Of a stretch of 64,000 bases of DNA, positions 1 to 64,000 are shown one piece after another. The notes beneath the pieces are model-generated. The model was not told the origin of the DNA, searched no databases, and saw only the letters and a list, made by a program, of their open reading frames with translations. Location of the stretch: positions 62,001 through 126,000 of IMG/VR virus record IMGVR_UViG_3300035670_000038. One strand, given 5' to 3'. Within the stretch, counting starts at the first letter, position 1; every line of letters starts with the position of its first letter. The DNA is from a virus. A program made the translations under genes and the position numbers.

Positions 1-2
1 GT

Positions 3-293
3 AATGATTTGTTAGAACTTACTGGTATTCCAGATTCATTCGGTCATTACGGATTGGAAGATACATATGTCTTAGTGTGTGCAGATTTACTTCGTAGAAT
101 GAATCGTAAAGAAAAACCACAACAGTTTGTAATTGACAATTTGATTGTTGGTGAAAACCACAGATATCAAACTAGTGATTACTTGAAGAATCATCTTGTA
201 TCTTTCGATAGAAAAGATGAGTTTAGACAAATAGCAACAAACAACTTTAATAGTGAGATTGAAAAGTTTATCCAACGGATGCTTCAACAATGA
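3..293 (+). CDS. C-terminal part of a glycosyltransferase-like protein (5' truncated)
   Basis: The frame is open from the first base of the window, so the gene starts upstream; only about 96 C-terminal residues are visible. They contain a GHYGLEDTY segment followed by a basic helix, which resembles the ED(T/D) acceptor-site region of GT-A (family 2/7) glycosyltransferases. The stop overlaps the next start (ATGA), so the two are translationally coupled. Three more sugar genes follow, which supports a glycan-modifying role. The family call rests on one motif and context. Confidence 0.5.
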   Translation, partial: NDLLELTGIPDSFGHYGLEDTYVLVCADLLRRMNRKEKPQQFVIDNLIVGENHRYQTSDYLKNHLVSFDRKDEFRQIATNNFNSEIEKFIQRMLQQ

Positions 294-1048
294 AAATCTT
301 TTACAGAATATCAGAATCTACTAATTCACAACACGCAGCTGCAAGAACGTGGCAAGTGAAACTTCCAAATGCAACAAAAAAGAATTGCTTACTCAATACG
401 ATGGAATGTTTTCCAACCGCAGAGATAAAAGTGTTTGTAGACTCAATTACCGATGAAACGTGGAATTGGTTACACACTCTCCCACGAATCACTATCCAGA
501 AGATTAATGAAGGTTCTGATGCAAAGTCTATGCGGGTGTTATTGAAGGAAGCAGTATTATTAGAAGATGATAATCAAATCGTATTGTTCCAAGAAGATGA
601 TTATCTATATCTACCTGGGTCAGAGAAGAAGATAATAGAAGCATTAAACTATTCTCACTACGCTACTGGATATTTACATCCCGACAAGTTTTGGCATCCA
701 AGTCGTGGTGGTAATCCATTCACTCCGATGGATAATGTGTCCGAAGCAACACAAGTCATAAAAACTTCTGACCATTTCTGGATGGTTACAAACTCCACAA
801 CAAACACATTCGCAACCACGGTTGGTGTATTAAAGGAAGATATTGATGTGTGGATGTGGGGAACAGAAGATTTAATTAATACAAAAGACTTCGCAATCTT
901 TCTTAAACTTCGTGAGAAGGGTCGAGCATTGGTGCAACCACTACCATCATTAGCAACACATTGTCTCAAAGGATACGAAGCACCTACTGTTGGATTAGAT
1001 ATTGATTCTTGGGAAAGCATACAACCCTTGACACCAACCACAGAGTAG
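290..1048 (+). CDS. Putative glycosyltransferase (GT-A-like), 252 aa
   Basis: This 252-aa protein has a FQEDDYLYL segment near residue 103, like the acidic metal/nucleotide-sugar site of GT-A enzymes, and later WMWGTEDL, like the acceptor-side ED motif. It overlaps the previous gene by 4 nt and precedes an epimerase and a GT2 protein, so this looks like a sugar-transfer operon. Substrate unknown; it may act on phage DNA, the virion or the host surface. Full-length family homology was not confirmed. Confidence 0.5.
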   Translation: MKIFYRISESTNSQHAAARTWQVKLPNATKKNCLLNTMECFPTAEIKVFVDSITDETWNWLHTLPRITIQKINEGSDAKSMRVLLKEAVLLEDDNQIVLFQEDDYLYLPGSEKKIIEALNYSHYATGYLHPDKFWHPSRGGNPFTPMDNVSEATQVIKTSDHFWMVTNSTTNTFATTVGVLKEDIDVWMWGTEDLINTKDFAIFLKLREKGRALVQPLPSLATHCLKGYEAPTVGLDIDSWESIQPLTPTTE

Positions 1049-1089
1049 TTTATATTTATATCTTAGAACCCTTAACATAATATATTATA

Positions 1090-2130
1090 ATGATTAATAA
1101 AGTATTAATTACGGGCGTAGGTGGACTATTGGGTTCACGACTCGCAGATTGGATTTTAGCAAATAAACCAGGTGTAGAAGTTATTGGTATTGACGATTTT
1201 AGTGGTGGATATAGAGAGAACGTTGACCCACGGGTAAAATTGTACGTAATGGATTTGGGTAAGCAATCCGCAGAACGTATCTTCGACGAACACAGACCCG
1301 ACCTCGTGTATCACTTCGCAGCATATGCCGCAGAAGCATTGTCTCCATTCATTCGACAATATAACTATGTAAACAATCTTCTTGCAACTGCAGGGATTGT
1401 TAATAACTGCATCAAGTATGACGTAAAGCGTATTGTCTTTACTTCATCTATGGGTGTGTATGGCTTCGGTGCAAACCAACCTCCGTTCCACGAAGATATG
1501 GCACGAGCACCAATCGATCCATATGGTATTGCAAAGGCAGCGTGTGAACAAGATATCGAAGTGGCTGGAGTCCAACACGGATTAGATTGGTGTATCATCC
1601 GTCCACACAACGTGTTCGGTGCAAAGCAAAACATTTGGGACAGTTACAGAAACGTTCTTGGTATCTGGATGTACAAGCATCTTACTGGTCAACCGTTAAC
1701 TATCTTTGGTGATGGAGAACAAAAACGTGCATTCAGTTGTATTGATGACTCATTAGAACCACTCTGGAATGCTGGAACCTATGAGAAGGCATCCAAGCAG
1801 ATTATCAACCTTGGTGGTATTCACGAATATAGTATCAACATAGCAGCACAGACATTGATTGGGGTTATGGGTGGTGGTCGAGTCAAGTATCTCCCACCCC
1901 GTCACGAAGTCAAGTACGCATATCCAACGTGGCAGAAGTCGGTTGATATTCTTGGGTTCCAACACAAGACCGATTTGTATGAAGGATTACAGAAGATGTG
2001 GGATTGGGCTAAGTTCCAACCAGAACGTCCTCGTCAAATCTGGGGAACCTATGAAGTAGATAAGAACATTTATCCGTTCTGGAAAACGGATGTACTTGTA
2101 ACTGAGGCGAAAACGGCAAAATTAATATGA
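1090..2130 (+). CDS. NAD-dependent epimerase/dehydratase (extended SDR)
   Basis: The 346-aa length is typical of UDP-glucose 4-epimerase and related extended SDR enzymes, which interconvert nucleotide sugars with bound NAD. Visible features are the Rossmann motif GVGGLLG (residues 9-15), VYHFAAYAAE (74-82), the FTSSMGVYG segment (117-125) with the catalytic Ser, and catalytic YGIAK (Tyr145, Lys149). RPHNVFG and the FGDGEQKR region fit the substrate domain. It overlaps the next glycosyltransferase by 4 nt. Exact substrate cannot be told from sequence alone. A TATTTATA element lies about 30 nt upstream. Confidence 0.9.
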   Translation: MINKVLITGVGGLLGSRLADWILANKPGVEVIGIDDFSGGYRENVDPRVKLYVMDLGKQSAERIFDEHRPDLVYHFAAYAAEALSPFIRQYNYVNNLLATAGIVNNCIKYDVKRIVFTSSMGVYGFGANQPPFHEDMARAPIDPYGIAKAACEQDIEVAGVQHGLDWCIIRPHNVFGAKQNIWDSYRNVLGIWMYKHLTGQPLTIFGDGEQKRAFSCIDDSLEPLWNAGTYEKASKQIINLGGIHEYSINIAAQTLIGVMGGGRVKYLPPRHEVKYAYPTWQKSVDILGFQHKTDLYEGLQKMWDWAKFQPERPRQIWGTYEVDKNIYPFWKTDVLVTEAKTAKLI

Positions 2131-2918
2131 TTTCTGTAATCGTTCCTTCGTATCGTAATCCAAAATATTTGGATTTATGTTTACACTCTCTCACGAGAGG
2201 ACAATATAACAATAATCAGATTGTAGTGATATTGGATGGGTATGTTGAAGAAAGTGAAGCAGTGGTCAATAGGCATAAGGGTGTTGATGTCATTCCACTT
2301 CCAGAAAACAAAGGGATGCAACACGCAATCAATATCGGTGTCTGGAATGCTACAAGTGATAAGATATTCGTCATTAATGATGACAATGTGTTTGCACCGA
2401 TGTGGGACAAGAAATTAGAAACACAATATAGTCCAGATGAAATCTTGACGGTCAATCAAATAGAACCAACTGGTCCTGGGATGTTTAACTTTCCCGTGCT
2501 TGATTGTGGACAGACGGTTGAGACATTTGATATGGAAAAGTTTATTGATGAGGAACGCCGACTATCGGTAAACAAAAAAACACCAGATGGAAACATCTTC
2601 CCATTCTTGATGAATAAGAAGTGGTTTATGGCTGTAGGTGGATTCGATACGTTCTACAATTCACCAAACCTTTGTGATTGGGACTTCTTCGCAAAGTTGG
2701 AACTCATTCCAGGATTATCCAGAGCAAGAACACACTTCTTACATTCGTACCACTTTGGTTCGGTTTCAACTAAGAAGAACTCGGAAGCACAGAAGTTCAG
2801 AGAACGAGAACAATTTGCATTACAACAGTATTATTATAAGTGGAGATTCCCTCCACAGAATGGTAAAAACAACTTAAAGGTTCCGAAGGGGTTTTATGAA
2901 AATAGAGTATCAGTTTGA
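2127..2918 (+). CDS. Glycosyltransferase family 2
   Basis: 263 aa. The N-terminus MISVIVPSYRNPKYLDLCL is the classic GT2 start, with VILDGY (nucleotide binding) and FVINDDNVF (DxD-like metal site) following. A later NLCDWDFFAKLE segment fits the acceptor-side acidic motif. It is coupled to the epimerase (4-nt overlap) and overlaps the next gene by 23 nt. It most likely transfers a sugar made available by the upstream epimerase; the acceptor is unknown. Confidence 0.85.
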   Translation: MISVIVPSYRNPKYLDLCLHSLTRGQYNNNQIVVILDGYVEESEAVVNRHKGVDVIPLPENKGMQHAINIGVWNATSDKIFVINDDNVFAPMWDKKLETQYSPDEILTVNQIEPTGPGMFNFPVLDCGQTVETFDMEKFIDEERRLSVNKKTPDGNIFPFLMNKKWFMAVGGFDTFYNSPNLCDWDFFAKLELIPGLSRARTHFLHSYHFGSVSTKKNSEAQKFREREQFALQQYYYKWRFPPQNGKNNLKVPKGFYENRVSV

Positions 2919-3258
2919 AAATCCAGAAATAGTAGCACAAATCGAACGGGATTATCCGGAGATGATGGCAGAGTACCAGAAGATTATGATGGAACAATAC
3001 GAAACCTTTTGTCGTAAACAATCCAATTATGGTCCTGGTAACATTTCGGTGGGTACTTCGTTATCAACTCCAGATGACATAAAATTGTCTTTAACTGGAC
3101 TCTGGTTCCGTATGAACGATAAGATACAGAGATTAAAAAACCTTGTGGTATTGGGTAAGCATGACAATGTAGGTGAGGCGGTGGAAGATACCTTCCAAGA
3201 CCTGTCAGTATATGGGGTCATCTGCCAGTTGGTTAATCGTGGTAAGTGGGCAAAATAA
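2896..3258 (+). CDS. MazG-like / DUF1599 (nucleotide-modification-associated) protein
   Basis: 120 aa, mostly helical. An SNYGPGN segment is followed by LTGLWFRMNDKIQRLKNLV and then EAVEDTFQDLSVYGVICQL. The R..DK..RL.NL plus EDT..DL..YG pattern is that of the DUF1599/Nmad1 and MazG-like all-alpha NTP pyrophosphohydrolase group. Such proteins act on nucleotide pools and often occur in phages with modified DNA. The start has a good ribosome site (gaagggg) inside the preceding GT2 gene. Whether it hydrolyses dGTP like MazZ is a guess; the PurZ-like gene at 47666 makes the question worth asking. Confidence 0.6.
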   Translation: MKIEYQFENPEIVAQIERDYPEMMAEYQKIMMEQYETFCRKQSNYGPGNISVGTSLSTPDDIKLSLTGLWFRMNDKIQRLKNLVVLGKHDNVGEAVEDTFQDLSVYGVICQLVNRGKWAK

Positions 3259-3283
3259 CTTTATAATAGGAGCTAGGACAACT

Positions 3284-3490
3284 ATGCCAAAGTGGCAAGG
3301 CGATGTAGTGTTTGATGACGATGATGATTACTTCGATGACGAACTCGACTATTACGAGGACGAGTTTGGGTTAGAAGATGATTATGAAGGGTTTGAGAAA
3401 ATCCGCCACCCCCGCAAATCAGAAGAAGAATTCAAGGGTGGAAAGAAAAAGTCAAGCATTAAGCACCAAAAGCGTCCAGATAAGGAATAA
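3284..3490 (+). CDS. Small acidic protein, unknown
   Basis: 68 aa, with an Asp/Glu/Tyr-rich N-terminal two thirds (long D and DE runs) and a Lys-rich tail. The ATG follows an AGGAGC ribosome site. No family recognised; the charge pattern suggests a DNA-mimic or protein-binding role, but that is only a possibility. Confidence 0.65.
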   Translation: MPKWQGDVVFDDDDDYFDDELDYYEDEFGLEDDYEGFEKIRHPRKSEEEFKGGKKKSSIKHQKRPDKE

Positions 3491-3536
3491 CTCCATACTT
3501 ATCAACTATTTATATTAGTCTCAAACTTGGTATTGT

Positions 3537-5495
3537 ATGAGTGATTTATTACAAGAAGTTGTAAACGAAATATTATTACTTGGTGAAGCTGGGAAATCTA
3601 AGAAATATCCAGGGTACTACAAGATGCCTGGATTTGACCTTTACGCAACTGACCCAAACTCAACCGTAGCCACCCACAAAGTAGATAAAGCAACTGGAAA
3701 ATTAGTTGTCATACAGGACAAAGAGCCATCCATTGGGGATAAACCTAAAGCAGCTGATACAACCCCAGCTGCACAACGTAAGGGTGTAGTTCCACAAGCG
3801 AAACCAATTGACACGACCAAGTTAAAAAAGTTAGCCGATAGACTTTCTGCTAAAGGTGACACAAGACGAGCAGAAGTTGTGTCGAATTTAACAGCAGCAC
3901 TAGAATCCGGCGACCAATCACAAATCAAAGACATTGTAGATAAACTTGGACTGTATATCAGCAAGGAAGGGAAATTAAAAGCTACCAGTTTAGGTGCTAC
4001 AAGTGATGAAAGAAAAGTAGCTGGAGATAACAAAGATTTTGCAAGATATATTTACGATATGGCAAAATCAAATGGTGTGGAAATCCCAGGAGAATCAGAC
4101 GAAACAAGTGAATCTCCAGAACCACAAGCCAGTTCAGAAGAATTCAAACCACAATCTGTTTTCCGCCAAGACAAGTTAGACCAACTTGATGTAAAAGATA
4201 CCGATGGTGGTGTGGAAGTGGAAGGTGTGAAGTTAGAAGAAATTACCGATGAAGCCAAAATCACTGAAATAGAAAATGATATTGTAAATCGTGCAAAACA
4301 AACACGAGGTGGTGAATTGACTCCTGAGCACGAAGATCGTATCCGTAAATATGTTCGTGCAAGAATAGAAGCTAATAATCATAACATACAATATCTTAGA
4401 GATGTCGCAAATCGTGGTGGAAAATTACCAGCACATCAATTTACTGGTGAAGAAGGAAGTAAAAGAATTGTAGAACGAACAACTCCATTACTTGAACAAC
4501 ATATCCCAAACGAAAAGAAACGAGCAGAAGCACAATCTGCACTAGATGACATGGCTTCGGCAAAGACTCCAAGAGAATTTAACGCTGCGTATGAAAGATT
4601 CTCCAAAGCAGTAAAGGGAACTGCCATACAAAAGAATATGAAGTACGTTGCGGAAACACTGACCGCTTTACGAGTAACGGCAATGGGAGGTACCGCGTTA
4701 ATTCCACAATCTGATTCGTTCCCATTGGCAGACGTAATATCGGTGAAAAGAAGTCCAATTACTGGTGAAGTTGATATCGAACAAATTTTAGTTGATGTGG
4801 ACGAAGAGCAGGAAGTTACCACAGCAGGATCTGTAAAGGTAGGTAAAGGTGCTGGTAGTGGTAACAAACCAAAGATAGAAAACAGTAGATTTGATACTGG
4901 TGAAGTAGACGGTGTTGATTGTTCGGAGGTCGTTGATGATTTGAGTAGTATGACTGATATATCATCACGTAACGCTATTTTCACACCAACACAGGATGGG
5001 CAACCAACACCAGAAGCAAAGAAACAAATAATGGGATGGTTGAAAAAATATGGTCCTATGGTACGTGCGTACTTTGGAATTGAAGATGAAATGAGTGACG
5101 AAGAATTATATGAATTCTTGTCATATGGTAAAGAAATGACATGTGTTGATGGAAAACCATCACCGACACCTGATGGGCCGAATGGTAAACCATTTAAACA
5201 AGCAGAAAAACCAAATGGTGGACAATGGAGAGCATGGAGTGTGGTGGGTAGATTAACCGAAGCAGTGCATAACAGAACTGTAAGGCAGCAATATTATCAC
5301 ACAGTACGATATAATGGTGTTGTAAAAACTGCCGATGGTATCCGTAGACTTTCTAAAATGGCATTTCAACCATTTAAAAACGAAGCGAAGATGAAAGGTA
5401 CAGAAGGAAATACACGACCAGACCAAGCACAGAATGGATTTACAATTCCTGCTACAATAGAAGAAACAGCAAACGGTAACCCTTGTACACAATAA
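3537..5495 (+). CDS. Large protein of unknown function (652 aa)
   Basis: The N-terminus MSDLLQEVVNEILLLGEAG is an amphipathic helix, followed by a short ordered segment (YPGYYKMPGFDLYA), a Pro/Ala/Lys-rich linker and long helical, highly charged regions. The C-terminal third has ordered parts such as CVDGKPSPTPDGPNG and WRAWSVVGR. Size, position and a TATTTATA element about 20 nt before the start suggest a late structural or packaged protein. I recognise no enzymatic motif. Confidence 0.75.
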   Translation: MSDLLQEVVNEILLLGEAGKSKKYPGYYKMPGFDLYATDPNSTVATHKVDKATGKLVVIQDKEPSIGDKPKAADTTPAAQRKGVVPQAKPIDTTKLKKLADRLSAKGDTRRAEVVSNLTAALESGDQSQIKDIVDKLGLYISKEGKLKATSLGATSDERKVAGDNKDFARYIYDMAKSNGVEIPGESDETSESPEPQASSEEFKPQSVFRQDKLDQLDVKDTDGGVEVEGVKLEEITDEAKITEIENDIVNRAKQTRGGELTPEHEDRIRKYVRARIEANNHNIQYLRDVANRGGKLPAHQFTGEEGSKRIVERTTPLLEQHIPNEKKRAEAQSALDDMASAKTPREFNAAYERFSKAVKGTAIQKNMKYVAETLTALRVTAMGGTALIPQSDSFPLADVISVKRSPITGEVDIEQILVDVDEEQEVTTAGSVKVGKGAGSGNKPKIENSRFDTGEVDGVDCSEVVDDLSSMTDISSRNAIFTPTQDGQPTPEAKKQIMGWLKKYGPMVRAYFGIEDEMSDEELYEFLSYGKEMTCVDGKPSPTPDGPNGKPFKQAEKPNGGQWRAWSVVGRLTEAVHNRTVRQQYYHTVRYNGVVKTADGIRRLSKMAFQPFKNEAKMKGTEGNTRPDQAQNGFTIPATIEETANGNPCTQ

Positions 5496-5498
5496 TAT

Positions 5499-5735
5499 AT
5501 GGAAATCAGAGAACCAGTTTTAAAACGATTACCACCTGGAGATAGATGGGTGGAAATCAAAGGTGACCAACAACGAGTATATCCGTCACTCACCGCGGCA
5601 TTGGAATATATGTTCCAAAAGACCAGATGTAAACAATATTTCTTTGACGCAGGAGAAGGTCGAGTATATATTGTGAAGCAGGAAGCAGACCCAGAACCAG
5701 AAATTCAAACATTTAGTATATACGGTGACATGTAA
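5499..5735 (+). CDS. Small protein, unknown (78 aa)
   Basis: Starts 4 nt after the preceding stop and ends 2 nt before thyX, so it belongs to the same transcript. The sequence is compact alpha/beta (VLKRLPPGDRWVEIKG, YIVKQEADPEPEIQTF) with no known motif. Confidence 0.65.
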   Translation: MEIREPVLKRLPPGDRWVEIKGDQQRVYPSLTAALEYMFQKTRCKQYFFDAGEGRVYIVKQEADPEPEIQTFSIYGDM

Positions 5736-5737
5736 TT

Positions 5738-6403
5738 ATGAAAGTAAAATTGGTTTCGTACACAACTCCCTCCATCGATGAACTTGGTGAAGATGGTGAC
5801 ATCCTTGACTTAATTGCCTATTGTGCAAGAGTCAGTAATCCAAGTAATCAACTCAATACAGAAACATCAGAAAAATTGATTAATTATCTTATCAAATGGA
5901 AGCATTGGTCCCCATTTGAGATGGCAAACGTCACTCTTGAAATAGAAACAACACGAGATATTGCTCGTCAGATTCTCCGCCATCGGTCATTCACTTTCCA
6001 AGAGTTCAGTCAACGATACGCTGATCCTGTGAAAGAATTGACATTTGAGACACGAGAAGCACGACTTCAAGACCAAAAGAATCGTCAGAACTCTATTCAG
6101 ACTGATGATGAACTTTTACAAGACGTTTGGACGTTTATGCAGAAGAAGGTAATTGAGGAAGCCAAACTAGCATATAGTTGGGCAATTGAGAATGGTATCG
6201 CCAAGGAAGTCGCAAGAGCAGTCTTACCAGAAGGTCTTACAATGTCCCGTATGTATGTCAATGGAACTATTCGTAGTTGGATTCATTATATTGAAATCCG
6301 TAGTCACGAAGCTACCCAAAAGGAACATCGTGAAATTGCAGTGGCATGTGCAGAGGTAATTGGTAAACTTTTCCCACTAATTAACAACTTCACACATAAA
6401 TGA
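5738..6403 (+). CDS. thyX: Flavin-dependent thymidylate synthase
   Basis: 221 aa, normal for ThyX, which makes dTMP from dUMP using FAD, NADPH and methylene-tetrahydrofolate. The signature RHRxxxxxxxSxR is present as RHRSFTFQEFSQR at residues 81-93. HWSPFEMANVTLEIE before it and the C-terminal RSWIHYIEIRSHEATQKEHR helix are also typical. Its stop overlaps the next small membrane gene (ATGA). Phages use ThyX to raise dTMP supply for replication. Confidence 0.95.
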   Translation: MKVKLVSYTTPSIDELGEDGDILDLIAYCARVSNPSNQLNTETSEKLINYLIKWKHWSPFEMANVTLEIETTRDIARQILRHRSFTFQEFSQRYADPVKELTFETREARLQDQKNRQNSIQTDDELLQDVWTFMQKKVIEEAKLAYSWAIENGIAKEVARAVLPEGLTMSRMYVNGTIRSWIHYIEIRSHEATQKEHREIAVACAEVIGKLFPLINNFTHK

Positions 6404-6543
6404 TAACCTTTTTCAGACAAATCTTTGGATGGTTGTTTTTAACCACACTTATGTTTTTTGTTGTAAGTGTGTTTACAATATCCATCGGTGTTGCTTGGTT
6501 GTGGGAACATACCGTAGGTAAATTATGGCAGCTAAACGGGTAG
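6400..6543 (+). CDS. Small single-span membrane protein (47 aa)
   Basis: Starts on the thyX stop (ATGA) and ends inside the next gene, so it is tightly coupled on both sides. MITFFRQIFGW leads into a hydrophobic helix (about residues 11-34), followed by a short tail with WLWEH. No family recognised. Confidence 0.55.
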   Translation: MITFFRQIFGWLFLTTLMFFVVSVFTISIGVAWLWEHTVGKLWQLNG

Positions 6544-7193
6544 GAACTACTAATAGAGGTAGAAAGGCGAAACCGATACTAAAGTCTGCTATTGAAGAAG
6601 CACAAAGACACACGAATAGTAATCGGCAGGCAGCGATTTGGTTGGGGGTAAGTTATCCCACCTACAAACGATATGCCAAAATATATGGTATTTTTGACCG
6701 ACACGCCAATCCATTAGGGTTGGGGACAACCAAAGGATTTGGTAAAAGACCAAGTACCATATCTTTACGAGACATCTTCGCTAACAAACATCCAGAATAT
6801 AGTATGATACGATTAAAGTATCGTATGGTAGCTCGTAATATGTTGGACGAGAAATGTGGTGTTTGTGGATTTAACGAACGACGAATTACTGACAATAAGA
6901 CTCCCTTGATGTTGACATTTAAGAACCAGATAGGGGATTTCACCAGAGACAACCTTCGCCTTTTGTGCTACAACTGTATGTTCCTCACGACAGGTGCCCC
7001 TTGGGTAGCACACCAGAAGCAAATCGTAAATAGCCTCACCAATCCAAATGCCAAACCCAGAAGAGATGACGAACCTCGTTATATGGACGCACTAGATGTA
7101 GCCGAGGACACAGAAATAGAACAAACCGTAGAAGAAAAGCGGGATGATATTCGTGACCTTCAAGCTGAAATACTTCGTGAATTGGGGAGATAG
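6525..7193 (+). CDS. HNH-like / zinc-finger DNA-binding protein
   Basis: 222 aa. The N-terminal part (AIEEAQRHTNSNRQAAIWLGVSYPTYKRY) looks like a helix-turn-helix. The centre has CGVCG and LLCYNC pairs 40 residues apart with a beta-beta-alpha layout (MLTFKNQIGDFTRDNLRLLC) like an HNH fold. The catalytic His positions are not obvious, so it may be a degenerate HNH used only for DNA binding. The C-terminal tail is acidic and helical. Confidence 0.6.
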   Translation: MAAKRVGTTNRGRKAKPILKSAIEEAQRHTNSNRQAAIWLGVSYPTYKRYAKIYGIFDRHANPLGLGTTKGFGKRPSTISLRDIFANKHPEYSMIRLKYRMVARNMLDEKCGVCGFNERRITDNKTPLMLTFKNQIGDFTRDNLRLLCYNCMFLTTGAPWVAHQKQIVNSLTNPNAKPRRDDEPRYMDALDVAEDTEIEQTVEEKRDDIRDLQAEILRELGR

Positions 7194-7254
7194 CGTTTAA
7201 TTTTTGACTTCACTATTTATAGTACCCTTTCACAATTAAACTTGGAGAATCACG

Positions 7255-7425
7255 ATGTCCGAAAACGAAATGTTACGGGAAATCGTGGAAGAAATCTCTC
7301 CTCGCCAAGTCTTTCATCAGGATACCAAGAGGCAAGACCTCCGTGAATGGAATATCCAGATGTATTACGAAGCGATGGGAATGGATTTCCTACACGATAC
7401 TGACTACGTAGAAGAACAACAATAA
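7255..7425 (+). CDS. Small protein, unknown (56 aa)
   Basis: ATG preceded by a CTTGGAG ribosome site. Acidic helical N-terminus (ENEMLREIVEEI) and a Trp/Tyr-containing centre. It lies downstream of a TATTTATA element at 7214 and just before a glycosyltransferase-like gene. Confidence 0.6.
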   Translation: MSENEMLREIVEEISPRQVFHQDTKRQDLREWNIQMYYEAMGMDFLHDTDYVEEQQ

Positions 7426-7432
7426 GGTATTT

Positions 7433-8461
7433 ATGGCAAAATATACAATCTATTTACCACTGGGGCAATCCCAGTCTTTTCCTGTTGGAACTATATTTGA
7501 AAAACATATGTATGTCACCGATGTGTTGGCATACGAACTCAAAAAAGAATTGTATTTAATGGGACACAAGGTGGATATAGCATATGTTCCTATTAATTCT
7601 TTGGATGGTAAACGATTGTGTATAGACGAGTTAGGAATTGATATCACAAACAACATTCCTATATCAAGTAGTTTATGGATGTTAATAGCAAATAGAGATA
7701 CAAACAAGTTTTCCGTAATTGATTTACAAGATGGACCAGGCACTACCTTCCTTTTACAGCAACATCACAATTTTGTAATATCTTTGGTAGGGCAATTTCG
7801 TTTAGAAAGATACTATGAAGAAAATAAAGATTTAAATCTATCCAAGCTCATTCCATTTAATTATTTCGCATACTATCCAAACTTGGTGGATTCGTTGGTT
7901 GAAGAAATACAAGACATACGCTCCAGTTCCACATTGGATGATAGGGTATTTTTCTTAGGGAATAATAGAGAAGATTACGTTCATCGTGGGCGTAGAATTC
8001 GTGAGGTTATATCTTCATTGGAATATTTTTATCCAGACGAAGTACGGGTTGGTAGTTTTGAGAAAAAATTACCACCGGAAGAATTCTGGAAAGAAGCTGC
8101 AAAACACACTATAAGTTTAGGATTACCAGGTCATCAATGGTGTTCACGTGAGCATGAATTGTGGACTTTCGGATTACCTGTGATGTTATACGAACATACA
8201 CATCATATGGGTATAGAACTTATACCGAATTATCACTATGTAGCTGTTCCTGTTGGTGAACGATTATCTATCGGTATGGCAGACAATCCAGAGGAAGCTG
8301 CCCATCAAATTATGAAAACACACCGTGAATGGATTACACCAGAAAATCGGTGGAGGCTTGACAATATAGCAAAAAATGGTCAAATTAGAATGGCAAAGCA
8401 AGCTTCACCAAAAGCATGCATTCCAAAAATGATTGAACTTTTACAATTGGGTTACTGGTAA
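7433..8461 (+). CDS. Glycosyltransferase-like protein (GT-B/CAP10-like)
   Basis: 342 aa. The last third (HTISLGLPGHQWCSREHELW followed by FGLPVMLYEHTH) resembles the nucleotide-sugar site of GT-B or CAP10-type glycosyltransferases, where a conserved His/Glu stretch precedes a G-P-V-x segment. The N-terminal half is alpha/beta with no clear signature. It is followed at once by a DUF483-like gene. Moderate confidence; it could bind sugar without being catalytic. Confidence 0.5.
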   Translation: MAKYTIYLPLGQSQSFPVGTIFEKHMYVTDVLAYELKKELYLMGHKVDIAYVPINSLDGKRLCIDELGIDITNNIPISSSLWMLIANRDTNKFSVIDLQDGPGTTFLLQQHHNFVISLVGQFRLERYYEENKDLNLSKLIPFNYFAYYPNLVDSLVEEIQDIRSSSTLDDRVFFLGNNREDYVHRGRRIREVISSLEYFYPDEVRVGSFEKKLPPEEFWKEAAKHTISLGLPGHQWCSREHELWTFGLPVMLYEHTHHMGIELIPNYHYVAVPVGERLSIGMADNPEEAAHQIMKTHREWITPENRWRLDNIAKNGQIRMAKQASPKACIPKMIELLQLGYW

Positions 8462-8462
8462 T

Positions 8463-9359
8463 ATGCAAATTATTAAATTAGAAACACCACGTAATAACTT
8501 TACGAATATCACATTTAAAAATCCAGCAGACGAACAACGATATTCCACGTTGATGTCAAATATTACCGGTGCATTTCTTCAAATAGAATATCTTTCTGTG
8601 ATTGAAGGAACTCGTGATGCTCATCTGATGTTTATCCGTCCAAATGAAGTAGAGCAACGTAAGGAAGAATTCAAGAAGTATGGGTTGGAAGTTATTCTAC
8701 TCAATAAAGAAATGGATGATATGAGTGGTGGATATGGAAATCATTCTGCTGATTGGGATGGTAGTGGAAATTATACGTGGCGTGCTATCATCACCAGACC
8801 ACAATTTATCAACACGTGGAAAGAAATCTGGGAAGCACGAGAAAAGAAAGATGTGTTTCTTGGTGAATACTTGATTGGTAGAGCACTTGGTTATCCCGAT
8901 TGTTGTTCGAAGCATTTCACCGAAGTCTGGATGCGTCGAGGTGGTGTTGATACTACGTGGCAGCAGGCAGCATGTACTGTGGCTGGAACACTTGATTATG
9001 TAGAAGCAGAAAAAACAATGGGTGATTGTAATGCAATAGAACTCCCACGCGACACACAAATTTGGGGAAGTAATCTTATCCGTTGGGCTGGGTTGAAATT
9101 CGTGACACATCTTCCGTGTTCGTTCAATTGTGTGGAAACCCGTAGAATCGCTATGGAAAATATTGCTATAGCGACAAAATATGGATTCTCTTACGAATAT
9201 CAGAAATTATATGAAATGTTAGATTGGGAAACTACGTGGACGGCAGAATTCGGTGTAGCCACGATTGATACTCCAATATTCACAATTCAGACAGTTACGG
9301 ATATTACGGCAGTTCCTTATAAAGTAATTAAAAAAGGTCATAATAATTGTATATTATAA
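8463..9359 (+). CDS. DUF483-like cysteine-containing protein
   Basis: 298 aa from the ATG just after the upstream stop. The centre has LGYPDCCSKHF and later LPCSFNCVETRRIA. The G-Y-P-x-C-C plus C-x-x-x-C arrangement is what I know from DUF483 proteins, whose function is unknown. The cysteines may bind metal. A TTG 30 nt upstream is possible but less likely as start. Confidence 0.6.
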   Translation: MQIIKLETPRNNFTNITFKNPADEQRYSTLMSNITGAFLQIEYLSVIEGTRDAHLMFIRPNEVEQRKEEFKKYGLEVILLNKEMDDMSGGYGNHSADWDGSGNYTWRAIITRPQFINTWKEIWEAREKKDVFLGEYLIGRALGYPDCCSKHFTEVWMRRGGVDTTWQQAACTVAGTLDYVEAEKTMGDCNAIELPRDTQIWGSNLIRWAGLKFVTHLPCSFNCVETRRIAMENIAIATKYGFSYEYQKLYEMLDWETTWTAEFGVATIDTPIFTIQTVTDITAVPYKVIKKGHNNCIL

Positions 9360-9376
9360 TATAATATATTATTATG

Positions 9377-9432
9377 ATTCTTAATGAAATCTTAATGTAC
9401 GGGGACTTGTCTAAAGCAGGTTCCCGTATTAT
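9377..9432 (+). promoter_or_regulatory. Repeated leader element, copy 1 (direct repeat plus hairpin)
   Basis: Two CTTAATG copies 11 bp apart (9380 and 9391) are followed at once by a 12-bp stem, TACGGGGACTTG (9398-9409) with CAGGTTCCCGTA (9417-9428), and a 7-nt loop. 54 of 56 positions match the copy at 17115. It sits 31 nt before the VWA gene. The 7+4 bp tandem spacing resembles response-regulator sites such as the Pho box; the hairpin may act in mRNA. Confidence 0.75.
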
Positions 9433-9463
9433 CTTTATAGTATAACCTCAACGAAAGGAAACT

Positions 9464-11725
9464 ATGCCGAGATACATTGACACCTACGAGCAAGAGACTC
9501 TTTCTACTCTGAACACCCGCACTGGTGTAAAGAAGAAGGACACTAACTATAGCTCGTACTGGTTGGATTTCGATGATGACCGATTTGGTTCATTCCACGA
9601 TAGTGAGGCGTTTGCATCGTCCGACCCAGAGCGGATTATCAAGTTGGCGTCCGTTCGTCGAGCTATCGCTAATTTCGTCCGTATCTTGACGAACAACGAT
9701 AAGATTGAGGTGGCGTTCTCATCTGGTAAGGATTCCTATACCGATGGACAGAAGGTAGTCATTGCCGCAGAGGATGATTCGAAGTATTTCGATTCGATGG
9801 TGGGACTCGCTCTGCATGAGGGGTCGCACTGTCTCCTTTCCGATTTTAATATCGGGAAGCACTTCCTTGCGAAGAATACGTGGTGGCAGGCTGTGACGGC
9901 ATTTAGTCCTGACCTCCGTAGTGTGATGCACCACAACTACTCCGATGACCGTAGTGATAATGGGTATATGAAAACCCGTAGTCAGGTCGAGGCGTTCCAG
10001 AAGATTTTGGGTACGCTGATGAACATTATTGAGGACCGCCGTATTGATAGTTTCGTCTATCAGAACGCGGGTGGGTATCGTCCGTACTATGACGCGATGT
10101 ATAGTAAGTATTTCTTTAATGATGATGTGACCAAGAATATGAAGTATAATCCCGATTGGCGGAAGCCGACTGTGGAAAACTATCTGACTTGGCTCATCCA
10201 TATCTTCCATCCCGATTTTGACCGCAATGCTCTTCCTGGTCTTTCGAAGATGGTGGATATGATTGACCTCCGAAACATTCGTCGGTTTGACTCCGACAAG
10301 CGGTTGCCGAATGATTATGCTAAGTGTGTAGTTTCTTCCCAGACTGCTCCGTGGACGGAGTATTATGCGAAGCATGGGACCAATCCGCATCAGTATTCTG
10401 AGTATAGTCGGTTTCCATATCTTCTTGATTACTCTTCTCTCCCGCAGTTGTGGCGAGTGGCGAACGATATTCTCTACACGATTATCCAGTATGTCGCCAA
10501 CTATGAGCAGGAGATGAAGCCGGAGAAGGGGGAGGGGGCCAAGACTATTCAGATTGATATGAATGGTGTTGGTTTCGATGTGGATGCTAATACGCTCCCC
10601 AACCTTGACCTAAATCAATCTACTATGACCTCTACTCCGAAGAAGTTTAATCCGAAAAAGGCGGAGGCGTGGAAGAAGAAGATTGAGCAGGTAATGAAGG
10701 GTGAAAATCGTCGAAAGAAGCTGAAGAATAATGAGAAGCAGGATATTCAGAATCTTGAAAATGCAGATGCTCAGTTGGTCGAGGCTGGTGATAATATCGT
10801 CGGGAAGTTCCCGTGTATGGTGACGCGGAAGCTGACCAAGCAGATTATGGAGTCCAGCGTGTTTCCGTTCACCTCGACGACCTGGGAGCAGAAGAACAAT
10901 ACATATTCTCTACGGAAGGATAAGAAGGCAGAAGAGGCTGTGGTGGCTGGTGTTCGTATGGGGCAGATTCTCGCCCATCGTCTGGCGGTTCGTAATGACC
11001 CGCAGATTACGCACTTCACTCGTCAAGAGCACGGGAAGATTGACCGCCGTATCCTATCGCAGTTGGGGATGGATATTGAGAATGTATTTAAGCGGACTAC
11101 TGTGGATAACTACAAGCCCGTTATGATTCATCTTTCTCTTGACGCTTCGGGTTCGATGGGTGGTAATAAGTGGTATAAGACGATGACTGTGGCTACGGCG
11201 TTGGCGTATGTGGCGAGTAAGATTAACAACGTCGAAGTGGTGATTACCATTCGTGGTGACCAGCAGATTCCGATTGTCGCGGTCATCTACGATAGTCGTA
11301 AAGACAACTTCCAGAAGGCACGGTCGTTGTTCCCGTATATCTCCCCGACTGGTTCGACTCCTGAGGGATTGTGTTTCTCCGCTACTCTTGACCTTATCAC
11401 GGAATGTTCTGGTGAGTATGATGTATATTTCATCAACTTCTCCGATGGTGAACCTGGGACTTCGGTTCGTCGTGGAAATGATTACAAGTCATATAGTGGG
11501 ACTCAGGCGTATGACCACACTCGTCGGCAGGTCAAGGCGATGAAGGAAGCTGGGGTGAAGGTGTTGTCGTACTTCATTTCAGATTACGAAGTGGAACGTA
11601 TTCAGTATCACTCCGCGTACTCTCCTTTCAAGAAGATGTATGGTGAAGATGCGGTGTTCGTCAACGTGAAGAACGTAACTGAGGTTCTTCGCACTCTCAA
11701 TAAACTCCTAATTAAAAAGGTGTAA
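9464..11725 (+). CDS. VWA-domain protein with HExxH-like motif (partner of MoxR-type ATPase)
   Basis: 753 aa. Near residue 116 is LALHEGSHCLLSDF, a zinc-peptidase-like HEGSH. A long helical middle follows, then a C-terminal von Willebrand A domain with the MIDAS motif LSLDASGSMGG near residue 558 and NFSDGEPG later. Such proteins work with MoxR/CobS AAA+ ATPases to load metal or remodel complexes; the likely ATPase partner is at 17215 and has the same leader. Codon use is richer in G/C-ending codons than in the neighbours, suggesting strong expression. Cellular target unknown. Confidence 0.75.
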   Translation: MPRYIDTYEQETLSTLNTRTGVKKKDTNYSSYWLDFDDDRFGSFHDSEAFASSDPERIIKLASVRRAIANFVRILTNNDKIEVAFSSGKDSYTDGQKVVIAAEDDSKYFDSMVGLALHEGSHCLLSDFNIGKHFLAKNTWWQAVTAFSPDLRSVMHHNYSDDRSDNGYMKTRSQVEAFQKILGTLMNIIEDRRIDSFVYQNAGGYRPYYDAMYSKYFFNDDVTKNMKYNPDWRKPTVENYLTWLIHIFHPDFDRNALPGLSKMVDMIDLRNIRRFDSDKRLPNDYAKCVVSSQTAPWTEYYAKHGTNPHQYSEYSRFPYLLDYSSLPQLWRVANDILYTIIQYVANYEQEMKPEKGEGAKTIQIDMNGVGFDVDANTLPNLDLNQSTMTSTPKKFNPKKAEAWKKKIEQVMKGENRRKKLKNNEKQDIQNLENADAQLVEAGDNIVGKFPCMVTRKLTKQIMESSVFPFTSTTWEQKNNTYSLRKDKKAEEAVVAGVRMGQILAHRLAVRNDPQITHFTRQEHGKIDRRILSQLGMDIENVFKRTTVDNYKPVMIHLSLDASGSMGGNKWYKTMTVATALAYVASKINNVEVVITIRGDQQIPIVAVIYDSRKDNFQKARSLFPYISPTGSTPEGLCFSATLDLITECSGEYDVYFINFSDGEPGTSVRRGNDYKSYSGTQAYDHTRRQVKAMKEAGVKVLSYFISDYEVERIQYHSAYSPFKKMYGEDAVFVNVKNVTEVLRTLNKLLIKKV

Positions 11726-11726
11726 A

Positions 11727-12557
11727 ATGAAAAAGATTATAATGGTTTTTTCACTTCTCACGATGGTCGCTTGTAAGGAAGTGGTTTATCTTACTGGCCC
11801 AACCGTCACCAAGACAGATACACTTGTAGTTTCTGGTGGACTGCAAAATGTGAATATTCGTATTGATTGGGCAAAGTTCAATAAGACGAATATTAGTAAA
11901 CTCACTAGTGAACTTATGGCAAATGCGGTATCCGATAGTGGTTTGAGGATTACGCATGTTGGAGCACGTCTTGTGTATCCCAACAACAATGCTTCCTTCT
12001 CACAGTCTGCCGCTCGTGACACTACCAATACTCGTTTAATTACGATGCAGGTTCCTCCTACCGACACCGCACATCTGTATGTTCTCGCGGTCTTTGATTC
12101 TGGGAGTGTTCGTAAGGCACTTAAAATGGGTGTAAAGCGTAATATTAGTATTCCTGCAAACGGGTCGGTTCTCTTTACTCTGGATTCGTTGACGTTACTG
12201 GATACTGAGTGGACTATTGATTCTATTGCGGACAGTACCCTTCGTATGGTCAACGATACGATTCGTGTGACTTTATCAGATACACTCAGTACTGGAAATG
12301 TTCGAGTTCGTGTAACTGACCCTTATCAGATTGGTACGCAGTTTATCGCATATTCTAATCGTATCGTGAAGTTTTATGGGTCTGGATTTGAGTATGGTAA
12401 TACCGATGGCTGGCGAAAGTTTGGTATTGTAACAAACAATCGTGACACCGCAACGTCTACAGATACATTCTGGCCTTACATTGATGGTGTATTCTTTAAT
12501 CTAAATGGTGAATATCTTGTCGGTAAGAAAGGTATTATTAAAACTACTTGGCAATAA
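11727..12557 (+). CDS. Putative lipoprotein (276 aa)
   Basis: The N-terminus MKKIIMVFSLLTMVACKE is a signal peptide with a lipobox (MVAC, Cys16). The rest is beta-rich with many Thr/Asp/Ser residues, resembling extracellular or periplasmic beta-sandwich proteins. Starts 1 nt after the VWA gene and its stop overlaps the selA start (TAATG). No enzyme motif seen. Confidence 0.7.
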   Translation: MKKIIMVFSLLTMVACKEVVYLTGPTVTKTDTLVVSGGLQNVNIRIDWAKFNKTNISKLTSELMANAVSDSGLRITHVGARLVYPNNNASFSQSAARDTTNTRLITMQVPPTDTAHLYVLAVFDSGSVRKALKMGVKRNISIPANGSVLFTLDSLTLLDTEWTIDSIADSTLRMVNDTIRVTLSDTLSTGNVRVRVTDPYQIGTQFIAYSNRIVKFYGSGFEYGNTDGWRKFGIVTNNRDTATSTDTFWPYIDGVFFNLNGEYLVGKKGIIKTTWQ

Positions 12558-13927
12558 TGAAAGATATACGGCGTGGATTACCTTCTGTTGGTAAACTGAT
12601 AGAGAAACAGGTAATTCGTGATATGATGATGTCCTCTCCGCGTTCATTAGTTATGGACGCGGTTAGGGCTGCCGTTGATGATGTACGATTGAATCCCGAT
12701 ATGATTCCCGACACGGATGAAAGTTGGGGAAATCTTGTACAAAAATATCTTGATAAGATGATGACTCGTTCACTTCGCACTGTCATCAATGCTACTGGTG
12801 TCATCGTACATACTAACTTAGGTAGAGCACCACTTGCAATACCAGCAATCAATGCAATACGAGACATCGCATATGATTTCTCTAATCTGGAATATGATAT
12901 TGAGAATGGTGTTCGAGGTTCACGACATACACATTGTGCCAAACTCTTATGTAAACTAACAGGTGCAGAAGATGCCATCGTGGTAAACAACTGTGCCGCA
13001 GCACTGGTACTCACTCTCAATACCTTATCACAGAATAAAGAAGCAATCATATCCAGAGGAGAACTGGTGGAGATTGGTGGTAGTTTCCGTGTTCCCGATA
13101 TTATGGCTCGGAGTAATGCACAATTGGTGGAAGTCGGAACCACGAATAGAACACATCTCAAAGATTATGAAAATGCTATTACACCAAATACAGGTGCAAT
13201 CTTATCGGTGCATAGAAGTAACTTTGTACAAAAAGGATTTGTATCATCTGTTCTTCCCGATGAACTGGTGTTATTATCGGAGAAATATAATATCCCACTC
13301 ATTCACGATTTCGGTAGTGGATTGATGGTTGACCTATCAGAATGGGGATTGTATGGTGAACCAACGGCAACAGATGCAGTCCGTGATGGTGCATCGGTGG
13401 TGATGATGAGTGGAGATAAATTATTAGGTGGACCCCAGGCAGGTATTATTTTGGGGAAGAAATCTATAATTAAAATGTTAAAGGAAAATCCATTGGCACG
13501 GGCATTTCGTGTAGATAAACTAACTCTCGCAGCATTGGAAGCAACATTAGAATTGTATTATGATAAAGATATAGCAGTGAATGAAATACCAGTTCTCAGA
13601 ATGATTACGATGTCTCCTTACGAATTACATACCCGTGCTGCTAACATAGTTGACAAACTGGTAGAGATGGGTTATAATGTAAATGTGGTTGATTCGGAGG
13701 CTACGATTGGTGGGGGAGCATTTCCTGACTCTAAAATAGACTCTATCGCAATTAGTATAAATGACATAAATCCAAATGAGGTAGATAAGAAGCTACGAGC
13801 ACTTGGAACACCTATTGTTGGTCGTATAGTAGATAATACATTATTATTAGATATGCGAACAGTTCCAGCAATATACGATGATATATTATACAGTAGTTTA
13901 ACCGAAGTATTAACCCTTGACAAATAA
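12557..13927 (+). CDS. selA: L-seryl-tRNA(Sec) selenium transferase (selenocysteine synthase)
   Basis: 456 aa, close to the 463 aa of E. coli SelA. SelA is a PLP enzyme converting Ser-tRNA(Sec) to Sec-tRNA(Sec) with selenophosphate. Family segments are clear: INATGVIVHTNLGRAPL, TGAEDAIVVNN, SRGELVEIGGSFRVPD, EVGTTNRTH, and the PLP lysine in MSGDKLLGGPQAG (Lys288). The last segment IVGRIVDNTLLLDMRT also matches. The ATG overlaps the preceding lipoprotein stop; the ribosome site is weak, so translation is probably coupled. The gene is intact. It pairs with tRNA-Sec at 23998 and SelD at 36579. I know of few phage SelA genes. Confidence 0.95.
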   Translation: MKDIRRGLPSVGKLIEKQVIRDMMMSSPRSLVMDAVRAAVDDVRLNPDMIPDTDESWGNLVQKYLDKMMTRSLRTVINATGVIVHTNLGRAPLAIPAINAIRDIAYDFSNLEYDIENGVRGSRHTHCAKLLCKLTGAEDAIVVNNCAAALVLTLNTLSQNKEAIISRGELVEIGGSFRVPDIMARSNAQLVEVGTTNRTHLKDYENAITPNTGAILSVHRSNFVQKGFVSSVLPDELVLLSEKYNIPLIHDFGSGLMVDLSEWGLYGEPTATDAVRDGASVVMMSGDKLLGGPQAGIILGKKSIIKMLKENPLARAFRVDKLTLAALEATLELYYDKDIAVNEIPVLRMITMSPYELHTRAANIVDKLVEMGYNVNVVDSEATIGGGAFPDSKIDSIAISINDINPNEVDKKLRALGTPIVGRIVDNTLLLDMRTVPAIYDDILYSSLTEVLTLDK

Positions 13928-13930
13928 CTT

Positions 13931-14110
13931 ATGAACGATTATATTCTATATCTAAGCTTGATGGTGATTGGTGGAGCAATCTGGAATATTAGAAATTATG
14001 TTAAGTATCTGGAAACTAAGAACGCAATACTACTTCAAATGCTAATGGAGAATGGTTATGACGCTGACTTGGCCCTACGGACCAGAAACGCTGACTCAAC
14101 ATCTGAATAG
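13931..14110 (+). CDS. Small membrane protein (59 aa)
   Basis: Starts 3 nt after selA. A hydrophobic helix (about residues 4-20) is followed by a charged helix. It overlaps the next gene by about 50 nt in another frame. No family recognised. Confidence 0.5.
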   Translation: MNDYILYLSLMVIGGAIWNIRNYVKYLETKNAILLQMLMENGYDADLALRTRNADSTSE

Positions 14111-14348
14111 ATTTTCCAAGTATCTCCACCGCAAAAGAAAGTTTGATATTCCTAATCTGTCTGTGATGACTTATAATATGTACCTTCACTACAAGACGGA
14201 AACTGGTGTACACATTGAACTGTATGAAGATTTGGCTCGTCCGTTAAAGAATAAAGTTCACTTATGGAGCTTAGGACAATTGCAAGATGTAGCGCAATTC
14301 CTAGCTAACAAGATACAAGTTCATCTTGGCGTGACAGCCGAACAATAA
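14058..14348 (+). CDS. Small protein, unknown (96 aa)
   Basis: The ATG at 14058 has GGAG 7 nt upstream; another ATG at 14052 is too close to it. Helical, with Tyr/Leu-rich repeats and no recognised motif. Ends next to a strong bidirectional terminator. Confidence 0.65.
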   Translation: MTLTWPYGPETLTQHLNRFSKYLHRKRKFDIPNLSVMTYNMYLHYKTETGVHIELYEDLARPLKNKVHLWSLGQLQDVAQFLANKIQVHLGVTAEQ

Positions 14349-14349
14349 G

Positions 14350-14375
14350 AAACCCACCATTCGGTGGGTTTTTTA
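14350..14375. terminator. Bidirectional intrinsic terminator
   Basis: AACCCACC-ATTC-GGTGGGTT followed by a T run. It lies between converging genes (selA operon on +, nuclease on -) and has A/T tails on both sides, so it can serve both strands. Confidence 0.9.
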
Positions 14376-14378
14376 TTA

Positions 14379-14999
14379 TTACTTAATTGGTAATCCAGTT
14401 AATCGTCGTACACTATCCAACGGCACCTTGTGCATCTCAAATGATTTACTACGTTCTGGAACATTTGGAAACACATACGATTCTACTTGGTCCTTGTAAC
14501 GGAGTACTTTCCAGCAGTGCGTTGGAACAGCAACTCTCTTGATTCGTGATACTTCACCCACACATCCCGCTTGAACAAATACAGAATCATTTTCTACAGC
14601 AAGAACACGAGTCCACTCTTCCAAGTTCTTCCACTGCCCACGATTAAGTCCTGGATATTGTGGTGCCATATTTGTGAAATAGAAACTTTCTGCCATATGA
14701 ACGTCATTACAACGTGCGTCTGCTGCTGGGGAAATGTGTCCTCTGTCAAATCCAGACTTTACATAATCTTCGTCAATATCACTTTCCTTACGAACTTGTG
14801 GGTCTGGAAGAAATTTATCGGTTCTCTTTGCGGGGGTCTTACATTCTAATTCACCACGGGTCGTTCCCCATTCTACTAAGATAGGATAGTGCAGTGACTT
14901 AGAAAACACAGAGATATAATTCTTATGAACGACACGAATTGTATCTTGTGCAGTCAAAGGTGAAACAAATAATACCAACAATAATAAAATCTTTTTCAT
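14379..14999 (-). CDS. Secreted DNA/RNA non-specific endonuclease (DRGH family)
   Basis: 206 aa. The signal peptide MKKILLLLVLFVSPLTAQ is followed by a ββα-metal nuclease domain with GFDRGHISPAADAR (DRGH at 85-88, catalytic His) and FYFTNMAPQYPGLNRGQW (metal-binding Asn region). Such enzymes cut single- and double-stranded DNA and RNA. GGAG precedes the ATG. It stands alone on the minus strand with its own upstream region (TATAAATA on that strand at 15041). A secreted nuclease could degrade DNA in the periplasm or outside the cell; target unknown. Confidence 0.88.
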   Translation of the reverse strand: MKKILLLLVLFVSPLTAQDTIRVVHKNYISVFSKSLHYPILVEWGTTRGELECKTPAKRTDKFLPDPQVRKESDIDEDYVKSGFDRGHISPAADARCNDVHMAESFYFTNMAPQYPGLNRGQWKNLEEWTRVLAVENDSVFVQAGCVGEVSRIKRVAVPTHCWKVLRYKDQVESYVFPNVPERSKSFEMHKVPLDSVRRLTGLPIK

Positions 15000-15069
15000 A
15001 CTGTCTCCAAAAAGGTCATTCATAAATAGTTTCCTCACTATTTATAGATTGGATATTTCCGGAGGATTC

Positions 15070-16437
15070 ATGTCTCAGTATAAACTGGATATAATACCAA
15101 GTCAACTCTCTGATGCATTGGTAAACATCAACCAACATGGTAAAGATGGTTGGGAGTTCATACACTTATATAATAATATGGGTGTGTTTAAAGCAGCAGC
15201 CGCAGGGTCGATAACCAGCGGTTCTTTGAACCCAACCGCGGACGCATTTGGTCGTAATCGTGTATCCGAACAATTCACACTAGGTGACTACAAACATATC
15301 TATGGAAATATTGCGGATACCTTCATCAATAAGTTAACTGGTGACGGAGATGTTTCATATAATATAAACGAGGCATCGGTTACCTTATCTGCTACCAATA
15401 GTGGAAGTTCTGCAATTCACCAAACCAAAATGTATCATCATTATATGCCTGGCAAGAGTCAGTTCATTCTTTCCAGTTTTGTGTTTGGTGCACCAGTAAA
15501 TGGATCCACAAAACGTACTGGATACTTTGATGACCATAACGGTATCTTCCTCGAACAAGATGCTACGGGAAGTTTACAATTTGTTATCCGTTCCGCAACT
15601 AACGGTACTGGGTCTATCGTAGAAAATAGAGTCAAACAAGAAAATTGGAATGTCAATACATTGTCAAGTGGTGATTTTACTCTTGATGTCACTAAATCCG
15701 CATTACTATATATTGATTTCCAATGGTTAGCGGTTGGTCGTGTTCGTATGGGATTTATTCATAAGGGCATTGGAGTTATTTGTCACGTATTTGACCACAC
15801 GAATTTGACCGATGTGGCATATATGCAAAACCCAAATCTTCCAGTTCGATGTGAAATTATAAATTCTACAACTGTCGCATCGTCGATGGATCAAATTTGT
15901 TCTACGGTAGTGAGTGAAGGTGGATATAACGAAGCGGGTCGTGCGTTCTCTATTTCCAATGACAGTTTCCGCTCACTTACGAGTGGGTCAACTTTACCAA
16001 TCCTCGCAATCAGATTAAAAAATTCTGTGAATGGGCTACCAAATCGTGCATTCGTTCGTTTACAAGAAGCAAGTGTATTCACTGACCAACAAAGTATTCG
16101 ATTCCTATTAAGTAAGTTACCTAGTGGGTCAATGTTAACCACAGCAAGTGCATGGGTGTCGGTGAATAACAATAATTCTTTGGTAGAATACAATACAAGT
16201 GCTACTGGATACACCGATGGAACTGTGTTACTCTCTGGATTCGTTGGGGCAAATTCTTTAAACCCAACACAAGCAAATCCACTAAGTACTACTAGAGGTG
16301 GAGTAGATAATAAGCAAAACTTCATTACACAAAATTATGATAGTACAGATAGTGAAATATATGTGTTAATTGCAAAGAACATGACCGCTAGTACAACAAA
16401 TGTTGGTGGATCGTTATTGTGGTCAGAAATTTATTAA
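15070..16437 (+). CDS. Virion structural protein (fibre or head-decoration type)
   Basis: 455 aa, Ser/Thr/Asn-rich and beta-rich, with the segment ADAFGRNRVSEQFTL near residue 60 that recurs in phage structural proteins. The ATG follows CCGGAGG. No enzymatic motif. It is followed 3 nt later by a second structural-like gene. Likely exposed on the particle; exact position unknown. Confidence 0.7.
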   Translation: MSQYKLDIIPSQLSDALVNINQHGKDGWEFIHLYNNMGVFKAAAAGSITSGSLNPTADAFGRNRVSEQFTLGDYKHIYGNIADTFINKLTGDGDVSYNINEASVTLSATNSGSSAIHQTKMYHHYMPGKSQFILSSFVFGAPVNGSTKRTGYFDDHNGIFLEQDATGSLQFVIRSATNGTGSIVENRVKQENWNVNTLSSGDFTLDVTKSALLYIDFQWLAVGRVRMGFIHKGIGVICHVFDHTNLTDVAYMQNPNLPVRCEIINSTTVASSMDQICSTVVSEGGYNEAGRAFSISNDSFRSLTSGSTLPILAIRLKNSVNGLPNRAFVRLQEASVFTDQQSIRFLLSKLPSGSMLTTASAWVSVNNNNSLVEYNTSATGYTDGTVLLSGFVGANSLNPTQANPLSTTRGGVDNKQNFITQNYDSTDSEIYVLIAKNMTASTTNVGGSLLWSEIY

Positions 16438-16440
16438 CAT

Positions 16441-17091
16441 ATGCCATTATCATTAACTAATCAAAATGATGCAGGTAGTTTCGGTTTAACTGGAACAACA
16501 GGTAGATTCGCTGCTTCGGTCACAGTTGTGGCGGATAGTATTCGTGCATTCTTAACTGGCAGTTCTTCATCCTCATACGATGCTGCAGCAGTCAACACGT
16601 GGGTAAAGGTGACCCAAGCAGAATATAATAGTGTTGCTGCAAGATTGTCCTCCGTTACAAAGGTTGGTGCAACAGACTTACAGGTTAACACTAGACTTAT
16701 CGCAACAGGATATAACCTTTCACAAACAAACGATTTTACCATACCATCCGACACATACATTTTTGGTATGATAATTGAACCATGGAATACTAATAGTTCT
16801 GGTAGTGTTGGGTATACCACTACCGTTACTGGTAGTATCAGCGATTACAATACTTACTTTGGTAATAATTTCGTAGGATTAATTGGTGGTGGTCGTAATT
16901 ATTTTATTCTTAAAAAACCAACCACAGCTACAACATCTACTGTGTATCCATTCGTAACGATGAGTGCTTCTCCAAATGGTATGAATTATGAAGGATGGGG
17001 TTGGACTGGAACGATTTGGCAATATACCACCGCGGCTTCTAACACGATGGCTAAATTCCAATTACTCACCACAACAAATAAACAGTGGTAA
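16441..17091 (+). CDS. Virion structural protein, fibre-like (216 aa)
   Basis: Low-charge, Thr/Ser/Gly/Asn-rich beta protein (e.g. SSSSSYDAAAVNTW, TTTVTGSISDYNTYFGNN), typical of phage tail-fibre or decoration proteins. Directly follows the previous structural gene. No homologue recognised. Confidence 0.6.
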   Translation: MPLSLTNQNDAGSFGLTGTTGRFAASVTVVADSIRAFLTGSSSSSYDAAAVNTWVKVTQAEYNSVAARLSSVTKVGATDLQVNTRLIATGYNLSQTNDFTIPSDTYIFGMIIEPWNTNSSGSVGYTTTVTGSISDYNTYFGNNFVGLIGGGRNYFILKKPTTATTSTVYPFVTMSASPNGMNYEGWGWTGTIWQYTTAASNTMAKFQLLTTTNKQW

Positions 17092-17114
17092 TAAATAGTA
17101 TTTAATATAATACA

Positions 17115-17170
17115 ATTCTTAATGAAATCTTAATGTACGGGGACTTGTCTTAGGCAGGTTCCCGTATTAT
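17115..17170 (+). promoter_or_regulatory. Repeated leader element, copy 2
   Basis: Matches 9377-9432 except for two loop bases. Carries CTTAATG twice, 11 bp apart, and the same 12-bp hairpin. It sits 44 nt before the MoxR-type ATPase gene, so the ATPase and the distant VWA gene are probably co-regulated. Confidence 0.75.
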
Positions 17171-17214
17171 ATTTCTAGAGTAATGAAGTCCACACACTCT
17201 CTCTATGAGGCACT

Positions 17215-18381
17215 ATGACTACTCTGGTAAAGGTTCTCGACAACTTCACTGCGATTGACCACAACGGCAACGACATCACGGATGAGATTCCGTTCACCGC
17301 TCGTAAGCGTGCATACACGAATGGTGTCGCCCTTCGTATGGTGGCGACTAAGACGGGTAAGACGCAGTGGCGTGATACGGACCTCGCGGATTTCGAGGCG
17401 CTCCGTAAGACGGCGGTTCCTACGAAGCCAATTGAGAATGTGAAGAATGAGCTGGAGAATGATGTGGTGGAGTTCTTGAAGGATTGTGAGAAGGTCAAGC
17501 CCGCACATCTTATTATGGATTCGCTGAAGTGGCGTTATCTGATGCGGTCAGTCCTTCGTGGCAAGAATATTATGATGACTGGTCCTTCGGGTTGTGGTAA
17601 GACCCTCGCTGCGCAGACCGTGGCTAAGGTTCTTGATGGTCGGCAGTTCTTCTACTTTAACGTTGGTGCAACCCAAGACCCGCGTTCTACTCTTATCGGA
17701 AATACCCATTACAGCAAGGACAAGGGTACCTTCGTAGCGGAGGCTCTGTTCGTCAAGGCGATTCAGACTCCGAACGCTATCGTTCTCCTTGACGAGCTGA
17801 CCCGTGGACACGCCGATGCGTGGAATATTCTGATGACGGTCCTCGACGAGAACCAGCGGTATCTTCGTATTGACGAGATGCCCGATACTCCGACGATTAA
17901 GGTGGCAAAGGGTGTGACCTTTATCGCTACGGCAAACATCGGTGCCGAGTATACCGCCACCCGCGTCCTCGACCGCGCGATGATGGACCGATTCGCTTCG
18001 GTGGTCGAGATGGAACCGCTGGGTAAGGATGATGAGGTCAAGCTTCTTACGATGACGTATCCTGAGGTGTCGGCACATAATCTGTCCGCTATCGCTGAGA
18101 TTGCAGACCACACTCGTACTCAGGTTCGTAGTGATGACCCGAAGGTGACTACCTCTATCTCATCCCGTATGACTGTCGAGATGGCTGGTCTGTTGAATGA
18201 CGGGTTCAATCTCGCAGAGGCGGCTGAGGCGTGTATCTATCCCTTCTTCTCTCCCGCTGGTGGTAATGACTCTGAGCGGACGTATATGAGGCAGTTGGTA
18301 CAGAAGTTCTTCTCCACGGATTCGAATGGAACCCAGGCGCCGTGGGAGAATATCGCTAAGGACGAGAACACTCCGTTCTAA
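17215..18381 (+). CDS. MoxR/CobS-type AAA+ ATPase
   Basis: 388 aa. Walker A GPSGCGKT (residues 123-130), Walker B IVLLDELT near 188, sensor-like FIATANIG and an arginine-finger region LDRAMMDRF are all visible, in the order expected for MoxR/CobS proteins. These ATPases act with VWA partners in chaperone-like metal insertion or complex remodelling. The partner is probably the VWA protein at 9464, which has the same leader. Codon use is biased like that partner. The N-terminal 100 residues are not recognised. Confidence 0.85.
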   Translation: MTTLVKVLDNFTAIDHNGNDITDEIPFTARKRAYTNGVALRMVATKTGKTQWRDTDLADFEALRKTAVPTKPIENVKNELENDVVEFLKDCEKVKPAHLIMDSLKWRYLMRSVLRGKNIMMTGPSGCGKTLAAQTVAKVLDGRQFFYFNVGATQDPRSTLIGNTHYSKDKGTFVAEALFVKAIQTPNAIVLLDELTRGHADAWNILMTVLDENQRYLRIDEMPDTPTIKVAKGVTFIATANIGAEYTATRVLDRAMMDRFASVVEMEPLGKDDEVKLLTMTYPEVSAHNLSAIAEIADHTRTQVRSDDPKVTTSISSRMTVEMAGLLNDGFNLAEAAEACIYPFFSPAGGNDSERTYMRQLVQKFFSTDSNGTQAPWENIAKDENTPF

Positions 18382-18551
18382 TGTGTAATTGCAAGAGATA
18401 CGACCCAGAGGGTGAACGTGATAGTGGGTACGCCTGTTACTATTGTAACGGGCGTATTCCCGTTCGTTCTATTCACCAAGAAAATGTAAATGGTAAAATC
18501 TTTTATTTCTGTTCTTCCGACTGTGCGCATCTGTGGTCAAGTATAGAGTAA
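18381..18551 (+). CDS. Small zinc-finger protein (56 aa)
   Basis: The ATG overlaps the ATPase stop by 1 nt. CNC, CYYCNGRI and YFCSSDCAHLW form a treble-clef arrangement like TRASH/MYM-type metal-binding domains. Probably a metal- or protein-binding accessory factor; coupling suggests it is linked to the ATPase. Confidence 0.65.
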   Translation: MCNCKRYDPEGERDSGYACYYCNGRIPVRSIHQENVNGKIFYFCSSDCAHLWSSIE

Positions 18552-18585
18552 ATGATATGTATAGAAGTACCCACTAAGAGGTTTT

Positions 18586-19149
18586 ATGAATCCACGATAT
18601 AATGTGATTATCCCAAAAATAATAAAAGAGAAAGTTCTTGATTTCGCTATGAATTCTGGACTATCTTATTTTAATATAAACGCGGACCCTCGTAAGGAAG
18701 CAGAGAAGGGGAAGCGTAGATTTGCTATGCTTACAGAGTATCCCGAATTGGAAATATCACAAATGGTAGATGCGTTCAAAGAAATCGCATACGAAGAAAT
18801 TGGTATTGCAGAAATTCTACCCGAACCACAATTCGGTAATTTTATTGGTGTAAATTTAGAAGGTGGAAGTGTGCATGAACACCAAGATGCTCGTGATGAA
18901 AATAATAATGTTCATCTCCGTTTTAATTTTATGATTCAGAAACCAGATATTGGTGGTAATCCTATCATTAATGGAAAAGAATATTGGATTGATGAGGATA
19001 CGTGTTGGATGAACTACGCATCGGAATGGAAACATGGGTCAACACCTGTGGCGGGTTCACGTGCACGTGTGGTATTGAGTATGGGTGCATGTGTACCTGA
19101 ACATATTGTACGAGAAAAGATTTCCAAAAAAATTGGATGGGAGGCATAA
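18586..19149 (+). CDS. 2-oxoglutarate/Fe(II)-dependent oxygenase-like protein
   Basis: 187 aa. VHEHQDARDENN supplies the HxD iron site. Downstream come WKHGSTPVAGSRARVVLSMG with the distal His and the 2OG-binding Arg. Order and spacing match 2OG-Fe(II) dioxygenases. Substrate unknown; phage members often hydroxylate protein side chains or bases. Its stop overlaps the next start. Confidence 0.75.
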   Translation: MNPRYNVIIPKIIKEKVLDFAMNSGLSYFNINADPRKEAEKGKRRFAMLTEYPELEISQMVDAFKEIAYEEIGIAEILPEPQFGNFIGVNLEGGSVHEHQDARDENNNVHLRFNFMIQKPDIGGNPIINGKEYWIDEDTCWMNYASEWKHGSTPVAGSRARVVLSMGACVPEHIVREKISKKIGWEA

Positions 19150-19985
19150 TGTTAGAAAATATACAATACGACAGAATTCTACAACCACAAGAGGATGGTT
19201 ATGATGTACAAATTTTTCAAGAAATTAAAAAGAGTCAGGGGTATGTTCCTATTGACTATCCATCTTCTATGGTTAAGTTTCACGGAAAGGTTGCAGTCCT
19301 TCCTCCGTCCGAACATGCGGTAGATTATCTCAACAATATTAATTTTGAACGTATAGCTAATTACTATAGCGCTGCTTGGGGTCTTGGGTACAATAACGTT
19401 CGTCAATTAGTTGACGCGTATATTCCTAACATTGACCCCAACACAAACTTCAGTGGTCAACATGATGGTGTGGAATTTGGACATCCAGGTGCATGGGGTA
19501 TTATGTCCTCATTGGTGACACACGACCCCGCAGCTACGTTGGCAAACTTGGTGCACGAACTAATGCATTGGAAGTTAGTCGCACTAGGATTTGGACTTCG
19601 TGCGAACACGTTCTTCCCAACCACACAAGAATTTATTCTAAACCACGAAAGTGAATTGTGCTGGTCTATTGTGAATAGTTACGCAGACACTGCACAACCT
19701 GCCGTTGGAAATAAACCAACTGACAGACCTGTATCCGCATCTCTTCACGCATATCTTTCATTCCTTGGTGTGGCGTATACACATACCCAAGTGTTGAAGA
19801 TTGACCCAAACAACCAAGAATCGCAATGGAGAATGACACGTTGGGGTTCACGATTTGATAAGTGTTTGGATGAAATTTTTAAGGTTGGAAAGTTTACCCC
19901 GAAGGGACAACGTTTGATGATTGGTGTTGCAAAGTGGACATCTGATTTCTTCTATGAAGCACGACAAGTAGGTTACAAACTCTAG
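19149..19985 (+). CDS. Putative zinc metallopeptidase (HExxH)
   Basis: 278 aa. NLVHELMHWKLVALG gives an HExxH zinc-peptidase motif near residue 140, and NHESELCWS downstream could give a third ligand. The ATG follows GGGAGG and overlaps the oxygenase stop, so the two are coupled. Specificity unknown; it lacks a signal peptide, so it is probably cytoplasmic. Confidence 0.65.
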   Translation: MLENIQYDRILQPQEDGYDVQIFQEIKKSQGYVPIDYPSSMVKFHGKVAVLPPSEHAVDYLNNINFERIANYYSAAWGLGYNNVRQLVDAYIPNIDPNTNFSGQHDGVEFGHPGAWGIMSSLVTHDPAATLANLVHELMHWKLVALGFGLRANTFFPTTQEFILNHESELCWSIVNSYADTAQPAVGNKPTDRPVSASLHAYLSFLGVAYTHTQVLKIDPNNQESQWRMTRWGSRFDKCLDEIFKVGKFTPKGQRLMIGVAKWTSDFFYEARQVGYKL

Positions 19986-19993
19986 GAGGTTAT

Positions 19994-20245
19994 ATGAACG
20001 AGATTTTATTAGCTCTTATTGGTTCAATCGCAATGATAGGATGTTGGGGGGCAATTATTATGAATTACGAAAAGCAAAAGGTAAAACAAGCAAATAAAGA
20101 AAAGAATATGTACGAAACGTGTGTATCGTGTGGTGAAATGGTACATGTCCGAAAGGATACACCGATTGACCAGAGGTTCTACTATGTGGAAGGTGCTGGT
20201 CAATTGTGCCACGATTGTTATGATTATACCTATCGTAGTAAATAA
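19994..20245 (+). CDS. Membrane-anchored zinc-ribbon protein (83 aa)
   Basis: N-terminal hydrophobic helix (residues 3-25), a charged linker, then CVSCG and CHDC pairs forming a zinc ribbon. AGGAGG precedes the ATG. No family name recognised. Confidence 0.65.
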   Translation: MNEILLALIGSIAMIGCWGAIIMNYEKQKVKQANKEKNMYETCVSCGEMVHVRKDTPIDQRFYYVEGAGQLCHDCYDYTYRSK

Positions 20246-20260
20246 TATTTAATATACCAC

Positions 20261-20289
20261 TTGACAAATATATAACAATCTGTTATATT
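20261..20289 (+). promoter_or_regulatory. sigma70-type promoter
   Basis: TTGACA, 17-bp spacer, TATATT, located about 30 nt before the ATG at 20320. The region also forms an imperfect inverted repeat. Confidence 0.8.
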
Positions 20290-20319
20290 TCAAGTAACCC
20301 TAACCGTAAGGAGAAACAA

Positions 20320-20526
20320 ATGCCGAAGGCGCCTGTGTTCAAGCATGGAGAGATGGTGGTGATTACGCATCCGACTGATGACCATTATCTTGATATGACG
20401 GGTGTAGTGATGCAAGAAGAGTATCGTAGTTACATCAATGACTACGTGTATTACGTCCGACTTGATGAAGATGGATATGAGATGGAATTCACGGCAGATG
20501 AACTTACACTTGAAGAGGATATGTAA
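20320..20526 (+). CDS. Small protein, unknown (68 aa)
   Basis: First gene after a strong promoter. Beta-rich, acidic, resembling small SH3-like barrels (FKHGEMVVITHP, VYYVRLDEDGYEMEF). No family recognised. Confidence 0.7.
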   Translation: MPKAPVFKHGEMVVITHPTDDHYLDMTGVVMQEEYRSYINDYVYYVRLDEDGYEMEFTADELTLEEDM

Positions 20527-20527
20527 A

Positions 20528-20701
20528 ATGGGTAAGACTTGGAAGGACAAGAATAAGTGGGAAAAGAAGCAAGAGGGGAAGAATATCAAAAAGACAAAGA
20601 AAGAACATAAATATTCTTCTGGTAGTAATGAGGATAGAAACATCAATTATAACCGCATCTCTAGCTTCGAATGGTATGACTACGATTACGAGAACGATTA
20701 A
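20528..20701 (+). CDS. Small basic protein (57 aa)
   Basis: Starts 1 nt after the previous gene. Very Lys-rich N-terminal half, acidic/aromatic end. Overlaps the start of nagB. No family recognised. Confidence 0.5.
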   Translation: MGKTWKDKNKWEKKQEGKNIKKTKKEHKYSSGSNEDRNINYNRISSFEWYDYDYEND

Positions 20702-21368
20702 TTATGTAAAGGATTACGATACGTTGTCCACGATGGCTGCGGATATCGTAAGGAAGGAAATACATAGAAGCAACACAACTGTACTTGGATTACCTACTGG
20801 TGGAACTCCCATCGGTATGTATGAGAAGTTGGTGAAGGATAAGACAATTGATTGGCGATTCGTCCAGACATTTAATCTTGACGAGTATGTGGGAATTGAC
20901 CCCAACCATCCAGAGAGTTATAGAAACTTTATGGCACGGCATTTCCACAATCACGTAAATATCCCAAAAGAATATATCTACTTTCCAGACCCGAATAATC
21001 CAGAGAACTATGATGACCTCATCGCACAACGTGGGGGCATTGACCTGCTCGTAATGGGTATGGGGTCAAATGGACACGTGGCGTTTAATGAACCTGGAAC
21101 GGATATGATGTCTGAAACACATATTACGGACTTAAAGGAACAAACCATAAAGGATAATTCCCGTTTCTTCAATTCAATTGACGAGGTTCCAACCCAAGCG
21201 GTCACGATGGGACTACGAACTATCTTGGGTGCACAAAAGATATTGTTGTTGGTGACGGGAAAGAAGAAGTTAAAGGTTTTGCAAAAGGCTATCTGGAAAC
21301 CTGACTATAGTATCCCTGTATCTATTATTAATAGTCACAGAAAGGTGGAGATATTATATTGTGATTAA
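20676..21368 (+). CDS. nagB: Glucosamine-6-phosphate deaminase-like protein
   Basis: 230 aa. NagB converts glucosamine-6-phosphate to fructose-6-phosphate and ammonia. Signature parts are LGLPTGGTPIGMYEKL (phosphate loop), FNLDEYVG and GMGSNGHVAFNEPG (catalytic His region). It overlaps the following deacetylase gene by 8 nt. Together they could deacetylate and then deaminate a GlcNAc compound, feeding host metabolism or changing amino-sugar pools. The protein is somewhat shorter than E. coli NagB (266 aa). Confidence 0.88.
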   Translation: MTTITRTINYVKDYDTLSTMAADIVRKEIHRSNTTVLGLPTGGTPIGMYEKLVKDKTIDWRFVQTFNLDEYVGIDPNHPESYRNFMARHFHNHVNIPKEYIYFPDPNNPENYDDLIAQRGGIDLLVMGMGSNGHVAFNEPGTDMMSETHITDLKEQTIKDNSRFFNSIDEVPTQAVTMGLRTILGAQKILLLVTGKKKLKVLQKAIWKPDYSIPVSIINSHRKVEILYCD

Positions 21369-21873
21369 TAAGTTAATGGTAGTTGCTCATCCCGACGATG
21401 AAACGTTATTCGGTGGTGGGGAACTGATTAAGCATGCAAAAGAATATAAAGTAATTGTATTAGATTATGGAAATCATATTACCCGTCATATTGAATTCCT
21501 ACGGGCAATGCAAATGATTGGTATAGAGAAGTGGGAACATTGGGATGGGGAACCCTACAAGACCTCTGCCGCATATAATGAATCTATCCTCATCCCCCGC
21601 ATAGAACGGGTCCTGGATGAGCAGAATTGGGATATGGTGGTCACTCACAATCAAGGTGGGGAGTACGGTCACTATCGGCATGTATCCACGCATAACGTGA
21701 TGGCACGGCTGTGTCCTGAGAAATTATATGTATTTAATACGGACTTGACTACTCGACTTCCCGACGATATATTACATAAGAAGCACGAGGTACTTTCTAC
21801 CGCATACCAATCGCAATATAACGTATTAAAATGGTTTCGATGGGAATATGAGGTTCTAACTAAATACCAATAA
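21361..21873 (+). CDS. PIG-L/LmbE-family N-acetylglucosaminyl deacetylase
   Basis: 170 aa, with a GTG start overlapping nagB. The zinc motif AHPDDETLFGGG at residue 9 and the later HNQGGEYGHYRHVSTHN supply the metal and catalytic residues of the PIG-L family, which removes acetyl groups from GlcNAc-containing compounds. Slightly shorter than the 200-plus aa usual. Substrate unknown; pairing with NagB points to amino-sugar metabolism. Confidence 0.88.
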   Translation: MINKLMVVAHPDDETLFGGGELIKHAKEYKVIVLDYGNHITRHIEFLRAMQMIGIEKWEHWDGEPYKTSAAYNESILIPRIERVLDEQNWDMVVTHNQGGEYGHYRHVSTHNVMARLCPEKLYVFNTDLTTRLPDDILHKKHEVLSTAYQSQYNVLKWFRWEYEVLTKYQ

Positions 21874-21895
21874 TTTTAATCTCTACGGTCAAACT

Positions 21896-22480
21896 ATGTA
21901 TAGAACACGAAACGGATTATCGGAGTCACGTATGGATAAGCAATACCGTGAAATGGTCAATACGCGTAGATTATATAAGTTTGAAGGAGAATTCTTTAAT
22001 CTCCTACCTTACAGATATATGACCGTACAAATGAATCTCACCACACTCAGAAATATTGCTAAAATATTGTGGAATGGGGAAAATACTACGTGGTTTTCGA
22101 TCCCTGAGGTTCGTTTCGGCAAAGGATTATATCACGGCACCGCCAGAGGCAAAAAATATTATTATAGCTGGTGTGACCGACAAACTATTGAACTCGCTCC
22201 CACTCAACGTGATATCTTGACCTTGATACACGAAATGGTACACGCATTGGGGTATGGATACCACGATACGAAATTCGTGGGGAAGTATATTGAAATGTTG
22301 GTCAAGTACGCAGGGGTTCCAAAGAAAGAACTTATCCAAGGCATGCAACACTATAAGGTCGCTCTTCCACGTAAATACAAGAGGTTATATAAATGCCAAG
22401 ACTCCCACAAGGTACCATCACGCTCACCGCGCAAAGGTGGATGGACTTCCAAACAGGGAAAGTCCAAAAAAACCCGTTAA
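21896..22480 (+). CDS. SprT/WLM-like zinc metallopeptidase domain protein
   Basis: 194 aa. TLIHEMVHALGYGYHDTKF holds HExxH and a downstream His, as in SprT and WLM-type proteins. The C-terminus is very basic. Upstream helices could bind DNA. Such proteins may process DNA-protein crosslinks; no direct evidence here. Overlaps the next gene by 88 nt. Confidence 0.65.
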   Translation: MYRTRNGLSESRMDKQYREMVNTRRLYKFEGEFFNLLPYRYMTVQMNLTTLRNIAKILWNGENTTWFSIPEVRFGKGLYHGTARGKKYYYSWCDRQTIELAPTQRDILTLIHEMVHALGYGYHDTKFVGKYIEMLVKYAGVPKKELIQGMQHYKVALPRKYKRLYKCQDSHKVPSRSPRKGGWTSKQGKSKKTR

Positions 22481-23157
22481 AAGACCAATCCATCAACGAG
22501 CAGTATTACGAAAGTCTTTACGAGGAATATAAAGAACGTCAACTTAATGAGTTTACCACGACTCGTATCATTATCCCAAAAGGTACGAAAATGATGGTGT
22601 GGAACGACCACCGTTCCTTTGTTGGGGACATGCTCACTTACATAGACTATTGGACAAACCGTGGGGAACATTACTTTCGCATCCCAAGGGGTAAGGAACT
22701 CTCGGTCGAACATATATCTAATAGAGATATTGATATTCCACTTGTTGTGTGGTCAACCGTACTCAGTCATATTATTGCCGATAAGACACGTACTACTAAA
22801 TACAGTATATTAGAGGATTCCCCTATCTATGGTCTTTGGGTCAAGATGTATGAAACTCCTACCTATATTCCACAATTAGATAAAAAGATTGTTGCCTATG
22901 GAGTATGGGAACAAGATATTTCAGACATCAATATAAAGAATAATGTGGTGTTTCCTGTTGGTGGTGCTTCGATGATGAACAATCCAAAAAGAGCATATAC
23001 AAATCCCTTAACAGGCAAAACTATTGTCCCAGGGAATACTAATATTTGGGTATGTGGATATTGTGGTGGTGATACCTCCCAAATAGAATATGATTATTTA
23101 AGTGGTACGAATCATCTATCGTGTGAATTACAAAATAGTATGGGAGCTAACTGCTAA
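22393..23157 (+). CDS. Protein of unknown function (254 aa)
   Basis: The ATG has AGAGG upstream. A later ATG at 22441 would reduce the overlap. Contains a CGYCGG pair near the C-terminus and a final Cys, perhaps a metal site. No family recognised. Confidence 0.65.
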   Translation: MPRLPQGTITLTAQRWMDFQTGKVQKNPLKDQSINEQYYESLYEEYKERQLNEFTTTRIIIPKGTKMMVWNDHRSFVGDMLTYIDYWTNRGEHYFRIPRGKELSVEHISNRDIDIPLVVWSTVLSHIIADKTRTTKYSILEDSPIYGLWVKMYETPTYIPQLDKKIVAYGVWEQDISDINIKNNVVFPVGGASMMNNPKRAYTNPLTGKTIVPGNTNIWVCGYCGGDTSQIEYDYLSGTNHLSCELQNSMGANC

Positions 23158-23164
23158 CACACCT

Positions 23165-23602
23165 ATGCCTCCATATAGTCATCCTATAAACATCCAAGAC
23201 ATCTACGACTATTATAAGCTAATTAATGGTCAGTACTTGGCAAAAGAAAATGATAAGATAATAGTCTGGTATAACTACGATGGGTTACAATCTATGTTCG
23301 ATACCGTGGTCGGACTAGAAAAAGAATATAATAGTGAAATGATAGACTTTAATGGTGTAACAGAAGGATTTACTAACTATATAACAAGTCTAGAGCATTG
23401 GAAAGAATGTAAGGTAGTCGAGGGGAAAGTAGATAATATAACATATAAAACAAAAATAAAGCAAATGGAATTAAAAACTGGAATAAGTCCATATTATCGT
23501 TTTAACTATGTCAATATCCATAATGTGATATTAGCAGAACCAAAAATCCATCCTATCTATGGGGAATATGTAGGGTGGTCAACCTCGGTAATAACCCTAT
23601 GA
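23165..23602 (+). CDS. Protein of unknown function (145 aa), paralogue of next gene
   Basis: Starts 7 nt after the preceding gene and overlaps the next by 4 nt. The C-terminal HPIYGEYVGWSTSV resembles HPQYGAYVGWMVHL in the next protein, so the two are probably tandem duplicates. No known domain. Confidence 0.65.
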   Translation: MPPYSHPINIQDIYDYYKLINGQYLAKENDKIIVWYNYDGLQSMFDTVVGLEKEYNSEMIDFNGVTEGFTNYITSLEHWKECKVVEGKVDNITYKTKIKQMELKTGISPYYRFNYVNIHNVILAEPKIHPIYGEYVGWSTSVITL

Positions 23603-23895
23603 CAAACTATATCGCACAGATGTTACATCCAAGTGATTTGGAGAATGTATCAATCCCACAAGGGGAAACTATTACCTTATTTAAAAATTACCATGGAATA
23701 GAAAAGTACTTTGAGGGAGATACTATCCCTGACACGCTTCTTCTACGGGTAACGGCGGTCAAGAAGGAAGGAGACATCTACCAACTATATAACGTAGGAA
23801 ATAAGGGATTTAAAAAGAGTTATTTAAAGGTATATGATACGGAACAATCTCACCCCCAATATGGGGCATATGTCGGATGGATGGTACACCTATGA
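23599..23895 (+). CDS. Protein of unknown function (98 aa), paralogue of previous gene
   Basis: ATGA overlap with the preceding gene. Shares the H-P-x-Y-G-x-Y-V-G-W ending. It overlaps a 30-codon membrane peptide gene. No known domain. Confidence 0.6.
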   Translation: MTNYIAQMLHPSDLENVSIPQGETITLFKNYHGIEKYFEGDTIPDTLLLRVTAVKKEGDIYQLYNVGNKGFKKSYLKVYDTEQSHPQYGAYVGWMVHL

Positions 23896-23984
23896 AAACA
23901 ATATTTTGGCTTATAGTATTAATCGTCGCTATAGTATTGGTAGCAACATCGGATAAGAACCCACCTGATGAGAATTGGTACTAA
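23892..23984 (+). CDS. Tiny membrane peptide (30 aa)
   Basis: ATGA overlap with the previous gene. A hydrophobic stretch of about 19 residues (IFWLIVLIVAIVLVAT) precedes a polar tail. Coupling and hydrophobicity support it; no function known. Confidence 0.4.
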   Translation: MKTIFWLIVLIVAIVLVATSDKNPPDENWY

Positions 23985-23997
23985 GGGATACAACAAT

Positions 23998-24098
23998 GGG
24001 AGTGCAGTGAAGCTGGTGGTTCGACTGATCTTCAAAATCAGTAAGTCTTATACCCAACTCCATAGACTGCGGGGTTCGATTCCTCGGCATTCCCGCCA
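23998..24098 (+). tRNA. selC: tRNA-Sec (anticodon TCA)
   Basis: 101 nt with an 8-bp acceptor stem (GGGAGTGC/GCATTCCC, one G-U) and a 5-bp T stem, the 8+5 form of bacterial tRNA-Sec. The anticodon arm is ACTGAT-CTTCAAA-ATCAGT, so the anticodon is TCA, reading UGA. A long variable arm (AGTCT/AGACT plus an extra AT pair) is present. Discriminator G and a genome-encoded CCA follow; none of the other tRNAs here carries CCA. The D stem has one G.G mismatch, so a functional check is needed. Confidence 0.93.
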
Positions 24099-24110
24099 CA
24101 TAGTAGGTAG

Positions 24111-24159
24111 GATAAGGCGGATATACCCCATATAGAGGTATGTCCGTTTTATCATTTTT
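24111..24159 (+). terminator. Intrinsic terminator after tRNA-Sec
   Basis: A 16-bp stem (24111-24126 with 24138-24153, three G-U pairs) with an 11-nt loop and the tail ATTTTT. The 3' arm contains the first CGTTTTATCATTTTT repeat. Confidence 0.75.
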
Positions 24160-24200
24160 ACCGCCCGTTTTATCATTTTTGTGTGCGTTTTATCATTTTT
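24145..24200 (+). repeat. Three phased CGTTTTATCATTTTT repeats
   Basis: Exact copies start at 24145, 24166 and 24186 (spacing 21 and 20 bp), so they face the same side of the helix, as iterons do. Confidence 0.85.
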
Positions 24201-24770
24201 CGTGAATACGGGGTCGCGGTCATATTAATATGATATATTGGTAATATCAAAATGATATCAATTCTATAGAACTCTATATCGATAAAATAAAGGCAATTAA
24301 TAGGAGCATTAGTGTTTTCGCTTCGTGAGCAAATTTTTTTATGCTTGGAAAATCGCCCCACCTCGTGAATGTAAACAAGCCTGATAAGCATGTGGATATG
24401 TGGAAAAATGATAAAACCCTAAAAGCATGATAAAACTGGATGATAAAACCATCGCCCGTATAAACCCCGAAGAATACTTTAGCTCTGAAGCAAATGTGGA
24501 TAACTCCTAATAATATGTTATATTGACACGCCCTGCTGACATTATGACATTACCCATTATTGCCCGAAGAAACACCGAAGCAATTGTAACGATTTCTCTA
24601 CCCTATTGACAATAACGGCGTGGGCTATTATCTTTATATTAGGAAAGGCTACGCCTCGTTTTATCACCTTTTGGATTCGTTTTATCATTTTTTGAGGTTG
24701 GTGGAAAATATGAACCCCACCGCCCCTGCATAGTCTATGGAGCGATGGGGAACGATAAAAATAGAAAAGG

Positions 24771-24983
24771 TTAGGCGTTTCGGGGCTTTAGGTTTCCGGT
24801 ATGTACGAAATGCACCCGCCCCTGCATATCCTCTACGTTACGGAATACCCCGCCCTTGCTTCCCCCTGGAATATTGACCACGCGGAGCAGCATCCCGTCC
24901 TTTAGGGTTGGGTTATAGGGCGACCAGCCCACCCAGCGATAGACCACGCCCTTGCGCACCCGATTTGCGCGATATCTAAACAT
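24771..24983 (-). CDS. Small basic protein, unknown (70 aa)
   Basis: Start at the ATG overlapping the upstream gene's end. Arg-rich N-terminus, then RWVGWSPYNPTLKDGMLLRV and FVHTGNLKPR, an SH3-like barrel look. No family recognised. Confidence 0.6.
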   Translation of the reverse strand: MFRYRANRVRKGVVYRWVGWSPYNPTLKDGMLLRVVNIPGGSKGGVFRNVEDMQGRVHFVHTGNLKPRNA

Positions 24984-25209
24984 TCTGCCGCCCCCGCGTC
25001 TGCCCCATAAACTTTTGAACGGCGCCGGTGGCGAGTAGCAGCTCCTCCGCCCCATAGACGGCGTTAGCCCCGCAGCTTTCGCACTCATACTTTCGGGCGT
25101 CGGGCTCCACGCCCTCCTGCTCCTGCCCGCAACGGACGCAGATGCCGATATAGTCATCCGCCACTGCGGCGAGGATAGAGTCGAGGGTGATGCTAGGATG
25201 GATCGCCAT
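24976..25209 (-). CDS. Zinc-ribbon protein (77 aa)
   Basis: CVRCG and CESCG pairs 18 residues apart form a zinc ribbon in the centre; a helical flank follows. Such small ribbons are common in early phage operons. A T/A-rich RBS area with GGAG precedes the start. Confidence 0.65.
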   Translation of the reverse strand: MAIHPSITLDSILAAVADDYIGICVRCGQEQEGVEPDARKYECESCGANAVYGAEELLLATGAVQKFMGQTRGRQNV

Positions 25210-25224
25210 TTTTTATTTTCTCCT

Positions 25225-25644
25225 TTACTTGGTAAGGTTGTAGGGCTTGGTCCAGCTTCCCACGTTTACATCGTAGTAATACGCGGTGTCGAAATAGTCG
25301 ATCTGGGCGTCGCTGTTATCGTACCAGTCCGCCGCTTTCATCGCGGGGATGATTTCGGAAAGGAACGCCAGCGACTCCCCACTATAGTGCTCCTGGAACC
25401 AGTAGGGGTTGATCGAAATCTCGTACCGCTTCCGCATCTCATCCTTGTCAATCTTGTGCGAAACATACCCAAACTGCCGCTGCTCGATCAGGTCACCGAT
25501 GAAATCGATCGACCCGCTGGTCAGCTTTAGCACGATCGTGGAATGATTGCGGACGGATAGGGATCCCTTCATTCCGTACTTAGCGAGAATGGGCTTCACC
25601 TTCGCCGCCACCTTCGCCTTGCGTTCCTGATTCATATACGCCAT
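25225..25644 (-). CDS. Conserved phage/plasmid-type protein, unknown (139 aa)
   Basis: The start has GGAG nine nt upstream. The N-terminal region (AAKVKPILAKYGMKGSLSVR followed by NHSTIVLKLTSG) resembles a protein type I associate with phages and plasmids, without known function. First gene of a three-gene operon. Confidence 0.65.
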   Translation of the reverse strand: MAYMNQERKAKVAAKVKPILAKYGMKGSLSVRNHSTIVLKLTSGSIDFIGDLIEQRQFGYVSHKIDKDEMRKRYEISINPYWFQEHYSGESLAFLSEIIPAMKAADWYDNSDAQIDYFDTAYYYDVNVGSWTKPYNLTK

Positions 25645-25676
25645 CTGTCTTGCTCCGTTTGTTTGGGTTGTATTAT

Positions 25677-25704
25677 AATATAATACAATATCGGGCAGAT
25701 ACAA
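25677..25704 (-). promoter_or_regulatory. Early-type promoter (minus strand)
   Basis: TTGTAT, 16-bp spacer, TATATT; 33 nt before the gene starting at 25644. Confidence 0.75.
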
Positions 25705-25782
25705 GCCCCCTGCGCATTTTTCTTTTTTTCGTTACAAACCGAACAAACACCGAAGCGGGGGGTTGTCAAGCCCTATAACGGG

Positions 25783-25835
25783 ATTGTTACACAATTGTTA
25801 CAATCGTTTTATCACTCGGTTTTATCATCTTTTTC
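25783..25835. repeat. GTTACAAT and TTTTATCA motif cluster
   Basis: An ATTGTTACACAATTGTTAC palindromic stretch, then CGTTTTATCAC and GGTTTTATCATC. The same module recurs near 27140-27200, 28885-29000 and 30418-30490 between a terminator and the next promoter. Confidence 0.65.
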
Positions 25836-25837
25836 GT

Positions 25838-25866
25838 GTAAAAAGAAAAACCCCACGTATTAGGTG
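25838..25866 (-). terminator. Intrinsic terminator (minus strand)
   Basis: CCCCACC/GTGGGG stem followed on the minus strand by TTTTTCTTTTT, directly after the gene ending at 25860. Confidence 0.85.
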
Positions 25867-26066
25867 GGGCGGAGAAAGTAGAAGCTCCAGTTTTCTGTTT
25901 CGCGTCTATAGAGTTTTGCTTTCGTTCCTTTCTTTATACCTGGGATTCCTTTCACACCGAACTGCGTGAGTGCGTAGGGTTGTTTATTCTTATCTATTAC
26001 GTTGACCCACCCATTAGGGCTGACCTCTACCACGGTCACATCTGCGATATATTTTTCATTCACCAT
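25860..26066 (-). CDS. Small protein, unknown (68 aa)
   Basis: Beta-rich, basic (VTVVEVSPNGWVNVIDKNKQ, KLYRRETENWSFYF), like a small SH3/OB fold. Start overlaps the preceding gene's stop. Last gene before a terminator. Confidence 0.65.
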   Translation of the reverse strand: MVNEKYIADVTVVEVSPNGWVNVIDKNKQPYALTQFGVKGIPGIKKGTKAKLYRRETENWSFYFLRPT

Positions 26067-26392
26067 TAGTGCGACTCCAGGTTTATATAGTCATCCTCAC
26101 CGACCACGCCCCAGAACATCGTGGCGATCTCTTCGGGAGTATAAAGATGCGGAAGGATATTGCGTGAAGGCTGGTCGGGATCCTCACTATTCAGCTCATC
26201 GTAATAGGTGGCGATAGAGTCCTGAATAATATGAAGTGCGTAGTTATTCCCGATAAGAGTATAGGCGGAGTCTCCCCACGATACACCGCTCAGCCCATAG
26301 TCTGCGATTGCTTCCACCTCTTCATCGCTGAACCCGATATGGTCGAGGATGTCCCAAAGGGAAATGACGGTCAAAGTCTTTTTATGAATCAT
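26066..26392 (-). CDS. Small acidic protein, unknown (108 aa)
   Basis: Helical, acidic, with no recognised domain. Joined to both neighbours by 1-nt overlaps, so it is the middle gene of a three-gene unit. Confidence 0.65.
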   Translation of the reverse strand: MIHKKTLTVISLWDILDHIGFSDEEVEAIADYGLSGVSWGDSAYTLIGNNYALHIIQDSIATYYDELNSEDPDQPSRNILPHLYTPEEIATMFWGVVGEDDYINLESH

Positions 26393-27066
26393 TATGCAGC
26401 CCTCCGAAGAATGGTGAACCCGCTGTTATCCTTTTTCGCTTTCCCCTTTGCCAGTAGACCGACCACCACGTTCTGCGGGTCGAGGAACCGAAGGTCAGTC
26501 TCGGTGCCGTCAATCACCGTGCGACCAAACCAAACATCGGGGAGACTATCGAACACAACCGCCACGTTCATATCCTGCGGGATAAGGTGTTCATTCTCTT
26601 CGCTACGGCTGAAGGTAAGGTGATAGTTAGAAGGAATGTTCCGACGATTAGGGATCTTTGTGTAGTCATAAAAGGTAAGGTTAGGAAACATTTCCATAAT
26701 GTTTGCGAACCCATTCACCGCGACAGTCTCCCAGCGGATATCGCTCGTCCCGTTCAAACGGAAAACGGGAGTCATCCCCTCACGGTCCGCCTTACGAACC
26801 GCCGCGTGGATATCCTTCACCAACTGCGACATAAAGTTTTCGCGGTCCTCAAAGAAAAGCTTAGTCTTACGGATGCGAGCCTCTTGAATGGCGGTGAACC
26901 GACCACGCCCCGCCGTATTGAGACACGCCGCGGTGCAACCCTTGCTCGCCATCGGGCAGGTATTGTATCCCGAAAGCCAGGACGGGGCGAGGTGAAGGAT
27001 GAAGGTAAGATACCCCATCGCCTCGCCCTTCACCGTCTTAGTGTTGCCGATAGTCAAAAACTTCAT
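26392..27066 (-). CDS. Gp88/DUF7227-like phage protein (224 aa)
   Basis: MKFLTIGNTKTVKGEAMGYL at the start and CPMASKGCTAACLNTAGRG with four Cys near residues 38-52 match the conserved pattern I know from a phage Gp88-like family of unknown function. RIRKTKLFFEDRENF and the FRLNGTSDI segment also fit. The cysteines may bind a metal or cluster. First gene after a strong promoter. Confidence 0.72.
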   Translation of the reverse strand: MKFLTIGNTKTVKGEAMGYLTFILHLAPSWLSGYNTCPMASKGCTAACLNTAGRGRFTAIQEARIRKTKLFFEDRENFMSQLVKDIHAAVRKADREGMTPVFRLNGTSDIRWETVAVNGFANIMEMFPNLTFYDYTKIPNRRNIPSNYHLTFSRSEENEHLIPQDMNVAVVFDSLPDVWFGRTVIDGTETDLRFLDPQNVVVGLLAKGKAKKDNSGFTILRRAA

Positions 27067-27100
27067 TTCGTGTTTCTCCGTAGTGTAGTGGGATGATTGT

Positions 27101-27128
27101 AATATAATACTATATCCCAGGACCACAA
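27101..27128 (-). promoter_or_regulatory. Early-type promoter (minus strand)
   Basis: TTGTGG, 16-bp spacer, TATATT, 35 nt before the ATG at 27066. Confidence 0.8.
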
Positions 27129-27209
27129 GCCCCCGATTGTAACGATTTCATTAGGGATGAGAACCATTCTCAACCGTTTTATCACGGTTTTATCATTTTG
27201 GAAAAAGCG

Positions 27210-27240
27210 AAAACCCCTAGACGGAGTGACTAGGGGTTTT
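27210..27240 (-). terminator. Intrinsic terminator
   Basis: AAAACCCCTAG/CTAGGGGTTTT with a 9-nt loop, after the gene ending at 27259 on the minus strand. Confidence 0.85.
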
Positions 27241-27258
27241 CTATTCGTGCCGCTCGTA

Positions 27259-27447
27259 TTAGATGAGGGTCATCAAAAGATTTCCCATCCCTACATACGT
27301 CCCATAGCGGTCACGCGTTTCGTTCGATTTTGTATAATACTTTCCCTTATATGTTCCGTTCCTATCTCGAAGCTCTTGATAGTCAGAGTAGATATAGAGG
27401 GTTCCCATCAATTGACCGTGGCGGTCACGAAGCTCTTGCGTAGACAT
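27259..27447 (-). CDS. Small repeat protein with three RDRxGxxxG units (62 aa)
   Basis: Almost the whole protein is three tandem units: ELRDRHGQLMGTLYI, ELRDRNGTYKGKYYT and ETRDRYGTYVGMGN. This suggests a small beta-structure built from repeated hairpins. Its start overlaps the stop of the ATPase gene. Function unknown. Confidence 0.65.
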   Translation of the reverse strand: MSTQELRDRHGQLMGTLYIYSDYQELRDRNGTYKGKYYTKSNETRDRYGTYVGMGNLLMTLI

Positions 27448-28283
27448 TAGACCCCCTTGGTGAGAAGGACTCGTGCGATAGACTCCCACCGCGTGGGGTT
27501 ATCCTTTGCCAGACCACACAGCTTCATCAGAGTGCGGATAGACAACTCGCGGAGTGAATCACGATGCACCTTTAGGAAGGAAAGAATTGGAGTGCGAAGA
27601 TGATTCGGGACATCCTCACGGTCGAAGATACGACCACTCGACGCGATGTGTTCCACCCACACACCCAATTCGTTTCGATTGTGGAGTCGAAGGTCAAGAT
27701 ACAGACTCCGCGACATCAACGCCTCGAAGTGTTGTGCGTACTTGTTCTTACCCTCATCCACAAAAGTCTGAAAGTCAAGATTCGAAATAAAAATCATCGC
27801 ACCGTTGAACTCGAAACTCTGCGGGATGTCGTTCTCACGAAGCTGGGGAGCCTCCTTCATATACGACACCTTACGCGTCGAGGAAGTATCACACAGCGCC
27901 TTCAAGATGTTCAACGCGTCCTCATCGTTGAAGATAGAGTCTGCATCGTCGAGGACGATAACATTCCCTGGCTTACGATACTGATACGCCAACATATAGA
28001 GATGAAGGGCGGACATAGACCCACGAACAATCTCGTGCGGAACATCGGCGTGTTCCAGAATGTTCTCGACGGTGTAGGTCTTACCGACACCAGGTGCGCC
28101 CGTCACCACCATCGCCCGAATGTTCTTGGCGATTGCACCCTTGGTCAAGAGTGAGAGGATATCGAACCGCTCCTTCAAATCGGTAAGAATCTGAGAATCA
28201 CTACGAACCTTCGGCTTCGACGCCTCACGGGCGGCGATGTCCGCCTTAGAGGGGCGACCACGCTTCACGACACGAATAGACAT
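27447..28283 (-). CDS. AAA+ ATPase
   Basis: 278 aa. Walker A GAPGVGKT (62-69) and Walker B VIVLDDAD (108-115) are clear, with a sensor-1 Asn in IFISNLDF. Near the N-terminus is an AT-hook-like KRGRPSK. Likely a phage P-loop ATPase acting in DNA processing (helicase-loader or clamp-type roles are common), but no partner is visible here. Confidence 0.85.
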   Translation of the reverse strand: MSIRVVKRGRPSKADIAAREASKPKVRSDSQILTDLKERFDILSLLTKGAIAKNIRAMVVTGAPGVGKTYTVENILEHADVPHEIVRGSMSALHLYMLAYQYRKPGNVIVLDDADSIFNDEDALNILKALCDTSSTRKVSYMKEAPQLRENDIPQSFEFNGAMIFISNLDFQTFVDEGKNKYAQHFEALMSRSLYLDLRLHNRNELGVWVEHIASSGRIFDREDVPNHLRTPILSFLKVHRDSLRELSIRTLMKLCGLAKDNPTRWESIARVLLTKGV

Positions 28284-28314
28284 TTAGAAATCTCCGTTGG
28301 GATTGGGAATTTGT

Positions 28315-28343
28315 AATATAACTAACTTACCTACGAAAGTCAA
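28315..28343 (-). promoter_or_regulatory. Early-type promoter (minus strand)
   Basis: TTGACT, 17-bp spacer, TATATT, for the ATPase at 28283. It overlaps the end of the small gene 28327-28473. Confidence 0.8.
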
Positions 28344-28473
28344 GCCCCTGCGACCTCTCCCACCTCGCCATCTCCTCGCGGTCGAGGTCGGAACATTCCA
28401 CCGAACAGAACATCGCTTCCGAATGGTCGGGGAGTGGGGTCTTACAATGTTCACACTTCTTTTTCATTTTCAT
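28327..28473 (-). CDS. Small zinc-finger protein (48 aa)
   Basis: MKMKKKCEHCKTPL and FCSVECSDL give CxxC...CxxxC, a short treble clef. ATGs at 28473 and 28467 are both possible. Its 3' end overlaps the ATPase promoter. Confidence 0.6.
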   Translation of the reverse strand: MKMKKKCEHCKTPLPDHSEAMFCSVECSDLDREEMARWERSQGLDFRR

Positions 28474-28479
28474 TTCCGA

Positions 28480-28812
28480 TTAGACGTTAGACCAGAACAC
28501 TTGATTCCCACGACGAACCTTCTTGAAGAACCCGTGACGAACCCCATAGTTGAAGAGGTAGGTACCCCAACCAGAGGTGACGTAGTTAGTACCAGTATGG
28601 GGATAGTAGGTGTGTGAGTTGTCGAGGATACGACCAAACACATCTCGAAGGATTTCCGCCTTAGTCGCCTCACCCTTCACCGAAAGGTAATCACGAACAC
28701 GATTTAAACGGGAATTCGGATTGTAAATAGACTTGGAAAAATTCAAACCGTTGGGGGCGGTCAGATGGGAAGGGACCGACGAAAGGGAACGACCATAACC
28801 ATAACCAAACAT
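28480..28812 (-). CDS. Small protein with winged-helix-like region (110 aa)
   Basis: Gly/Tyr/Ser-rich start, then LNRVRDYLSVKGEATKAEIL and RHGFFKKVRRGNQVFW, which resembles a winged helix-turn-helix. Possible DNA binding; not recognised as a named family. RBS CGGAG before the ATG. Confidence 0.6.
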   Translation of the reverse strand: MFGYGYGRSLSSVPSHLTAPNGLNFSKSIYNPNSRLNRVRDYLSVKGEATKAEILRDVFGRILDNSHTYYPHTGTNYVTSGWGTYLFNYGVRHGFFKKVRRGNQVFWSNV

Positions 28813-28842
28813 TTTGAAACTCCGTAGAAAAGGGATAAAGGT

Positions 28843-28870
28843 AATATAACACAATATCCCCAAACCACAA
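28843..28870 (-). promoter_or_regulatory. Early-type promoter (minus strand)
   Basis: TTGTGG, 16-bp spacer, TATATT, 31 nt before the ATG at 28812. Confidence 0.8.
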
Positions 28871-28884
28871 GAGGAAACCCGCCC

Positions 28885-29000
28885 CGTTACAATTCCGTTA
28901 CAATTGGACAAGAGCTGGACAAGTTATCCACATCACAAATATTAAAACGTGGAAAACTATGTGGATAAGTTTTATCATCATTTCTTGTAGTTTTATCATC
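28885..29000. promoter_or_regulatory. Motif cluster with two consensus DnaA boxes
   Basis: GTTACAATTCCGTTACAATT, then TTATCCACA at 28924 and its inverse TGTGGATAA at 28960, then two GTTTTATCATC copies (28968, 28988). Both DnaA boxes match the E. coli consensus in 9 of 9 positions. A second origin-like or regulatory cluster. Confidence 0.6.
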
Positions 29001-29167
29001 CGCGCAAATTTAAACCCCCCCTGCGGATTTGCAGGGAGGGTTCCCGTATCGTGGGGAACGTCGAGGTTTTTTATTAGAGGGAACCTGGAACGGAAACCCT
29101 CGTTAGCGTTAACTGGTGGGGGAGGTTCTGTGACCCTTACGCGCCCACCACAACGCCCGTATCTTTT
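29001..29167. other. Intergenic stretch with GC-rich hairpin
   Basis: A CCCTGC/GCAGGG hairpin (about 29018-29040) may end transcription of the minus-strand gene at 29168. The rest shows no credible gene; an open plus-strand frame here has no coding character. Confidence 0.45.
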
Positions 29168-29374
29168 TTACCGATGGGTGAAAGACATATGCACCCCATT
29201 GGTGTCCCACTTTAGTTTGCGGAGGCTTCGGAACCTACGCTTTGCACCATTTCGATTAGGTTCCACCTTGCGGCGGTTGTCGGTCAGACTCCCAACGGGG
29301 GAGGTGTTCCCGCGGGACGGCTGACGGGTCGGGAGGCTGTCGTACATCTCGTCCAAATCGTCGTAGTTAATCAT
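29168..29374 (-). CDS. Small basic protein, unknown (68 aa)
   Basis: Acidic start (MINYDDLDEMYDS), then a strongly basic Arg-rich part. Promoter with TAGATT -10 just upstream. No family recognised. Confidence 0.55.
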   Translation of the reverse strand: MINYDDLDEMYDSLPTRQPSRGNTSPVGSLTDNRRKVEPNRNGAKRRFRSLRKLKWDTNGVHMSFTHR

Positions 29375-29381
29375 AAAAGGA

Positions 29382-29410
29382 AATCTAATGGGTTGTGGTG
29401 TGTTTGTCAA
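29382..29410 (-). promoter_or_regulatory. Promoter (minus strand)
   Basis: TTGACA, 17-bp spacer, TAGATT. The -35 overlaps the stop of the upstream gene at 29407. Confidence 0.65.
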
Positions 29411-29604
29411 GCCTGCGAGGCAAATTCGTTGATGAACGAAAGCTGGTCCTCATTCACATGCGGCAGTCTTGCCACCGACACCAACCCAAAAGTCTCCCGC
29501 GTTGCGTCAAGGTCAAGAAGCTCCGGCCAATCCCAATAGTCGGGACCATTCGACATATCCTCTGTGGTGGTGTATTCCAGTACGATGCGATAGGTCTTAG
29601 CCAT
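29407..29604 (-). CDS. Small protein, unknown (65 aa)
   Basis: Acidic alpha/beta protein. Start overlaps the stop of the neighbour (1 nt). Third gene of the unit started at 30033. Confidence 0.6.
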   Translation of the reverse strand: MAKTYRIVLEYTTTEDMSNGPDYWDWPELLDLDATRETFGLVSVARLPHVNEDQLSFINEFASQA

Positions 29605-29816
29605 TAGACATTCTCCAAAAGGTCGGGGTAAACATCCTTCACATCAGAATACAACTGCTCGTCGGTCAACTCATTCAACTGCTCATCCAACGTATCGAAC
29701 GCGTACTGCACCAAATCCTTGATGTCCATAGTATCCACGATACGGGAGATGTACGCTTCCTGCAACTTGTGCCGATAGGGGCGGTTATCCATATACTGCT
29801 CGAAGGCGTTGGTCAT
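29604..29816 (-). CDS. Small acidic helical protein, unknown (70 aa)
   Basis: Helical and acidic (LVQYAFDTLDEQLNELTDEQ). Between two coupled neighbours. No motif. Confidence 0.6.
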   Translation of the reverse strand: MTNAFEQYMDNRPYRHKLQEAYISRIVDTMDIKDLVQYAFDTLDEQLNELTDEQLYSDVKDVYPDLLENV

Positions 29817-29817
29817 C

Positions 29818-30033
29818 TTACTTCCCCTCTTGGATGTTGGTGATAGACGTTAGAAGGAGGCGGTCATAGTAGTCCGCCATCTCCGTCATCTGCTTCCCAC
29901 CGCGGGTGCGCATCTCGAAAATCATACCCGAAACCATAGAACCGAAATACCCTGCGGCGTAGGAGTAGTCCCCATATCGCTCGCGGGAAACATCGGTCAT
30001 CTTGGTCACTGCATCATAGGTGTTGCTCATCAT
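29818..30033 (-). CDS. Small helical protein, unknown (71 aa)
   Basis: First gene after a consensus promoter; GGAG precedes two consecutive ATGs (30033 and 30030, the latter better spaced). Tyr/Gly/Met-rich helical protein. No family recognised. Confidence 0.6.
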   Translation of the reverse strand: MMSNTYDAVTKMTDVSRERYGDYSYAAGYFGSMVSGMIFEMRTRGGKQMTEMADYYDRLLLTSITNIQEGK

Positions 30034-30056
30034 TTTCTCCGTTTGGTGTGTATTGT

Positions 30057-30085
30057 AATATAACCTTTTATTAGGTCGGTGTCAA
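30057..30085 (-). promoter_or_regulatory. Consensus early promoter (minus strand)
   Basis: TTGACA, 17-bp spacer, TATATT, 24 nt before the ATG at 30033. Confidence 0.85.
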
Positions 30086-30351
30086 GCGTCGAACCCCGCG
30101 TACTCGTACCCGTCCAGGTCGTGCCCGTACATCCACTCCGATTCCCGCTCCATGCGGTCGGTGTCGATGGGGGAACCCGAATCCTCCTCATACGCGAGGT
30201 CATCGTAATCCGCGTCATACTTAAAACGAAACGCCTCCATCTCCGCCTGCGCCTCCGCCTCACACACAGCGGAACAGAAGAACTCGGAACCGATGAACGA
30301 GCCAACCTCGTTCTCGTTGCAGACGGGGCAAATCGGGATGTGGTAGGACAT
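30082..30351 (-). CDS. Small zinc-ribbon acidic protein (89 aa)
   Basis: CPVC and FFCSAVCEAE give two Cys pairs in the first 30 residues; the rest is acidic and helical. GGAG before the ATG at 30351. Unknown function. Confidence 0.65.
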   Translation of the reverse strand: MSYHIPICPVCNENEVGSFIGSEFFCSAVCEAEAQAEMEAFRFKYDADYDDLAYEEDSGSPIDTDRMERESEWMYGHDLDGYEYAGFDA

Positions 30352-30376
30352 TTTGTTCTCCATTGAAGTTATACTA

Positions 30377-30404
30377 AATATAACCCTATATCTGGGGGAC
30401 ACAA
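30377..30404 (-). promoter_or_regulatory. Early-type promoter (minus strand)
   Basis: TTGTGT, 16-bp spacer, TATATT, 26 nt before the ATG at 30351. Confidence 0.75.
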
Positions 30405-30417
30405 GGGGGCAGGGGGT

Positions 30418-30490
30418 CTGTTACAATTCCGTTACAATTGGACAAGATTGGACTATGGGTACAACCCTTGTCCAGCGTTTTATCACGCGG
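30418..30490. repeat. GTTACAATT tandem and TTTTATCAC motif
   Basis: GTTACAATTCCGTTACAATT, the same 20-nt tandem as at 28885, then CGTTTTATCACGCGG. Lies between a terminator and the 30377 promoter. Confidence 0.65.
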
Positions 30491-30506
30491 TTTTGGGCAT
30501 AAAAAA

Positions 30507-30527
30507 CCCCACCTTCGGAGGGTGGGG
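30507..30527 (-). terminator. Intrinsic terminator (minus strand)
   Basis: CCCCACC-TTCGGA-GGGTGGGG, with TTTTTTATG on the minus strand, after the gene ending at 30546. Confidence 0.85.
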
Positions 30528-30545
30528 AAATCCCATAGGGTTTTT

Positions 30546-30821
30546 TTAATTCTGAATTGCGGTCAAAAGCTTCGTTAACTGTAACTTCTCCCAGCTCAAC
30601 TCCGCATGCTTCCTATTCAATGCGTCCAGCTCATCGTCAATCGCCTTGATACGGACGGGGGCGTGTTCCTCAACAACCTTGACGATGTTAAACCCATGAC
30701 CCAACCCCTCTTGCGGGTCAAAGTGGGGAAGGGGAAGAGAGTGAATAGGATTCTCTGCTGTGATTGACTCCATCACCCTTTCCCTACTGACGGGCTTCTT
30801 CTTACCGAAGAGTGGGGTCAT
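30546..30821 (-). CDS. Small helical protein, unknown (91 aa)
   Basis: C-terminal coiled-coil-like region (IKAIDDELDALNRKHAELSW). Start overlaps the stop of the neighbour. No family recognised. Confidence 0.6.
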   Translation of the reverse strand: MTPLFGKKKPVSRERVMESITAENPIHSLPLPHFDPQEGLGHGFNIVKVVEEHAPVRIKAIDDELDALNRKHAELSWEKLQLTKLLTAIQN

Positions 30822-31204
30822 TACGCGACCACCTTACGCGGACGGCCACGCTTCTTGTACCCAGCCGTAATCTGAGCCTCAGCCTCCAGGTGGGCCTTCT
30901 CAGCATCGGTCCCAGCCTTGGGGGAACCCGTATAACCAGACCAATCATACTGCGACACCGTATCAAGAGTACCAAAGGTACGCCGCGGGTTAATCTGAGC
31001 CCACGACTTGATGCCGTAGATGATCCACGAATTGCGGTCAACCATATACCGACCAAGCTTCTGTACATCCGTCTGCACGTAGACCTTATCGAACTTACGA
31101 CCAGTCTCTACCTGCCACTTGTCACCCTTGACGCCAACGTTCTGAGTCATAAGAGCCTTAACGAAAGCCTCAACCTTCTGCGAATACTCGACAGCCTTAT
31201 CCAT
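30821..31204 (-). CDS. Protein with C-terminal AT-hook-like tail (127 aa)
   Basis: The end KKRGRPRKVVA is a consensus AT-hook, so DNA minor-groove binding is likely. The rest has no recognised domain. The start follows a long 5' region (about 90 nt) after a strong promoter. Confidence 0.7.
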   Translation of the reverse strand: MDKAVEYSQKVEAFVKALMTQNVGVKGDKWQVETGRKFDKVYVQTDVQKLGRYMVDRNSWIIYGIKSWAQINPRRTFGTLDTVSQYDWSGYTGSPKAGTDAEKAHLEAEAQITAGYKKRGRPRKVVA

Positions 31205-31300
31205 TTTAGTTTGCCTCCCACAAGTTATTAAAGAACTTGTATAGTGTTTTCCTACTCTAGTGAATAACCTTCGTGTTATTACACTTTTCCTAACATACTA

Positions 31301-31329
31301 AATATACCCACTAAATACCAGTTTGTCAA
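31301..31329 (-). promoter_or_regulatory. Consensus early promoter (minus strand)
   Basis: TTGACA, 17-bp spacer, TATATT. The leader to the ATG at 31204 is about 90 nt. Confidence 0.85.
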
Positions 31330-31655
31330 GCCCCTACAATTTCTTTTACCTTTTCGTACTTATACCACATTAGGGCCATCTGGTAACCAGCGTATAACTC
31401 ACCCTCAATTAAATCTTTATATTCATCAATCTGCTTTAGGTTCAGCGGTGTCTCTTCACCCTCAAACATCACCGATTGCCCGTTGGTCAACTTGGTATGC
31501 ATCTGTTCCAGCATCGGCATCAGAGTCAAGGTGTTGGTCACGACCTCTTCGAATTCATCTTTATACTTCGGGTCACTATCCAACTTGTCCCAGCAAATCT
31601 GTATCTGCTCTGGGTCATTGATAGCCATCTCTTGGATTTCACGTAGTCGGGTCAC
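31326..31655 (-). CDS. Helical acidic protein, unknown (109 aa)
   Basis: GTG start overlapping the SWIM gene's stop (GTGA). All-helical, acidic, no motif. End of the operon that starts at 32961. Confidence 0.6.
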   Translation of the reverse strand: MTRLREIQEMAINDPEQIQICWDKLDSDPKYKDEFEEVVTNTLTLMPMLEQMHTKLTNGQSVMFEGEETPLNLKQIDEYKDLIEGELYAGYQMALMWYKYEKVKEIVGA

Positions 31656-31939
31656 TGCTTGTTCTCCTTGTCTGAGTGCTTACACATTCTGCGGAAGGAA
31701 TACCCTGCGCAGCTACACATCCACTTCCCGTTCGGTTGTCGGGTCAAGGTATAGGTTGCACCCCTCGACCCCTGTACCTTCTTCTGCTCTACCTTGACCT
31801 TCTCCACCTTGGGACGGTTCCACGATATCTGGCTCAACGTGGTCCCGTGGGGAACCTCTTTCCAATCTGGCATGATGTAGAGCTTATTTCCAATCTTTGC
31901 TAGTGCGGGACTATGTATCCCATTCGATGTATACTTCAT
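31652..31939 (-). CDS. SWIM zinc-finger protein (95 aa)
   Basis: KWMCSCAGYSFRRMCKH is a short SWIM-type CxCxnCxH motif at the C-terminus. SWIM domains bind DNA or proteins. Start overlaps the HTH gene. Confidence 0.7.
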   Translation of the reverse strand: MKYTSNGIHSPALAKIGNKLYIMPDWKEVPHGTTLSQISWNRPKVEKVKVEQKKVQGSRGATYTLTRQPNGKWMCSCAGYSFRRMCKHSDKENKQ

Positions 31940-32385
31940 ACACCGACCGTTACGGTGACCTTCCCCTCAATGCGAAGCAGAGTAGTGATAATCTTTCGGA
32001 GATTGTCCACCTGCTTCTGATTCTCTACGGTGACCTTCGTATACTGCGTAGTTCCAGTAGGGAAGGTCAGATGCCGGCGTCTTGCCGCCAACACCTTCGG
32101 TCTAGCATTGTAGAGTTTCGCAAACTTCTTGAATCCCTTCTGTTCGTAGTAGTGATGTCCGTTTTCAAGCATATGACTCTTTGCCAGAATGTCGTGCAGC
32201 TTGTCGGTCACCTCCACACCCTGTAAGTCCCAATATGCCTTTGCATCCGCGGCGTCTCGACGATACTTGAGCGTGGCGGGGTCCACCCCCAACACCTCGG
32301 CCGCCTCTGGGGTTGTGTAGTACCCCGTGATGCGAGCGGGTGCCCGCTTGGTCTTACGGCTGATGGTTGGATTATAAAGTTTCAT
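31936..32385 (-). CDS. Helix-turn-helix protein (149 aa)
   Basis: GYYTTPEAAEVLGVDPATLK is a MerR/excisionase-like HTH near residue 21. The middle and end are basic. Possibly the regulator of the motifs in this region, but nothing direct shows that. Confidence 0.68.
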   Translation of the reverse strand: MKLYNPTISRKTKRAPARITGYYTTPEAAEVLGVDPATLKYRRDAADAKAYWDLQGVEVTDKLHDILAKSHMLENGHHYYEQKGFKKFAKLYNARPKVLAARRRHLTFPTGTTQYTKVTVENQKQVDNLRKIITTLLRIEGKVTVTVGV

Positions 32386-32386
32386 A

Positions 32387-32566
32387 TTAGAGGTCACGGT
32401 TAGAAGGATTCTCCTCAACCCACCCCATCCAAGCGATAAGGGCATCTCGTGCCTCTCGACGCTCTAGACCTAGTGCGGCCTGAAGGTAGGGAGCCGCCCC
32501 GTACATGTTGACCTCACCAGACTCGCGGAGGCGATTGAGAAACTCGAACTCAGGACGAATAGCCAT
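32387..32566 (-). CDS. Conserved small phage protein (59 aa)
   Basis: FEFLNRLRESGEVNMYGAAPY, then an Ala/Leu/Arg helix and DALIAWM. This arrangement is frequent in a small phage protein family of unknown function. RBS weak; overlaps nothing. Confidence 0.65.
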   Translation of the reverse strand: MAIRPEFEFLNRLRESGEVNMYGAAPYLQAALGLERREARDALIAWMGWVEENPSNRDL

Positions 32567-32568
32567 TT

Positions 32569-32961
32569 TTAGTTTTCTCCCGTAATCTTAAAGGTCTGCC
32601 ACTCACCATTCACTCGAAGGTACCCATACTCACACCACGAACCCTTACGGAACCCCAACCACTCTTCAACGTTGGTGTGGACAAGGGCGGACACCCCATT
32701 CTCACCGCGGTCCCGACCATAGAAGGTAGTCATACCCTCCGTGCGGTCATCAAACGGGTTGCGTTCCGTGGGGGAACCGATTTGCTGGTCAATCGAAGAA
32801 ATATCACCCATATCCAGAAGGCGGTCCAGCTTGTCCTCATCAGAATAGAAATCTCGAAGGATAGTTCCCGCGTGTTCGGGATACCCGTCCCAATGTCCGT
32901 AGACAGAACGAACCGTCACCCCATCCTCCTGCACCTTACCAACCGTCCATCGCGTAGCCAT
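32569..32961 (-). CDS. Conserved phage protein, unknown (130 aa)
   Basis: SVYGHWDGYPEHAGTIL and LLDMGDISSID are hallmarks I recognise from a widespread small phage protein of unknown function. Leads the operon 31326-32961; GGAG before ATG. Confidence 0.72.
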   Translation of the reverse strand: MATRWTVGKVQEDGVTVRSVYGHWDGYPEHAGTILRDFYSDEDKLDRLLDMGDISSIDQQIGSPTERNPFDDRTEGMTTFYGRDRGENGVSALVHTNVEEWLGFRKGSWCEYGYLRVNGEWQTFKITGEN

Positions 32962-32989
32962 CGTGTGTCTCCTTAAGTGGTGTTTAGGT

Positions 32990-33018
32990 AATATAACCTA
33001 TTATCGGTCAGAAGTCAA
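32990..33018 (-). promoter_or_regulatory. Early-type promoter (minus strand)
   Basis: TTGACT, 17-bp spacer, TATATT, 29 nt before the ATG at 32961. The -35 lies in the end of the upstream gene. Confidence 0.8.
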
Positions 33019-33201
33019 GGGGGCGTCCCCCATCGTCTTGACCATATCGTTATAGTCATCCGCCAACCCCGCCATCTTCCGTAGCTCAGCGATGGCGACA
33101 CTCTTATCCCCAAACTCGTAGACCGCGAGAAGGACAGGGAGGATACCGGTCCAGGTGGGGGTCAGGTCGATAGTCTCAACCTTTTTCGTCTTTTTAGCCA
33201 T
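33001..33201 (-). CDS. Small conserved phage protein (66 aa)
   Basis: Basic start, then DLTPTWTGILPVLLAVYEFG and AIAELRKMAGLADDY, a pattern I associate with small phage proteins of unknown function. Start overlaps the neighbour by 1 nt. Confidence 0.65.
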   Translation of the reverse strand: MAKKTKKVETIDLTPTWTGILPVLLAVYEFGDKSVAIAELRKMAGLADDYNDMVKTMGDAPLTSDR

Positions 33202-33371
33202 TAACGAACCCCCCGCTCTTCCAGACACTGCGACACATACTCTAGGTCGGCGGAAGCACAGTCATACTCATACGACCCGAACTCCATCTCTTCCATCATC
33301 TCATCCAGCTCCTTGTACCACGCCAACATCTCATCCGTGGACATCTGCTTGACCGTCTTAACTTCTAACAT
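33201..33371 (-). CDS. Small acidic protein, unknown (56 aa)
   Basis: Helical, Met/Glu-rich, with TAATG coupling to the next gene. Promoter at 33400. Confidence 0.6.
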   Translation of the reverse strand: MLEVKTVKQMSTDEMLAWYKELDEMMEEMEFGSYEYDCASADLEYVSQCLEERGVR

Positions 33372-33399
33372 TCTGTGTCTCCTTTAGTGGTGTGTATCT

Positions 33400-33428
33400 A
33401 ATATAACCTTATTAGTCAGCGTAGTCAA
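33400..33428 (-). promoter_or_regulatory. Early-type promoter (minus strand)
   Basis: TTGACT, 17-bp spacer, TATATT, 29 nt before the ATG at 33371. Confidence 0.8.
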
Positions 33429-33657
33429 GGGGGTCAAACTGAAAGAACCCCTCAACCCCATCTGGGAACTCTACCGACTGGATCATCTCATCGGTGATAG
33501 TATCCATATCCCGATAGTCCCATTCGGTATAGTCATTCAGCTCATCCTCACGGATGACCCATTCCCAGTTGTGGTACTTCCCATTCGTGTGAGTGTTGAT
33601 GACAAGGAAGCGGTCACAGGTGGACCAATAGACGATGTTTTTTAGTGTGTTGTTCAT
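33412..33657 (-). CDS. Small protein, unknown, perhaps leaderless mRNA (81 aa)
   Basis: The ATG lies only 6 nt after the -10 element of its promoter and has no ribosome site. Acidic, aromatic-rich protein. No family recognised. Confidence 0.55.
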   Translation of the reverse strand: MNNTLKNIVYWSTCDRFLVINTHTNGKYHNWEWVIREDELNDYTEWDYRDMDTITDEMIQSVEFPDGVEGFFQFDPLDYAD

Positions 33658-33663
33658 ATAGGT

Positions 33664-33692
33664 AATATAAGCTAATAACCCCCCACCCACAA
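33664..33692 (-). promoter_or_regulatory. Early-type promoter (minus strand)
   Basis: TTGTGG, 17-bp spacer, TATATT. A normal start point would fall at or next to the ATG at 33657. Confidence 0.7.
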
Positions 33693-33741
33693 GGGGCGGA
33701 GGGTATTATAACGTAATTGTTACAATTGGACAGGGTTAGGA

Positions 33742-33885
33742 CTAGAAGCTGGACAGGTACACACTCATCCCCAACTGGAAGAGGATAACCCCATAACAGA
33801 CCGCCAGCATCTTGTGACCGAATCGGTTGTCAAGGGACGCGGAATGATTGACGGCTGAAAGGAACTCATGGACGTACTTGGTCAT
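33742..33885 (-). CDS. Small membrane protein (47 aa)
   Basis: C-terminal hydrophobic helix (MLAVCYGVILFQLGMSVYL). Paired with the next small membrane gene. No family recognised. Confidence 0.5.
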   Translation of the reverse strand: MTKYVHEFLSAVNHSASLDNRFGHKMLAVCYGVILFQLGMSVYLSSF

Positions 33886-33895
33886 GCTGGTCACC

Positions 33896-34084
33896 TCAAA
33901 GAGAAAGAAAGGAAAAGATACCACCAAAGATGTTCTTCAAGATGAATGACCACATCAGATAGGGAATCATCTTGGTCACTACCTCAAAGACCAACCAACC
34001 CAACCAGCCTATCAAGAGAAACCAACGGGCTTTCCAGATAAACTCCGTGACTACTTTCACACTCTCTGGGATGTCACGGAACAT
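33896..34084 (-). CDS. Small membrane protein (62 aa)
   Basis: Two hydrophobic segments (FLLIGWLGWLVFEVV and an IFGGIFSFL end). Weak ribosome site; a better one (AAGGAG) lies further upstream without an in-frame start. No family recognised. Confidence 0.5.
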   Translation of the reverse strand: MFRDIPESVKVVTEFIWKARWFLLIGWLGWLVFEVVTKMIPYLMWSFILKNIFGGIFSFLSL

Positions 34085-34155
34085 CTCACCCAGAAAGGCT
34101 TGGAGGGACTTGACTACTGCGTTGAAGGTATATCTCCTTGTTGAAGTGTACCTTT

Positions 34156-34183
34156 AATATAACCTATTATCGGTAGAACACAA
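34156..34183 (-). promoter_or_regulatory. Early-type promoter (minus strand)
   Basis: TTGTGT, 16-bp spacer, TATATT, upstream of the two small membrane genes. Confidence 0.7.
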
Positions 34184-34397
34184 GGGTGTGAATGTAACGA
34201 ATATGTAACACCGCTGCCCTGCCCCCATCCCATAGACCCCCCTTGACTTTTTAGGGACTAAGGGGGGCGGGGGCGATGAAAGGCGGGGCGGGGAGCCTCT
34301 TTCCGATCCGAGGTCAATTTTTTTCCCTATAGCCCTTTTTTCTATAAAGTATTTAATAGAAAATCCCTAAGCCTTTATTGACTTAGGGATTTCTTTT
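34184..34397. other. Intergenic region, G/C-rich hairpin and terminator
   Basis: Contains GTAAC repeats, a CCCCCCTT/AAGGGGGG inverted repeat (about 34233-34268) and a terminator hairpin at 34361-34392 (AAATCCCTAAG/CTTAGGGATTT). No gene seen. Confidence 0.6.
34361..34392. terminator. Bidirectional-looking intrinsic terminator
   Basis: 11-bp stem with T-rich tails on both strands; ends the minus-strand nuclease operon. Confidence 0.8.
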
Positions 34398-34562
34398 TTA
34401 ACTTTCTGCTAGGATATCTAGGAGTTCTTCATAGGTGAATTCACACGTACATTTCCCATCTCCGATATCTTCTTTTCGTAAGACAAGTTCTCCATCAATG
34501 ACATCTCGGAACATTTCAAAATGCTCGTCACAATAGGGACATAGAAAGGTTTGTATAGTCAT
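34398..34562 (-). CDS. Small zinc-binding protein (54 aa)
   Basis: CPYC and CTC pairs. Overlaps the next gene's stop (ATGA). Acidic. No family recognised. Confidence 0.6.
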   Translation of the reverse strand: MTIQTFLCPYCDEHFEMFRDVIDGELVLRKEDIGDGKCTCEFTYEELLDILAES

Positions 34563-35032
34563 AGTTCAAAATACTCCCATGTATAATACTCTAGGAAATG
34601 CTCTTTGTACCCAACGCTGGTTTTAATAATTCTATTATAGAATTCCTCACGAATGGTAATATTGCGAAGTAGTACACACGCAGTAGCTTCCTTATTAATC
34701 TGGACAAAGATTGCCTCACTATCCTTTGGAAGCCAGTATCCTGCCTTTCTTATCGGGATACGAACTGTCTTAAAGGTTTGCGGACGTTGATGTGAATTCC
34801 ACGATAGTGACCGTTCTACCTCAATAGCAAAGTTTGGATTTTCAACACCAATTAAATCAATCCCATAAATGTTATCGTTCTCTTTGACCGTGTTTGTGGG
34901 ATTGTTCTTGTTCCACCACGTTAATACCTTATTACGAACAAAGGTATCATCGTAATCCTTTTGCAGAGTGTTGCAGCTCTCCTTTTCCTCATTGGAGAGC
35001 TGCTTGCTCGGTTGGTAGGTTTGCGTTGACAT
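34559..35032 (-). CDS. PD-(D/E)XK nuclease-like protein (157 aa)
   Basis: YGIDLIGVENPNFAIEVERS gives an acidic D...E-x-E pair as in restriction-like nuclease folds, although the usual Lys is replaced by Arg, so activity is uncertain. The N-terminal part is helical. It sits directly after a DUF262-HNH gene in one operon. GTG/ATG starts at 35044/35041 are also possible. Confidence 0.55.
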   Translation of the reverse strand: MSTQTYQPSKQLSNEEKESCNTLQKDYDDTFVRNKVLTWWNKNNPTNTVKENDNIYGIDLIGVENPNFAIEVERSLSWNSHQRPQTFKTVRIPIRKAGYWLPKDSEAIFVQINKEATACVLLRNITIREEFYNRIIKTSVGYKEHFLEYYTWEYFEL

Positions 35033-35033
35033 A

Positions 35034-36416
35034 TTAATCATCACTCTTTAAGAGATTAGCCTTCTTGTAGACCAACTGGAGATTGTCTCGCGTGGTCTGA
35101 CCACCCTTCGAGTGGGCGGTGATGTGGTCCAGATGGGTCTTGTTCCCATCAAGAACCTCAATCCACGGGATATCCTTCCCCGTCAGCGGACACCGATGCT
35201 CCTGCACGTTCCAGCAGTAGATGCGGTCACTCCAATCCCCAAACCGCTTCTTGTCCTTCGGAACACTCAACGTTCCCTCAGGGAGTCGGTCGAGTTGCGC
35301 AATGAGCTGCGACAGTCTGGCCTCACGCACCTCCGCCGTGGTATTACGCTGCGCACCGTAGTAGGTACGTCCGTCCTTACCAAAGGTGATGAAGGTTTTG
35401 GTATCCTCACGGAGAGCGTTAATCGTGACCACAAACCACTCAAAGAAATCCGACTCATTGATAATCGAAATATTCTGATTGTGGAGATAATCAATTAACA
35501 TAATGAGGTCGAAGAGTGACGCCTTCGACGGAATCCCGCGGGTAGTCCCCGTCTTGGACTCGTACTGACAGATGGCGTCCAAATCCTTCAAGACCTCCTT
35601 CAAGCGACCAAGCTTCTTGGTTTCAAGGGAGTTGTCATCATACGCCGCATCACGATCCTCACGCATGATGTTACTATCGAACCCCTTCGCAATATGGACC
35701 AGAGCTGACACAAGGAATTCCTCGTGAATACGCCGCTGGCAGTTCGGGTCGCTAAAGTAGAGGCGGAGCATCTTCTTGTACTTGTCACCAAGACTCCGAA
35801 TGCTGTCCGCCACCTTACACACGATAGCGTTCCGCTTCTCCTGCGGATTAAGAGAAACACCGTTGTTCACCGCAATGAACATATCGTGCAGTTCCTGTCG
35901 CGTGGCGGCGTGCACAATAAACATCGGGATTTCGATGTTACGAATGTGCTCCTTCAACTTGTCAGGAATCCCCTTGAAATTAACATTACTTGAAGGGGTA
36001 AATGTCATATACTCAGGAATAGTCATTCCCGACATACGATATGAATGGTTCTGCTTCAACTGAAGCAGGTTGTTAAAGTATCGCATGAGAGTGCGAGTAC
36101 GGTTATTGCCGTCCACACTAATGTACTTGAAACCCTTGGAATGGAGGTCCGCAAAGTACTTGTAATCGTTACTATCCTTCCCCAAAACTTCCTCGCAATA
36201 CTTCATACACGATTCAACGTGTGCAAGGATAACGGGGTTCGGAGTAAATCCGCTAAACACGGAATTAAGATAGGCAAGCATTGCCTGTTTCGACCAACGC
36301 TCAGAGGACTGGAATCCCAGGTCAAGAAAAATCTCTTCCTCATCCTGTCTGGTAGCGAGGTCATTGATGGTCCACGTAGTGGACTCGGTGGTGCTACGCT
36401 GTAGCATCATCATCAT
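35034..36416 (-). CDS. DUF262/HNH endonuclease (GmrSD-like)
   Basis: 460 aa. The N-terminal part carries VDGNNRTRTLMRYF, a ParB-like DUF262 motif (usually DGQQR), and VNNGVSLNPQEKRNA. The C-terminus has CPLTG and LDHITAHSKGGQTTRDNLQL, an HNH with catalytic His. GmrSD-type proteins are NTP-dependent nucleases that cut modified DNA. GGAG precedes the ATG at 36416 and a consensus promoter lies upstream. In a phage it could act on host or rival phage DNA. Partner gene 34559 follows. Confidence 0.82.
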   Translation of the reverse strand: MMMMLQRSTTESTTWTINDLATRQDEEEIFLDLGFQSSERWSKQAMLAYLNSVFSGFTPNPVILAHVESCMKYCEEVLGKDSNDYKYFADLHSKGFKYISVDGNNRTRTLMRYFNNLLQLKQNHSYRMSGMTIPEYMTFTPSSNVNFKGIPDKLKEHIRNIEIPMFIVHAATRQELHDMFIAVNNGVSLNPQEKRNAIVCKVADSIRSLGDKYKKMLRLYFSDPNCQRRIHEEFLVSALVHIAKGFDSNIMREDRDAAYDDNSLETKKLGRLKEVLKDLDAICQYESKTGTTRGIPSKASLFDLIMLIDYLHNQNISIINESDFFEWFVVTINALREDTKTFITFGKDGRTYYGAQRNTTAEVREARLSQLIAQLDRLPEGTLSVPKDKKRFGDWSDRIYCWNVQEHRCPLTGKDIPWIEVLDGNKTHLDHITAHSKGGQTTRDNLQLVYKKANLLKSDD

Positions 36417-36525
36417 ACGTAATTCTCCTTTGATTCCCACTTTAAGTATTAGGGAATCATTTGGGTATGTTGTCCGTCACAAGCTCAAGTTGTCGTGACG
36501 GCGTTGGTAACGTACCAACATATGA

Positions 36526-36554
36526 AGTATACTATATGATAGTTCTGTTGTCAA
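36526..36554 (-). promoter_or_regulatory. Promoter embedded next to terminator (minus strand)
   Basis: TTGACA, 17-bp spacer, TATACT, just downstream of a terminator hairpin; drives the DUF262-HNH gene with about 110 nt leader. Confidence 0.85.
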
Positions 36555-36556
36555 GT

Positions 36557-36578
36557 TACCCAAAAAGATTGTTGGGTA
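36557..36578 (-). terminator. Terminator hairpin after selD
   Basis: TACCCAA/TTGGGTA stem starting right at the selD stop. On the minus strand its loop and flank match the hairpin at 51665. Confidence 0.75.
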
Positions 36579-37613
36579 TTAAATAATTTTTATTAGGGAA
36601 TCCCCTTCATTATACTCCCGTACTTCCCCAATAATAGTAGCCGTGGGGACATACGTAATATATTGTTTTACCTTATCACGAGGAACACACACCAATAATC
36701 CCCCCGATGTTTGCGGGTCGGTTAACAACCGAATCATTCGTTCATCAATTCTATCCCATTCCACCTTATCATCTAACCATTTTCTATTTCGTTTCCCCCC
36801 ACCTGTCACAAACTCATCCGTATCCCAGAAGTCAACTACCCCAGGTAGAGTCGGGATATCGTGGATAGTACCCACCTTGATACAGAGTTGCACCTTACTG
36901 GCCCGTGCGATGTGAGAAGCATGCCCAAGGAGACTGAATCCTGTGATATCGGTAGCACACTTAAATCCTAATTCGACTGCCCATCGTGACGCGTTATCAT
37001 TTAAGGTAATCATACTTTCGTACATTGTGTCAAGATACTCAGGGATCAAACGACCCCGTTTTGCTGCTGTAGAAAGAATACCTGTACCCAATTTCTTAGT
37101 TAACACCAACACATCACCCACCTGTGCTCCCTTATTTGACAGAATCTTATCTGGGTGTACAGTACCAGTGACCGACAATCCATATTTCGGTTCTTCGTCA
37201 ATTACCGTATGACCACCCACCAACTTTGCCCCCGCAGCGTGGACCGCATCTTGCCCACCACGGAGAATCTCAGTTAAGACTTCAAGGGGTAATGACTTTT
37301 CTGGAAAGGCGACCACGTTCATCGCAGTGATAGGGGTGCCACCCATAGCATACACATCGGAGAGGGCATTGGTGGCAGCGACTCGACCGAATCGGTACGG
37401 GTCATCCATAATAGGAGCAAAGAAATCTACAGTCTGGACGATGGCGATATCATCGGTCAGCTTATAGACCGCCGCATCGTCAAAGGTTTCTCGACCTACA
37501 AGAAGTCTAGGGTCACTATCTTTTGGAAGTGAGGAAAGGGCCGTGGAGAGTTCTCCAGGCCCCATCTTCGATGCACATCCTGCACATTTTGCATATTCGG
37601 TTAATTTAATCAT
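36579..37613 (-). CDS. selD: Selenide, water dikinase (selenophosphate synthetase)
   Basis: 344 aa (E. coli 347). SelD makes selenophosphate from selenide and ATP, the selenium donor for SelA. The catalytic segment is YAKCAGCASKMGP: Cys13 and Lys16 align with E. coli Cys17 and Lys20, so it uses Cys rather than Sec. VQTVDFFAPIMDDPYRFGR, AGAKLVGGHTV and LTDPQTSGGLLVCVP are family hallmarks. AGAGGA precedes the ATG, which overlaps the lipoprotein gene upstream. The gene is intact. Confidence 0.95.
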   Translation of the reverse strand: MIKLTEYAKCAGCASKMGPGELSTALSSLPKDSDPRLLVGRETFDDAAVYKLTDDIAIVQTVDFFAPIMDDPYRFGRVAATNALSDVYAMGGTPITAMNVVAFPEKSLPLEVLTEILRGGQDAVHAAGAKLVGGHTVIDEEPKYGLSVTGTVHPDKILSNKGAQVGDVLVLTKKLGTGILSTAAKRGRLIPEYLDTMYESMITLNDNASRWAVELGFKCATDITGFSLLGHASHIARASKVQLCIKVGTIHDIPTLPGVVDFWDTDEFVTGGGKRNRKWLDDKVEWDRIDERMIRLLTDPQTSGGLLVCVPRDKVKQYITYVPTATIIGEVREYNEGDSLIKII

Positions 37614-37977
37614 ATCTTGCGTCCTCTGGAATACATCCACGAATTACACCATTTGGTGCAGTTGTATTACTGTCTCCCCACATTGGGTATTTTTTCTGGT
37701 CCAATGTCCACCCGTAAGTAAAGTTCGGAGTAGTACCATACGCACGGGTCATGCCAATAGTTTCGGTTTGTTTAATCTCCCAACACACACCAGGGCGGTT
37801 GACTGTGAACCACTTGATAGAATCACCACTTACGGTGAACGTATCAATCTTACCAGCCCAACTGGTGTTGGATTCGACGATGACCAAAAACCCCTGCGAC
37901 TTAATAATCTCAGGAGCAAAGATGTCCTTACAACCAACAAGTGTAGTGAGTGCAAGGATGATACCAAGTTTCTTCAT
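37606..37977 (-). CDS. Putative lipoprotein (123 aa)
   Basis: Signal peptide with lipobox: MKKLGIILALTTLVGCKD (Cys16). Beta-rich mature part with two more Cys. Overlaps selD by 8 nt, so it is co-translated; a functional link to selenium is not evident. Confidence 0.7.
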   Translation of the reverse strand: MKKLGIILALTTLVGCKDIFAPEIIKSQGFLVIVESNTSWAGKIDTFTVSGDSIKWFTVNRPGVCWEIKQTETIGMTRAYGTTPNFTYGWTLDQKKYPMWGDSNTTAPNGVIRGCIPEDARYD

Positions 37978-38007
37978 AAGTGTGACCTCGGTTAATGTGG
38001 TGTATGT

Positions 38008-38036
38008 AATATACTATAAGATAGTCTCGAAGTCAA
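38008..38036 (-). promoter_or_regulatory. Promoter for lipoprotein-selD unit (minus strand)
   Basis: TTGACT, 17-bp spacer, TATATT, 31 nt before the ATG at 37977. It indicates that selD is expressed with the early-type genes. Confidence 0.8.
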
Positions 38037-38047
38037 TGGGCATAAAA

Positions 38048-38073
38048 ATACCCTATATTTTATTATAGGGTAT
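38048..38073 (-). terminator. Intrinsic terminator (minus strand)
   Basis: ATACCCTATA/TATAGGGTAT with a T-rich tail on the minus strand, after the gene ending at 38084. Confidence 0.85.
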
Positions 38074-38083
38074 TTATTAATTA

Positions 38084-38569
38084 TTATGGATTATTTAGAA
38101 TTCGTTGTCTCTTTTTAATAAATTCTTGACGAAGTTTAAACAATTGTGTTTTTTGCTTTTCCGTTAAGTTGTTCAATCGTTCATTACGACGATATACCAT
38201 TCGTGCACGAGGTGGGCGACGATTTCTATCCATACGTTGTCTGTTATTGAATTCGAGTTCTAGTCCAATCCACGGACCCATTCCACGACATTCCCATCGG
38301 TTCCAACAAGGACCACCCACAACAACTGGTGGGTTCATAGGTCTGACACCTGGTGGTCCCATAGGTGGTCTATCTACAGGAGGACGTTGTGGTTCTACTG
38401 GTCTTGGTTCTGCCTTTCGTTGTTCAATGACAACGGGTGGTGGAGATTGACGATTTGGTTCAGGACGTTCAACTCGTTGTTCTCTACGTTCTTCCCCACG
38501 TTGTGGTGCACGAACTTCTTGTGCTCCTGCAATAGTGGTGACCAACATTAAACTAATTAATAATTTCAT
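38084..38569 (-). CDS. Secreted Pro/Arg-rich protein (161 aa)
   Basis: Signal peptide (MKLLISLMLVTTIAGAQ), then a long Pro/Arg/Glu-rich unstructured part (residues 20-90), two Cys and a basic helical end. Probably periplasmic or surface protein. No known domain. Confidence 0.7.
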   Translation of the reverse strand: MKLLISLMLVTTIAGAQEVRAPQRGEERREQRVERPEPNRQSPPPVVIEQRKAEPRPVEPQRPPVDRPPMGPPGVRPMNPPVVVGGPCWNRWECRGMGPWIGLELEFNNRQRMDRNRRPPRARMVYRRNERLNNLTEKQKTQLFKLRQEFIKKRQRILNNP

Positions 38570-38621
38570 AGTTTCTCCTATGATTAAGATTTATACGTTA
38601 GACTATTTTGTACAAGAAACG

Positions 38622-39149
38622 TTAAATCTTAAATAACTTAAACGCCAAAGACATTCGTAAGTCTTTTGTCCATTTGTTCGGTCCCATCCCACGATGCCAG
38701 ATGCGACCATCAAATATTACCGCTGTGTTGGTGAATGGATACACGTGATACATTTCCCCATCATCTTGTAAGAATTGCGTTTCACCACCATACTCATACA
38801 CATCAAGAGGATCTAATTCGGTCGGGTAATATAGGAACGTGTGTGCGTTTGGGTCGTTTTCATCCGTATGATATACACCATCTTGACCGAAGGATTGCCC
38901 ATTTCCATAAATACGTTCAGCGTTATATCTATTACCTGTTAATTCTTCAATTCTTTTTACTAGTCCTTGGAAAAACGGTTGTTTTTCTAACTCCCACAAC
39001 GACCAGCATAAAATACCCTTATCAGCTTCATGTGCTGCCCAGTTATCGAAACTCCACCCACGACCTTTCAAAATTCTAAGTATTTCTTGATGTTGCTCTG
39101 GTGTGAATACGTTGGTGAATTTTTTAAAATATTTGTTTCCGAAATTCAT
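38622..39149 (-). CDS. 2-oxoglutarate/Fe(II)-dependent oxygenase
   Basis: 175 aa. YHTDENDPNAHTFLYYP supplies HxD, GGETQFL the typical jelly-roll turn, and FDGRIWHRGMG the distal His, followed by DLRMSLAFKL with the 2OG Arg. Matches a common phage dioxygenase type. Substrate unknown. Confidence 0.85.
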   Translation of the reverse strand: MNFGNKYFKKFTNVFTPEQHQEILRILKGRGWSFDNWAAHEADKGILCWSLWELEKQPFFQGLVKRIEELTGNRYNAERIYGNGQSFGQDGVYHTDENDPNAHTFLYYPTELDPLDVYEYGGETQFLQDDGEMYHVYPFTNTAVIFDGRIWHRGMGPNKWTKDLRMSLAFKLFKI

Positions 39150-39179
39150 AAAACCCTCGTAATAAAAACAATTTAGTAC

Positions 39180-39208
39180 AAATTAATCAGTTACATTATA
39201 AATGTCAA
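39180..39208 (-). promoter_or_regulatory. Promoter for the oxygenase gene (minus strand)
   Basis: TTGACA, 17-bp spacer, TAATTT; 31 nt before the ATG at 39149. Confidence 0.65.
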
Positions 39209-39259
39209 GTCCCTTCTATACTTATATATATCAACTAAAACACCTAATTGGAGATAGGT

Positions 39260-40081
39260 ATGTTACTCAAAGTCGGTTCGAAGGGTGATGATGTAAAGAA
39301 GTTACAAGAAAAACTCGGCTTGACCGCCGATGGTTCCTTTGGTCCTGGCACTGAGAAGGCTGTTAAAGAATGGCAAAGTAAGAATGGATTGACCGCCGAT
39401 GGTGTTGTTGGTGAAGGTACTTGGGCAAAGATGTTTGGTGCAGTACCAGTTGCAGCAGCACCAGTACCCTCAGGTGGTCCTATGGACATTAGTAAGTTGA
39501 AGGGACACGTACCCGATGCAGTTATTGCACAACTTCCAGAGGTGATGGAAAAATTTCAAATCAATACTCCGGTTCGTATTGCTCACTTCCTTTCACAATG
39601 TGGACACGAATCTGGTAACTTCAAGGTCGTAAATGAAAACTTGAACTACGGCGCAAAGGGATTACTTGGATTGTTCAAGAAGTATTTCCCAACTGAAGCT
39701 AAGGCATTGGAATACGAACGTAAGCCAGAAAAGATTGCAAATCTCATCTATGGTGGTCGTATGGGTAATGGACCAGAGGCAAGTGGTGAAGGATATAAGT
39801 TCCGTGGCCGTGGATATATTCAACTCACAGGTAAGGACAACTATTCAGCATTTGATAAGGTTGTTGCCGAAGATATCGTTGCAAATCCAGACCTCGTAGC
39901 AACCAAGTATCCATTATTATCAGCAGCATGGTACTGGAACTCTCGTAAGATTAACGCAGTATGTGACCAAGGTGCAACTGATGAAGTGGTCAAGAAGGTC
40001 ACCAAGTTGGTGAATGGTGGTGAAATTGGATTAGCAGATCGTCAAAAACATTTCAAGGAATTTCATTCACTCTTGGCATAA
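39260..40081 (+). CDS. Endolysin: peptidoglycan-binding domain plus GH19-like lytic domain
   Basis: 273 aa from the ATG after GGAG. Residues 1-58 are a PG_binding_1 domain (VKKLQEKLGLTADGSFGPGT, then AVKEWQSKNGLTADGVVGEGTW). After a Pro/Ala linker follows a GH19 chitinase-like domain: AHFLSQCGHESGNFK with the catalytic Glu, and GYKFRGRGYIQLTGKDNY. It cuts the glycan of peptidoglycan to release progeny. No signal peptide, so a holin is needed; candidates lie at 43472 and 43884. Confidence 0.92.
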   Translation: MLLKVGSKGDDVKKLQEKLGLTADGSFGPGTEKAVKEWQSKNGLTADGVVGEGTWAKMFGAVPVAAAPVPSGGPMDISKLKGHVPDAVIAQLPEVMEKFQINTPVRIAHFLSQCGHESGNFKVVNENLNYGAKGLLGLFKKYFPTEAKALEYERKPEKIANLIYGGRMGNGPEASGEGYKFRGRGYIQLTGKDNYSAFDKVVAEDIVANPDLVATKYPLLSAAWYWNSRKINAVCDQGATDEVVKKVTKLVNGGEIGLADRQKHFKEFHSLLA

Positions 40082-40143
40082 GTTTGATATTTATAATATT
40101 AGAAGGGTTCTTTATAAGGTCTATGTAATTTAATGGAGACTTT

Positions 40144-40632
40144 ATGAAGAACTCTTTTTATGCTGCGGCGTGGGGAGCATTTTGGTTATTGGCTGCCCCC
40201 GTGGACGCACAAGAAAAGTCCATCTTTGTTGAAAAGGTGACCAACTCAGTTGTAATCGGTCCTGTTGCTGGTAATCGTGGATTGGAATTTGGTGTCAAAA
40301 ATATTCTTGAAGAATTTTTGTTAGAAAAAGAATATGACCTTGATCCAAAATCTACAACTAGATTACAAGTAGAAATTATCTTTTTAGATGTATTAACTAC
40401 AAAAAAGAATGTCTCTGTGTTCCACTCGAACGCAGAAACGGTTGTGATTCGTATGCGTGGAACAATGGTTGTTAATGGTAAGAAGGGGAAACCCGTGGTT
40501 GTTGAGGAAAGCTCGTCAGAAATTTCCATGTCTACTTTGTTGATTGACGAAGGCGGCAAATTCAACCAAACAAGTCTCTCAAACGCCTTAAAAAAATCTT
40601 GTGAGAGCTTGATTAACAAACTATCGGAGTAA
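40144..40632 (+). CDS. Secreted CsgG-like protein (162 aa)
   Basis: Signal peptide-like start (AFWLLAAPVDAQ), then alpha/beta segments. The C-terminal GGKFNQTSLSNALKKSCESL resembles the end of the CsgG-like protein at 44170, so the two look like diverged paralogues. The middle is shorter than in CsgG proper. Likely periplasmic/outer-membrane associated. Confidence 0.55.
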   Translation: MKNSFYAAAWGAFWLLAAPVDAQEKSIFVEKVTNSVVIGPVAGNRGLEFGVKNILEEFLLEKEYDLDPKSTTRLQVEIIFLDVLTTKKNVSVFHSNAETVVIRMRGTMVVNGKKGKPVVVEESSSEISMSTLLIDEGGKFNQTSLSNALKKSCESLINKLSE

Positions 40633-40633
40633 T

Positions 40634-42679
40634 ATGAAACACCTATTAGCAGCAGTACTTCTACTACTGCCAATTTTTCAAGTAGAAGCACAACCCGCCT
40701 TATGGTGGGGAACTAACACCATCACCACCAATATGAATGGTGGTAACATTGTCAAGAATGATACAATTGTTATGGAAGTGAAGCTGAACCCCAACTTCTC
40801 AACCATTCGTTCTGTATTCTTTGATTTCCAACATCAGAAAGATGCCATTCAATTATTAGATGTGCAACGTGGGGTGGGTATTCCTGCCAACGCAAGTTTC
40901 AGTTACACCAACAATTATTATCCTAATTGTAAATTTAACAGAAACGGTAACAACACCACGACAAATGGTTGGAACAATTATGTAAATGCCAATTACACTT
41001 GTAATAGCACCACCGTTCCATATCACGCCATTAATCGTATCATGGTGAACGTGTCTAGTGCAACTAACATGGAACACGCCACTTACATCAAGTTACGATT
41101 CAAAATCACCAATACTGACGCAGGGTTCCCATACGATTCAGTATACATGAACTTTGCCATCGGGTACGATGCAAACGGTGGTACAATGACGAACACAGAA
41201 AACGTGGGTGCCAAGGGTGTATGGATTCAACTTGCACCAACTGCCAACAATCTTGTGGTGGGTGAAGTGAAACATAGTGCCAACACATCGGCAGCATTAA
41301 AGGCAACTATGCGTTTGTCCGTGACCGATACATCAACCCCACCTGTTGAAACAACTAATGCATTGGTCGGTGGTAATGGTGCCTTCAGTTTCGCACAACA
41401 ATTAACCACGAACACACCATATCGTTTTAGATTAGCCATCCCAGGTGATAGCATGGCACCATTAAGTTTGGCTGCTACAACTATTTCTGATTACACGATG
41501 GCGGTACAAGAATTCATCACACAAAATCTTGATAAGACATACGCAAACAACAACATCAACAAGGGCATGAAGTATTGGGCCGCTGATGTGAACAATAGTG
41601 GTGATTTCGAAGGTGGGGACTTACAAGTATTGTTTAATGCTGTAACAGGTCTTGATACTATTATGGTGGCACCAGCACAATGTGGAGCAGGATGTTACTA
41701 TTCACTTCCTGTGTTTATGGGACATGAATATGATAATATGCCACTCACCAACTGGAATGGTGTCATCAATGGTAAGACCAGTATCATCACCCCAGGTCAA
41801 ACTGAATGGGTTGTAATGACACCAAATGGATATTCAGCAGGTCAAAGTAGATTGTTGATTGATATGAGACAATTTCCAAATGGTGTTACACCTGATGCCA
41901 TCAAGGCAGTCACCATTCTTGATGTGTATAGTGGACCAGTCACCTTCATGTCAAATGATGGTGCATGGGCATTCTACAAAGTACCTTCCAATGTTGTGAA
42001 GGTAACTAACGGGTCATCAGCATATAACGGTAGTATCAGAAACATCAACAATCAAAACGTGGATTGGGCAATTGCATCTACTGTCAGTTTCACTGATAAA
42101 AACTTTGGGTCAGTATTTGCACGTACCACAACAAGTGAACAAACATTAGACCTACGTTACGCCTTGAAGGGTGATGTCAACTTGTCTCACTCATCATTGG
42201 TTACTGACCAACAAGGTGCAAGTATTATGATGGGCAACTTGGTGGTTCCAGATGGACGTAGTATTGATACCAAGTTAAGTAATGTTGTTGTAACTGGTGA
42301 CACCATCACCATTCCATTCAATATAGATACCAAGGGTATTGAATTGTCTGGATTACAATATGAATTAAAGTATGACCCAACAATGGTCAAGTTTGATAAG
42401 ATGTTTATTGATACGCCAAGTTGGGTATCATTCGTACACCCAATGCCAGACGGAACCATTCGTTTCGGTGCATTAGACAAAGATTTAAAGAACCCAGTAA
42501 CAGGAGCAAATCTCACCCCATTCAAGTTACGTTTCGTAGCGGTGAAGGCTGGTGTAGACCTCAACACCTCTGTGGTTATGTCACAGGTTATGGATGCAGC
42601 AGACAATAAGGGTAATCAGGTTGGCATTAACCTTTCCTCTACTGTAATCCGTTTGGTCGGTATCAGTAACTTCCGATAG
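40634..42679 (+). CDS. Secreted protein with cohesin-like C-terminus and dockerin-like calcium repeats (681 aa)
   Basis: Signal peptide (MKHLLAAVLLLLPIFQVEAQ), then a large beta-rich protein. AADVNNSGDFEGGDLQVLFN and GDVNLSHSSLVTDQQGA look like dockerin calcium-loop segments. The C-terminal TKGIELSGLQYELKYDPTMV with KFDKMF and FGALDKD resembles cohesin domains. Such parts mediate non-covalent assembly of extracellular complexes. In a phage lysis region this is unusual. Exact family not confirmed. Confidence 0.6.
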   Translation: MKHLLAAVLLLLPIFQVEAQPALWWGTNTITTNMNGGNIVKNDTIVMEVKLNPNFSTIRSVFFDFQHQKDAIQLLDVQRGVGIPANASFSYTNNYYPNCKFNRNGNNTTTNGWNNYVNANYTCNSTTVPYHAINRIMVNVSSATNMEHATYIKLRFKITNTDAGFPYDSVYMNFAIGYDANGGTMTNTENVGAKGVWIQLAPTANNLVVGEVKHSANTSAALKATMRLSVTDTSTPPVETTNALVGGNGAFSFAQQLTTNTPYRFRLAIPGDSMAPLSLAATTISDYTMAVQEFITQNLDKTYANNNINKGMKYWAADVNNSGDFEGGDLQVLFNAVTGLDTIMVAPAQCGAGCYYSLPVFMGHEYDNMPLTNWNGVINGKTSIITPGQTEWVVMTPNGYSAGQSRLLIDMRQFPNGVTPDAIKAVTILDVYSGPVTFMSNDGAWAFYKVPSNVVKVTNGSSAYNGSIRNINNQNVDWAIASTVSFTDKNFGSVFARTTTSEQTLDLRYALKGDVNLSHSSLVTDQQGASIMMGNLVVPDGRSIDTKLSNVVVTGDTITIPFNIDTKGIELSGLQYELKYDPTMVKFDKMFIDTPSWVSFVHPMPDGTIRFGALDKDLKNPVTGANLTPFKLRFVAVKAGVDLNTSVVMSQVMDAADNKGNQVGINLSSTVIRLVGISNFR

Positions 42680-42686
42680 GAGTAAT

Positions 42687-43064
42687 ATGAAAAACTATTT
42701 ACGATATGGGATTATCTCCCTTCTAGTAATTGGTTGCTACGATAACAATATTTTGAGTCCAGATATGAGTAAACCACTTGATTTGGGGGTTGAATCAAAA
42801 TCAACACTATTCAGAACACAACGAGTTGTAACAACAGATGGTCGTGCAACAGTATTAATGGAAGTTACACCAGGTGCATTATATAGTTTACAACTTACTG
42901 GTATTGATGGCAAGATTCTCGCAGTACAAGGATTTACCGCAGAACGTGTCAGTACCCAAGTGGAACTTGATTATACAAAGATTAAAAATGGTTCTTATGA
43001 CTTAAACCTACTGGATGTCTCTGGCAATATTGTCAAGATTCCAGTAATCATCAACAAACAATAG
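42687..43064 (+). CDS. Putative lipoprotein (125 aa)
   Basis: Signal peptide with lipobox (LLVIGCYD, Cys17). The C-terminal GSYDLNLLDVSGNIVKIPVI resembles the beta-sandwich sorting domain of type IX secretion, though here without the usual whole domain. Between the cohesin-like and membrane genes. Confidence 0.6.
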   Translation: MKNYLRYGIISLLVIGCYDNNILSPDMSKPLDLGVESKSTLFRTQRVVTTDGRATVLMEVTPGALYSLQLTGIDGKILAVQGFTAERVSTQVELDYTKIKNGSYDLNLLDVSGNIVKIPVIINKQ

Positions 43065-43073
43065 GAGAACGTT

Positions 43074-43340
43074 ATGTCAGAAGAAAGTTCAGGTGGTGGA
43101 TTAAAGAACGCAATCATTGGTTTAGTAACCATTATTGTGACCGCAATCGCAGGTGTTATTGGTAAAAATATTATGGGTGGTGACGAAGCAGCAACAACAC
43201 CGCCACCAGCCGCAGCACCAGTAATCAACCTCAATGTTGAAAACAACAACTCTGTAAAGGGTGGTTCAGGCGGTGCAGCAGCACCAGCCCCAGCACCAAA
43301 GAAGAAGGATGATTGGACGAAAGAAGAACCAAAGTGGTAA
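43074..43340 (+). CDS. Membrane protein with Pro/Ala-rich tail (88 aa)
   Basis: One hydrophobic helix (AIIGLVTIIVTAIAGVIG), then a Pro/Ala-rich linker and a Lys/Trp end. RBS AGGAG before ATG. Possibly a holin- or spanin-type accessory; not recognised. Confidence 0.6.
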   Translation: MSEESSGGGLKNAIIGLVTIIVTAIAGVIGKNIMGGDEAATTPPPAAAPVINLNVENNNSVKGGSGGAAAPAPAPKKKDDWTKEEPKW

Positions 43341-43346
43341 TCGTTT

Positions 43347-43526
43347 ATGACTCCAGAGCAAGTTAAAGATTACGGTGAACGAGTAGAACAGATGGCAAAA
43401 AAAGAACCTGCTTATCCAGGTTGGGGTTTCTTTTATTATGAATCGGTCTATAACAAGGAGCAAACAGAATTATGCGAAACGAAGAAGAAATTACAACATT
43501 TGATGCGACTGAAGCATCGGTACTAG
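43347..43526 (+). CDS. Small protein overlapping the holin-like gene (59 aa)
   Basis: Starts 6 nt after the previous stop and overlaps the next gene by 55 nt in another frame. Aromatic/charged, no motif. Included because it bridges the operon. Confidence 0.45.
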   Translation: MTPEQVKDYGERVEQMAKKEPAYPGWGFFYYESVYNKEQTELCETKKKLQHLMRLKHRY

Positions 43527-43882
43527 ACGAAACCCCAATAGAGGAAACCTCAATGACTACATCAGAAGAAACAAAACCAGTATCACAAGAAAGTAAGTTC
43601 CAAGAAATGTTATTTAAGATGATGGCTCGTCGTTGGAATATCACCGCAATCGTTCTTGTCACATTTATGATGATTGTTGCTGGTATCACCATGGCAGTAT
43701 ATAATCAAACCGCTATTGACGGTGAATGGAAGGAATTACTTCTTCTTATGTTAGGTGCCTTTATTGGTTCTTATGGTAAGATTATTGACTACTGGTTCTC
43801 AGATACCGATAAGGACAAGATGTTAGTACAAAAGATGGATGAAGAAGATGGTCAATCCTTCTCAAACACACTAGGAGGTTAA
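43472..43882 (+). CDS. Holin-like membrane protein (136 aa)
   Basis: Acidic N-terminus (Glu/Thr-rich 45 residues), then two hydrophobic segments (NITAIVLVTFMMIVAGITMA and LLLLMLGAFIGSYGKIIDYW), and a charged tail. The layout suits a phage holin that forms membrane lesions letting the endolysin out. RBS AAGGAG. Confidence 0.65.
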   Translation: MRNEEEITTFDATEASVLDETPIEETSMTTSEETKPVSQESKFQEMLFKMMARRWNITAIVLVTFMMIVAGITMAVYNQTAIDGEWKELLLLMLGAFIGSYGKIIDYWFSDTDKDKMLVQKMDEEDGQSFSNTLGG

Positions 43883-43883
43883 T

Positions 43884-44177
43884 ATGGATGCAAAGAAAAT
43901 TCAACAAGGATTATTAACAAAGTTTGGTCAAATATTTCAAGATAATAATCATTACAATGAAAAAACTATTATTGGATTTATGTCATTTGCAGTAATGACT
44001 CTTTATTCATTAGTAGATTTGATTACTGGTATTTACGGCATTCCTCTTGAAATTCACGAATTCGTGTATGAATCATTTATGATTATCACATTGGGTTCAT
44101 TCGGTATCGCAGGATTGGAAAAATTCTCACCAACATCAGTGAAGCGTGCAGAACAATCTGGTGAAGAAGATGCGTAA
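43884..44177 (+). CDS. Holin-like membrane protein (97 aa)
   Basis: Two hydrophobic segments (TIIGFMSFAVMTLYSLVDLI and SFMIITLGSFGIAGLE) with polar ends, typical of small holins. AGGAGG precedes the start. Coupled to the previous membrane gene; one may be holin and the other antiholin, but sequence cannot tell. Confidence 0.65.
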   Translation: MDAKKIQQGLLTKFGQIFQDNNHYNEKTIIGFMSFAVMTLYSLVDLITGIYGIPLEIHEFVYESFMIITLGSFGIAGLEKFSPTSVKRAEQSGEEDA

Positions 44178-44880
44178 ACTATTAACATTACTATTCATTC
44201 CAAGTATCTTATCTGCCCAAGTCGTAGGTAAGACACAAACCGAACAATACCGTGCATCATTTGAACAAAAGAGTGATTGGGAAGCATTGATGGATTATGA
44301 TGGTCCAACCATCCCTATTCAAATCTTATCATTGGGTATCGGTGAAGAAGTATATGCGATGTACCCAGAACTCAAAGATAATCGTGTTGGATTGGGTGTC
44401 ACCAACATTGTTATTGAATTCTTGGAAGAAACTAATCGTTTTACCTTCACAGAAGATAAGACAGAAATCAAGAATCGTATGGTAAAGCAGTTTCAAGCAT
44501 CACAATCAGGTATTACTGCTAACAAATTAGATGGTCGTGGTAAGATTATGTTGGCACGATATTTCGTATATATCGAAGTATACGATTATTCTGTAAGTGA
44601 AGATGAAACTATCAATATGAAGGATGGAGTCAAGAATACGGTAGTGACTCGTCTAGGTTTACAAGTTCGTTTCGTAGACGCAGAAACAGGTCAATTCTTC
44701 ACTGGTTCGGGATTAGGTGAAGCCAAGACTGTTCGTGAATTGACCCTTATGAATGATGACAACTTTGGTGAAGTGAAATTCAATCAAAGTACCATCGGTA
44801 CATCAACCAAGAAGGCATTGGAAGATGCAGCAGCAAAGATTGTTACCCGTATGATTAAACGAGAAATATTTAAATCATAA
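44170..44880 (+). CDS. CsgG-like outer-membrane/periplasmic protein (236 aa)
   Basis: Signal peptide (MRKLLTLLFIPSILSAQ). GLGVTNIVIEFLEETNRFTF, IMLARYFVYIEVYDY, VRFVDAETGQFFTG and FNQSTIGTSTKKALEDAA follow the order of CsgG, the curli secretion channel protein. It lacks the CsgG lipobox Cys, so it may be periplasmic. CsgG-like genes are known from some marine phages. It overlaps the holin-like gene and is joined by the 44880 gene. Confidence 0.7.
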   Translation: MRKLLTLLFIPSILSAQVVGKTQTEQYRASFEQKSDWEALMDYDGPTIPIQILSLGIGEEVYAMYPELKDNRVGLGVTNIVIEFLEETNRFTFTEDKTEIKNRMVKQFQASQSGITANKLDGRGKIMLARYFVYIEVYDYSVSEDETINMKDGVKNTVVTRLGLQVRFVDAETGQFFTGSGLGEAKTVRELTLMNDDNFGEVKFNQSTIGTSTKKALEDAAAKIVTRMIKREIFKS

Positions 44881-46280
44881 TGAAATATATAAAAACCGCA
44901 GTAATACTACTACTGTTTACAGCAACAAGTTGTGGAAAAGCACAATCTGTAGTACAGACTTGGGTTGACCCATGCACAAACACAGTTCAGTCTGCCACGT
45001 TTCCTATTAATGGTCCTGGTGTGATGATTATGTATCGTGGTCAATCCAAAGTTTTTACTGCACAACAAGCACAAGCGGGTGAAGTATTGGCGTGGATTAA
45101 TCAAATTACAGTAAATGTTCCGTGTCCAGTAACCAGTAATCCCGTAGTCACCCAAGCAGCGACACAGGCGGCTACACAAGCAGCAACTCAAGCCGCATCT
45201 GCGGCAGCAAGTGCAGCAGCATCGTCTGCTGCATCTTCGGCAGCATCAAGTGCGGCATCATCAGCAGCAAGTAGTGCAGCATCAAGTGCCGCAGGTAGTG
45301 CAGCAACATCCGCAGCAACATCAGCAGCTCCACCACCATCGGCACCTGCCGCTCCTGCGGCACCTGCACCATCATCAAGTAGTTCATCTACTCCTGCTCC
45401 AAGTAGTTCGTCATCGGAACCAGCACCAAGTAGTTCTGGTGGGGGTGGTGGAGAATCTAAACCAACAGAAACTAAAACTGAATCGTCCTCATCAGAAACA
45501 AAATCAGAATCTTCTTCGGAATCTAAATCAGAATCCAAGTCAGAAGAAAGTAAGTCGGAATCTAAATCTGAAGAAAAATCTGAAGAAAAGAAAGAAGAGA
45601 AAAAGGAAGAAAAGAAGAAAAGTGAAGCACGAGTTAATCCGTTAATGGTGGCATCGGATTTAACCACGGGTCAAAACCCCGATGGTAGCTTGTCAGCCTT
45701 ATTTACCACGGGCGTATCACAATCATCACTAGCGGGTGATAAGAGTTATGGTGCAACAGCAATCGTATGGTTGACGTTTGACCAAGGTGCAATAAGTGCA
45801 AACTATTCCAAGATGAAGTTTGATAAAGGAAAGTTAAAGTACATTGTGTCATACGCAAATACTGCGGCATATCTCAAAGGTACGTGGATGAATATGTCGG
45901 GTGCTACGATTGTTAAACCAGACCCAAAGTGGGGTGTAATGGGTATTAGTGCAAACGTGATTTTGTTAGCAATTCCAGCGGACTCTGGTAAGAGAAATGT
46001 AAGTTACGCTACCTCGGTCGCTGGATTCTGGATGCACAACCCAATACAAATAAATGAACGTGCCACGTTATCTCCACAAATATTTATTATGGGAGCACCC
46101 GTATCCTATAATGATTTCACCAAATTCACATTTAATAAAGAATTAAGTGCGATGGTTGGTAATTCAGTAGATTATAAAATTACCAAACGATTTGGTATGA
46201 CGGGAGCGCATCGTGTAATGATACCATCAACGGGTAAACCGATGCATTTTATATTAGTAGGTTCACGAGTTACTTTATAG
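44880..46280 (+). CDS. Secreted protein with Ala/Ser and Ser/Lys/Glu repeats and C-terminal beta domain (466 aa)
   Basis: Lipobox-like start (LFTATSCGKAQ), N-terminal domain to about residue 90, then AASSAASSAASS-type repeats (90-160), Pro/Ser and Gly stretches, and SESKSESKSEE-type charged repeats (190-250). The last 210 residues are an amphipathic beta domain ending in HFILVGSRVTL, consistent with an outer-membrane barrel or surface domain. Overlaps CsgG-like stop by 1 nt. No family recognised. Confidence 0.65.
   Translation: MKYIKTAVILLLFTATSCGKAQSVVQTWVDPCTNTVQSATFPINGPGVMIMYRGQSKVFTAQQAQAGEVLAWINQITVNVPCPVTSNPVVTQAATQAATQAATQAASAAASAAASSAASSAASSAASSAASSAASSAAGSAATSAATSAAPPPSAPAAPAAPAPSSSSSSTPAPSSSSSEPAPSSSGGGGGESKPTETKTESSSSETKSESSSESKSESKSEESKSESKSEEKSEEKKEEKKEEKKKSEARVNPLMVASDLTTGQNPDGSLSALFTTGVSQSSLAGDKSYGATAIVWLTFDQGAISANYSKMKFDKGKLKYIVSYANTAAYLKGTWMNMSGATIVKPDPKWGVMGISANVILLAIPADSGKRNVSYATSVAGFWMHNPIQINERATLSPQIFIMGAPVSYNDFTKFTFNKELSAMVGNSVDYKITKRFGMTGAHRVMIPSTGKPMHFILVGSRVTL
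45140..45640 (+). repeat. Low-complexity Ala/Ser then Ser/Lys/Glu coding repeat
   Basis: About 500 nt of GCA/AGT/TCA-type codons encoding tandem Ala-Ser units then Ser-Lys-Glu units. It explains long spurious frames on both strands here. Confidence 0.85.
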
Positions 46281-46288
46281 GATTATTT

Positions 46289-47071
46289 ATGATTAAAAAT
46301 TTAAGTTTTGCAGAACAAAGCGCTTTCTTTGCACGGTTGAGTAATCTTGCATATCAAGAACCAAAAGAAGCACAAAAATCATTTAAAAAAGCTGGATTTA
46401 AAGACATCGTATATTATGGAAATGATGGTAGTAATGCATATGTTGTCGAGAGTGATACAGATGTTGTAATAGTATGCCGTGGTACAGAAGTAAAAGAATG
46501 GAGTGATATTAGAGCTGACCTAAGTATTGCATTAGCTCCATCACGTACTGGTATCGGTAGAGTACATCGTGGGTTTAGAACCTATACCGATAAAATTTGG
46601 GAACCAATCAAAGGTCATATAGCAAACGTTAAAGGTAAAGAATTGTGGATAACAGGTCATAGTTTAGGTGCAGCTATGGCAACATTGATGGCACGTAGAT
46701 GTGTATTAGATGTTTCTTTACGAGTTCCACAAGCATTATTTACATATGGTAGTCCACGTGTAGGTGATAGAGATTATATTAATGAATTTAATGGTCAAGT
46801 CATACATCATCGTTGGGTTAATGATGGTGACATTGTAACCAAAGTTCCATTTGCTCCACTTTACTATCATTGCGGTACCATGCATCATATTGCTGGTAAT
46901 GGTAAGATAGTAGTTGAGTACGATAGAAAAATTAGTTGGACTCGTATTTTATCTCTACTATTACCACACGGAATTTTTAAGTTGATTGCAGGTGATGCAA
47001 AAGATCACTCATCACAGTTTTACACAGAGAAATTAACTTTCTGGGCACTGAACGATGTTTCTAACGTCTAA
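46289..47071 (+). CDS. Class-3 lipase (alpha/beta-hydrolase)
   Basis: 260 aa. GHSLG at residues 123-127 holds the nucleophile Ser125; VVIVCRGTE supplies the oxyanion-hole region; FTYGSPRVGD and WVNDGDIVTKVP (Asp179/181) and a His near 194-200 complete the triad as in class-3 lipases. No signal peptide seen. It lies between the envelope proteins and the amidase. A phage lipase could hydrolyse host membrane lipids at lysis or entry. Confidence 0.88.
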   Translation: MIKNLSFAEQSAFFARLSNLAYQEPKEAQKSFKKAGFKDIVYYGNDGSNAYVVESDTDVVIVCRGTEVKEWSDIRADLSIALAPSRTGIGRVHRGFRTYTDKIWEPIKGHIANVKGKELWITGHSLGAAMATLMARRCVLDVSLRVPQALFTYGSPRVGDRDYINEFNGQVIHHRWVNDGDIVTKVPFAPLYYHCGTMHHIAGNGKIVVEYDRKISWTRILSLLLPHGIFKLIAGDAKDHSSQFYTEKLTFWALNDVSNV

Positions 47072-47093
47072 TAAAATTTAATAATATTTATTT

Positions 47094-47131
47094 AAAGTGG
47101 GGGTTGACAAAATCAATCCCCACTTTATATT
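47094..47131 (+). promoter_or_regulatory. Terminator hairpin containing a promoter
   Basis: A 14-bp stem (47094-47107 with 47113-47126) has TTGACA straddling the stem-loop, then 16 bp and TATATT at 47126. One element may end the lipase operon and start the amidase gene. Confidence 0.8.
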
Positions 47132-47146
47132 TTTAAGGAGGTGTGT

Positions 47147-47650
47147 ATGATTAAAACTTTACTATTGGTTTTGGCATTACAAGCACCAAAAATCACGAAA
47201 CTCCCATTACCCGCAAAGACGATACGAGACACTACAAGAAACTTTATCGTAATACATAATGATGGAGCGAATATGAGTGCGGTCAATACACGCAACGTAT
47301 TACGTAGACGAAGGTTGGCATATCATTATTTTATTGACAGAAGTGGAAGGATATATCAATTTGTAGATCCGAAATATGTCGCAAAACACGCAGGTGTGTC
47401 ACTTCACGATGGAATGATGAGTTGGAATGATTTTAGTATTGGTATTTGTTTACAAGGAATGAACGGGTTAACATACTCCGATAAACAATATGAAAGTTTA
47501 CAAATGATGGTTGACCATTTGAAGCAACGATATAGAAATATTGGTCACCAACTATACACACATTCAGAAGTTGCGTTTCCTTGGGGACGTAAGAAAGACC
47601 CTGGTGACACGTTTGATATAACACGAATTAGAATAGATACACTTATTTAG
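47147..47650 (+). CDS. N-acetylmuramoyl-L-alanine amidase (Amidase_2)
   Basis: 167 aa after AAGGAGG. Short hydrophobic start (MIKTLLLVLALQAP), then FIVIHNDGANM (zinc His), YHYFIDRSGRIYQFVD, AKHAGVS and a HSEVAFPWGRKKDPGDTFD end with the second His and catalytic Lys. Amidase_2 enzymes cut the amide between MurNAc and the peptide. It complements the GH19 endolysin by cutting a different bond. Confidence 0.88.
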   Translation: MIKTLLLVLALQAPKITKLPLPAKTIRDTTRNFIVIHNDGANMSAVNTRNVLRRRRLAYHYFIDRSGRIYQFVDPKYVAKHAGVSLHDGMMSWNDFSIGICLQGMNGLTYSDKQYESLQMMVDHLKQRYRNIGHQLYTHSEVAFPWGRKKDPGDTFDITRIRIDTLI

Positions 47651-47665
47651 ATAAGGATAATGGTT

Positions 47666-48682
47666 ATGATTATTTACGCCGATGTTATTGTAGATTTACA
47701 AGCGGGTGATACTGGAAAGGGTAAGGTAGCTCACGCTATTGCCAAAGACTACGACCTCGTAGTTCGGTATAACGGTGGAGCAAACGCCGGTCATACTGTA
47801 TATCACGATGGTAAAAAGGTTGTAACTCACCTTGTTCCTATCGGTGTATTGTTTGGTATACCAAGTGTTATTGGTTTGGGTTGTGTAGTAAACATCAAGA
47901 AGTTAGAACAAGAAATTAAAGATTTAAATGACGCGGGATTCAATACCGATGGGTTAATCTTTGTTGATGAACGTGCACATTTAGTACAAGATAAGCACAT
48001 CGAAGAAGATAGTACAGAAAGTAAAATTGGAACTACCCGTCAAGGAATTGGTCCAGCGTATCGTGATAAGTATAACCGTACTGGTGTTCGTATGAAGGAC
48101 TTAGGTATTCAACCTTCTCCGTTGTTCTCGGTTATTGATACTTACGAGTTGTTTCATAATAGAGGAAACGATTGGCGGGTTCTTTGTGAGGGTGCACAAG
48201 GATTCCAGATTGATATTGATTGGGGTGACTATCCATATGTCACCAGTTCACACTGCACAGTTGGGTCGGCAATCTTGAATGGTATTCCACCAAAAAAGAT
48301 TGATACGATATTTGGAATTATGAAGGCGTACGAAACCTATTCGGGGTTCAAGACTACTTTTCAAGATGAATCTGACCCTGACCTCGAAAAAATCCAAGAA
48401 GCGGGTGGTGAGTTCGGAGCCACTACTGGACGTAAGCGGAAGGTTCGGTGGTTAAATCTTGATGGGGTTATTAAAGCTATTAACATCAACGGGGTCACGA
48501 ACCTTATCATTAATAAAGCAGATATATTACAAGAAGTAAATGTATTTAAATATGTCTATCAAGATGTCTTATATGAATGTTCTTCATTAGATGAGTTTAT
48601 GAGTGAAATAAACGATATCATATATGAAGATACTTCATCAATATTTGATATTACTTGGTCAATGACGCCTAACGGAATTTAA
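47666..48682 (+). CDS. purZ: Adenylosuccinate synthetase family, PurZ-like
   Basis: 338 aa, much shorter than bacterial PurA (about 430) and like archaeal PurA and phage PurZ. Motifs: VDLQAGDTGKGK (P-loop-like), YNGGANAGHT, GTTRQGIGPAYRD, CEGAQGFQIDIDWGDYPYVT, EFGATTGRKRKVRWLNL and NKADIL. PurA joins IMP and Asp; PurZ joins dGMP and Asp on the way to 2-aminoadenine. From memory, VDLQxGxTGKG is close to PurZ; the Asp kept here is the PurA catalytic one that PurZ replaces by Ser. PurA-like activity remains possible. A first ATG at 47660 is an alternative start. Confidence 0.75.
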   Translation: MIIYADVIVDLQAGDTGKGKVAHAIAKDYDLVVRYNGGANAGHTVYHDGKKVVTHLVPIGVLFGIPSVIGLGCVVNIKKLEQEIKDLNDAGFNTDGLIFVDERAHLVQDKHIEEDSTESKIGTTRQGIGPAYRDKYNRTGVRMKDLGIQPSPLFSVIDTYELFHNRGNDWRVLCEGAQGFQIDIDWGDYPYVTSSHCTVGSAILNGIPPKKIDTIFGIMKAYETYSGFKTTFQDESDPDLEKIQEAGGEFGATTGRKRKVRWLNLDGVIKAININGVTNLIINKADILQEVNVFKYVYQDVLYECSSLDEFMSEINDIIYEDTSSIFDITWSMTPNGI

Positions 48683-48731
48683 TCACTATTTACTATAGTA
48701 GTACTTGACAAAAGTTTAACCGAGAGTTAAG

Positions 48732-48947
48732 ATGAACAAGTTAGAAAAATTTGTTGTACCCGTAAATGTAATTGTTTATGGTGAAGATGCGGATGATGCA
48801 ATAACTTATGTAGAAGAAGCATTGGATAGTAGTTCCTTTATCACAGAAGATGGTCTAATTGGTGCCGAAGTAATGGCAGATGATGTAGAACTTTTTGAAG
48901 AGGATTACGACGATGATGATGATGCAGACTATGAGAACGAAGATTAA
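48732..48947 (+). CDS. Small acidic protein, unknown (71 aa)
   Basis: Strongly acidic C-terminus (DDDDDADYENED). TTGACA lies 22-27 nt before the start, but a -10 would overlap the ATG, so a promoter here is uncertain. Overlaps the next gene by 17 nt. Confidence 0.6.
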   Translation: MNKLEKFVVPVNVIVYGEDADDAITYVEEALDSSSFITEDGLIGAEVMADDVELFEEDYDDDDDADYENED

Positions 48948-49155
48948 TTGGGGTAATGTTAAGTTTTGGATGTTACTAATCGGTATTATTGGATTTACCG
49001 TTTGGAGTATAAACGTTGATGTTACAACAAATGAAGAGTATAAACAAGTAGCATGTCCTTCATTACTTAGTATCGCACGTTCTTCTCGTGATACACTTAT
49101 TGTTATGAAGAATGTAGATGCTTGTAATGAATATATGATGGAAAACTTGAAATGA
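48931..49155 (+). CDS. Small membrane protein, two Cys (74 aa)
   Basis: One hydrophobic helix (FWMLLIGIIGFTVWSI), then a charged segment with two Cys (ACPSLL, DACNEY). Start chosen at the ATG nearest the end of the overlap. Function unknown. Confidence 0.55.
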   Translation: MRTKINWGNVKFWMLLIGIIGFTVWSINVDVTTNEEYKQVACPSLLSIARSSRDTLIVMKNVDACNEYMMENLK

Positions 49156-49162
49156 GGTTATT

Positions 49163-49360
49163 ATGGACTCTACAGAATACGAGAAGCAAGGATTTTTTAT
49201 AGGAGCTGGAGCCACTATTAAAACTTCTGGTTTACGAGTTGTGTTAGTGTCCAATCCAAAAACAGATGAAGTGGACGGACAAACTCGTGCATGGGTAGCT
49301 ATGGAGTTTGACACGCATGTTAGATATTTAGCTATATTGGATGATTTAAAACTAAACTAA
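49163..49360 (+). CDS. Small protein, unknown (65 aa)
   Basis: RBS GAGG before ATG. Compact beta-rich (AWVAMEFDTHVRYLAILDD). No family recognised. Confidence 0.6.
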   Translation: MDSTEYEKQGFFIGAGATIKTSGLRVVLVSNPKTDEVDGQTRAWVAMEFDTHVRYLAILDDLKLN

Positions 49361-49392
49361 TAAGTTATATCAACAAATTACCTATTAGTAGT

Positions 49393-49596
49393 ATGAAACA
49401 AAGTACCGCAACAGACGCATTGTGTATCACCGTATTTATTTTTGGTGTACTGGTTGGAACGTTTATGCATGGACACATTTCGTGGCATGACATAATTGCA
49501 GCCTTAACAGCAGGAAGTATATTTGGTATAATTAGAATGACCAAATTTAAACTACTTATTAGAAAGGTTTTGCGTAAATTTAGCAAGACACACTAA
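49393..49596 (+). CDS. Small membrane protein (67 aa)
   Basis: Two hydrophobic segments (ALCITVFIFGVLVGTFM, IIAALTAGSIFGIIR) with a basic tail, holin-like in size. Overlaps the next start by 1 nt. Confidence 0.6.
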   Translation: MKQSTATDALCITVFIFGVLVGTFMHGHISWHDIIAALTAGSIFGIIRMTKFKLLIRKVLRKFSKTH

Positions 49597-49925
49597 TGCC
49601 AGAAATAAATATTTTTTCAACCGAGGCTGCAGCCGCAGGTGGTGCAGCGATAGTAGGTGGTATATTCTTTAAGTTGATTGAAAAACTATGGTTAAGTAAA
49701 ACCGTAGTTGATGAACACGCTGTTCTTCGCAAGGAATTACGTGAAGAGTTAGATGCGGTGAAGGATGAAATCGCGTCCCTTCGTGATGAAGTTGACGAAT
49801 GGCGTGAAAAGTATTATAGTCAAGTAGAAACAACCAATGAGTTGTTGTTCGAAGTCAGTGTATTAAAAACTCGTCTACGTAAGTACGAATCCGATTCGGG
49901 CGAGTTTAATCAAGATGATTTCTAG
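49596..49925 (+). CDS. Membrane-anchored coiled-coil protein (109 aa)
   Basis: N-terminal hydrophobic segment (AAAGGAAIVGGIFFKLI), then a coiled coil (LRKELREELDAVKDEIASLR). Layout resembles phage tail-region or membrane-linked scaffold proteins. Overlaps the next gene by 11 nt. Confidence 0.6.
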   Translation: MPEINIFSTEAAAAGGAAIVGGIFFKLIEKLWLSKTVVDEHAVLRKELREELDAVKDEIASLRDEVDEWREKYYSQVETTNELLFEVSVLKTRLRKYESDSGEFNQDDF

Positions 49926-50232
49926 TATAATATATACCGTTACGGTAATTGACCTTCGTAACTTACTTCCTTTGGGAATACGAAGAACACCGCTAATTTG
50001 TACTGATTTAGAAGATGCTATATACGCGGTAAAAAATAATTTACGAGATTTGGCGGATGGATCGTCATATCAATATGCAGTAATTGAACGTAATGTTTTA
50101 AATGAAGTTCGTCCCAATCTTGAACACGATAGTATGAGATTGTGGTATAAATACAATTCTGTGATTGATGAGTTTGAATCGTGTGAGGCACCTGCTGCAC
50201 TACGTAATCAAACAGGATTCGGAATTGGTTAA
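49915..50232 (+). CDS. Small protein, unknown (105 aa)
   Basis: Alpha/beta protein with no recognised motif. Start within the previous gene's end. Confidence 0.55.
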   Translation: MISSIIYTVTVIDLRNLLPLGIRRTPLICTDLEDAIYAVKNNLRDLADGSSYQYAVIERNVLNEVRPNLEHDSMRLWYKYNSVIDEFESCEAPAALRNQTGFGIG

Positions 50233-50245
50233 CTAAGAGGTGAAT

Positions 50246-50701
50246 GTGCAAAATTTTATAATTGGTTTATTGGCAGGTGGCTTTTTAGTTGGAACAATAG
50301 CAGTGGTAGTAATGATGGCAAAAGCTATATCAATATTAGCAGAGACATTAACTATCATCAAAACCATCTATATTGAAGGAAACAAAACACAACAGATGGT
50401 ACAAGCGACAATGGAAGCTTCCGAAAATTTTGTGGACGCTTTAAACTCTGCTACATTAGAAATGGAAAAGCAGCAACAACAGCAACAGGGATTCTTTCAA
50501 GTATTTAGAACCCAAGATGGTAAGCATGTCGCACCATCGTTTGAAAAGTTAATAGAAAAAATGAAAAACGATCCTGACTACAGTAAAATTACTGAGAAGG
50601 ATATGGAAGAGCTTCGTCGTTTATTTGAGGAAAACTCAAACGATGATGAGGACGATAGTGATGAAGAACCTAAAGAACCCTGGAAAGGGGAGGACGAATG
50701 A
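50246..50701 (+). CDS. Membrane-anchored helical protein (151 aa)
   Basis: GTG start with AAGAGG upstream. Hydrophobic N-terminus (FIIGLLAGGFLVGTIAVVVM), then long helices, a Gln-rich stretch and an acidic end. No family recognised. ATGA overlap with the next gene. Confidence 0.6.
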   Translation: MQNFIIGLLAGGFLVGTIAVVVMMAKAISILAETLTIIKTIYIEGNKTQQMVQATMEASENFVDALNSATLEMEKQQQQQQGFFQVFRTQDGKHVAPSFEKLIEKMKNDPDYSKITEKDMEELRRLFEENSNDDEDDSDEEPKEPWKGEDE

Positions 50702-50868
50702 TTCCATCTGATAAGGAAATCGCACGTTTGGTAAAGAAGTTGAGTGGAAAGCATCCACAGAAGCAACAGAAAATTAAAGTAGAAAAAGAAGAACACGATG
50801 AAGAAATTCGCCGTGCATCAGCAGACGATATTTTTCGTGAAATGAAGAAGCTGCCGTTTTCGGGCTGA
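50698..50868 (+). CDS. Small charged protein (56 aa)
   Basis: ATGA overlap with the preceding gene. Lys/Glu-rich helix. No motif. Confidence 0.55.
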   Translation: MIPSDKEIARLVKKLSGKHPQKQQKIKVEKEEHDEEIRRASADDIFREMKKLPFSG

Positions 50869-50892
50869 TAGTCACTACATATAATACAAATC

Positions 50893-50980
50893 CCGCATGA
50901 GCGCTCGTGCGGTCAATAATACATTTTAAGAACTGCATACTTAGTTTTTAAGGGGCTTTCTCCTGCCCATAGATGCAGTT
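50893..50980 (+). ncRNA. Candidate structured RNA (two hairpins)
   Basis: A 10-bp near-perfect palindrome (CCGCATGAGC/GCTCGTGCGG, 50893-50912), then a larger stem-loop, AACTGCAT (50931) with ATGCAGTT (50973) enclosing GGGC/GCCC. It lies in a 165-nt gap between genes. No known riboswitch recognised; could be a leader element or small RNA. Confidence 0.35.
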
Positions 50981-51033
50981 GTAAAGAAAAGAAAAAGAAG
51001 CAAAAAGAAAAGAAAGAAAAACTAAAATAAAAC

Positions 51034-51393
51034 ATGAATAAAGAAAAAGCAAAAGAAAACATAAAGTCAGGATGGCATAGCCTGTTAGATAAGGTTTATG
51101 ACATAGCAGACGTATTGCCTTTTGCTAAAATAGCAGATATTAAGTTAAGATATTCTATGCTGCAAATTATTTTCGAATCATCCCTTGACAAATCACAGCA
51201 GTATGTATTAGATTCTATAGCGTATAAGATAGAAAGAGAATCAGCAAGAATATGTCAGGAATGTGGTAAGAGTGGTAACAGAAGAAAAGATATAGCTGAA
51301 TCACCCTGTCTATGTACAACGTGTTATGCAATACAGTATAACGAAATGATGGAGTCCGTGTCACCACAGGTGACGAATCAAGAACCTCAATAA
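51034..51393 (+). CDS. Protein with zinc-finger C-terminus (119 aa)
   Basis: Helical first 75 residues, then CQECG and CLCTTC Cys pairs forming a zinc finger of the DksA/TraR kind by layout (CxxC-17-CxxC), with a preceding helix. TraR-like transcription factors are common in phages, but the acidic coiled-coil tip is not evident. Confidence 0.6.
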   Translation: MNKEKAKENIKSGWHSLLDKVYDIADVLPFAKIADIKLRYSMLQIIFESSLDKSQQYVLDSIAYKIERESARICQECGKSGNRRKDIAESPCLCTTCYAIQYNEMMESVSPQVTNQEPQ

Positions 51394-51403
51394 CGAGGTG
51401 TTT

Positions 51404-51655
51404 ATGTTCTGGCAAGCAGAAGATGTACAACCAGCAGTAAAGGTAGTCACAGAAGTTTTTGGTCCCGTAGGTCGTATGGAAACAGGTAAAAATGTTCTGT
51501 ACAATGTTTCTATCTTCTCCAGGCAATATGGTAAGCTCTGGTATGGAGATTTGGTCAATGAAGGAATTTCCGAAAAGTTGACCACCCTCAGCACTAAGTT
51601 GGGAATGTCGTTGTCAGTAGTAGATGATAATTTTGAAACTGTCTCTACTAACTAA
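51404..51655 (+). CDS. Small protein, unknown (83 aa)
   Basis: CGAGG before ATG at 51404. Beta-rich (YNVSIFSRQYGKLWYGDL). Last gene before a terminator/promoter element. Confidence 0.6.
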   Translation: MFWQAEDVQPAVKVVTEVFGPVGRMETGKNVLYNVSIFSRQYGKLWYGDLVNEGISEKLTTLSTKLGMSLSVVDDNFETVSTN

Positions 51656-51664
51656 AAAATATTT

Positions 51665-51692
51665 AATACCCAACAATCTTTTTAAGGGTATT
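51665..51692 (+). terminator. Terminator-like hairpin
   Basis: AATACCC/GGGTATT with CAACAATCTTTTT in the loop; near copy of the element at 36557 on the other strand. Confidence 0.65.
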
Positions 51693-51719
51693 GACATTAC
51701 TGACAAGATGGTGTATCAT
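51691..51719 (+). promoter_or_regulatory. Strong sigma70-type promoter
   Basis: TTGACA, 17-bp spacer, TATCAT. About 100 nt of leader precede the ATG at 51828. Confidence 0.8.
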
Positions 51720-51827
51720 TAATGAGTACTGAGTAAGACAGTTCCGAAGCCCACCCACTATCGCGGTGACGCTCGTACAAATATCGGATATCTTACAGAA
51801 GAAAACTTTTTTAAAGAGGTTACTTTT

Positions 51828-52148
51828 ATGGCAAAGCGCAACAGCACGACCCGTAACGATTTCTCGAAGAACCGTTACTTCAACACGACTGAGTTCGAGG
51901 CTACCGCTCGTCGGATGACTTCGTACCTTCGTTCACTCTCCAACCGCCGTTCGTCTGGTGTTGTCACCGCTGACGATGTTCACGCGTACCTCACCCGTGA
52001 GGGCGTGCATCAGAAGCAGACCCGCACCCGTCTTTCGTTCATCAACGCTGTCCTCGCTGGCAGTGGTGAGTTCGAGCAGGATGGCATGGTTGCTTCGACC
52101 CGTCCTGAGGCTAAGGGTCGTTCCATCACCGCTTGGATGGCTGCGTAA
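51828..52148 (+). CDS. Small basic protein, probably highly expressed (106 aa)
   Basis: Alone between a consensus promoter and a strong terminator. Codon use is markedly biased (CGT, GTC, TTC, ACC), unlike neighbours, as for abundant proteins. Basic N-terminal part and a helical middle (YLRSLSNRRSSGVVTADDVH). No family recognised; a DNA-binding or host-takeover protein is possible. Confidence 0.75.
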   Translation: MAKRNSTTRNDFSKNRYFNTTEFEATARRMTSYLRSLSNRRSSGVVTADDVHAYLTREGVHQKQTRTRLSFINAVLAGSGEFEQDGMVASTRPEAKGRSITAWMAA

Positions 52149-52174
52149 TCTACGCTAAATCCAAAAAAACATTG

Positions 52175-52206
52175 ACGGGAGAGCTAAAAACTCTCCCGTT
52201 TTTGTT
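52175..52206 (+). terminator. Strong intrinsic terminator
   Basis: ACGGGAG/CTCTCCCGT hairpin with T run (TTTTTGTTTTT). Confidence 0.95.
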
Positions 52207-52255
52207 TTTATACTAGATATGTATATTAGTAAGGTTATTCACAAGGAGTTAGGTT

Positions 52256-52402
52256 ATGGCATCACAATTTCATGGTAATGAAGTATTTTTACGCTCACTA
52301 TCCAGAGAGCAATTAGAATCTATTAAATTAGAAGCTGCAAGTTTATCTAGAGCACACGAAGCAGCATTAAAAGAACAATTAGAGAGATTGGGTATAAACT
52401 AA
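52256..52402 (+). CDS. Small helical protein (48 aa)
   Basis: AAGGAGTTAGGTT before ATG. Helical (REQLESIKLEAASLSRAHEA). Ends 1 nt before the next gene. Confidence 0.6.
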   Translation: MASQFHGNEVFLRSLSREQLESIKLEAASLSRAHEAALKEQLERLGIN

Positions 52403-52403
52403 T

Positions 52404-53540
52404 ATGCGGTTGCATCTATTAGGTATTCCGCATACTCAAACTACTTACGAGTTTAGCCATTGTGCGTTTACTGGTAAGGTGAAACGGTTTGCTCCTATGA
52501 TGCAATCCGTTGGATATGACGTTATTCATTATGGTGTAGAAGGAGCACACAGTGGTGCTACGTATGATGTAAATTTAATATCGTTTGATGAATGGACTGG
52601 TATTCGTACAAAGTTATTTAAAGAAATTTATGGTGACCGTGATTCTATGCCATCAGACTTTATCGGTGACTTGGCAAATACTGGTAACGAATTATACCAA
52701 ACGTTTAATTCGAGATTGAAAATACAATTGGGTAGAAATCTTGATAAGCATGATATCATTTGTTTACCATTTGGATTTGCTCACGACACAGCAATCAAAG
52801 ACTTTCCGAATCCAAAAGTAGAAACTGGTATTGGCTATCCGAATTCATATCAAGATTTTAGAATATTCGAAAGTAACGCATGGTATCATTACGAAATTGG
52901 TCGTGAAGGAAGAAGTGGTCACGATTACCATTGGGTGATACCAAATTACTTCAAGGTCGATGATTGGGACTTTAATCCCACACCAGAAAACTATATAGCA
53001 TATTTTGGTAGACTTTCACACATCAAGGGTGTTAACATAGTAGCTGAGCTGGCAGAAGCTCGTCCAGATATCCAATTTAAGATTTGCGGTCAAGGTGACC
53101 CTAAACCGTTTTTGACATCTCCAAATATCGAATACGTTCCACCAATTCACGGACGGGAACGTTCGAAGTTTTTAAATAATGCTATGGCAGTAATTATGCC
53201 AACACGATACGTAGAACCTTTCGGTGGTGTAACTGTAGAAGCAGAACTTTGTGGGACACCCGTACTAGGTTCATCGTTTGGTAGCTTTACTGAAACAATA
53301 GAACACGGAAAAACAGGATATCAGTGTAGGACACTTGGTGACTACTTGGCAGGTATAGAACAAATAGAAAATGGTGCAATATCTCGTGAATATGTACGAG
53401 AATTTGCAGTAGAACATTTTGATATGTACAAGTTAGCACATAAATACGATGCAGCGTTCAGACAGATAAATGATATATCAACTGATAAAGGATGGTATAG
53501 TAGACGGTCAGGAATAGGTCCGGTGACGAGGGCAAAATAG
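52404..53540 (+). CDS. Glycosyltransferase family 4 (GT-B)
   Basis: 378 aa. AYFGRLSHIKGVNIVAELAE (start of the nucleotide-binding domain), FKICGQGD, PTRYVEPFGGVTVEAELCG with the E-x7-E donor site, and TETIEHGKTGY are GT4 hallmarks. The enzyme moves a sugar from an NDP donor. Acceptor unknown. Confidence 0.88.
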   Translation: MRLHLLGIPHTQTTYEFSHCAFTGKVKRFAPMMQSVGYDVIHYGVEGAHSGATYDVNLISFDEWTGIRTKLFKEIYGDRDSMPSDFIGDLANTGNELYQTFNSRLKIQLGRNLDKHDIICLPFGFAHDTAIKDFPNPKVETGIGYPNSYQDFRIFESNAWYHYEIGREGRSGHDYHWVIPNYFKVDDWDFNPTPENYIAYFGRLSHIKGVNIVAELAEARPDIQFKICGQGDPKPFLTSPNIEYVPPIHGRERSKFLNNAMAVIMPTRYVEPFGGVTVEAELCGTPVLGSSFGSFTETIEHGKTGYQCRTLGDYLAGIEQIENGAISREYVREFAVEHFDMYKLAHKYDAAFRQINDISTDKGWYSRRSGIGPVTRAK

Positions 53541-53569
53541 TATAACACTATTAGTCAATAGTATATATT

Positions 53570-53607
53570 AAGACCGACTTGACAAATCAATTCGGTCTTT
53601 TTATATT
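53570..53607 (+). promoter_or_regulatory. Hairpin-embedded promoter for tmRNA
   Basis: AAGACCGA/TCGGTCTT hairpin with TTGACA inside, 17 bp, then TATATT at 53602. It ends the GT4 gene and starts the tmRNA about 29 nt later. Confidence 0.85.
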
Positions 53608-53635
53608 TAAGTGTAGATATTTATGGTAGTTATAC

Positions 53636-53974
53636 GGGCCTGTCATGGTTTCGACGGGATGTGGATGATTGAACGTTGTGCCTCGTTTGGTAATACGAGT
53701 AAAACAGACCAAAAAATCTAACTGGCACACAAGAATTTGCCCTCGCTGCTTAATGCAGCCTGACGATTTGACCTGACCCATATACGGTCACTTCGTTCAT
53801 AACATATGGTGTAGTATTGGAGAGGGGAGTTAGTATCCAATATCAAATTTACAAACTCTTGTCTACGTGGTTTCGCTGATTATTCAAAACGTAGAGACAC
53901 CTTACAATCAGCTACGCACATAAACACTCAGTAGAAAGCAGACTCGGACGCGGGTTCGACTCCCGCCAGGTCCA
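53636..53974 (+). ncRNA. ssrA: tmRNA (transfer-messenger RNA)
   Basis: The 5' end GGGCCTG pairs with CAGGTCC at the 3' end (7 bp). The conserved CATGGTTTCGACGGG and a T arm GCGGG-TTCGACT-CCCGC are present. The tag frame reads GTQEFALAA then TAA; the exact first codon could differ. The gene is one piece (not permuted), 339 nt, discriminator A at 53974, no encoded CCA. tmRNA rescues stalled ribosomes. Confidence 0.95.
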
Positions 53975-54015
53975 TAAAAATTGAAGGTTGTGTTAATAAT
54001 TTATAGGAGGTAGAG

Positions 54016-54291
54016 ATGTATGTGTTCAAAATTATTAAACGCATCTTTGATTATGTATATTCTCCAATGTCAGTAGAAACTACCCAACTTTTACTAGAAG
54101 AAGCTGACATAATAATGAAGAACATCAAACTTGCAAAGACGTTGGCTGCGTTGTTAGAACAAAAAGCAATATTACAAAAGTTTCGTGGTGCAGTAAAATT
54201 AGCTGGTACACCACCTGAAGTAAAGAAGAAGTTGGTGTTTCTCGAAGCACAATGGAACCGCCAGTTTAGGATTTGGAAAACAAAAGGATAA
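54016..54291 (+). CDS. Helical protein, unknown (91 aa)
   Basis: Short hydrophobic start, then a long helix with basic end. AGGAGG before the ATG. No family recognised. Confidence 0.6.
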   Translation: MYVFKIIKRIFDYVYSPMSVETTQLLLEEADIIMKNIKLAKTLAALLEQKAILQKFRGAVKLAGTPPEVKKKLVFLEAQWNRQFRIWKTKG

Positions 54292-54297
54292 GTTTGT

Positions 54298-54927
54298 ATG
54301 TTGATTAATTCCAAAATATCTGATGAAAAATACATTTGGTTGAGAATACCAAGAACTGCTTCAAAGACATACGGCAGAGTATTTTTTCCAGAAGGGAATT
54401 ATGAACACAGACATAACAATTATTATCACGAAACGTATACTTACGGTGAGTTACCCGCGTTTTCCGTTGTTCGGCATCCGTACACACGATTTGTATCGGC
54501 TATAAAATTTATCAGTAAACAGCAACGACTAAACAGTAATAATAGTAAATTTAAATTTGTCTTTCCGTATCAAAATATTGAAGTTTTGTGTGAGTTTTTA
54601 AATGAAAACATCTCTAAGTTACAAAATGTGTTTTCACAAGGTGTATTTGAAGAGGTATTTAAAACAGATGACGTTAGTTACATAAAAATGTTTTTTATTC
54701 CACAACATCATTACGTAGGGTTTCCACCTGTAAAAATTTTTAGGTATGAAGCATTAGATGAATTTAATAAGTGGATTGAATCTACGTTGGGTTTTGATAC
54801 TAGTAAAACAACGAAGCACAATAGCTCAGCGGATGAATTACCACACATAAACTTTGAGCATCCTGAATTTATAAGCATTACACAAAGGTTATTTGAAGAA
54901 GATTACAAATTTTTTGGTTACGTTTAA
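54298..54927 (+). CDS. Sulfotransferase-like protein 1
   Basis: 209 aa. WLRIPRTASKTYGRVFF supplies a 5'-phosphosulfate binding loop and AFSVVRHPYTRFVSA the 3'-phosphate (PAPS) motif RxxxxxxS. The order and spacing match sulfotransferases. It may sulfate a carbohydrate or lipid on the surface. A paralogue lies at 56793. A PAPS supply gene is not seen in the window. Confidence 0.82.
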   Translation: MLINSKISDEKYIWLRIPRTASKTYGRVFFPEGNYEHRHNNYYHETYTYGELPAFSVVRHPYTRFVSAIKFISKQQRLNSNNSKFKFVFPYQNIEVLCEFLNENISKLQNVFSQGVFEEVFKTDDVSYIKMFFIPQHHYVGFPPVKIFRYEALDEFNKWIESTLGFDTSKTTKHNSSADELPHINFEHPEFISITQRLFEEDYKFFGYV

Positions 54928-54945
54928 CCTTAACTTGGAGGCACT

Positions 54946-55128
54946 ATGGACGAGAACAATTCCCATGAAGCGGAACCTATCGTTATTGGTATCCCACCAA
55001 AACCAGGTGAAGAACACTTACCAGCAGAATTAAGAACATATGGTATCATGGAGTCCAATGGATACAAGATTCTTACTGGTATGGGTATGCATGGTGGTGG
55101 TGGTATCACATCAGAAGGATTCGACTGA
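54946..55128 (+). CDS. Small protein, unknown (60 aa); possible UGA readthrough partner
   Basis: GGAGG before ATG. Gly-rich end (MGMHGGGGITSEGFD) and TGA stop, followed in frame after one codon by the next ATG. Readthrough of this TGA would give a 203-aa fusion; see findings. Otherwise unknown. Confidence 0.6.
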   Translation: MDENNSHEAEPIVIGIPPKPGEEHLPAELRTYGIMESNGYKILTGMGMHGGGGITSEGFD

Positions 55129-55131
55129 CCA

Positions 55132-55557
55132 ATGTTGCGTAATTGGGTAGTCCAGTTTGGACACGCCCCGGGAATTCGCGCAGGAGATGAACGGCTTACA
55201 CCAGATGAACGAGGAAAGTACATTGACCAAATCGGCCGTTTTTATGGATGGAACCCTCCGCCAACTATGAGTTGGGTGGTGGAGATTACCAAAGATTTAC
55301 ACGGTAAACATCCTGGAAAGTATATCGCTTGTTTCATGCGCTACGTAACAGATGCGGAAGCTGACAAGCTTCTCGGTACACGTTATGATGAATATAGTCA
55401 TCTTAATGCACAATACGAACATCTCGCAGCAGATAATGTTGGTGCAGGATGCAGTATTGAGCCAGCAGTTGAACCAGAAGTAGTAGAAGTTGTAAACACA
55501 AGTGAAGAATCATCTGCGACTACTGAAGATATCTTTAGTTTGTTAAACATTAAATAA
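55132..55557 (+). CDS. Protein of unknown function (141 aa)
   Basis: AGAAGG lies 10-15 nt before the ATG, so ordinary initiation is plausible. The start (LRNWVVQFGHAPGI) is followed by a helical middle and an acidic Glu/Val-rich end. No family recognised. Confidence 0.6.
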   Translation: MLRNWVVQFGHAPGIRAGDERLTPDERGKYIDQIGRFYGWNPPPTMSWVVEITKDLHGKHPGKYIACFMRYVTDAEADKLLGTRYDEYSHLNAQYEHLAADNVGAGCSIEPAVEPEVVEVVNTSEESSATTEDIFSLLNIK

Positions 55558-55571
55558 CACACGAGGTTCGT

Positions 55572-55916
55572 ATGTTAAAGAAAAAGGTTACGAAATACAC
55601 GGGCGGTAAATTGAAAGCGATGGAACGTAAAACTCTTATTTGTAGAGAGTGTAATATTACATCAGTTACCGTTTCAAATGACATTGGTGCAGTAGTCTGT
55701 GCATATTGTGTTCAGCGACAAGTTGCCCCACCAGAAAATATCAAACCAAAACCAGAAGGTGAGAAGTTTCCTCGTGGATGGCATTTTAAGCAACGGTATG
55801 TACATACCGATGGCCGTGTGTTCTGTAAAGGTGTAGAAACTGGTGAGACAGATACACCAGAACCTAAAAAGAAAAAGGTTGTCAAGAAAAAGACACCAAA
55901 GAAAAAGGGGAAATAA
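55572..55916 (+). CDS. Zinc-ribbon protein with Lys-rich tail (114 aa)
   Basis: CRECN and CAYCVQ pairs (residues 23-46) form a zinc ribbon; the C-terminus is Lys-rich (KKKKVVKKKTPKKKG), suited to nucleic acid binding. Confidence 0.65.
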   Translation: MLKKKVTKYTGGKLKAMERKTLICRECNITSVTVSNDIGAVVCAYCVQRQVAPPENIKPKPEGEKFPRGWHFKQRYVHTDGRVFCKGVETGETDTPEPKKKKVVKKKTPKKKGK

Positions 55917-56251
55917 TGTTAAATCTACCACCGAAACCATTTCCAGTAATACAAAAGTTTTTGCATGAAAATAAATTGACTGTTTACAAGTATCTTGTGA
56001 AACAAGTACGGAAAGGTATTCGGGAGGATTTAGATAAGGTAGAGTTATTTCAAATCAATCCGATTCATAGCCATCAGAAGCACACAGCTGTGGTCAAACA
56101 GAAGGATTATGAACAAGTTTTACAAGATGCAATGCAGTATGCAATTAAAGAAGAGGATTATGAAACAGCTGCAAAAGCAAGAGACACTTTACAATTGTAC
56201 AAAGATAAAAGTATAATTAAACTCTTAAACGATATAAAACCTCAGGAGTAA
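55916..56251 (+). CDS. UVR-motif-containing protein (111 aa)
   Basis: AMQYAIKEEDYETAAKARD near residue 80 fits the UVR (UvrB/UvrC interaction) motif. The rest is helical. TAATG coupling to the previous gene. Role unknown. Confidence 0.6.
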   Translation: MLNLPPKPFPVIQKFLHENKLTVYKYLVKQVRKGIREDLDKVELFQINPIHSHQKHTAVVKQKDYEQVLQDAMQYAIKEEDYETAAKARDTLQLYKDKSIIKLLNDIKPQE

Positions 56252-56256
56252 ATTTT

Positions 56257-56790
56257 ATGGCTATGGCGTTGGATTCAACTAAATGTGTTGTCCTAAATGC
56301 CACGTATGAGCCCATAACAGTTGTGACCTCTAAGAGAGCACTTCTGTTATTTTTGGAAGGAAAAGCTATTATAGTAGAGGAACATCCAGAGTTGGTGGTG
56401 CGGTCACCAAAACAGACATTCCCAGTTCCGCTAATGATTGCATTAGTGCGATACATCAAGGGCCGCCGTGTGTTTAGAACACCAGCTTTACTGACACAAA
56501 AAAATCTATTCATCCGTGATGCGTATACGTGTCAATACTGTGGACGGCATAAGAGTGCATTCCGTTCAACTGAATTCTTGACTCGTGACCACGTACATCC
56601 TGTTGCAAAGGGTGGTAGAGATGTATGGGAAAATGTTGTGACTAGTTGTAGTACATGTAACAACAAAAAAGCAGATAAACTTTTGGAGTCAACTACAATG
56701 ACTCTGTTGAAAGTTCCTGTGGTTCCTACTATATTTGAACTATGGACAAAGCAACAAGCAAAATTATATAAATCTGTAATAGTTTCGTAA
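56257..56790 (+). CDS. HNH endonuclease
   Basis: 177 aa. VLNATYEPITVVTSKRALLL is the N-terminal part of a common HNH family, and CQYCG...RDHVHPVAKGGRDVWENVV...CSTCNNKK gives the zinc pairs and catalytic His. Nicking or cleavage of DNA; in phages often linked to recombination or homing. Confidence 0.9.
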   Translation: MAMALDSTKCVVLNATYEPITVVTSKRALLLFLEGKAIIVEEHPELVVRSPKQTFPVPLMIALVRYIKGRRVFRTPALLTQKNLFIRDAYTCQYCGRHKSAFRSTEFLTRDHVHPVAKGGRDVWENVVTSCSTCNNKKADKLLESTTMTLLKVPVVPTIFELWTKQQAKLYKSVIVS

Positions 56791-56792
56791 AT

Positions 56793-57488
56793 ATGTTGAT
56801 TACATCAAAAACTGACTACAAAAAATGGTTATGGGTAAACGTTCCCAAAACTGCCTCAACAGCAGTTATGAGGACGTTTTTCCCTTCTATGGAAATAAAT
56901 GAACAAAATCATAACACCTATAGACACTTGATACACACGTATGGTGAATATGACGCGTTCACTACGATTAGAAACCCGATTACACGTTTTAAATCTGCGT
57001 TGAATCATACGTTGAGTGTATGTGCGTGTGGCAAATGCAAGATTATAGACAGACCTGTAGATAAAATGGATGTTATATACTTTCTCAGCGATATGCTAAA
57101 ATTAAAAAGTCAAAGAAAAGACTTCTTTAGAGCAGTATATATGAATGGAGAAAGTGATTACGAAATGAACGTAGCGAGTATTATGAGTAACAGGTTCTCA
57201 AAATATATTGTACCAAACGGAATCATATGTTTACGAATTCCTGCTTACGTATCACAAACGTTTATATTAGAAGGACCGCAAGAAAAACTTCGTATATTCA
57301 AATATGAAAACCTACAAGAATTGTCGGGATTCATTAAGAATACATTAGGATATGAAATGGATAATACTTTATATCGAAAATATCCTAATAAATTGGGGGT
57401 TGACTTTTTAGACCCTACCCTGTTAGATTTAGTCCACGAGCTATATCGTGAAGATTTCACTAACTTTAACTATGGAAAACGGTTATGA
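56793..57488 (+). CDS. Sulfotransferase-like protein 2
   Basis: 231 aa, paralogue of 54298. WVNVPKTASTAVMRTFF and AFTTIRNPITRFKSALN carry the PAPS loops. A CACGKC metal-type motif lies in the middle, absent from the first copy. Overlaps the HD gene by 4 nt. Confidence 0.82.
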   Translation: MLITSKTDYKKWLWVNVPKTASTAVMRTFFPSMEINEQNHNTYRHLIHTYGEYDAFTTIRNPITRFKSALNHTLSVCACGKCKIIDRPVDKMDVIYFLSDMLKLKSQRKDFFRAVYMNGESDYEMNVASIMSNRFSKYIVPNGIICLRIPAYVSQTFILEGPQEKLRIFKYENLQELSGFIKNTLGYEMDNTLYRKYPNKLGVDFLDPTLLDLVHELYREDFTNFNYGKRL

Positions 57489-58108
57489 TTGACTACGAAG
57501 AGAAGGCACAGAAGAACCTAGAGAAGTTCAATGCATATCTCGCAGAAGATCCACGTGTGGAAAAGCTTAATGCGATGTACGAGGTGTTTGGTGACCAACT
57601 TATCACCGCACCTGCATCGGGTAAAGTACATTATCACAACGCATTTCCTGGTGGATATCTGGACCACGTAGTTCACGTTGCTGATGCTGCGATGAAGGTG
57701 GCTACTGCCTATAAAGCAATCGGTGGTGAGATTGACTTTACGAAGCAAGAAATGATTTTTGCCGCACTTCATCACGACCTTGGTAAGTTGGGTAGTGAAT
57801 CTGGACCATATTATCTAGACCAAGACTCAGATTGGCACCGCAAACGTGGTGAGATGTATACGCACAACGAAAACATTCAGTATATGACTGTTACCGACCG
57901 TGCATTGTACCTCCTACAGAAGTTTGAGATTCCTGTTACGGAAAAGGAATGGTTGGCTATCAAGTTGTCTGACGGTATGTATGATGATAGTAACAAATCG
58001 TATCTTAAGAGTTTTGGTAAGTACCCTATGAAAACAAATCTTCCTTATGTTGTTCATTGGGCTGACCATATGGCATGTACAGCAGAACGTGATGCTAGTA
58101 TGTTCTAA
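57485..58108 (+). CDS. HD-domain phosphohydrolase
   Basis: 207 aa. GGYLDHVVHV (first His) and ALHHDLGKLG (HD pair plus Lys) with a later HWADH fit metal-dependent HD hydrolases acting on nucleotides or phosphoesters. Could regulate dNTP pools; it does not specifically resemble DatZ. Confidence 0.85.
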   Translation: MIDYEEKAQKNLEKFNAYLAEDPRVEKLNAMYEVFGDQLITAPASGKVHYHNAFPGGYLDHVVHVADAAMKVATAYKAIGGEIDFTKQEMIFAALHHDLGKLGSESGPYYLDQDSDWHRKRGEMYTHNENIQYMTVTDRALYLLQKFEIPVTEKEWLAIKLSDGMYDDSNKSYLKSFGKYPMKTNLPYVVHWADHMACTAERDASMF

Positions 58109-58117
58109 GTAGTAGTT

Positions 58118-58200
58118 GCACTTGTGGCGGAATTGGCAGACGCGCACGCCTTAGGAGCGTGTTCCCAAGCGGAGTGTGGGTTCGACCCCCACCGAGTGCA
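58118..58200 (+). tRNA. tRNA-Leu (TAG)
   Basis: Acceptor GCACTTG/CGAGTGC, anticodon arm CACGC-CTTAGGA-GCGTG (anticodon TAG), long variable arm as in class II tRNAs. No encoded CCA. Confidence 0.92.
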
Positions 58201-58205
58201 TATAT

Positions 58206-58280
58206 GGTGACTGTAGCTCAGCTGGCAGAGCAGCGGATTGTGGTTCCGCGGGTCGCGGGTTCGAGCCCCGTCAGTCACCC
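58206..58280 (+). tRNA. tRNA-His (GTG)
   Basis: Acceptor GGTGACT/AGTCACC, anticodon arm GCGGA-TTGTGGT-TCCGC (GTG), discriminator C as usual for tRNA-His. Confidence 0.93.
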
Positions 58281-58302
58281 CTCACACCAACACGGAGTGT
58301 CT

Positions 58303-58497
58303 ATGAAACGAGTATATTTGAGTAGTGCAGATAATAAAATCGCCGGAGTATGTGGTGGATTTGCAGAAGCGTTACAAATTGACCCAACACTTATCAGACT
58401 ACTTTTCGTCGCAGCATTTCTTTCACCACTTCCCGCAGTAATCTTTTATCTCTTGTGTTGGATGGTCATACCAAGAGACCCTGGATATACAAAGTAA
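58303..58497 (+). CDS. pspC: PspC-domain protein (64 aa)
   Basis: KRVYLSSADNKIAGVCGGFA and IDPTLIRLLFVAAFLSPLPA are the PspC domain with its membrane helix, as in host phage-shock proteins that respond to membrane stress. It lies between tRNA genes. Confidence 0.85.
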   Translation: MKRVYLSSADNKIAGVCGGFAEALQIDPTLIRLLFVAAFLSPLPAVIFYLLCWMVIPRDPGYTK

Positions 58498-58501
58498 TAA
58501 T

Positions 58502-58574
58502 GCTTACATAGCTCAGTCGGTAGAGCACCACTTTGGTAAAGTGGAGGTCACCAGTTCAATCCTGGTTGTAAGCT
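58502..58574 (+). tRNA. tRNA-Thr (GGT)
   Basis: Acceptor GCTTACA/TGTAAGC, loop TTGGTAA giving anticodon GGT. Confidence 0.92.
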
Positions 58575-58577
58575 TAA

Positions 58578-58651
58578 GCCTCAATAGCTCAACTGGATAG
58601 AGCACCTGACTTCGGATCAGGGGGTTGTGGGTTCGAGTCCTTCTTGGGGCG
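58578..58651 (+). tRNA. tRNA-Arg (TCG)
   Basis: Acceptor GCCTCAA/TTGGGGC, anticodon arm CCTGA-CTTCGGA-TCAGG, anticodon TCG. Confidence 0.92.
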
Positions 58652-58654
58652 TTT

Positions 58655-58728
58655 GCTCTTGTGGCGCAATTGGATAGCGCAGCTGATTTCTACTCAGCGG
58701 GTTGGGGGTTCGAGTCCCTCCAAGAGCG
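58655..58728 (+). tRNA. tRNA-Arg (TCT)
   Basis: Acceptor GCTCTTG/CAAGAGC, anticodon arm GCTGA-TTTCTAC-TCAGC, anticodon TCT. Confidence 0.92.
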
Positions 58729-58731
58729 TAT

Positions 58732-58816
58732 GGTGCGGTGGCCGAGTGGCTGAAGGCACGGGTCTGCAAAACCCTTGGAGTAACATCCCGCGTCAGTTCG
58801 AATCTGACTCGCACCT
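58732..58816 (+). tRNA. tRNA-Cys (GCA), class II (long variable arm)
   Basis: Acceptor GGTGCGG/TCGCACC, loop CTGCAAA with anticodon GCA. The D arm (GCCGAGTGGCTGAAGGC) and a roughly 16-nt variable arm are Ser/Leu-like. Discriminator T fits CysRS identity, so Cys charging is possible; Ser charging is the alternative. Confidence 0.8.
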
Positions 58817-58832
58817 TTTATAAGGAGAGTTT

Positions 58833-59438
58833 ATGTCGTTTAGAGTAACTACCAGAGTACATAGCGTAAAAAAAGATGTATTGCCATATGCTTATGTTGA
58901 TAATATATTTACAACCGATGAACTAGAAAAATTAAAAAATTATTGTAATCAACTTACACTGGAAAACGCTACCGTAGGTTTGGGTGAACTAAAACCAAAA
59001 TATAGAAAATCAAAGGTTAGTCAATTTAAGGTCGATAAAGAAAATGAATGGATATTTGATAGACTGCAAATTGCCACCGACTATGTAAACAATGAATTTT
59101 TTAGATTTGATTTAATTGGGTTCGACCAAATTCAATACACAGAATACAGAGATGATAACGATTTATATGATTTTCACGTAGATTGCTATATGGGTCAGGG
59201 AGTTCCACTAGAACACTCATACCCAAGAAAATTATCATTTAGTCTTGTATTATCAGATAGTACAGAATACGTTGGTGGGCAATTTGAAGTAATGTACTCA
59301 AAAGATCCTGAACAAGTACAACAAAAACTTGGAAGATTGTTGGCATTTCCATCGCATATGCTACATAGAGTTACACCTGTTACAAAAGGTATTCGTAAAT
59401 CGTTGGTGTTTTGGGTTATTGGTCCGAAATTTAAATAG
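58833..59438 (+). CDS. 2-oxoglutarate/Fe(II)-dependent oxygenase (prolyl-hydroxylase-like)
   Basis: 201 aa. DFHVDCYMGQGV (HxD), GGQFEVMY (turn) and MLHRVTPVTKGIRKSLVFW (distal His plus Arg) match PKHD/prolyl-hydroxylase-like dioxygenases. Substrate unknown. Confidence 0.85.
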   Translation: MSFRVTTRVHSVKKDVLPYAYVDNIFTTDELEKLKNYCNQLTLENATVGLGELKPKYRKSKVSQFKVDKENEWIFDRLQIATDYVNNEFFRFDLIGFDQIQYTEYRDDNDLYDFHVDCYMGQGVPLEHSYPRKLSFSLVLSDSTEYVGGQFEVMYSKDPEQVQQKLGRLLAFPSHMLHRVTPVTKGIRKSLVFWVIGPKFK

Positions 59439-59446
59439 GAAATTAT

Positions 59447-59614
59447 ATGAAAGAAAATGACAAGCTACCAACTATTATCGCAGTAATAGCAACAATCATA
59501 TTTATTGTATTCGTCCTACTTATTAGTCAGCCAAATGAAACGAAAGAAGTCAGCGAATTACAAATTTTGGAAAGTGGAAATATTCAGAACGCTATAGAAA
59601 CTGGTCAATACTAA
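59447..59614 (+). CDS. Small membrane protein (55 aa)
   Basis: One hydrophobic helix (IIAVIATIIFIVFVLLI), then a charged tail. TAATG overlap with the next gene. Confidence 0.6.
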   Translation: MKENDKLPTIIAVIATIIFIVFVLLISQPNETKEVSELQILESGNIQNAIETGQY

Positions 59615-59895
59615 TGAAAACACTTTTCACGGCAAAACCAATTACATTATCGGATACAGCTGAGCACAGAATCCATAAACGTAAGTGGTGGGCAATTCTC
59701 ATTTTAGTTGTTGGTGGTCTTTTACTAGCAGGTCGTGTATCAATTCCAATGTCGTTTAGTTACACCTTGTTGTTCTTTGGTCATGCCGGAATGTTACATA
59801 GTTTTTGGGAAAAGCGGGATTACCCTATGGTTATCGTTAACCTTGTCTGGCTTGGTGTAGATGCCTTGGGATTCATCAGATGGTGGAATATGTAA
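59614..59895 (+). CDS. Membrane protein (93 aa)
   Basis: Three hydrophobic segments (WAILILVVGGLLLAG, FSYTLLFFGHAGM, MVIVNLVWLGVDALGF). Overlaps the next gene by 16 nt. No family name recognised. Confidence 0.65.
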   Translation: MKTLFTAKPITLSDTAEHRIHKRKWWAILILVVGGLLLAGRVSIPMSFSYTLLFFGHAGMLHSFWEKRDYPMVIVNLVWLGVDALGFIRWWNM

Positions 59896-60077
59896 TCAAA
59901 TCTCCATGCATAAAAGTGTGTAAGTTACATAAAAATTCATGCATTGGATGTGGTAGGACTATAGAAGAAATCAAAAAATGGAATAAATATTCACGCTTGA
60001 CAAAAGTATGGATATGGATTAAACTATATATAAGACGATATGACAAGAACTTGCGGAACTTGTACAAAATGTTGTGA
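59880..60077 (+). CDS. DUF1289-like protein (65 aa)
   Basis: SPCIKVCKLHKNSCIGCGRT followed by IEEIKKW is the DUF1289 signature with four Cys, likely metal or Fe-S binding. Overlaps the next gene. Confidence 0.8.
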   Translation: MVEYVIKSPCIKVCKLHKNSCIGCGRTIEEIKKWNKYSRLTKVWIWIKLYIRRYDKNLRNLYKML

Positions 60078-60459
60078 TGGGTGGCTAGGAGTACAAGTGC
60101 ATGGGCATTGGGTGACAGATGGTAATCCGTGTTTATTCAAAAAAGAAAAGTGTGGATGTTCGATATACCAAGCACGACCACAAACTTGTCAAGATTTCTT
60201 GTGTGGTTGGTTACGAGATGACGGTACGTTATTCGAAGAATGGATGAAACCCGAAATAGTTAATTTTATTTTGGTATACTTTAAAATAGAAGAAATAAAG
60301 TGGTACAAGCTAATAACCACAGGACAAAAATTGTCACCACTAATGTTAAGTTATGTCATACAAAAAGCAATACGACAAAATATAAATCTAGAATACTGGA
60401 TAGAAAATACGCAATTTTTAATAGGCACAGAAGAATTTAAAAAATGTGTAAAAGTATAA
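60040..60459 (+). CDS. YkgJ-type cysteine cluster protein (139 aa)
   Basis: CGTCTKCCDGWLGVQ, PCLFKKEKCGCSIYQARPQTC and FLCGWL hold the conserved Cys cluster (CxxCC...C...C...C). Function unknown. Paired with the DUF1289 gene. Confidence 0.8.
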   Translation: MTRTCGTCTKCCDGWLGVQVHGHWVTDGNPCLFKKEKCGCSIYQARPQTCQDFLCGWLRDDGTLFEEWMKPEIVNFILVYFKIEEIKWYKLITTGQKLSPLMLSYVIQKAIRQNINLEYWIENTQFLIGTEEFKKCVKV

Positions 60460-60460
60460 C

Positions 60461-60534
60461 GGCAGGGTAGCTCAGTTGGTGAGAGCGCACGACTCATAAT
60501 CGTGAGGTCGAGGGTTCGAATCCCTCCCCCGCTA
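60461..60534 (+). tRNA. tRNA-Met/Ile2 (CAT)
   Basis: Anticodon loop CTCATAA, anticodon CAT; D and T arms normal. Acceptor has an A-C mismatch and a terminal G-U, so the body is imperfect. CAT could be elongator Met or lysidine-modified Ile. Confidence 0.8.
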
Positions 60535-60549
60535 TAATATGGAGAATGT

Positions 60550-60726
60550 ATGTTTATTATTAAGTTTAATGATATAGAAACACCAACTCAATATGCAACA
60601 CGAGAAGATGCATTGCGAGAATTGGAAAGTATGTTTGGTGATATTCAATTAGATGAAATGAATATCGCATTCTGGCCAAGTATATCGGCACGAGGATATA
60701 CGAAGATAGAGATTGTAGAACAATAA
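60550..60726 (+). CDS. Small protein, unknown (58 aa)
   Basis: ATG at 60550 with GGAG upstream; the ATG at 60546 hits an early stop. Alpha/beta fold likely. tRNA-Tyr starts immediately after its stop. Confidence 0.55.
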   Translation: MFIIKFNDIETPTQYATREDALRELESMFGDIQLDEMNIAFWPSISARGYTKIEIVEQ

Positions 60727-60810
60727 GGGAGTGCCGCAGAGTTGGAGGACTGCATCAGACTGTAAATCTGACGCCAATAGGCCTAGTAGGTTCGAATCCT
60801 TCCACTCCCA
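60727..60810 (+). tRNA. tRNA-Tyr (GTA)
   Basis: Acceptor GGGAGTG/CACTCCC, loop CTGTAAA (GTA), long variable arm as usual for bacterial tRNA-Tyr. Confidence 0.93.
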
Positions 60811-60813
60811 TAT

Positions 60814-60887
60814 AGGCGTGTAGCTCAGGTGGTTAGAGCACTGCTCTGATAAAGCAGGGGTCGCTGGTTCAACTCCAGCCATGCCTA
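60814..60887 (+). tRNA. tRNA-Ile (GAT)
   Basis: Acceptor AGGCGTG/CATGCCT, loop CTGATAA, anticodon GAT. Confidence 0.9.
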
Positions 60888-60891
60888 TTTC

Positions 60892-60964
60892 GCACCGTTA
60901 GCTCAATTGGCAGAGCATGTGACTCTTAATCACCAGGTTGAAGGTTCGATTCCTTCACGGTGCA
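60892..60964 (+). tRNA. tRNA-Lys (CTT)
   Basis: Acceptor GCACCGT/ACGGTGC, loop CTCTTAA, anticodon CTT. Confidence 0.92.
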
Positions 60965-60969
60965 TAGAC

Positions 60970-61042
60970 GCCAAGATAGCTCAGTTGGTAGAGCGCCAGC
61001 CTGAAGAGCTGGGCGTCGGGGGTTCGACTCCCTCTCTTGGCA
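60970..61042 (+). tRNA. tRNA-Phe (GAA)
   Basis: Acceptor GCCAAGA/TCTTGGC, anticodon arm CCAGC-CTGAAGA-GCTGG. Confidence 0.93.
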
Positions 61043-61055
61043 TGTAGTTTAAAAT

Positions 61056-61127
61056 GCGTCCTTGGTGTAATGGTAGCACAGCAGCCTCCAAATCTGCTAG
61101 GTGTGGGTTCGAGTCCTACAGGGCGTG
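61056..61127 (+). tRNA. tRNA-Trp (CCA)
   Basis: Loop CTCCAAA with T at 33 gives anticodon CCA; the stem next to it has one C.T mismatch and the acceptor some G-U pairs. A Gly(TCC) reading would need C at position 33, so Trp is better. Confidence 0.75.
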
Positions 61128-61133
61128 TAATAT

Positions 61134-61207
61134 TCCCAGGTAGCTCAGTTGGTTAGAGCATCTGACTGTTAATCAGAGGGTCGTGGGTTCAAGTCCCACC
61201 CTGGGAG
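61134..61207 (+). tRNA. tRNA-Asn (GTT)
   Basis: Acceptor TCCCAGG/CCTGGGA, loop CTGTTAA, anticodon GTT. Confidence 0.93.
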
Positions 61208-61235
61208 CTTTGTAGTAATAACAAACGAGGGAAGT

Positions 61236-61832
61236 ATGAACACTGAAGAACAGTATAAAACTATACAACGGGTCATAGCATACTTACAGCAGAATGGTAT
61301 ATTTGATAGGTTGTCTCAAAACTGCATAGCAGCAACAGAAATAATTTCTTCTATGCTATTGCACGAGGGTATAGTGTCAAAAACTGTGGAGTGTTGTTTA
61401 ACTGTTAGAAATAATACTACCACACCAGCTTCGTATACATTAATTGGATATGATGGTATTGCACAACAATCACAAATTGATGTACACTTGGTTCTAGTAA
61501 CCGAAACAGAAACACCATTACTTATTGACGCATCTATACAATATGCTTTACCTGAAGATACCCACTATATAATAGCACCAATAAGTAAAGACAATACGGA
61601 AGTACTAGCAGAGTTTTCGAAAGATGGATTTGAATTACGTTATACCGAAAAACGAAGTCCAAAAATACCTGCACTTCATCAAAAATCTATTTTGCAAAAA
61701 ATAAAGAACGATGAAATTGTAAAAGAAAAATTAAAACTTCTACAAACTGGTGTTTTTGTTATTGGTGGTTTTGCATTGGTTAATTTTACATTAAATATGA
61801 TAGCAATAGTTTTAAAAATTATTTATCCATAA
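61236..61832 (+). CDS. Transglutaminase/papain-like fold protein with C-terminal membrane helix (198 aa)
   Basis: NCIAATEIISSMLLHEG (possible nucleophile Cys29), VHLVLV (His) and LLIDASIQ (Asp) occur in the order of a transglutaminase-like triad. A final helix (VFVIGGFALVNFTLNMIAIV) anchors it in a membrane. The assignment is tentative; no family name is certain. Confidence 0.45.
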   Translation: MNTEEQYKTIQRVIAYLQQNGIFDRLSQNCIAATEIISSMLLHEGIVSKTVECCLTVRNNTTTPASYTLIGYDGIAQQSQIDVHLVLVTETETPLLIDASIQYALPEDTHYIIAPISKDNTEVLAEFSKDGFELRYTEKRSPKIPALHQKSILQKIKNDEIVKEKLKLLQTGVFVIGGFALVNFTLNMIAIVLKIIYP

Positions 61833-61848
61833 TATATTATTTAAATAC

Positions 61849-61877
61849 TTGACAAAGTAGATATGGTATGATAGATT
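61849..61877 (+). promoter_or_regulatory. sigma70-type promoter
   Basis: TTGACA, 17-bp spacer, TAGATT, before the gene at 61905. Confidence 0.7.
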
Positions 61878-61904
61878 TAAGTTGTCTTAACTAACGAGGT
61901 TATT

Positions 61905-62162
61905 ATGAATTTGACACCGAACGACAAGTTGAAGTTAGAAGCAGCGTTGAAAGATATGGCAACGTCTATGACGCGAGTAGCAGCAGAACGTGACCTACAG
62001 AAGAACGTAATTGGTGATATCTGTGAAGAACTTCAACTCAATAAGAAAGTTTTCCGTAAGCTAGCACGTGTGTATTATAAGCAGAACTTTGATGATGAAG
62101 TAGCAACACACCAAGAATTTGAAACCCTTTACGAAACTGTTACACAAACTAATAAGCCCTAA
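61905..62162 (+). CDS. Small helical protein (85 aa)
   Basis: Own promoter; GAGG before ATG. Helical (KLKLEAALKDMATSMTRVAA), with KKVFRKLARVYYKQNFDDE. No family recognised. Confidence 0.6.
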   Translation: MNLTPNDKLKLEAALKDMATSMTRVAAERDLQKNVIGDICEELQLNKKVFRKLARVYYKQNFDDEVATHQEFETLYETVTQTNKP

Positions 62163-62172
62163 GAGGTGACTT

Positions 62173-62631
62173 ATGAATCGGTTATGGATGTTGTTGTTCC
62201 TAGTGGGATGCGCATCACCAACTGAACCACAAGAAGTAAGTTACAACTTACAGTTTGTAAAAGATGTTGACACGATATTCGTAGATATGTCAGACAAACA
62301 GGCAACAGAAACACAGGTCACCAAGCACATTGGTGCGGTGACAAACATTCGTAGTAGACGAATTGTGTTGATTAAGGGAAACATCTATGTACAAGTTAAT
62401 TCTGGATTTGGTCACATAGATACTGTAGCAACGGTAAATTCCATTTCGTATACTAACAACGGATATGTTGGAACTGTGTTCGGTGCATTCCCTAATATGG
62501 TGGGTATGACTGCAACAATAGTTGCAAATGTTGTTGATGACATACGAACAAAAGAAGAATACCAGTATCCGCATCTCAGAAAAGTATTGGCTACCGATAC
62601 TATGCGAATTGTCATTCTTCCCCGAAGGTAG
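62173..62631 (+). CDS. Putative lipoprotein (152 aa)
   Basis: Lipobox LFLVGCASP (Cys13). Beta-rich mature part. Ends right before tRNA-Asp. Confidence 0.65.
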   Translation: MNRLWMLLFLVGCASPTEPQEVSYNLQFVKDVDTIFVDMSDKQATETQVTKHIGAVTNIRSRRIVLIKGNIYVQVNSGFGHIDTVATVNSISYTNNGYVGTVFGAFPNMVGMTATIVANVVDDIRTKEEYQYPHLRKVLATDTMRIVILPRR

Positions 62632-62637
62632 TTGTTT

Positions 62638-62711
62638 GGGGTGGTAGCTCAGCTGGTTAGAGCATCCGACTGTCACTCGGAAGGTCGTGGGTTCGAGCCC
62701 CATCCATCCCG
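62638..62711 (+). tRNA. tRNA-Asp (GTC)
   Basis: Acceptor GGGGTGG/CCATCCC, loop CTGTCAC, anticodon GTC. Confidence 0.92.
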
Positions 62712-62729
62712 TTTATTTTGGAGACACAC

Positions 62730-63854
62730 ATGAAATTGTTATTTTTATCAACTTGCGGTAGAACAAAACAAGCAGAAGATGTTAGTTATATAAATCTTTA
62801 TCTTGCGTCACTAAAGAAACACGTAGTTCCACATTACGATGTAAAAGTCATTTTGTTTAATAACGCATTAAACCAACATTCTAGTGAAAGTTTGACTTGG
62901 CAACGAGTTAAAGAATACGGACTAGAAAACGTAGTTGAAGTTAAAAATATGTATGAAATGGGATTACCACAAAAATCGGTAGAGTTTCTTGATAATATGC
63001 ATTGGTTTTCTAAAATCGGAATCAATATGAATATGTTGTTTGATTATTCAAGAAATAATGGATTTTTTGATGCAGATTGGATATTCCATTTTGATACTGA
63101 TATGGAGTTCTTACCTAATTTTCAATCGGTGTTTTCAAAAATACATCCCATTACCGAAGTTAATCCTGAAGTAATGATTACTGTTGCTGGTGACACATAT
63201 CCATATAATATACGATATCAAGATGTAGAATTCGTATTCGACGAACCAGACCGCGTGTATATGTACGATGAATCAACAATTGATACTAACTTTTCATTAC
63301 GACAACTAAAAGTAAATCGTAGAAGTACACAAGCAACAGATGCATCTAGATACACAGGAAGTGAAAAGTTATTTTTTAATTTACAACAACAAAAGATAAG
63401 AAATGACTTTGTAGGATATTCTAGACAAGCAGCAAATCAACATACGTTTAATTGGATATCCTGCCATTACCCAAATAACTATGCAGCCGTGGGTAAGTTA
63501 CAAGATAATGAAGATGCACAATTATTAAAAAAACTATGGGACGAAAAATCTAGTCCAAATTTTGAATTAGTGGTTAATCACGATAAAGGTTCATTACCAC
63601 AATTCTTTTTACAAGGGTCAAGCCATAACGTTGTCAAAGTACAGCTTCGTGGATATATGGATATGGCAAAACACTATAGTTCCGGATGGTATGAAGAAAC
63701 ACCATTCGGTCCATACGCAGAACAAAGGTTGAAAGAAGATTACACCGATACGCAGCATATTTGGGAAAAAGATTATTTGACAAAGGAAGAAATAGAATCT
63801 AGAATTTCAAATTTACAAAATGAAATTCAACGATTACAAGCAATGTTAAATTAG
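62730..63854 (+). CDS. Glycosyltransferase, GT-A-like (374 aa)
   Basis: MKLLFLSTCGRTKQ start and WIFHFDTDMEFLPNF (DxD-type metal site) suit a GT-A fold. GGAG before the ATG. The C-terminal end is a coiled-coil (EEIESRISNLQNEIQRLQAM). Acceptor unknown. Confidence 0.75.
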   Translation: MKLLFLSTCGRTKQAEDVSYINLYLASLKKHVVPHYDVKVILFNNALNQHSSESLTWQRVKEYGLENVVEVKNMYEMGLPQKSVEFLDNMHWFSKIGINMNMLFDYSRNNGFFDADWIFHFDTDMEFLPNFQSVFSKIHPITEVNPEVMITVAGDTYPYNIRYQDVEFVFDEPDRVYMYDESTIDTNFSLRQLKVNRRSTQATDASRYTGSEKLFFNLQQQKIRNDFVGYSRQAANQHTFNWISCHYPNNYAAVGKLQDNEDAQLLKKLWDEKSSPNFELVVNHDKGSLPQFFLQGSSHNVVKVQLRGYMDMAKHYSSGWYEETPFGPYAEQRLKEDYTDTQHIWEKDYLTKEEIESRISNLQNEIQRLQAMLN

Positions 63855-63860
63855 TTATTG

Positions 63861-63945
63861 GGAAGCGTGGCTGAGTGGTCTAAAGCAGGCGATTACTAAT
63901 CGCTCGTACTTAAAGGTACCGTGGGTTCGAATCCTACCGCTTCCG
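63861..63945 (+). tRNA. tRNA-Ser (ACT)
   Basis: Acceptor GGAAGCG/CGCTTCC, long variable arm, loop TTACTAA with A34, so anticodon ACT (reads AGU). The usual bacterial form is GCT, so A34 here is unusual. Confidence 0.8.
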
Positions 63946-64000
63946 TTATACAATATTTTTAGTATTAACCCCTATATATTAAGATGGGGGTTGACAAACT
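63946..64000 (+). promoter_or_regulatory. End of window: probable terminator/promoter element
   Basis: CCCCTAT...ATGGGGGTTGACAAACT resembles the combined hairpin-promoter at 47094; TTGACA near 63991 would be the -35 of a gene beyond the window. Confidence 0.5.

Follow-up and report, generated by a model that had tools for sequence, protein, structure and literature searches.

Genes for selenocysteine-tRNA synthesis and a candidate selenoprotein gene in a phage genome without detected SelB

Introduction

Does a phage that encodes steps of selenocysteine (Sec)-tRNA synthesis also encode a selenoprotein of its own? The question is raised by a window of 64,000 nucleotides, positions 62001–126000 of the linear 131,302-bp IMG/VR record IMGVR_UViG_3300035670_000038, in which an original prediction had placed intact selA, tRNA-Sec and selD genes, had not found SelB, and had asked whether phage selenoproteins exist elsewhere. 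A strong candidate was identified inside the same window, at 54946–55557. Positions given below are those of the window unless the record is named.

The record derives from a genuine phage: in addition to phage genes for structural proteins, helicase and ribonucleotide reductase, it has a tmRNA gene and an array of 24 or more tRNA genes. A relative of 148 kb, G003, overlaps the record over approximately 64 kb (record 1–38.9k and 106–131k), and each holds a part that is missing from the other: record 39–106k, the region of selA, tRNA-Sec and selD, is absent from G003, which in turn has 86 kb that the record lacks. From this partial overlap, the complete phage genome is inferred to be approximately 217 kb; the record is incomplete.

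Genes for Selenocysteine-tRNA Synthesis

The three genes lie at three scattered places, each among phage genes, and are listed here with one neighboring gene:

12557–13927, + strand: selA, L-seryl-tRNA(Sec) selenium transferase, 456 aa (TIGR00474; Pfam SelA and N-terminal domain; PLP Lys288)
15049–16437, + strand: virion structural protein (phrog_1645), given for context, 1.1 kb after selA
23998–24098, + strand: tRNA-Sec gene with UCA anticodon and encoded CCA (Rfam RF01852)
36579–37613, − strand: selD, selenophosphate synthetase (TIGR00476; alternative GTG start at 37640)

The SelA protein scores 555.9 bits against TIGR00474 (curated equivalog cut-off, 267.9), matches Pfam SelA, and also exceeds the cut-off for the N-terminal tRNA-binding domain PF12390; its PLP-binding lysine, K288, sits in SGDKLLGGPQAG, and the ATG of the gene at 12557 overlaps the TAA of the upstream gene by one base. 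The tRNA-Sec gene, which is not detected by ARAGORN, matches RF01852 over its full length with 57.7 bits (gathering threshold, 47) and shows an 8-bp acceptor-stem, the UCA anticodon, a long variable arm and an encoded CCA. The SelD protein, starting at ATG 37613 or GTG 37640, scores 377 bits against TIGR00476 (cut-off, 125) and contains its catalytic Cys and Lys in the motif CAGCASKMGPG. Intact selA with PLP Lys288, tRNA-Sec with a UCA anticodon and an 8-bp acceptor, and intact selD with the catalytic Cys and Lys had all been predicted, and these profile scores, both SelA domains, K288, the CAGCASK motif and the full-length RF01852 match above gathering bear out each of them.

Two related phages place these genes in context. 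The IMG/VR contig G012 (locus L073), which is syntenic with record 36.0–48.9k, has its own SelA, 53% identical to that of the record; its gene is flanked by two genes that directly neighbor each other in the record at 43655/43658, whereas the record's own selA lies at record 74557. Judged from these positions, SelA is a genuine phage gene in this phage group. The relative G001 has no selD between the genes that flank selD in the record, and because these genes adjoin in G001, selD may have been either inserted in the record's phage or lost in G001. No SelD was found in other viral contigs in a scan with narrow patterns. A further contig, G013, whose ends carry selA, tRNA-Sec and the beginning of selD, was rejected, as it shows no similarity to the phage in the 8.2 kb compared; it probably represents a prophage located at the selC locus of a bacterium.

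Neither selB nor a related elongation-factor GTPase was found in the whole 131,302-bp record, which is incomplete, and SelB is also absent from the relatives G001, G003 and G006–G011, which cover much of the part missing from the record. The earlier failure to find SelB in the window therefore extends to the full record and to these relatives, and the description of a phage Sec-tRNA synthesis module without SelB stands, with all three genes above their cut-offs. The complete bacterial Sec-decoding set is not reached, since SelB is missing.

In a maximum-likelihood tree, both phage SelAs group with two Gemmatimonadota SelAs (support 100/99) on long branches, and the phage SelD is 59–60% identical to the SelDs of two Gemmatimonadaceae genomes, those with the nearest SelA. 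Both genomes encode SelB; one has a selD with a UGA codon at the catalytic Cys (CAG-U-ASKMGPG), and the other has Cys, as in the phage. The phage SelA and SelD are thus nearest to Gemmatimonadota proteins, and a Gemmatimonadota-like host is a plausible guess from this similarity. Formate dehydrogenase was tried as a host selenoprotein for SECIS comparison, and no UGA was seen in it.

A Conserved In-Frame UGA in a Phage Gene

A scan for read-through-like frames first flagged the following gene, which standard gene calling cuts into ORFs of 60 and 141 aa:

54937–54941, + strand: ribosome-binding site GGAGG of the UGA-containing gene; a similar site occurs in relatives
54946–55557, + strand: candidate selenoprotein gene of 203 codons, interrupted by a single UGA; relatives keep TGA, and a conserved block spans it
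55126–55128, + strand: in-frame UGA at residue 61, the proposed codon for selenocysteine; each of the 11 distinct aligned sequences has TGA here
55150–55162, + strand: hairpin GUCCA-GUU-UGGAC, possible bacterial SECIS, with compensatory changes; loop 26 nt after the UGA

Relatives of this gene were identified in 15 other IMG/VR phage contigs from several phage groups, and TGA occupies the same codon in all 15, including contigs that otherwise share little with the record's phage. A second search, with a pattern located 34–45 codons past the UGA and blind to that codon, returned the same 15 contigs only. Several of these contigs are near-copies, and 11 sequences were aligned; distant relatives show approximately 42–57% amino-acid identity. 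The UGA falls within the best-conserved block of the protein, GGITSxGFD-U-PMLRNWVxQFG, and the single codon separating the UGA from the next ATG always encodes Pro, with variation at the third base only. Nonsynonymous change is far below synonymous change on both sides of the UGA in most pairs, and this signal is weaker upstream in some pairs. One criterion for a bacterial selenoprotein gene, an in-frame UGA that is conserved and flanked on either side by constrained coding sequence, is thus fulfilled. The ATG after the UGA is not preceded by a ribosome site comparable in strength to GGAGG.

The searches made in IMG/VR, a phage collection and GTDB identified no homologue with Cys at the UGA position. 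Pfam, PHROGs, NCBIfam and PDB contain no family for the protein, and its predicted structure was of too poor a quality to use. The known parts of the relatives' contigs, which are partial records, contain no Sec genes. A radical SAM gene adjoins the UGA-containing gene; because it is also present in Thermus phages without a detected homologue of the UGA-containing gene, it is only a lead as a possible partner.

A comparative scan of the parts shared with relatives revealed no other convincing conserved in-frame TGA on the coding strand, and matches on the strand opposite to genes were taken as artefacts. Two UGA-spanning joins were also rejected: downstream of the join at record 1443, a normal start codon has a ribosome site of its own, and at record 38066, the stop is followed in G003 by approximately 700 additional bases. 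Recoding of UGA throughout the genome was rejected as well, as TGA terminates 23 of 83 long genes. The tRNA-Sec is the sole tRNA with a UCA anticodon found in the record, the tRNA-Trp of which carries a CCA anticodon, and no suppressor-type tRNA-Trp(UCA) was found there.

Taken from sequence comparison alone, without expression or mass data, 54946–55557 likely encodes a selenium-containing phage protein, the insertion of Sec being inferred.

A Hairpin Downstream of the UGA

In the bacterial SECIS model, the loop lies 16–37 nt from the UGA and begins with G; the hairpin at 55150–55162 fits both this distance and the initial G. A second clade has the version ACCCA-GUU-UGGGU, such that two pairs show compensatory change, and 97.5% of the aligned cells are paired; none of 500 shuffles matched the covariation score or the percentage paired. 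These two compensatory changes split two clades and may reflect a small number of events. No covariation is seen in an overlapping hairpin. Of the invariant residues with degenerate codons, just two use a single codon throughout (AAT for Asn and CAG for Gln); both lie in the hairpin region, and a wider test of codon fixation was borderline (p = 0.06). No SECIS family in Rfam matches the hairpin. The prediction had proposed a search for in-frame UGA with a SECIS, and the outcome is a conserved UGA at 55126–55128 followed by a hairpin that is only a possible SECIS; a SECIS function, inferred from these comparisons, is plausible and not established.

A Phage Module Dependent on Host Factors

The explanation that we consider probable is that the phage has its own genes for the selenium-specific steps in Sec-tRNA formation and for at least one selenoprotein, and uses the seryl-tRNA synthetase and SelB of its host. 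Phage SelD would provide selenophosphate, the host seryl-tRNA synthetase would load serine onto the phage tRNA-Sec, and phage SelA would convert this serine to yield Sec-tRNA. As no SelB was detected in the phage, the SelB inferred in the host would bring the Sec-tRNA to the UGA at 55126 of the 54946–55557 gene, a delivery that the downstream hairpin probably guides. Relatives without Sec genes in their known parts would depend on the host pathway. The suggestion that the phage could charge its own Sec-tRNA is accordingly upheld only in part: the module is real, but it is a partial pathway, in which host seryl-tRNA synthetase would be needed for charging and host SelB for insertion.

This explanation is supported by the three genes that pass curated cut-offs; by the TGA retained in all 15 contigs in two independent searches, one of them codon-blind; by the best-conserved block across the UGA, the Pro codon next to it and the purifying selection on both sides; by the covarying hairpin; by a tRNA-Sec that is the only tRNA with a UCA anticodon found in the record, the tRNA-Trp having CCA; and by a UGA that is not recoded genome-wide. 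It is further supported by the related phage with its own selA at another locus, and by the nearest Gemmatimonadota, which have SelB and, in one case, a selD with UGA. The explanation is weakened because a Cys homologue, the usual support for a selenoprotein, was not found; because the known, partial records of the relatives hold no Sec genes; because compensatory change in the hairpin is limited to two pairs and Rfam offers no match; because the UGA protein lacks a known family and a good structure prediction; and because the identity of the host and experimental evidence of Sec are lacking.

Alternative Readings of the Locus

The main rival is programmed read-through, by which a standard residue would be inserted at the UGA with low efficiency, giving a 60-aa and a long product, and the Sec genes would serve otherwise. 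It holds this place because the searches gave no Cys homologue and Sec genes are missing from what is known of the relatives; in addition, the UGA is present in all relatives, and a downstream hairpin can promote read-through too. Read-through leaves unexplained the rare set of selA, tRNA-Sec and selD in the same phage and the strongest conservation of the protein at the residues around the UGA, and the suppressor-type tRNA that would suit it was not found; we regard it as unlikely.

An auxiliary metabolic role, with phage Sec genes feeding host selenoproteins during infection and the UGA-containing gene unrelated to them, agrees with the closeness of SelA and SelD to bacterial proteins and with a SelB that is necessarily host-supplied. 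The same genome nevertheless holds a phage gene with a conserved UGA, the sole convincing case in the comparative scan, and such a role on its own appears improbable.

Two separate genes, a 60-aa ORF ending at the UGA and a 141-aa ORF starting at ATG 55132 and coupled to it by re-initiation, would account for the constant 3 nt between the UGA stop and the next ATG in every relative. The best-conserved block crosses this junction without variable ends, the spacer behaves like a proline codon, and a strong ribosome site precedes only the first start; this arrangement is therefore very improbable.

A host/phage chimera or bacterial contamination, named beforehand as the finding that would refute the module, can draw on the bacterial likeness of SelA and SelD and on several “phage” database records whose selA or selD matches are unannotated or plainly bacterial, but it is ruled out for practical purposes by the synteny with G001, in which the two neighbors of selD adjoin each other, and by the second phage with selA at another locus (G012), as well as by the three places amid phage genes, a virion structural gene 1.1 kb from selA, and a GC content of 40% in the record vs. 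64% in Gemmatimonadota contigs.

Comparison with Known Systems

The bacterial Sec-decoding trait comprises SelA, SelB, tRNA-Sec, SelD and selenoproteins with SECIS. The phage shares with it orthodox SelA, tRNA-Sec and SelD, as well as an in-frame UGA with a downstream hairpin, but differs in that the genes are phage-encoded and scattered, SelB is missing, and the candidate selenoprotein belongs to no known family. Genes for tRNA-Sec, as found here, have been reported in Basilisk-like phages (PMC6145125) and in three huge wastewater phages (PMC10747093), for which the tRNA gene alone is reported and its function is unknown or assumed; the present record adds selA, selD and the UGA-containing gene. 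Viral SelA, also shared with the record, has been claimed for deep-sea vent viruses at the virome level, a pathway annotation that, in the part of the paper available, comes without genome context, tRNA-Sec or a selenoprotein (PMC5513705). A review of viral recoding, likewise available in part, treats selenocysteine for eukaryotic viruses, such as the glutathione peroxidase of fowlpox (PMC8310308); these are virus-encoded selenoproteins, as proposed here, but they rely on eukaryotic-type decoding and host machinery and belong to a known enzyme family, whereas the phage has bacterial-type, phage-encoded machinery and a protein of unknown family.

In the open-access literature, not including subscription papers or preprints, neither a report of a phage selenoprotein nor a set of selA, tRNA-Sec and selD in one phage was found. 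The assertion that no phage with this set had been described thus holds for the full set as far as found, but not for its components, since tRNA-Sec in phages and viral SelA at the virome level were reported earlier (PMC6145125, PMC10747093, PMC5513705). Within the same limits, the candidate phage selenoprotein family and the full synthesis set are new, and the orthodox Sec-tRNA synthesis genes are of a known kind.

Implications

We lean toward the broader interpretation that there is a phage selenoprotein family in at least three phage groups, apparently always in the Sec form, that SelA, tRNA-Sec and SelD were acquired by some members of these groups to supply it, with continued reliance on host SelB, and that selenocysteine matters to phage reproduction. 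If true, a selenoprotein family that standard annotation splits at the UGA would be added to those known, and the supply by a phage of decoding that depends on host SelB would become testable. Horizontal transfer of Sec genes would also have a mobile source in phages, and selenocysteine would be under direct selection in phages.

Neighborhood of the UGA gene

The candidate selenoprotein gene with an in-frame UGA (the UGA gene) is immediately preceded on its 5′ side by a gene of the sulfotransferase family (window 54298-54927), and an A-type iron-sulfur carrier protein is encoded elsewhere in the record, at positions 21559-21870. Phage groups that carry the UGA gene were also observed to possess a gene for a radical SAM protein together with one that is methyltransferase-like, and these were located in the compared loci and genomes as follows.

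Radical SAM/methyltransferase-like regions
L038 6550-9787, in the related phage G003
L065 6746-7903
L067 1397-2560
G006 7069-11707, locus L179, in a related phage

In the loci L065-L069, the radical SAM and methyltransferase-like genes directly adjoin the UGA gene, and in G003 and G006 it is adjoined by genes for HTD/HTN-repeat proteins. A radical SAM gene is present in Thermus phages too, close to the tail genes, and no homologue of the UGA gene was found in a search of the Thermus phages that have this gene.

tmRNA and tRNA genes

The phage encodes its own tmRNA and an array of tRNA genes, the latter lying approximately 34 kb from the tRNA-Sec gene.

53636-53977, tmRNA
58117-63945 and on to record position 131302, tRNA array with 24 or more genes

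A permuted tmRNA of the alphaproteobacterial type was identified at positions 13186-13498 of both L062 and L063, which derive from phages with the UGA gene.

Selenocysteine genes in other records

In the Gemmatimonadaceae genome G018 (L171 1549), the position of the catalytic Cys of SelD is occupied by an in-frame UGA; a close relative of this SelD has Cys at the same position. The viral contig G013 (L074, L075 and L079) carries a piece of selA at one end, and its opposite end holds tRNA-Sec and the beginning of selD; the contig is probably a prophage inserted in a bacterial selC locus. Several unannotated "phage" records that match selA or selD may represent bacterial contamination, and such records are unfit to be cited as phage selenocysteine genes unless checked.

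Surroundings of selD

The phage selD gene is adjoined by an endonuclease gene.

35034-36440, minus strand, GmrSD_N-like/HNH endonuclease gene

This gene is conserved in the related phage G001, at the site where selD is absent. Homing-type gene traffic may have been the route by which selD arrived in the phage.
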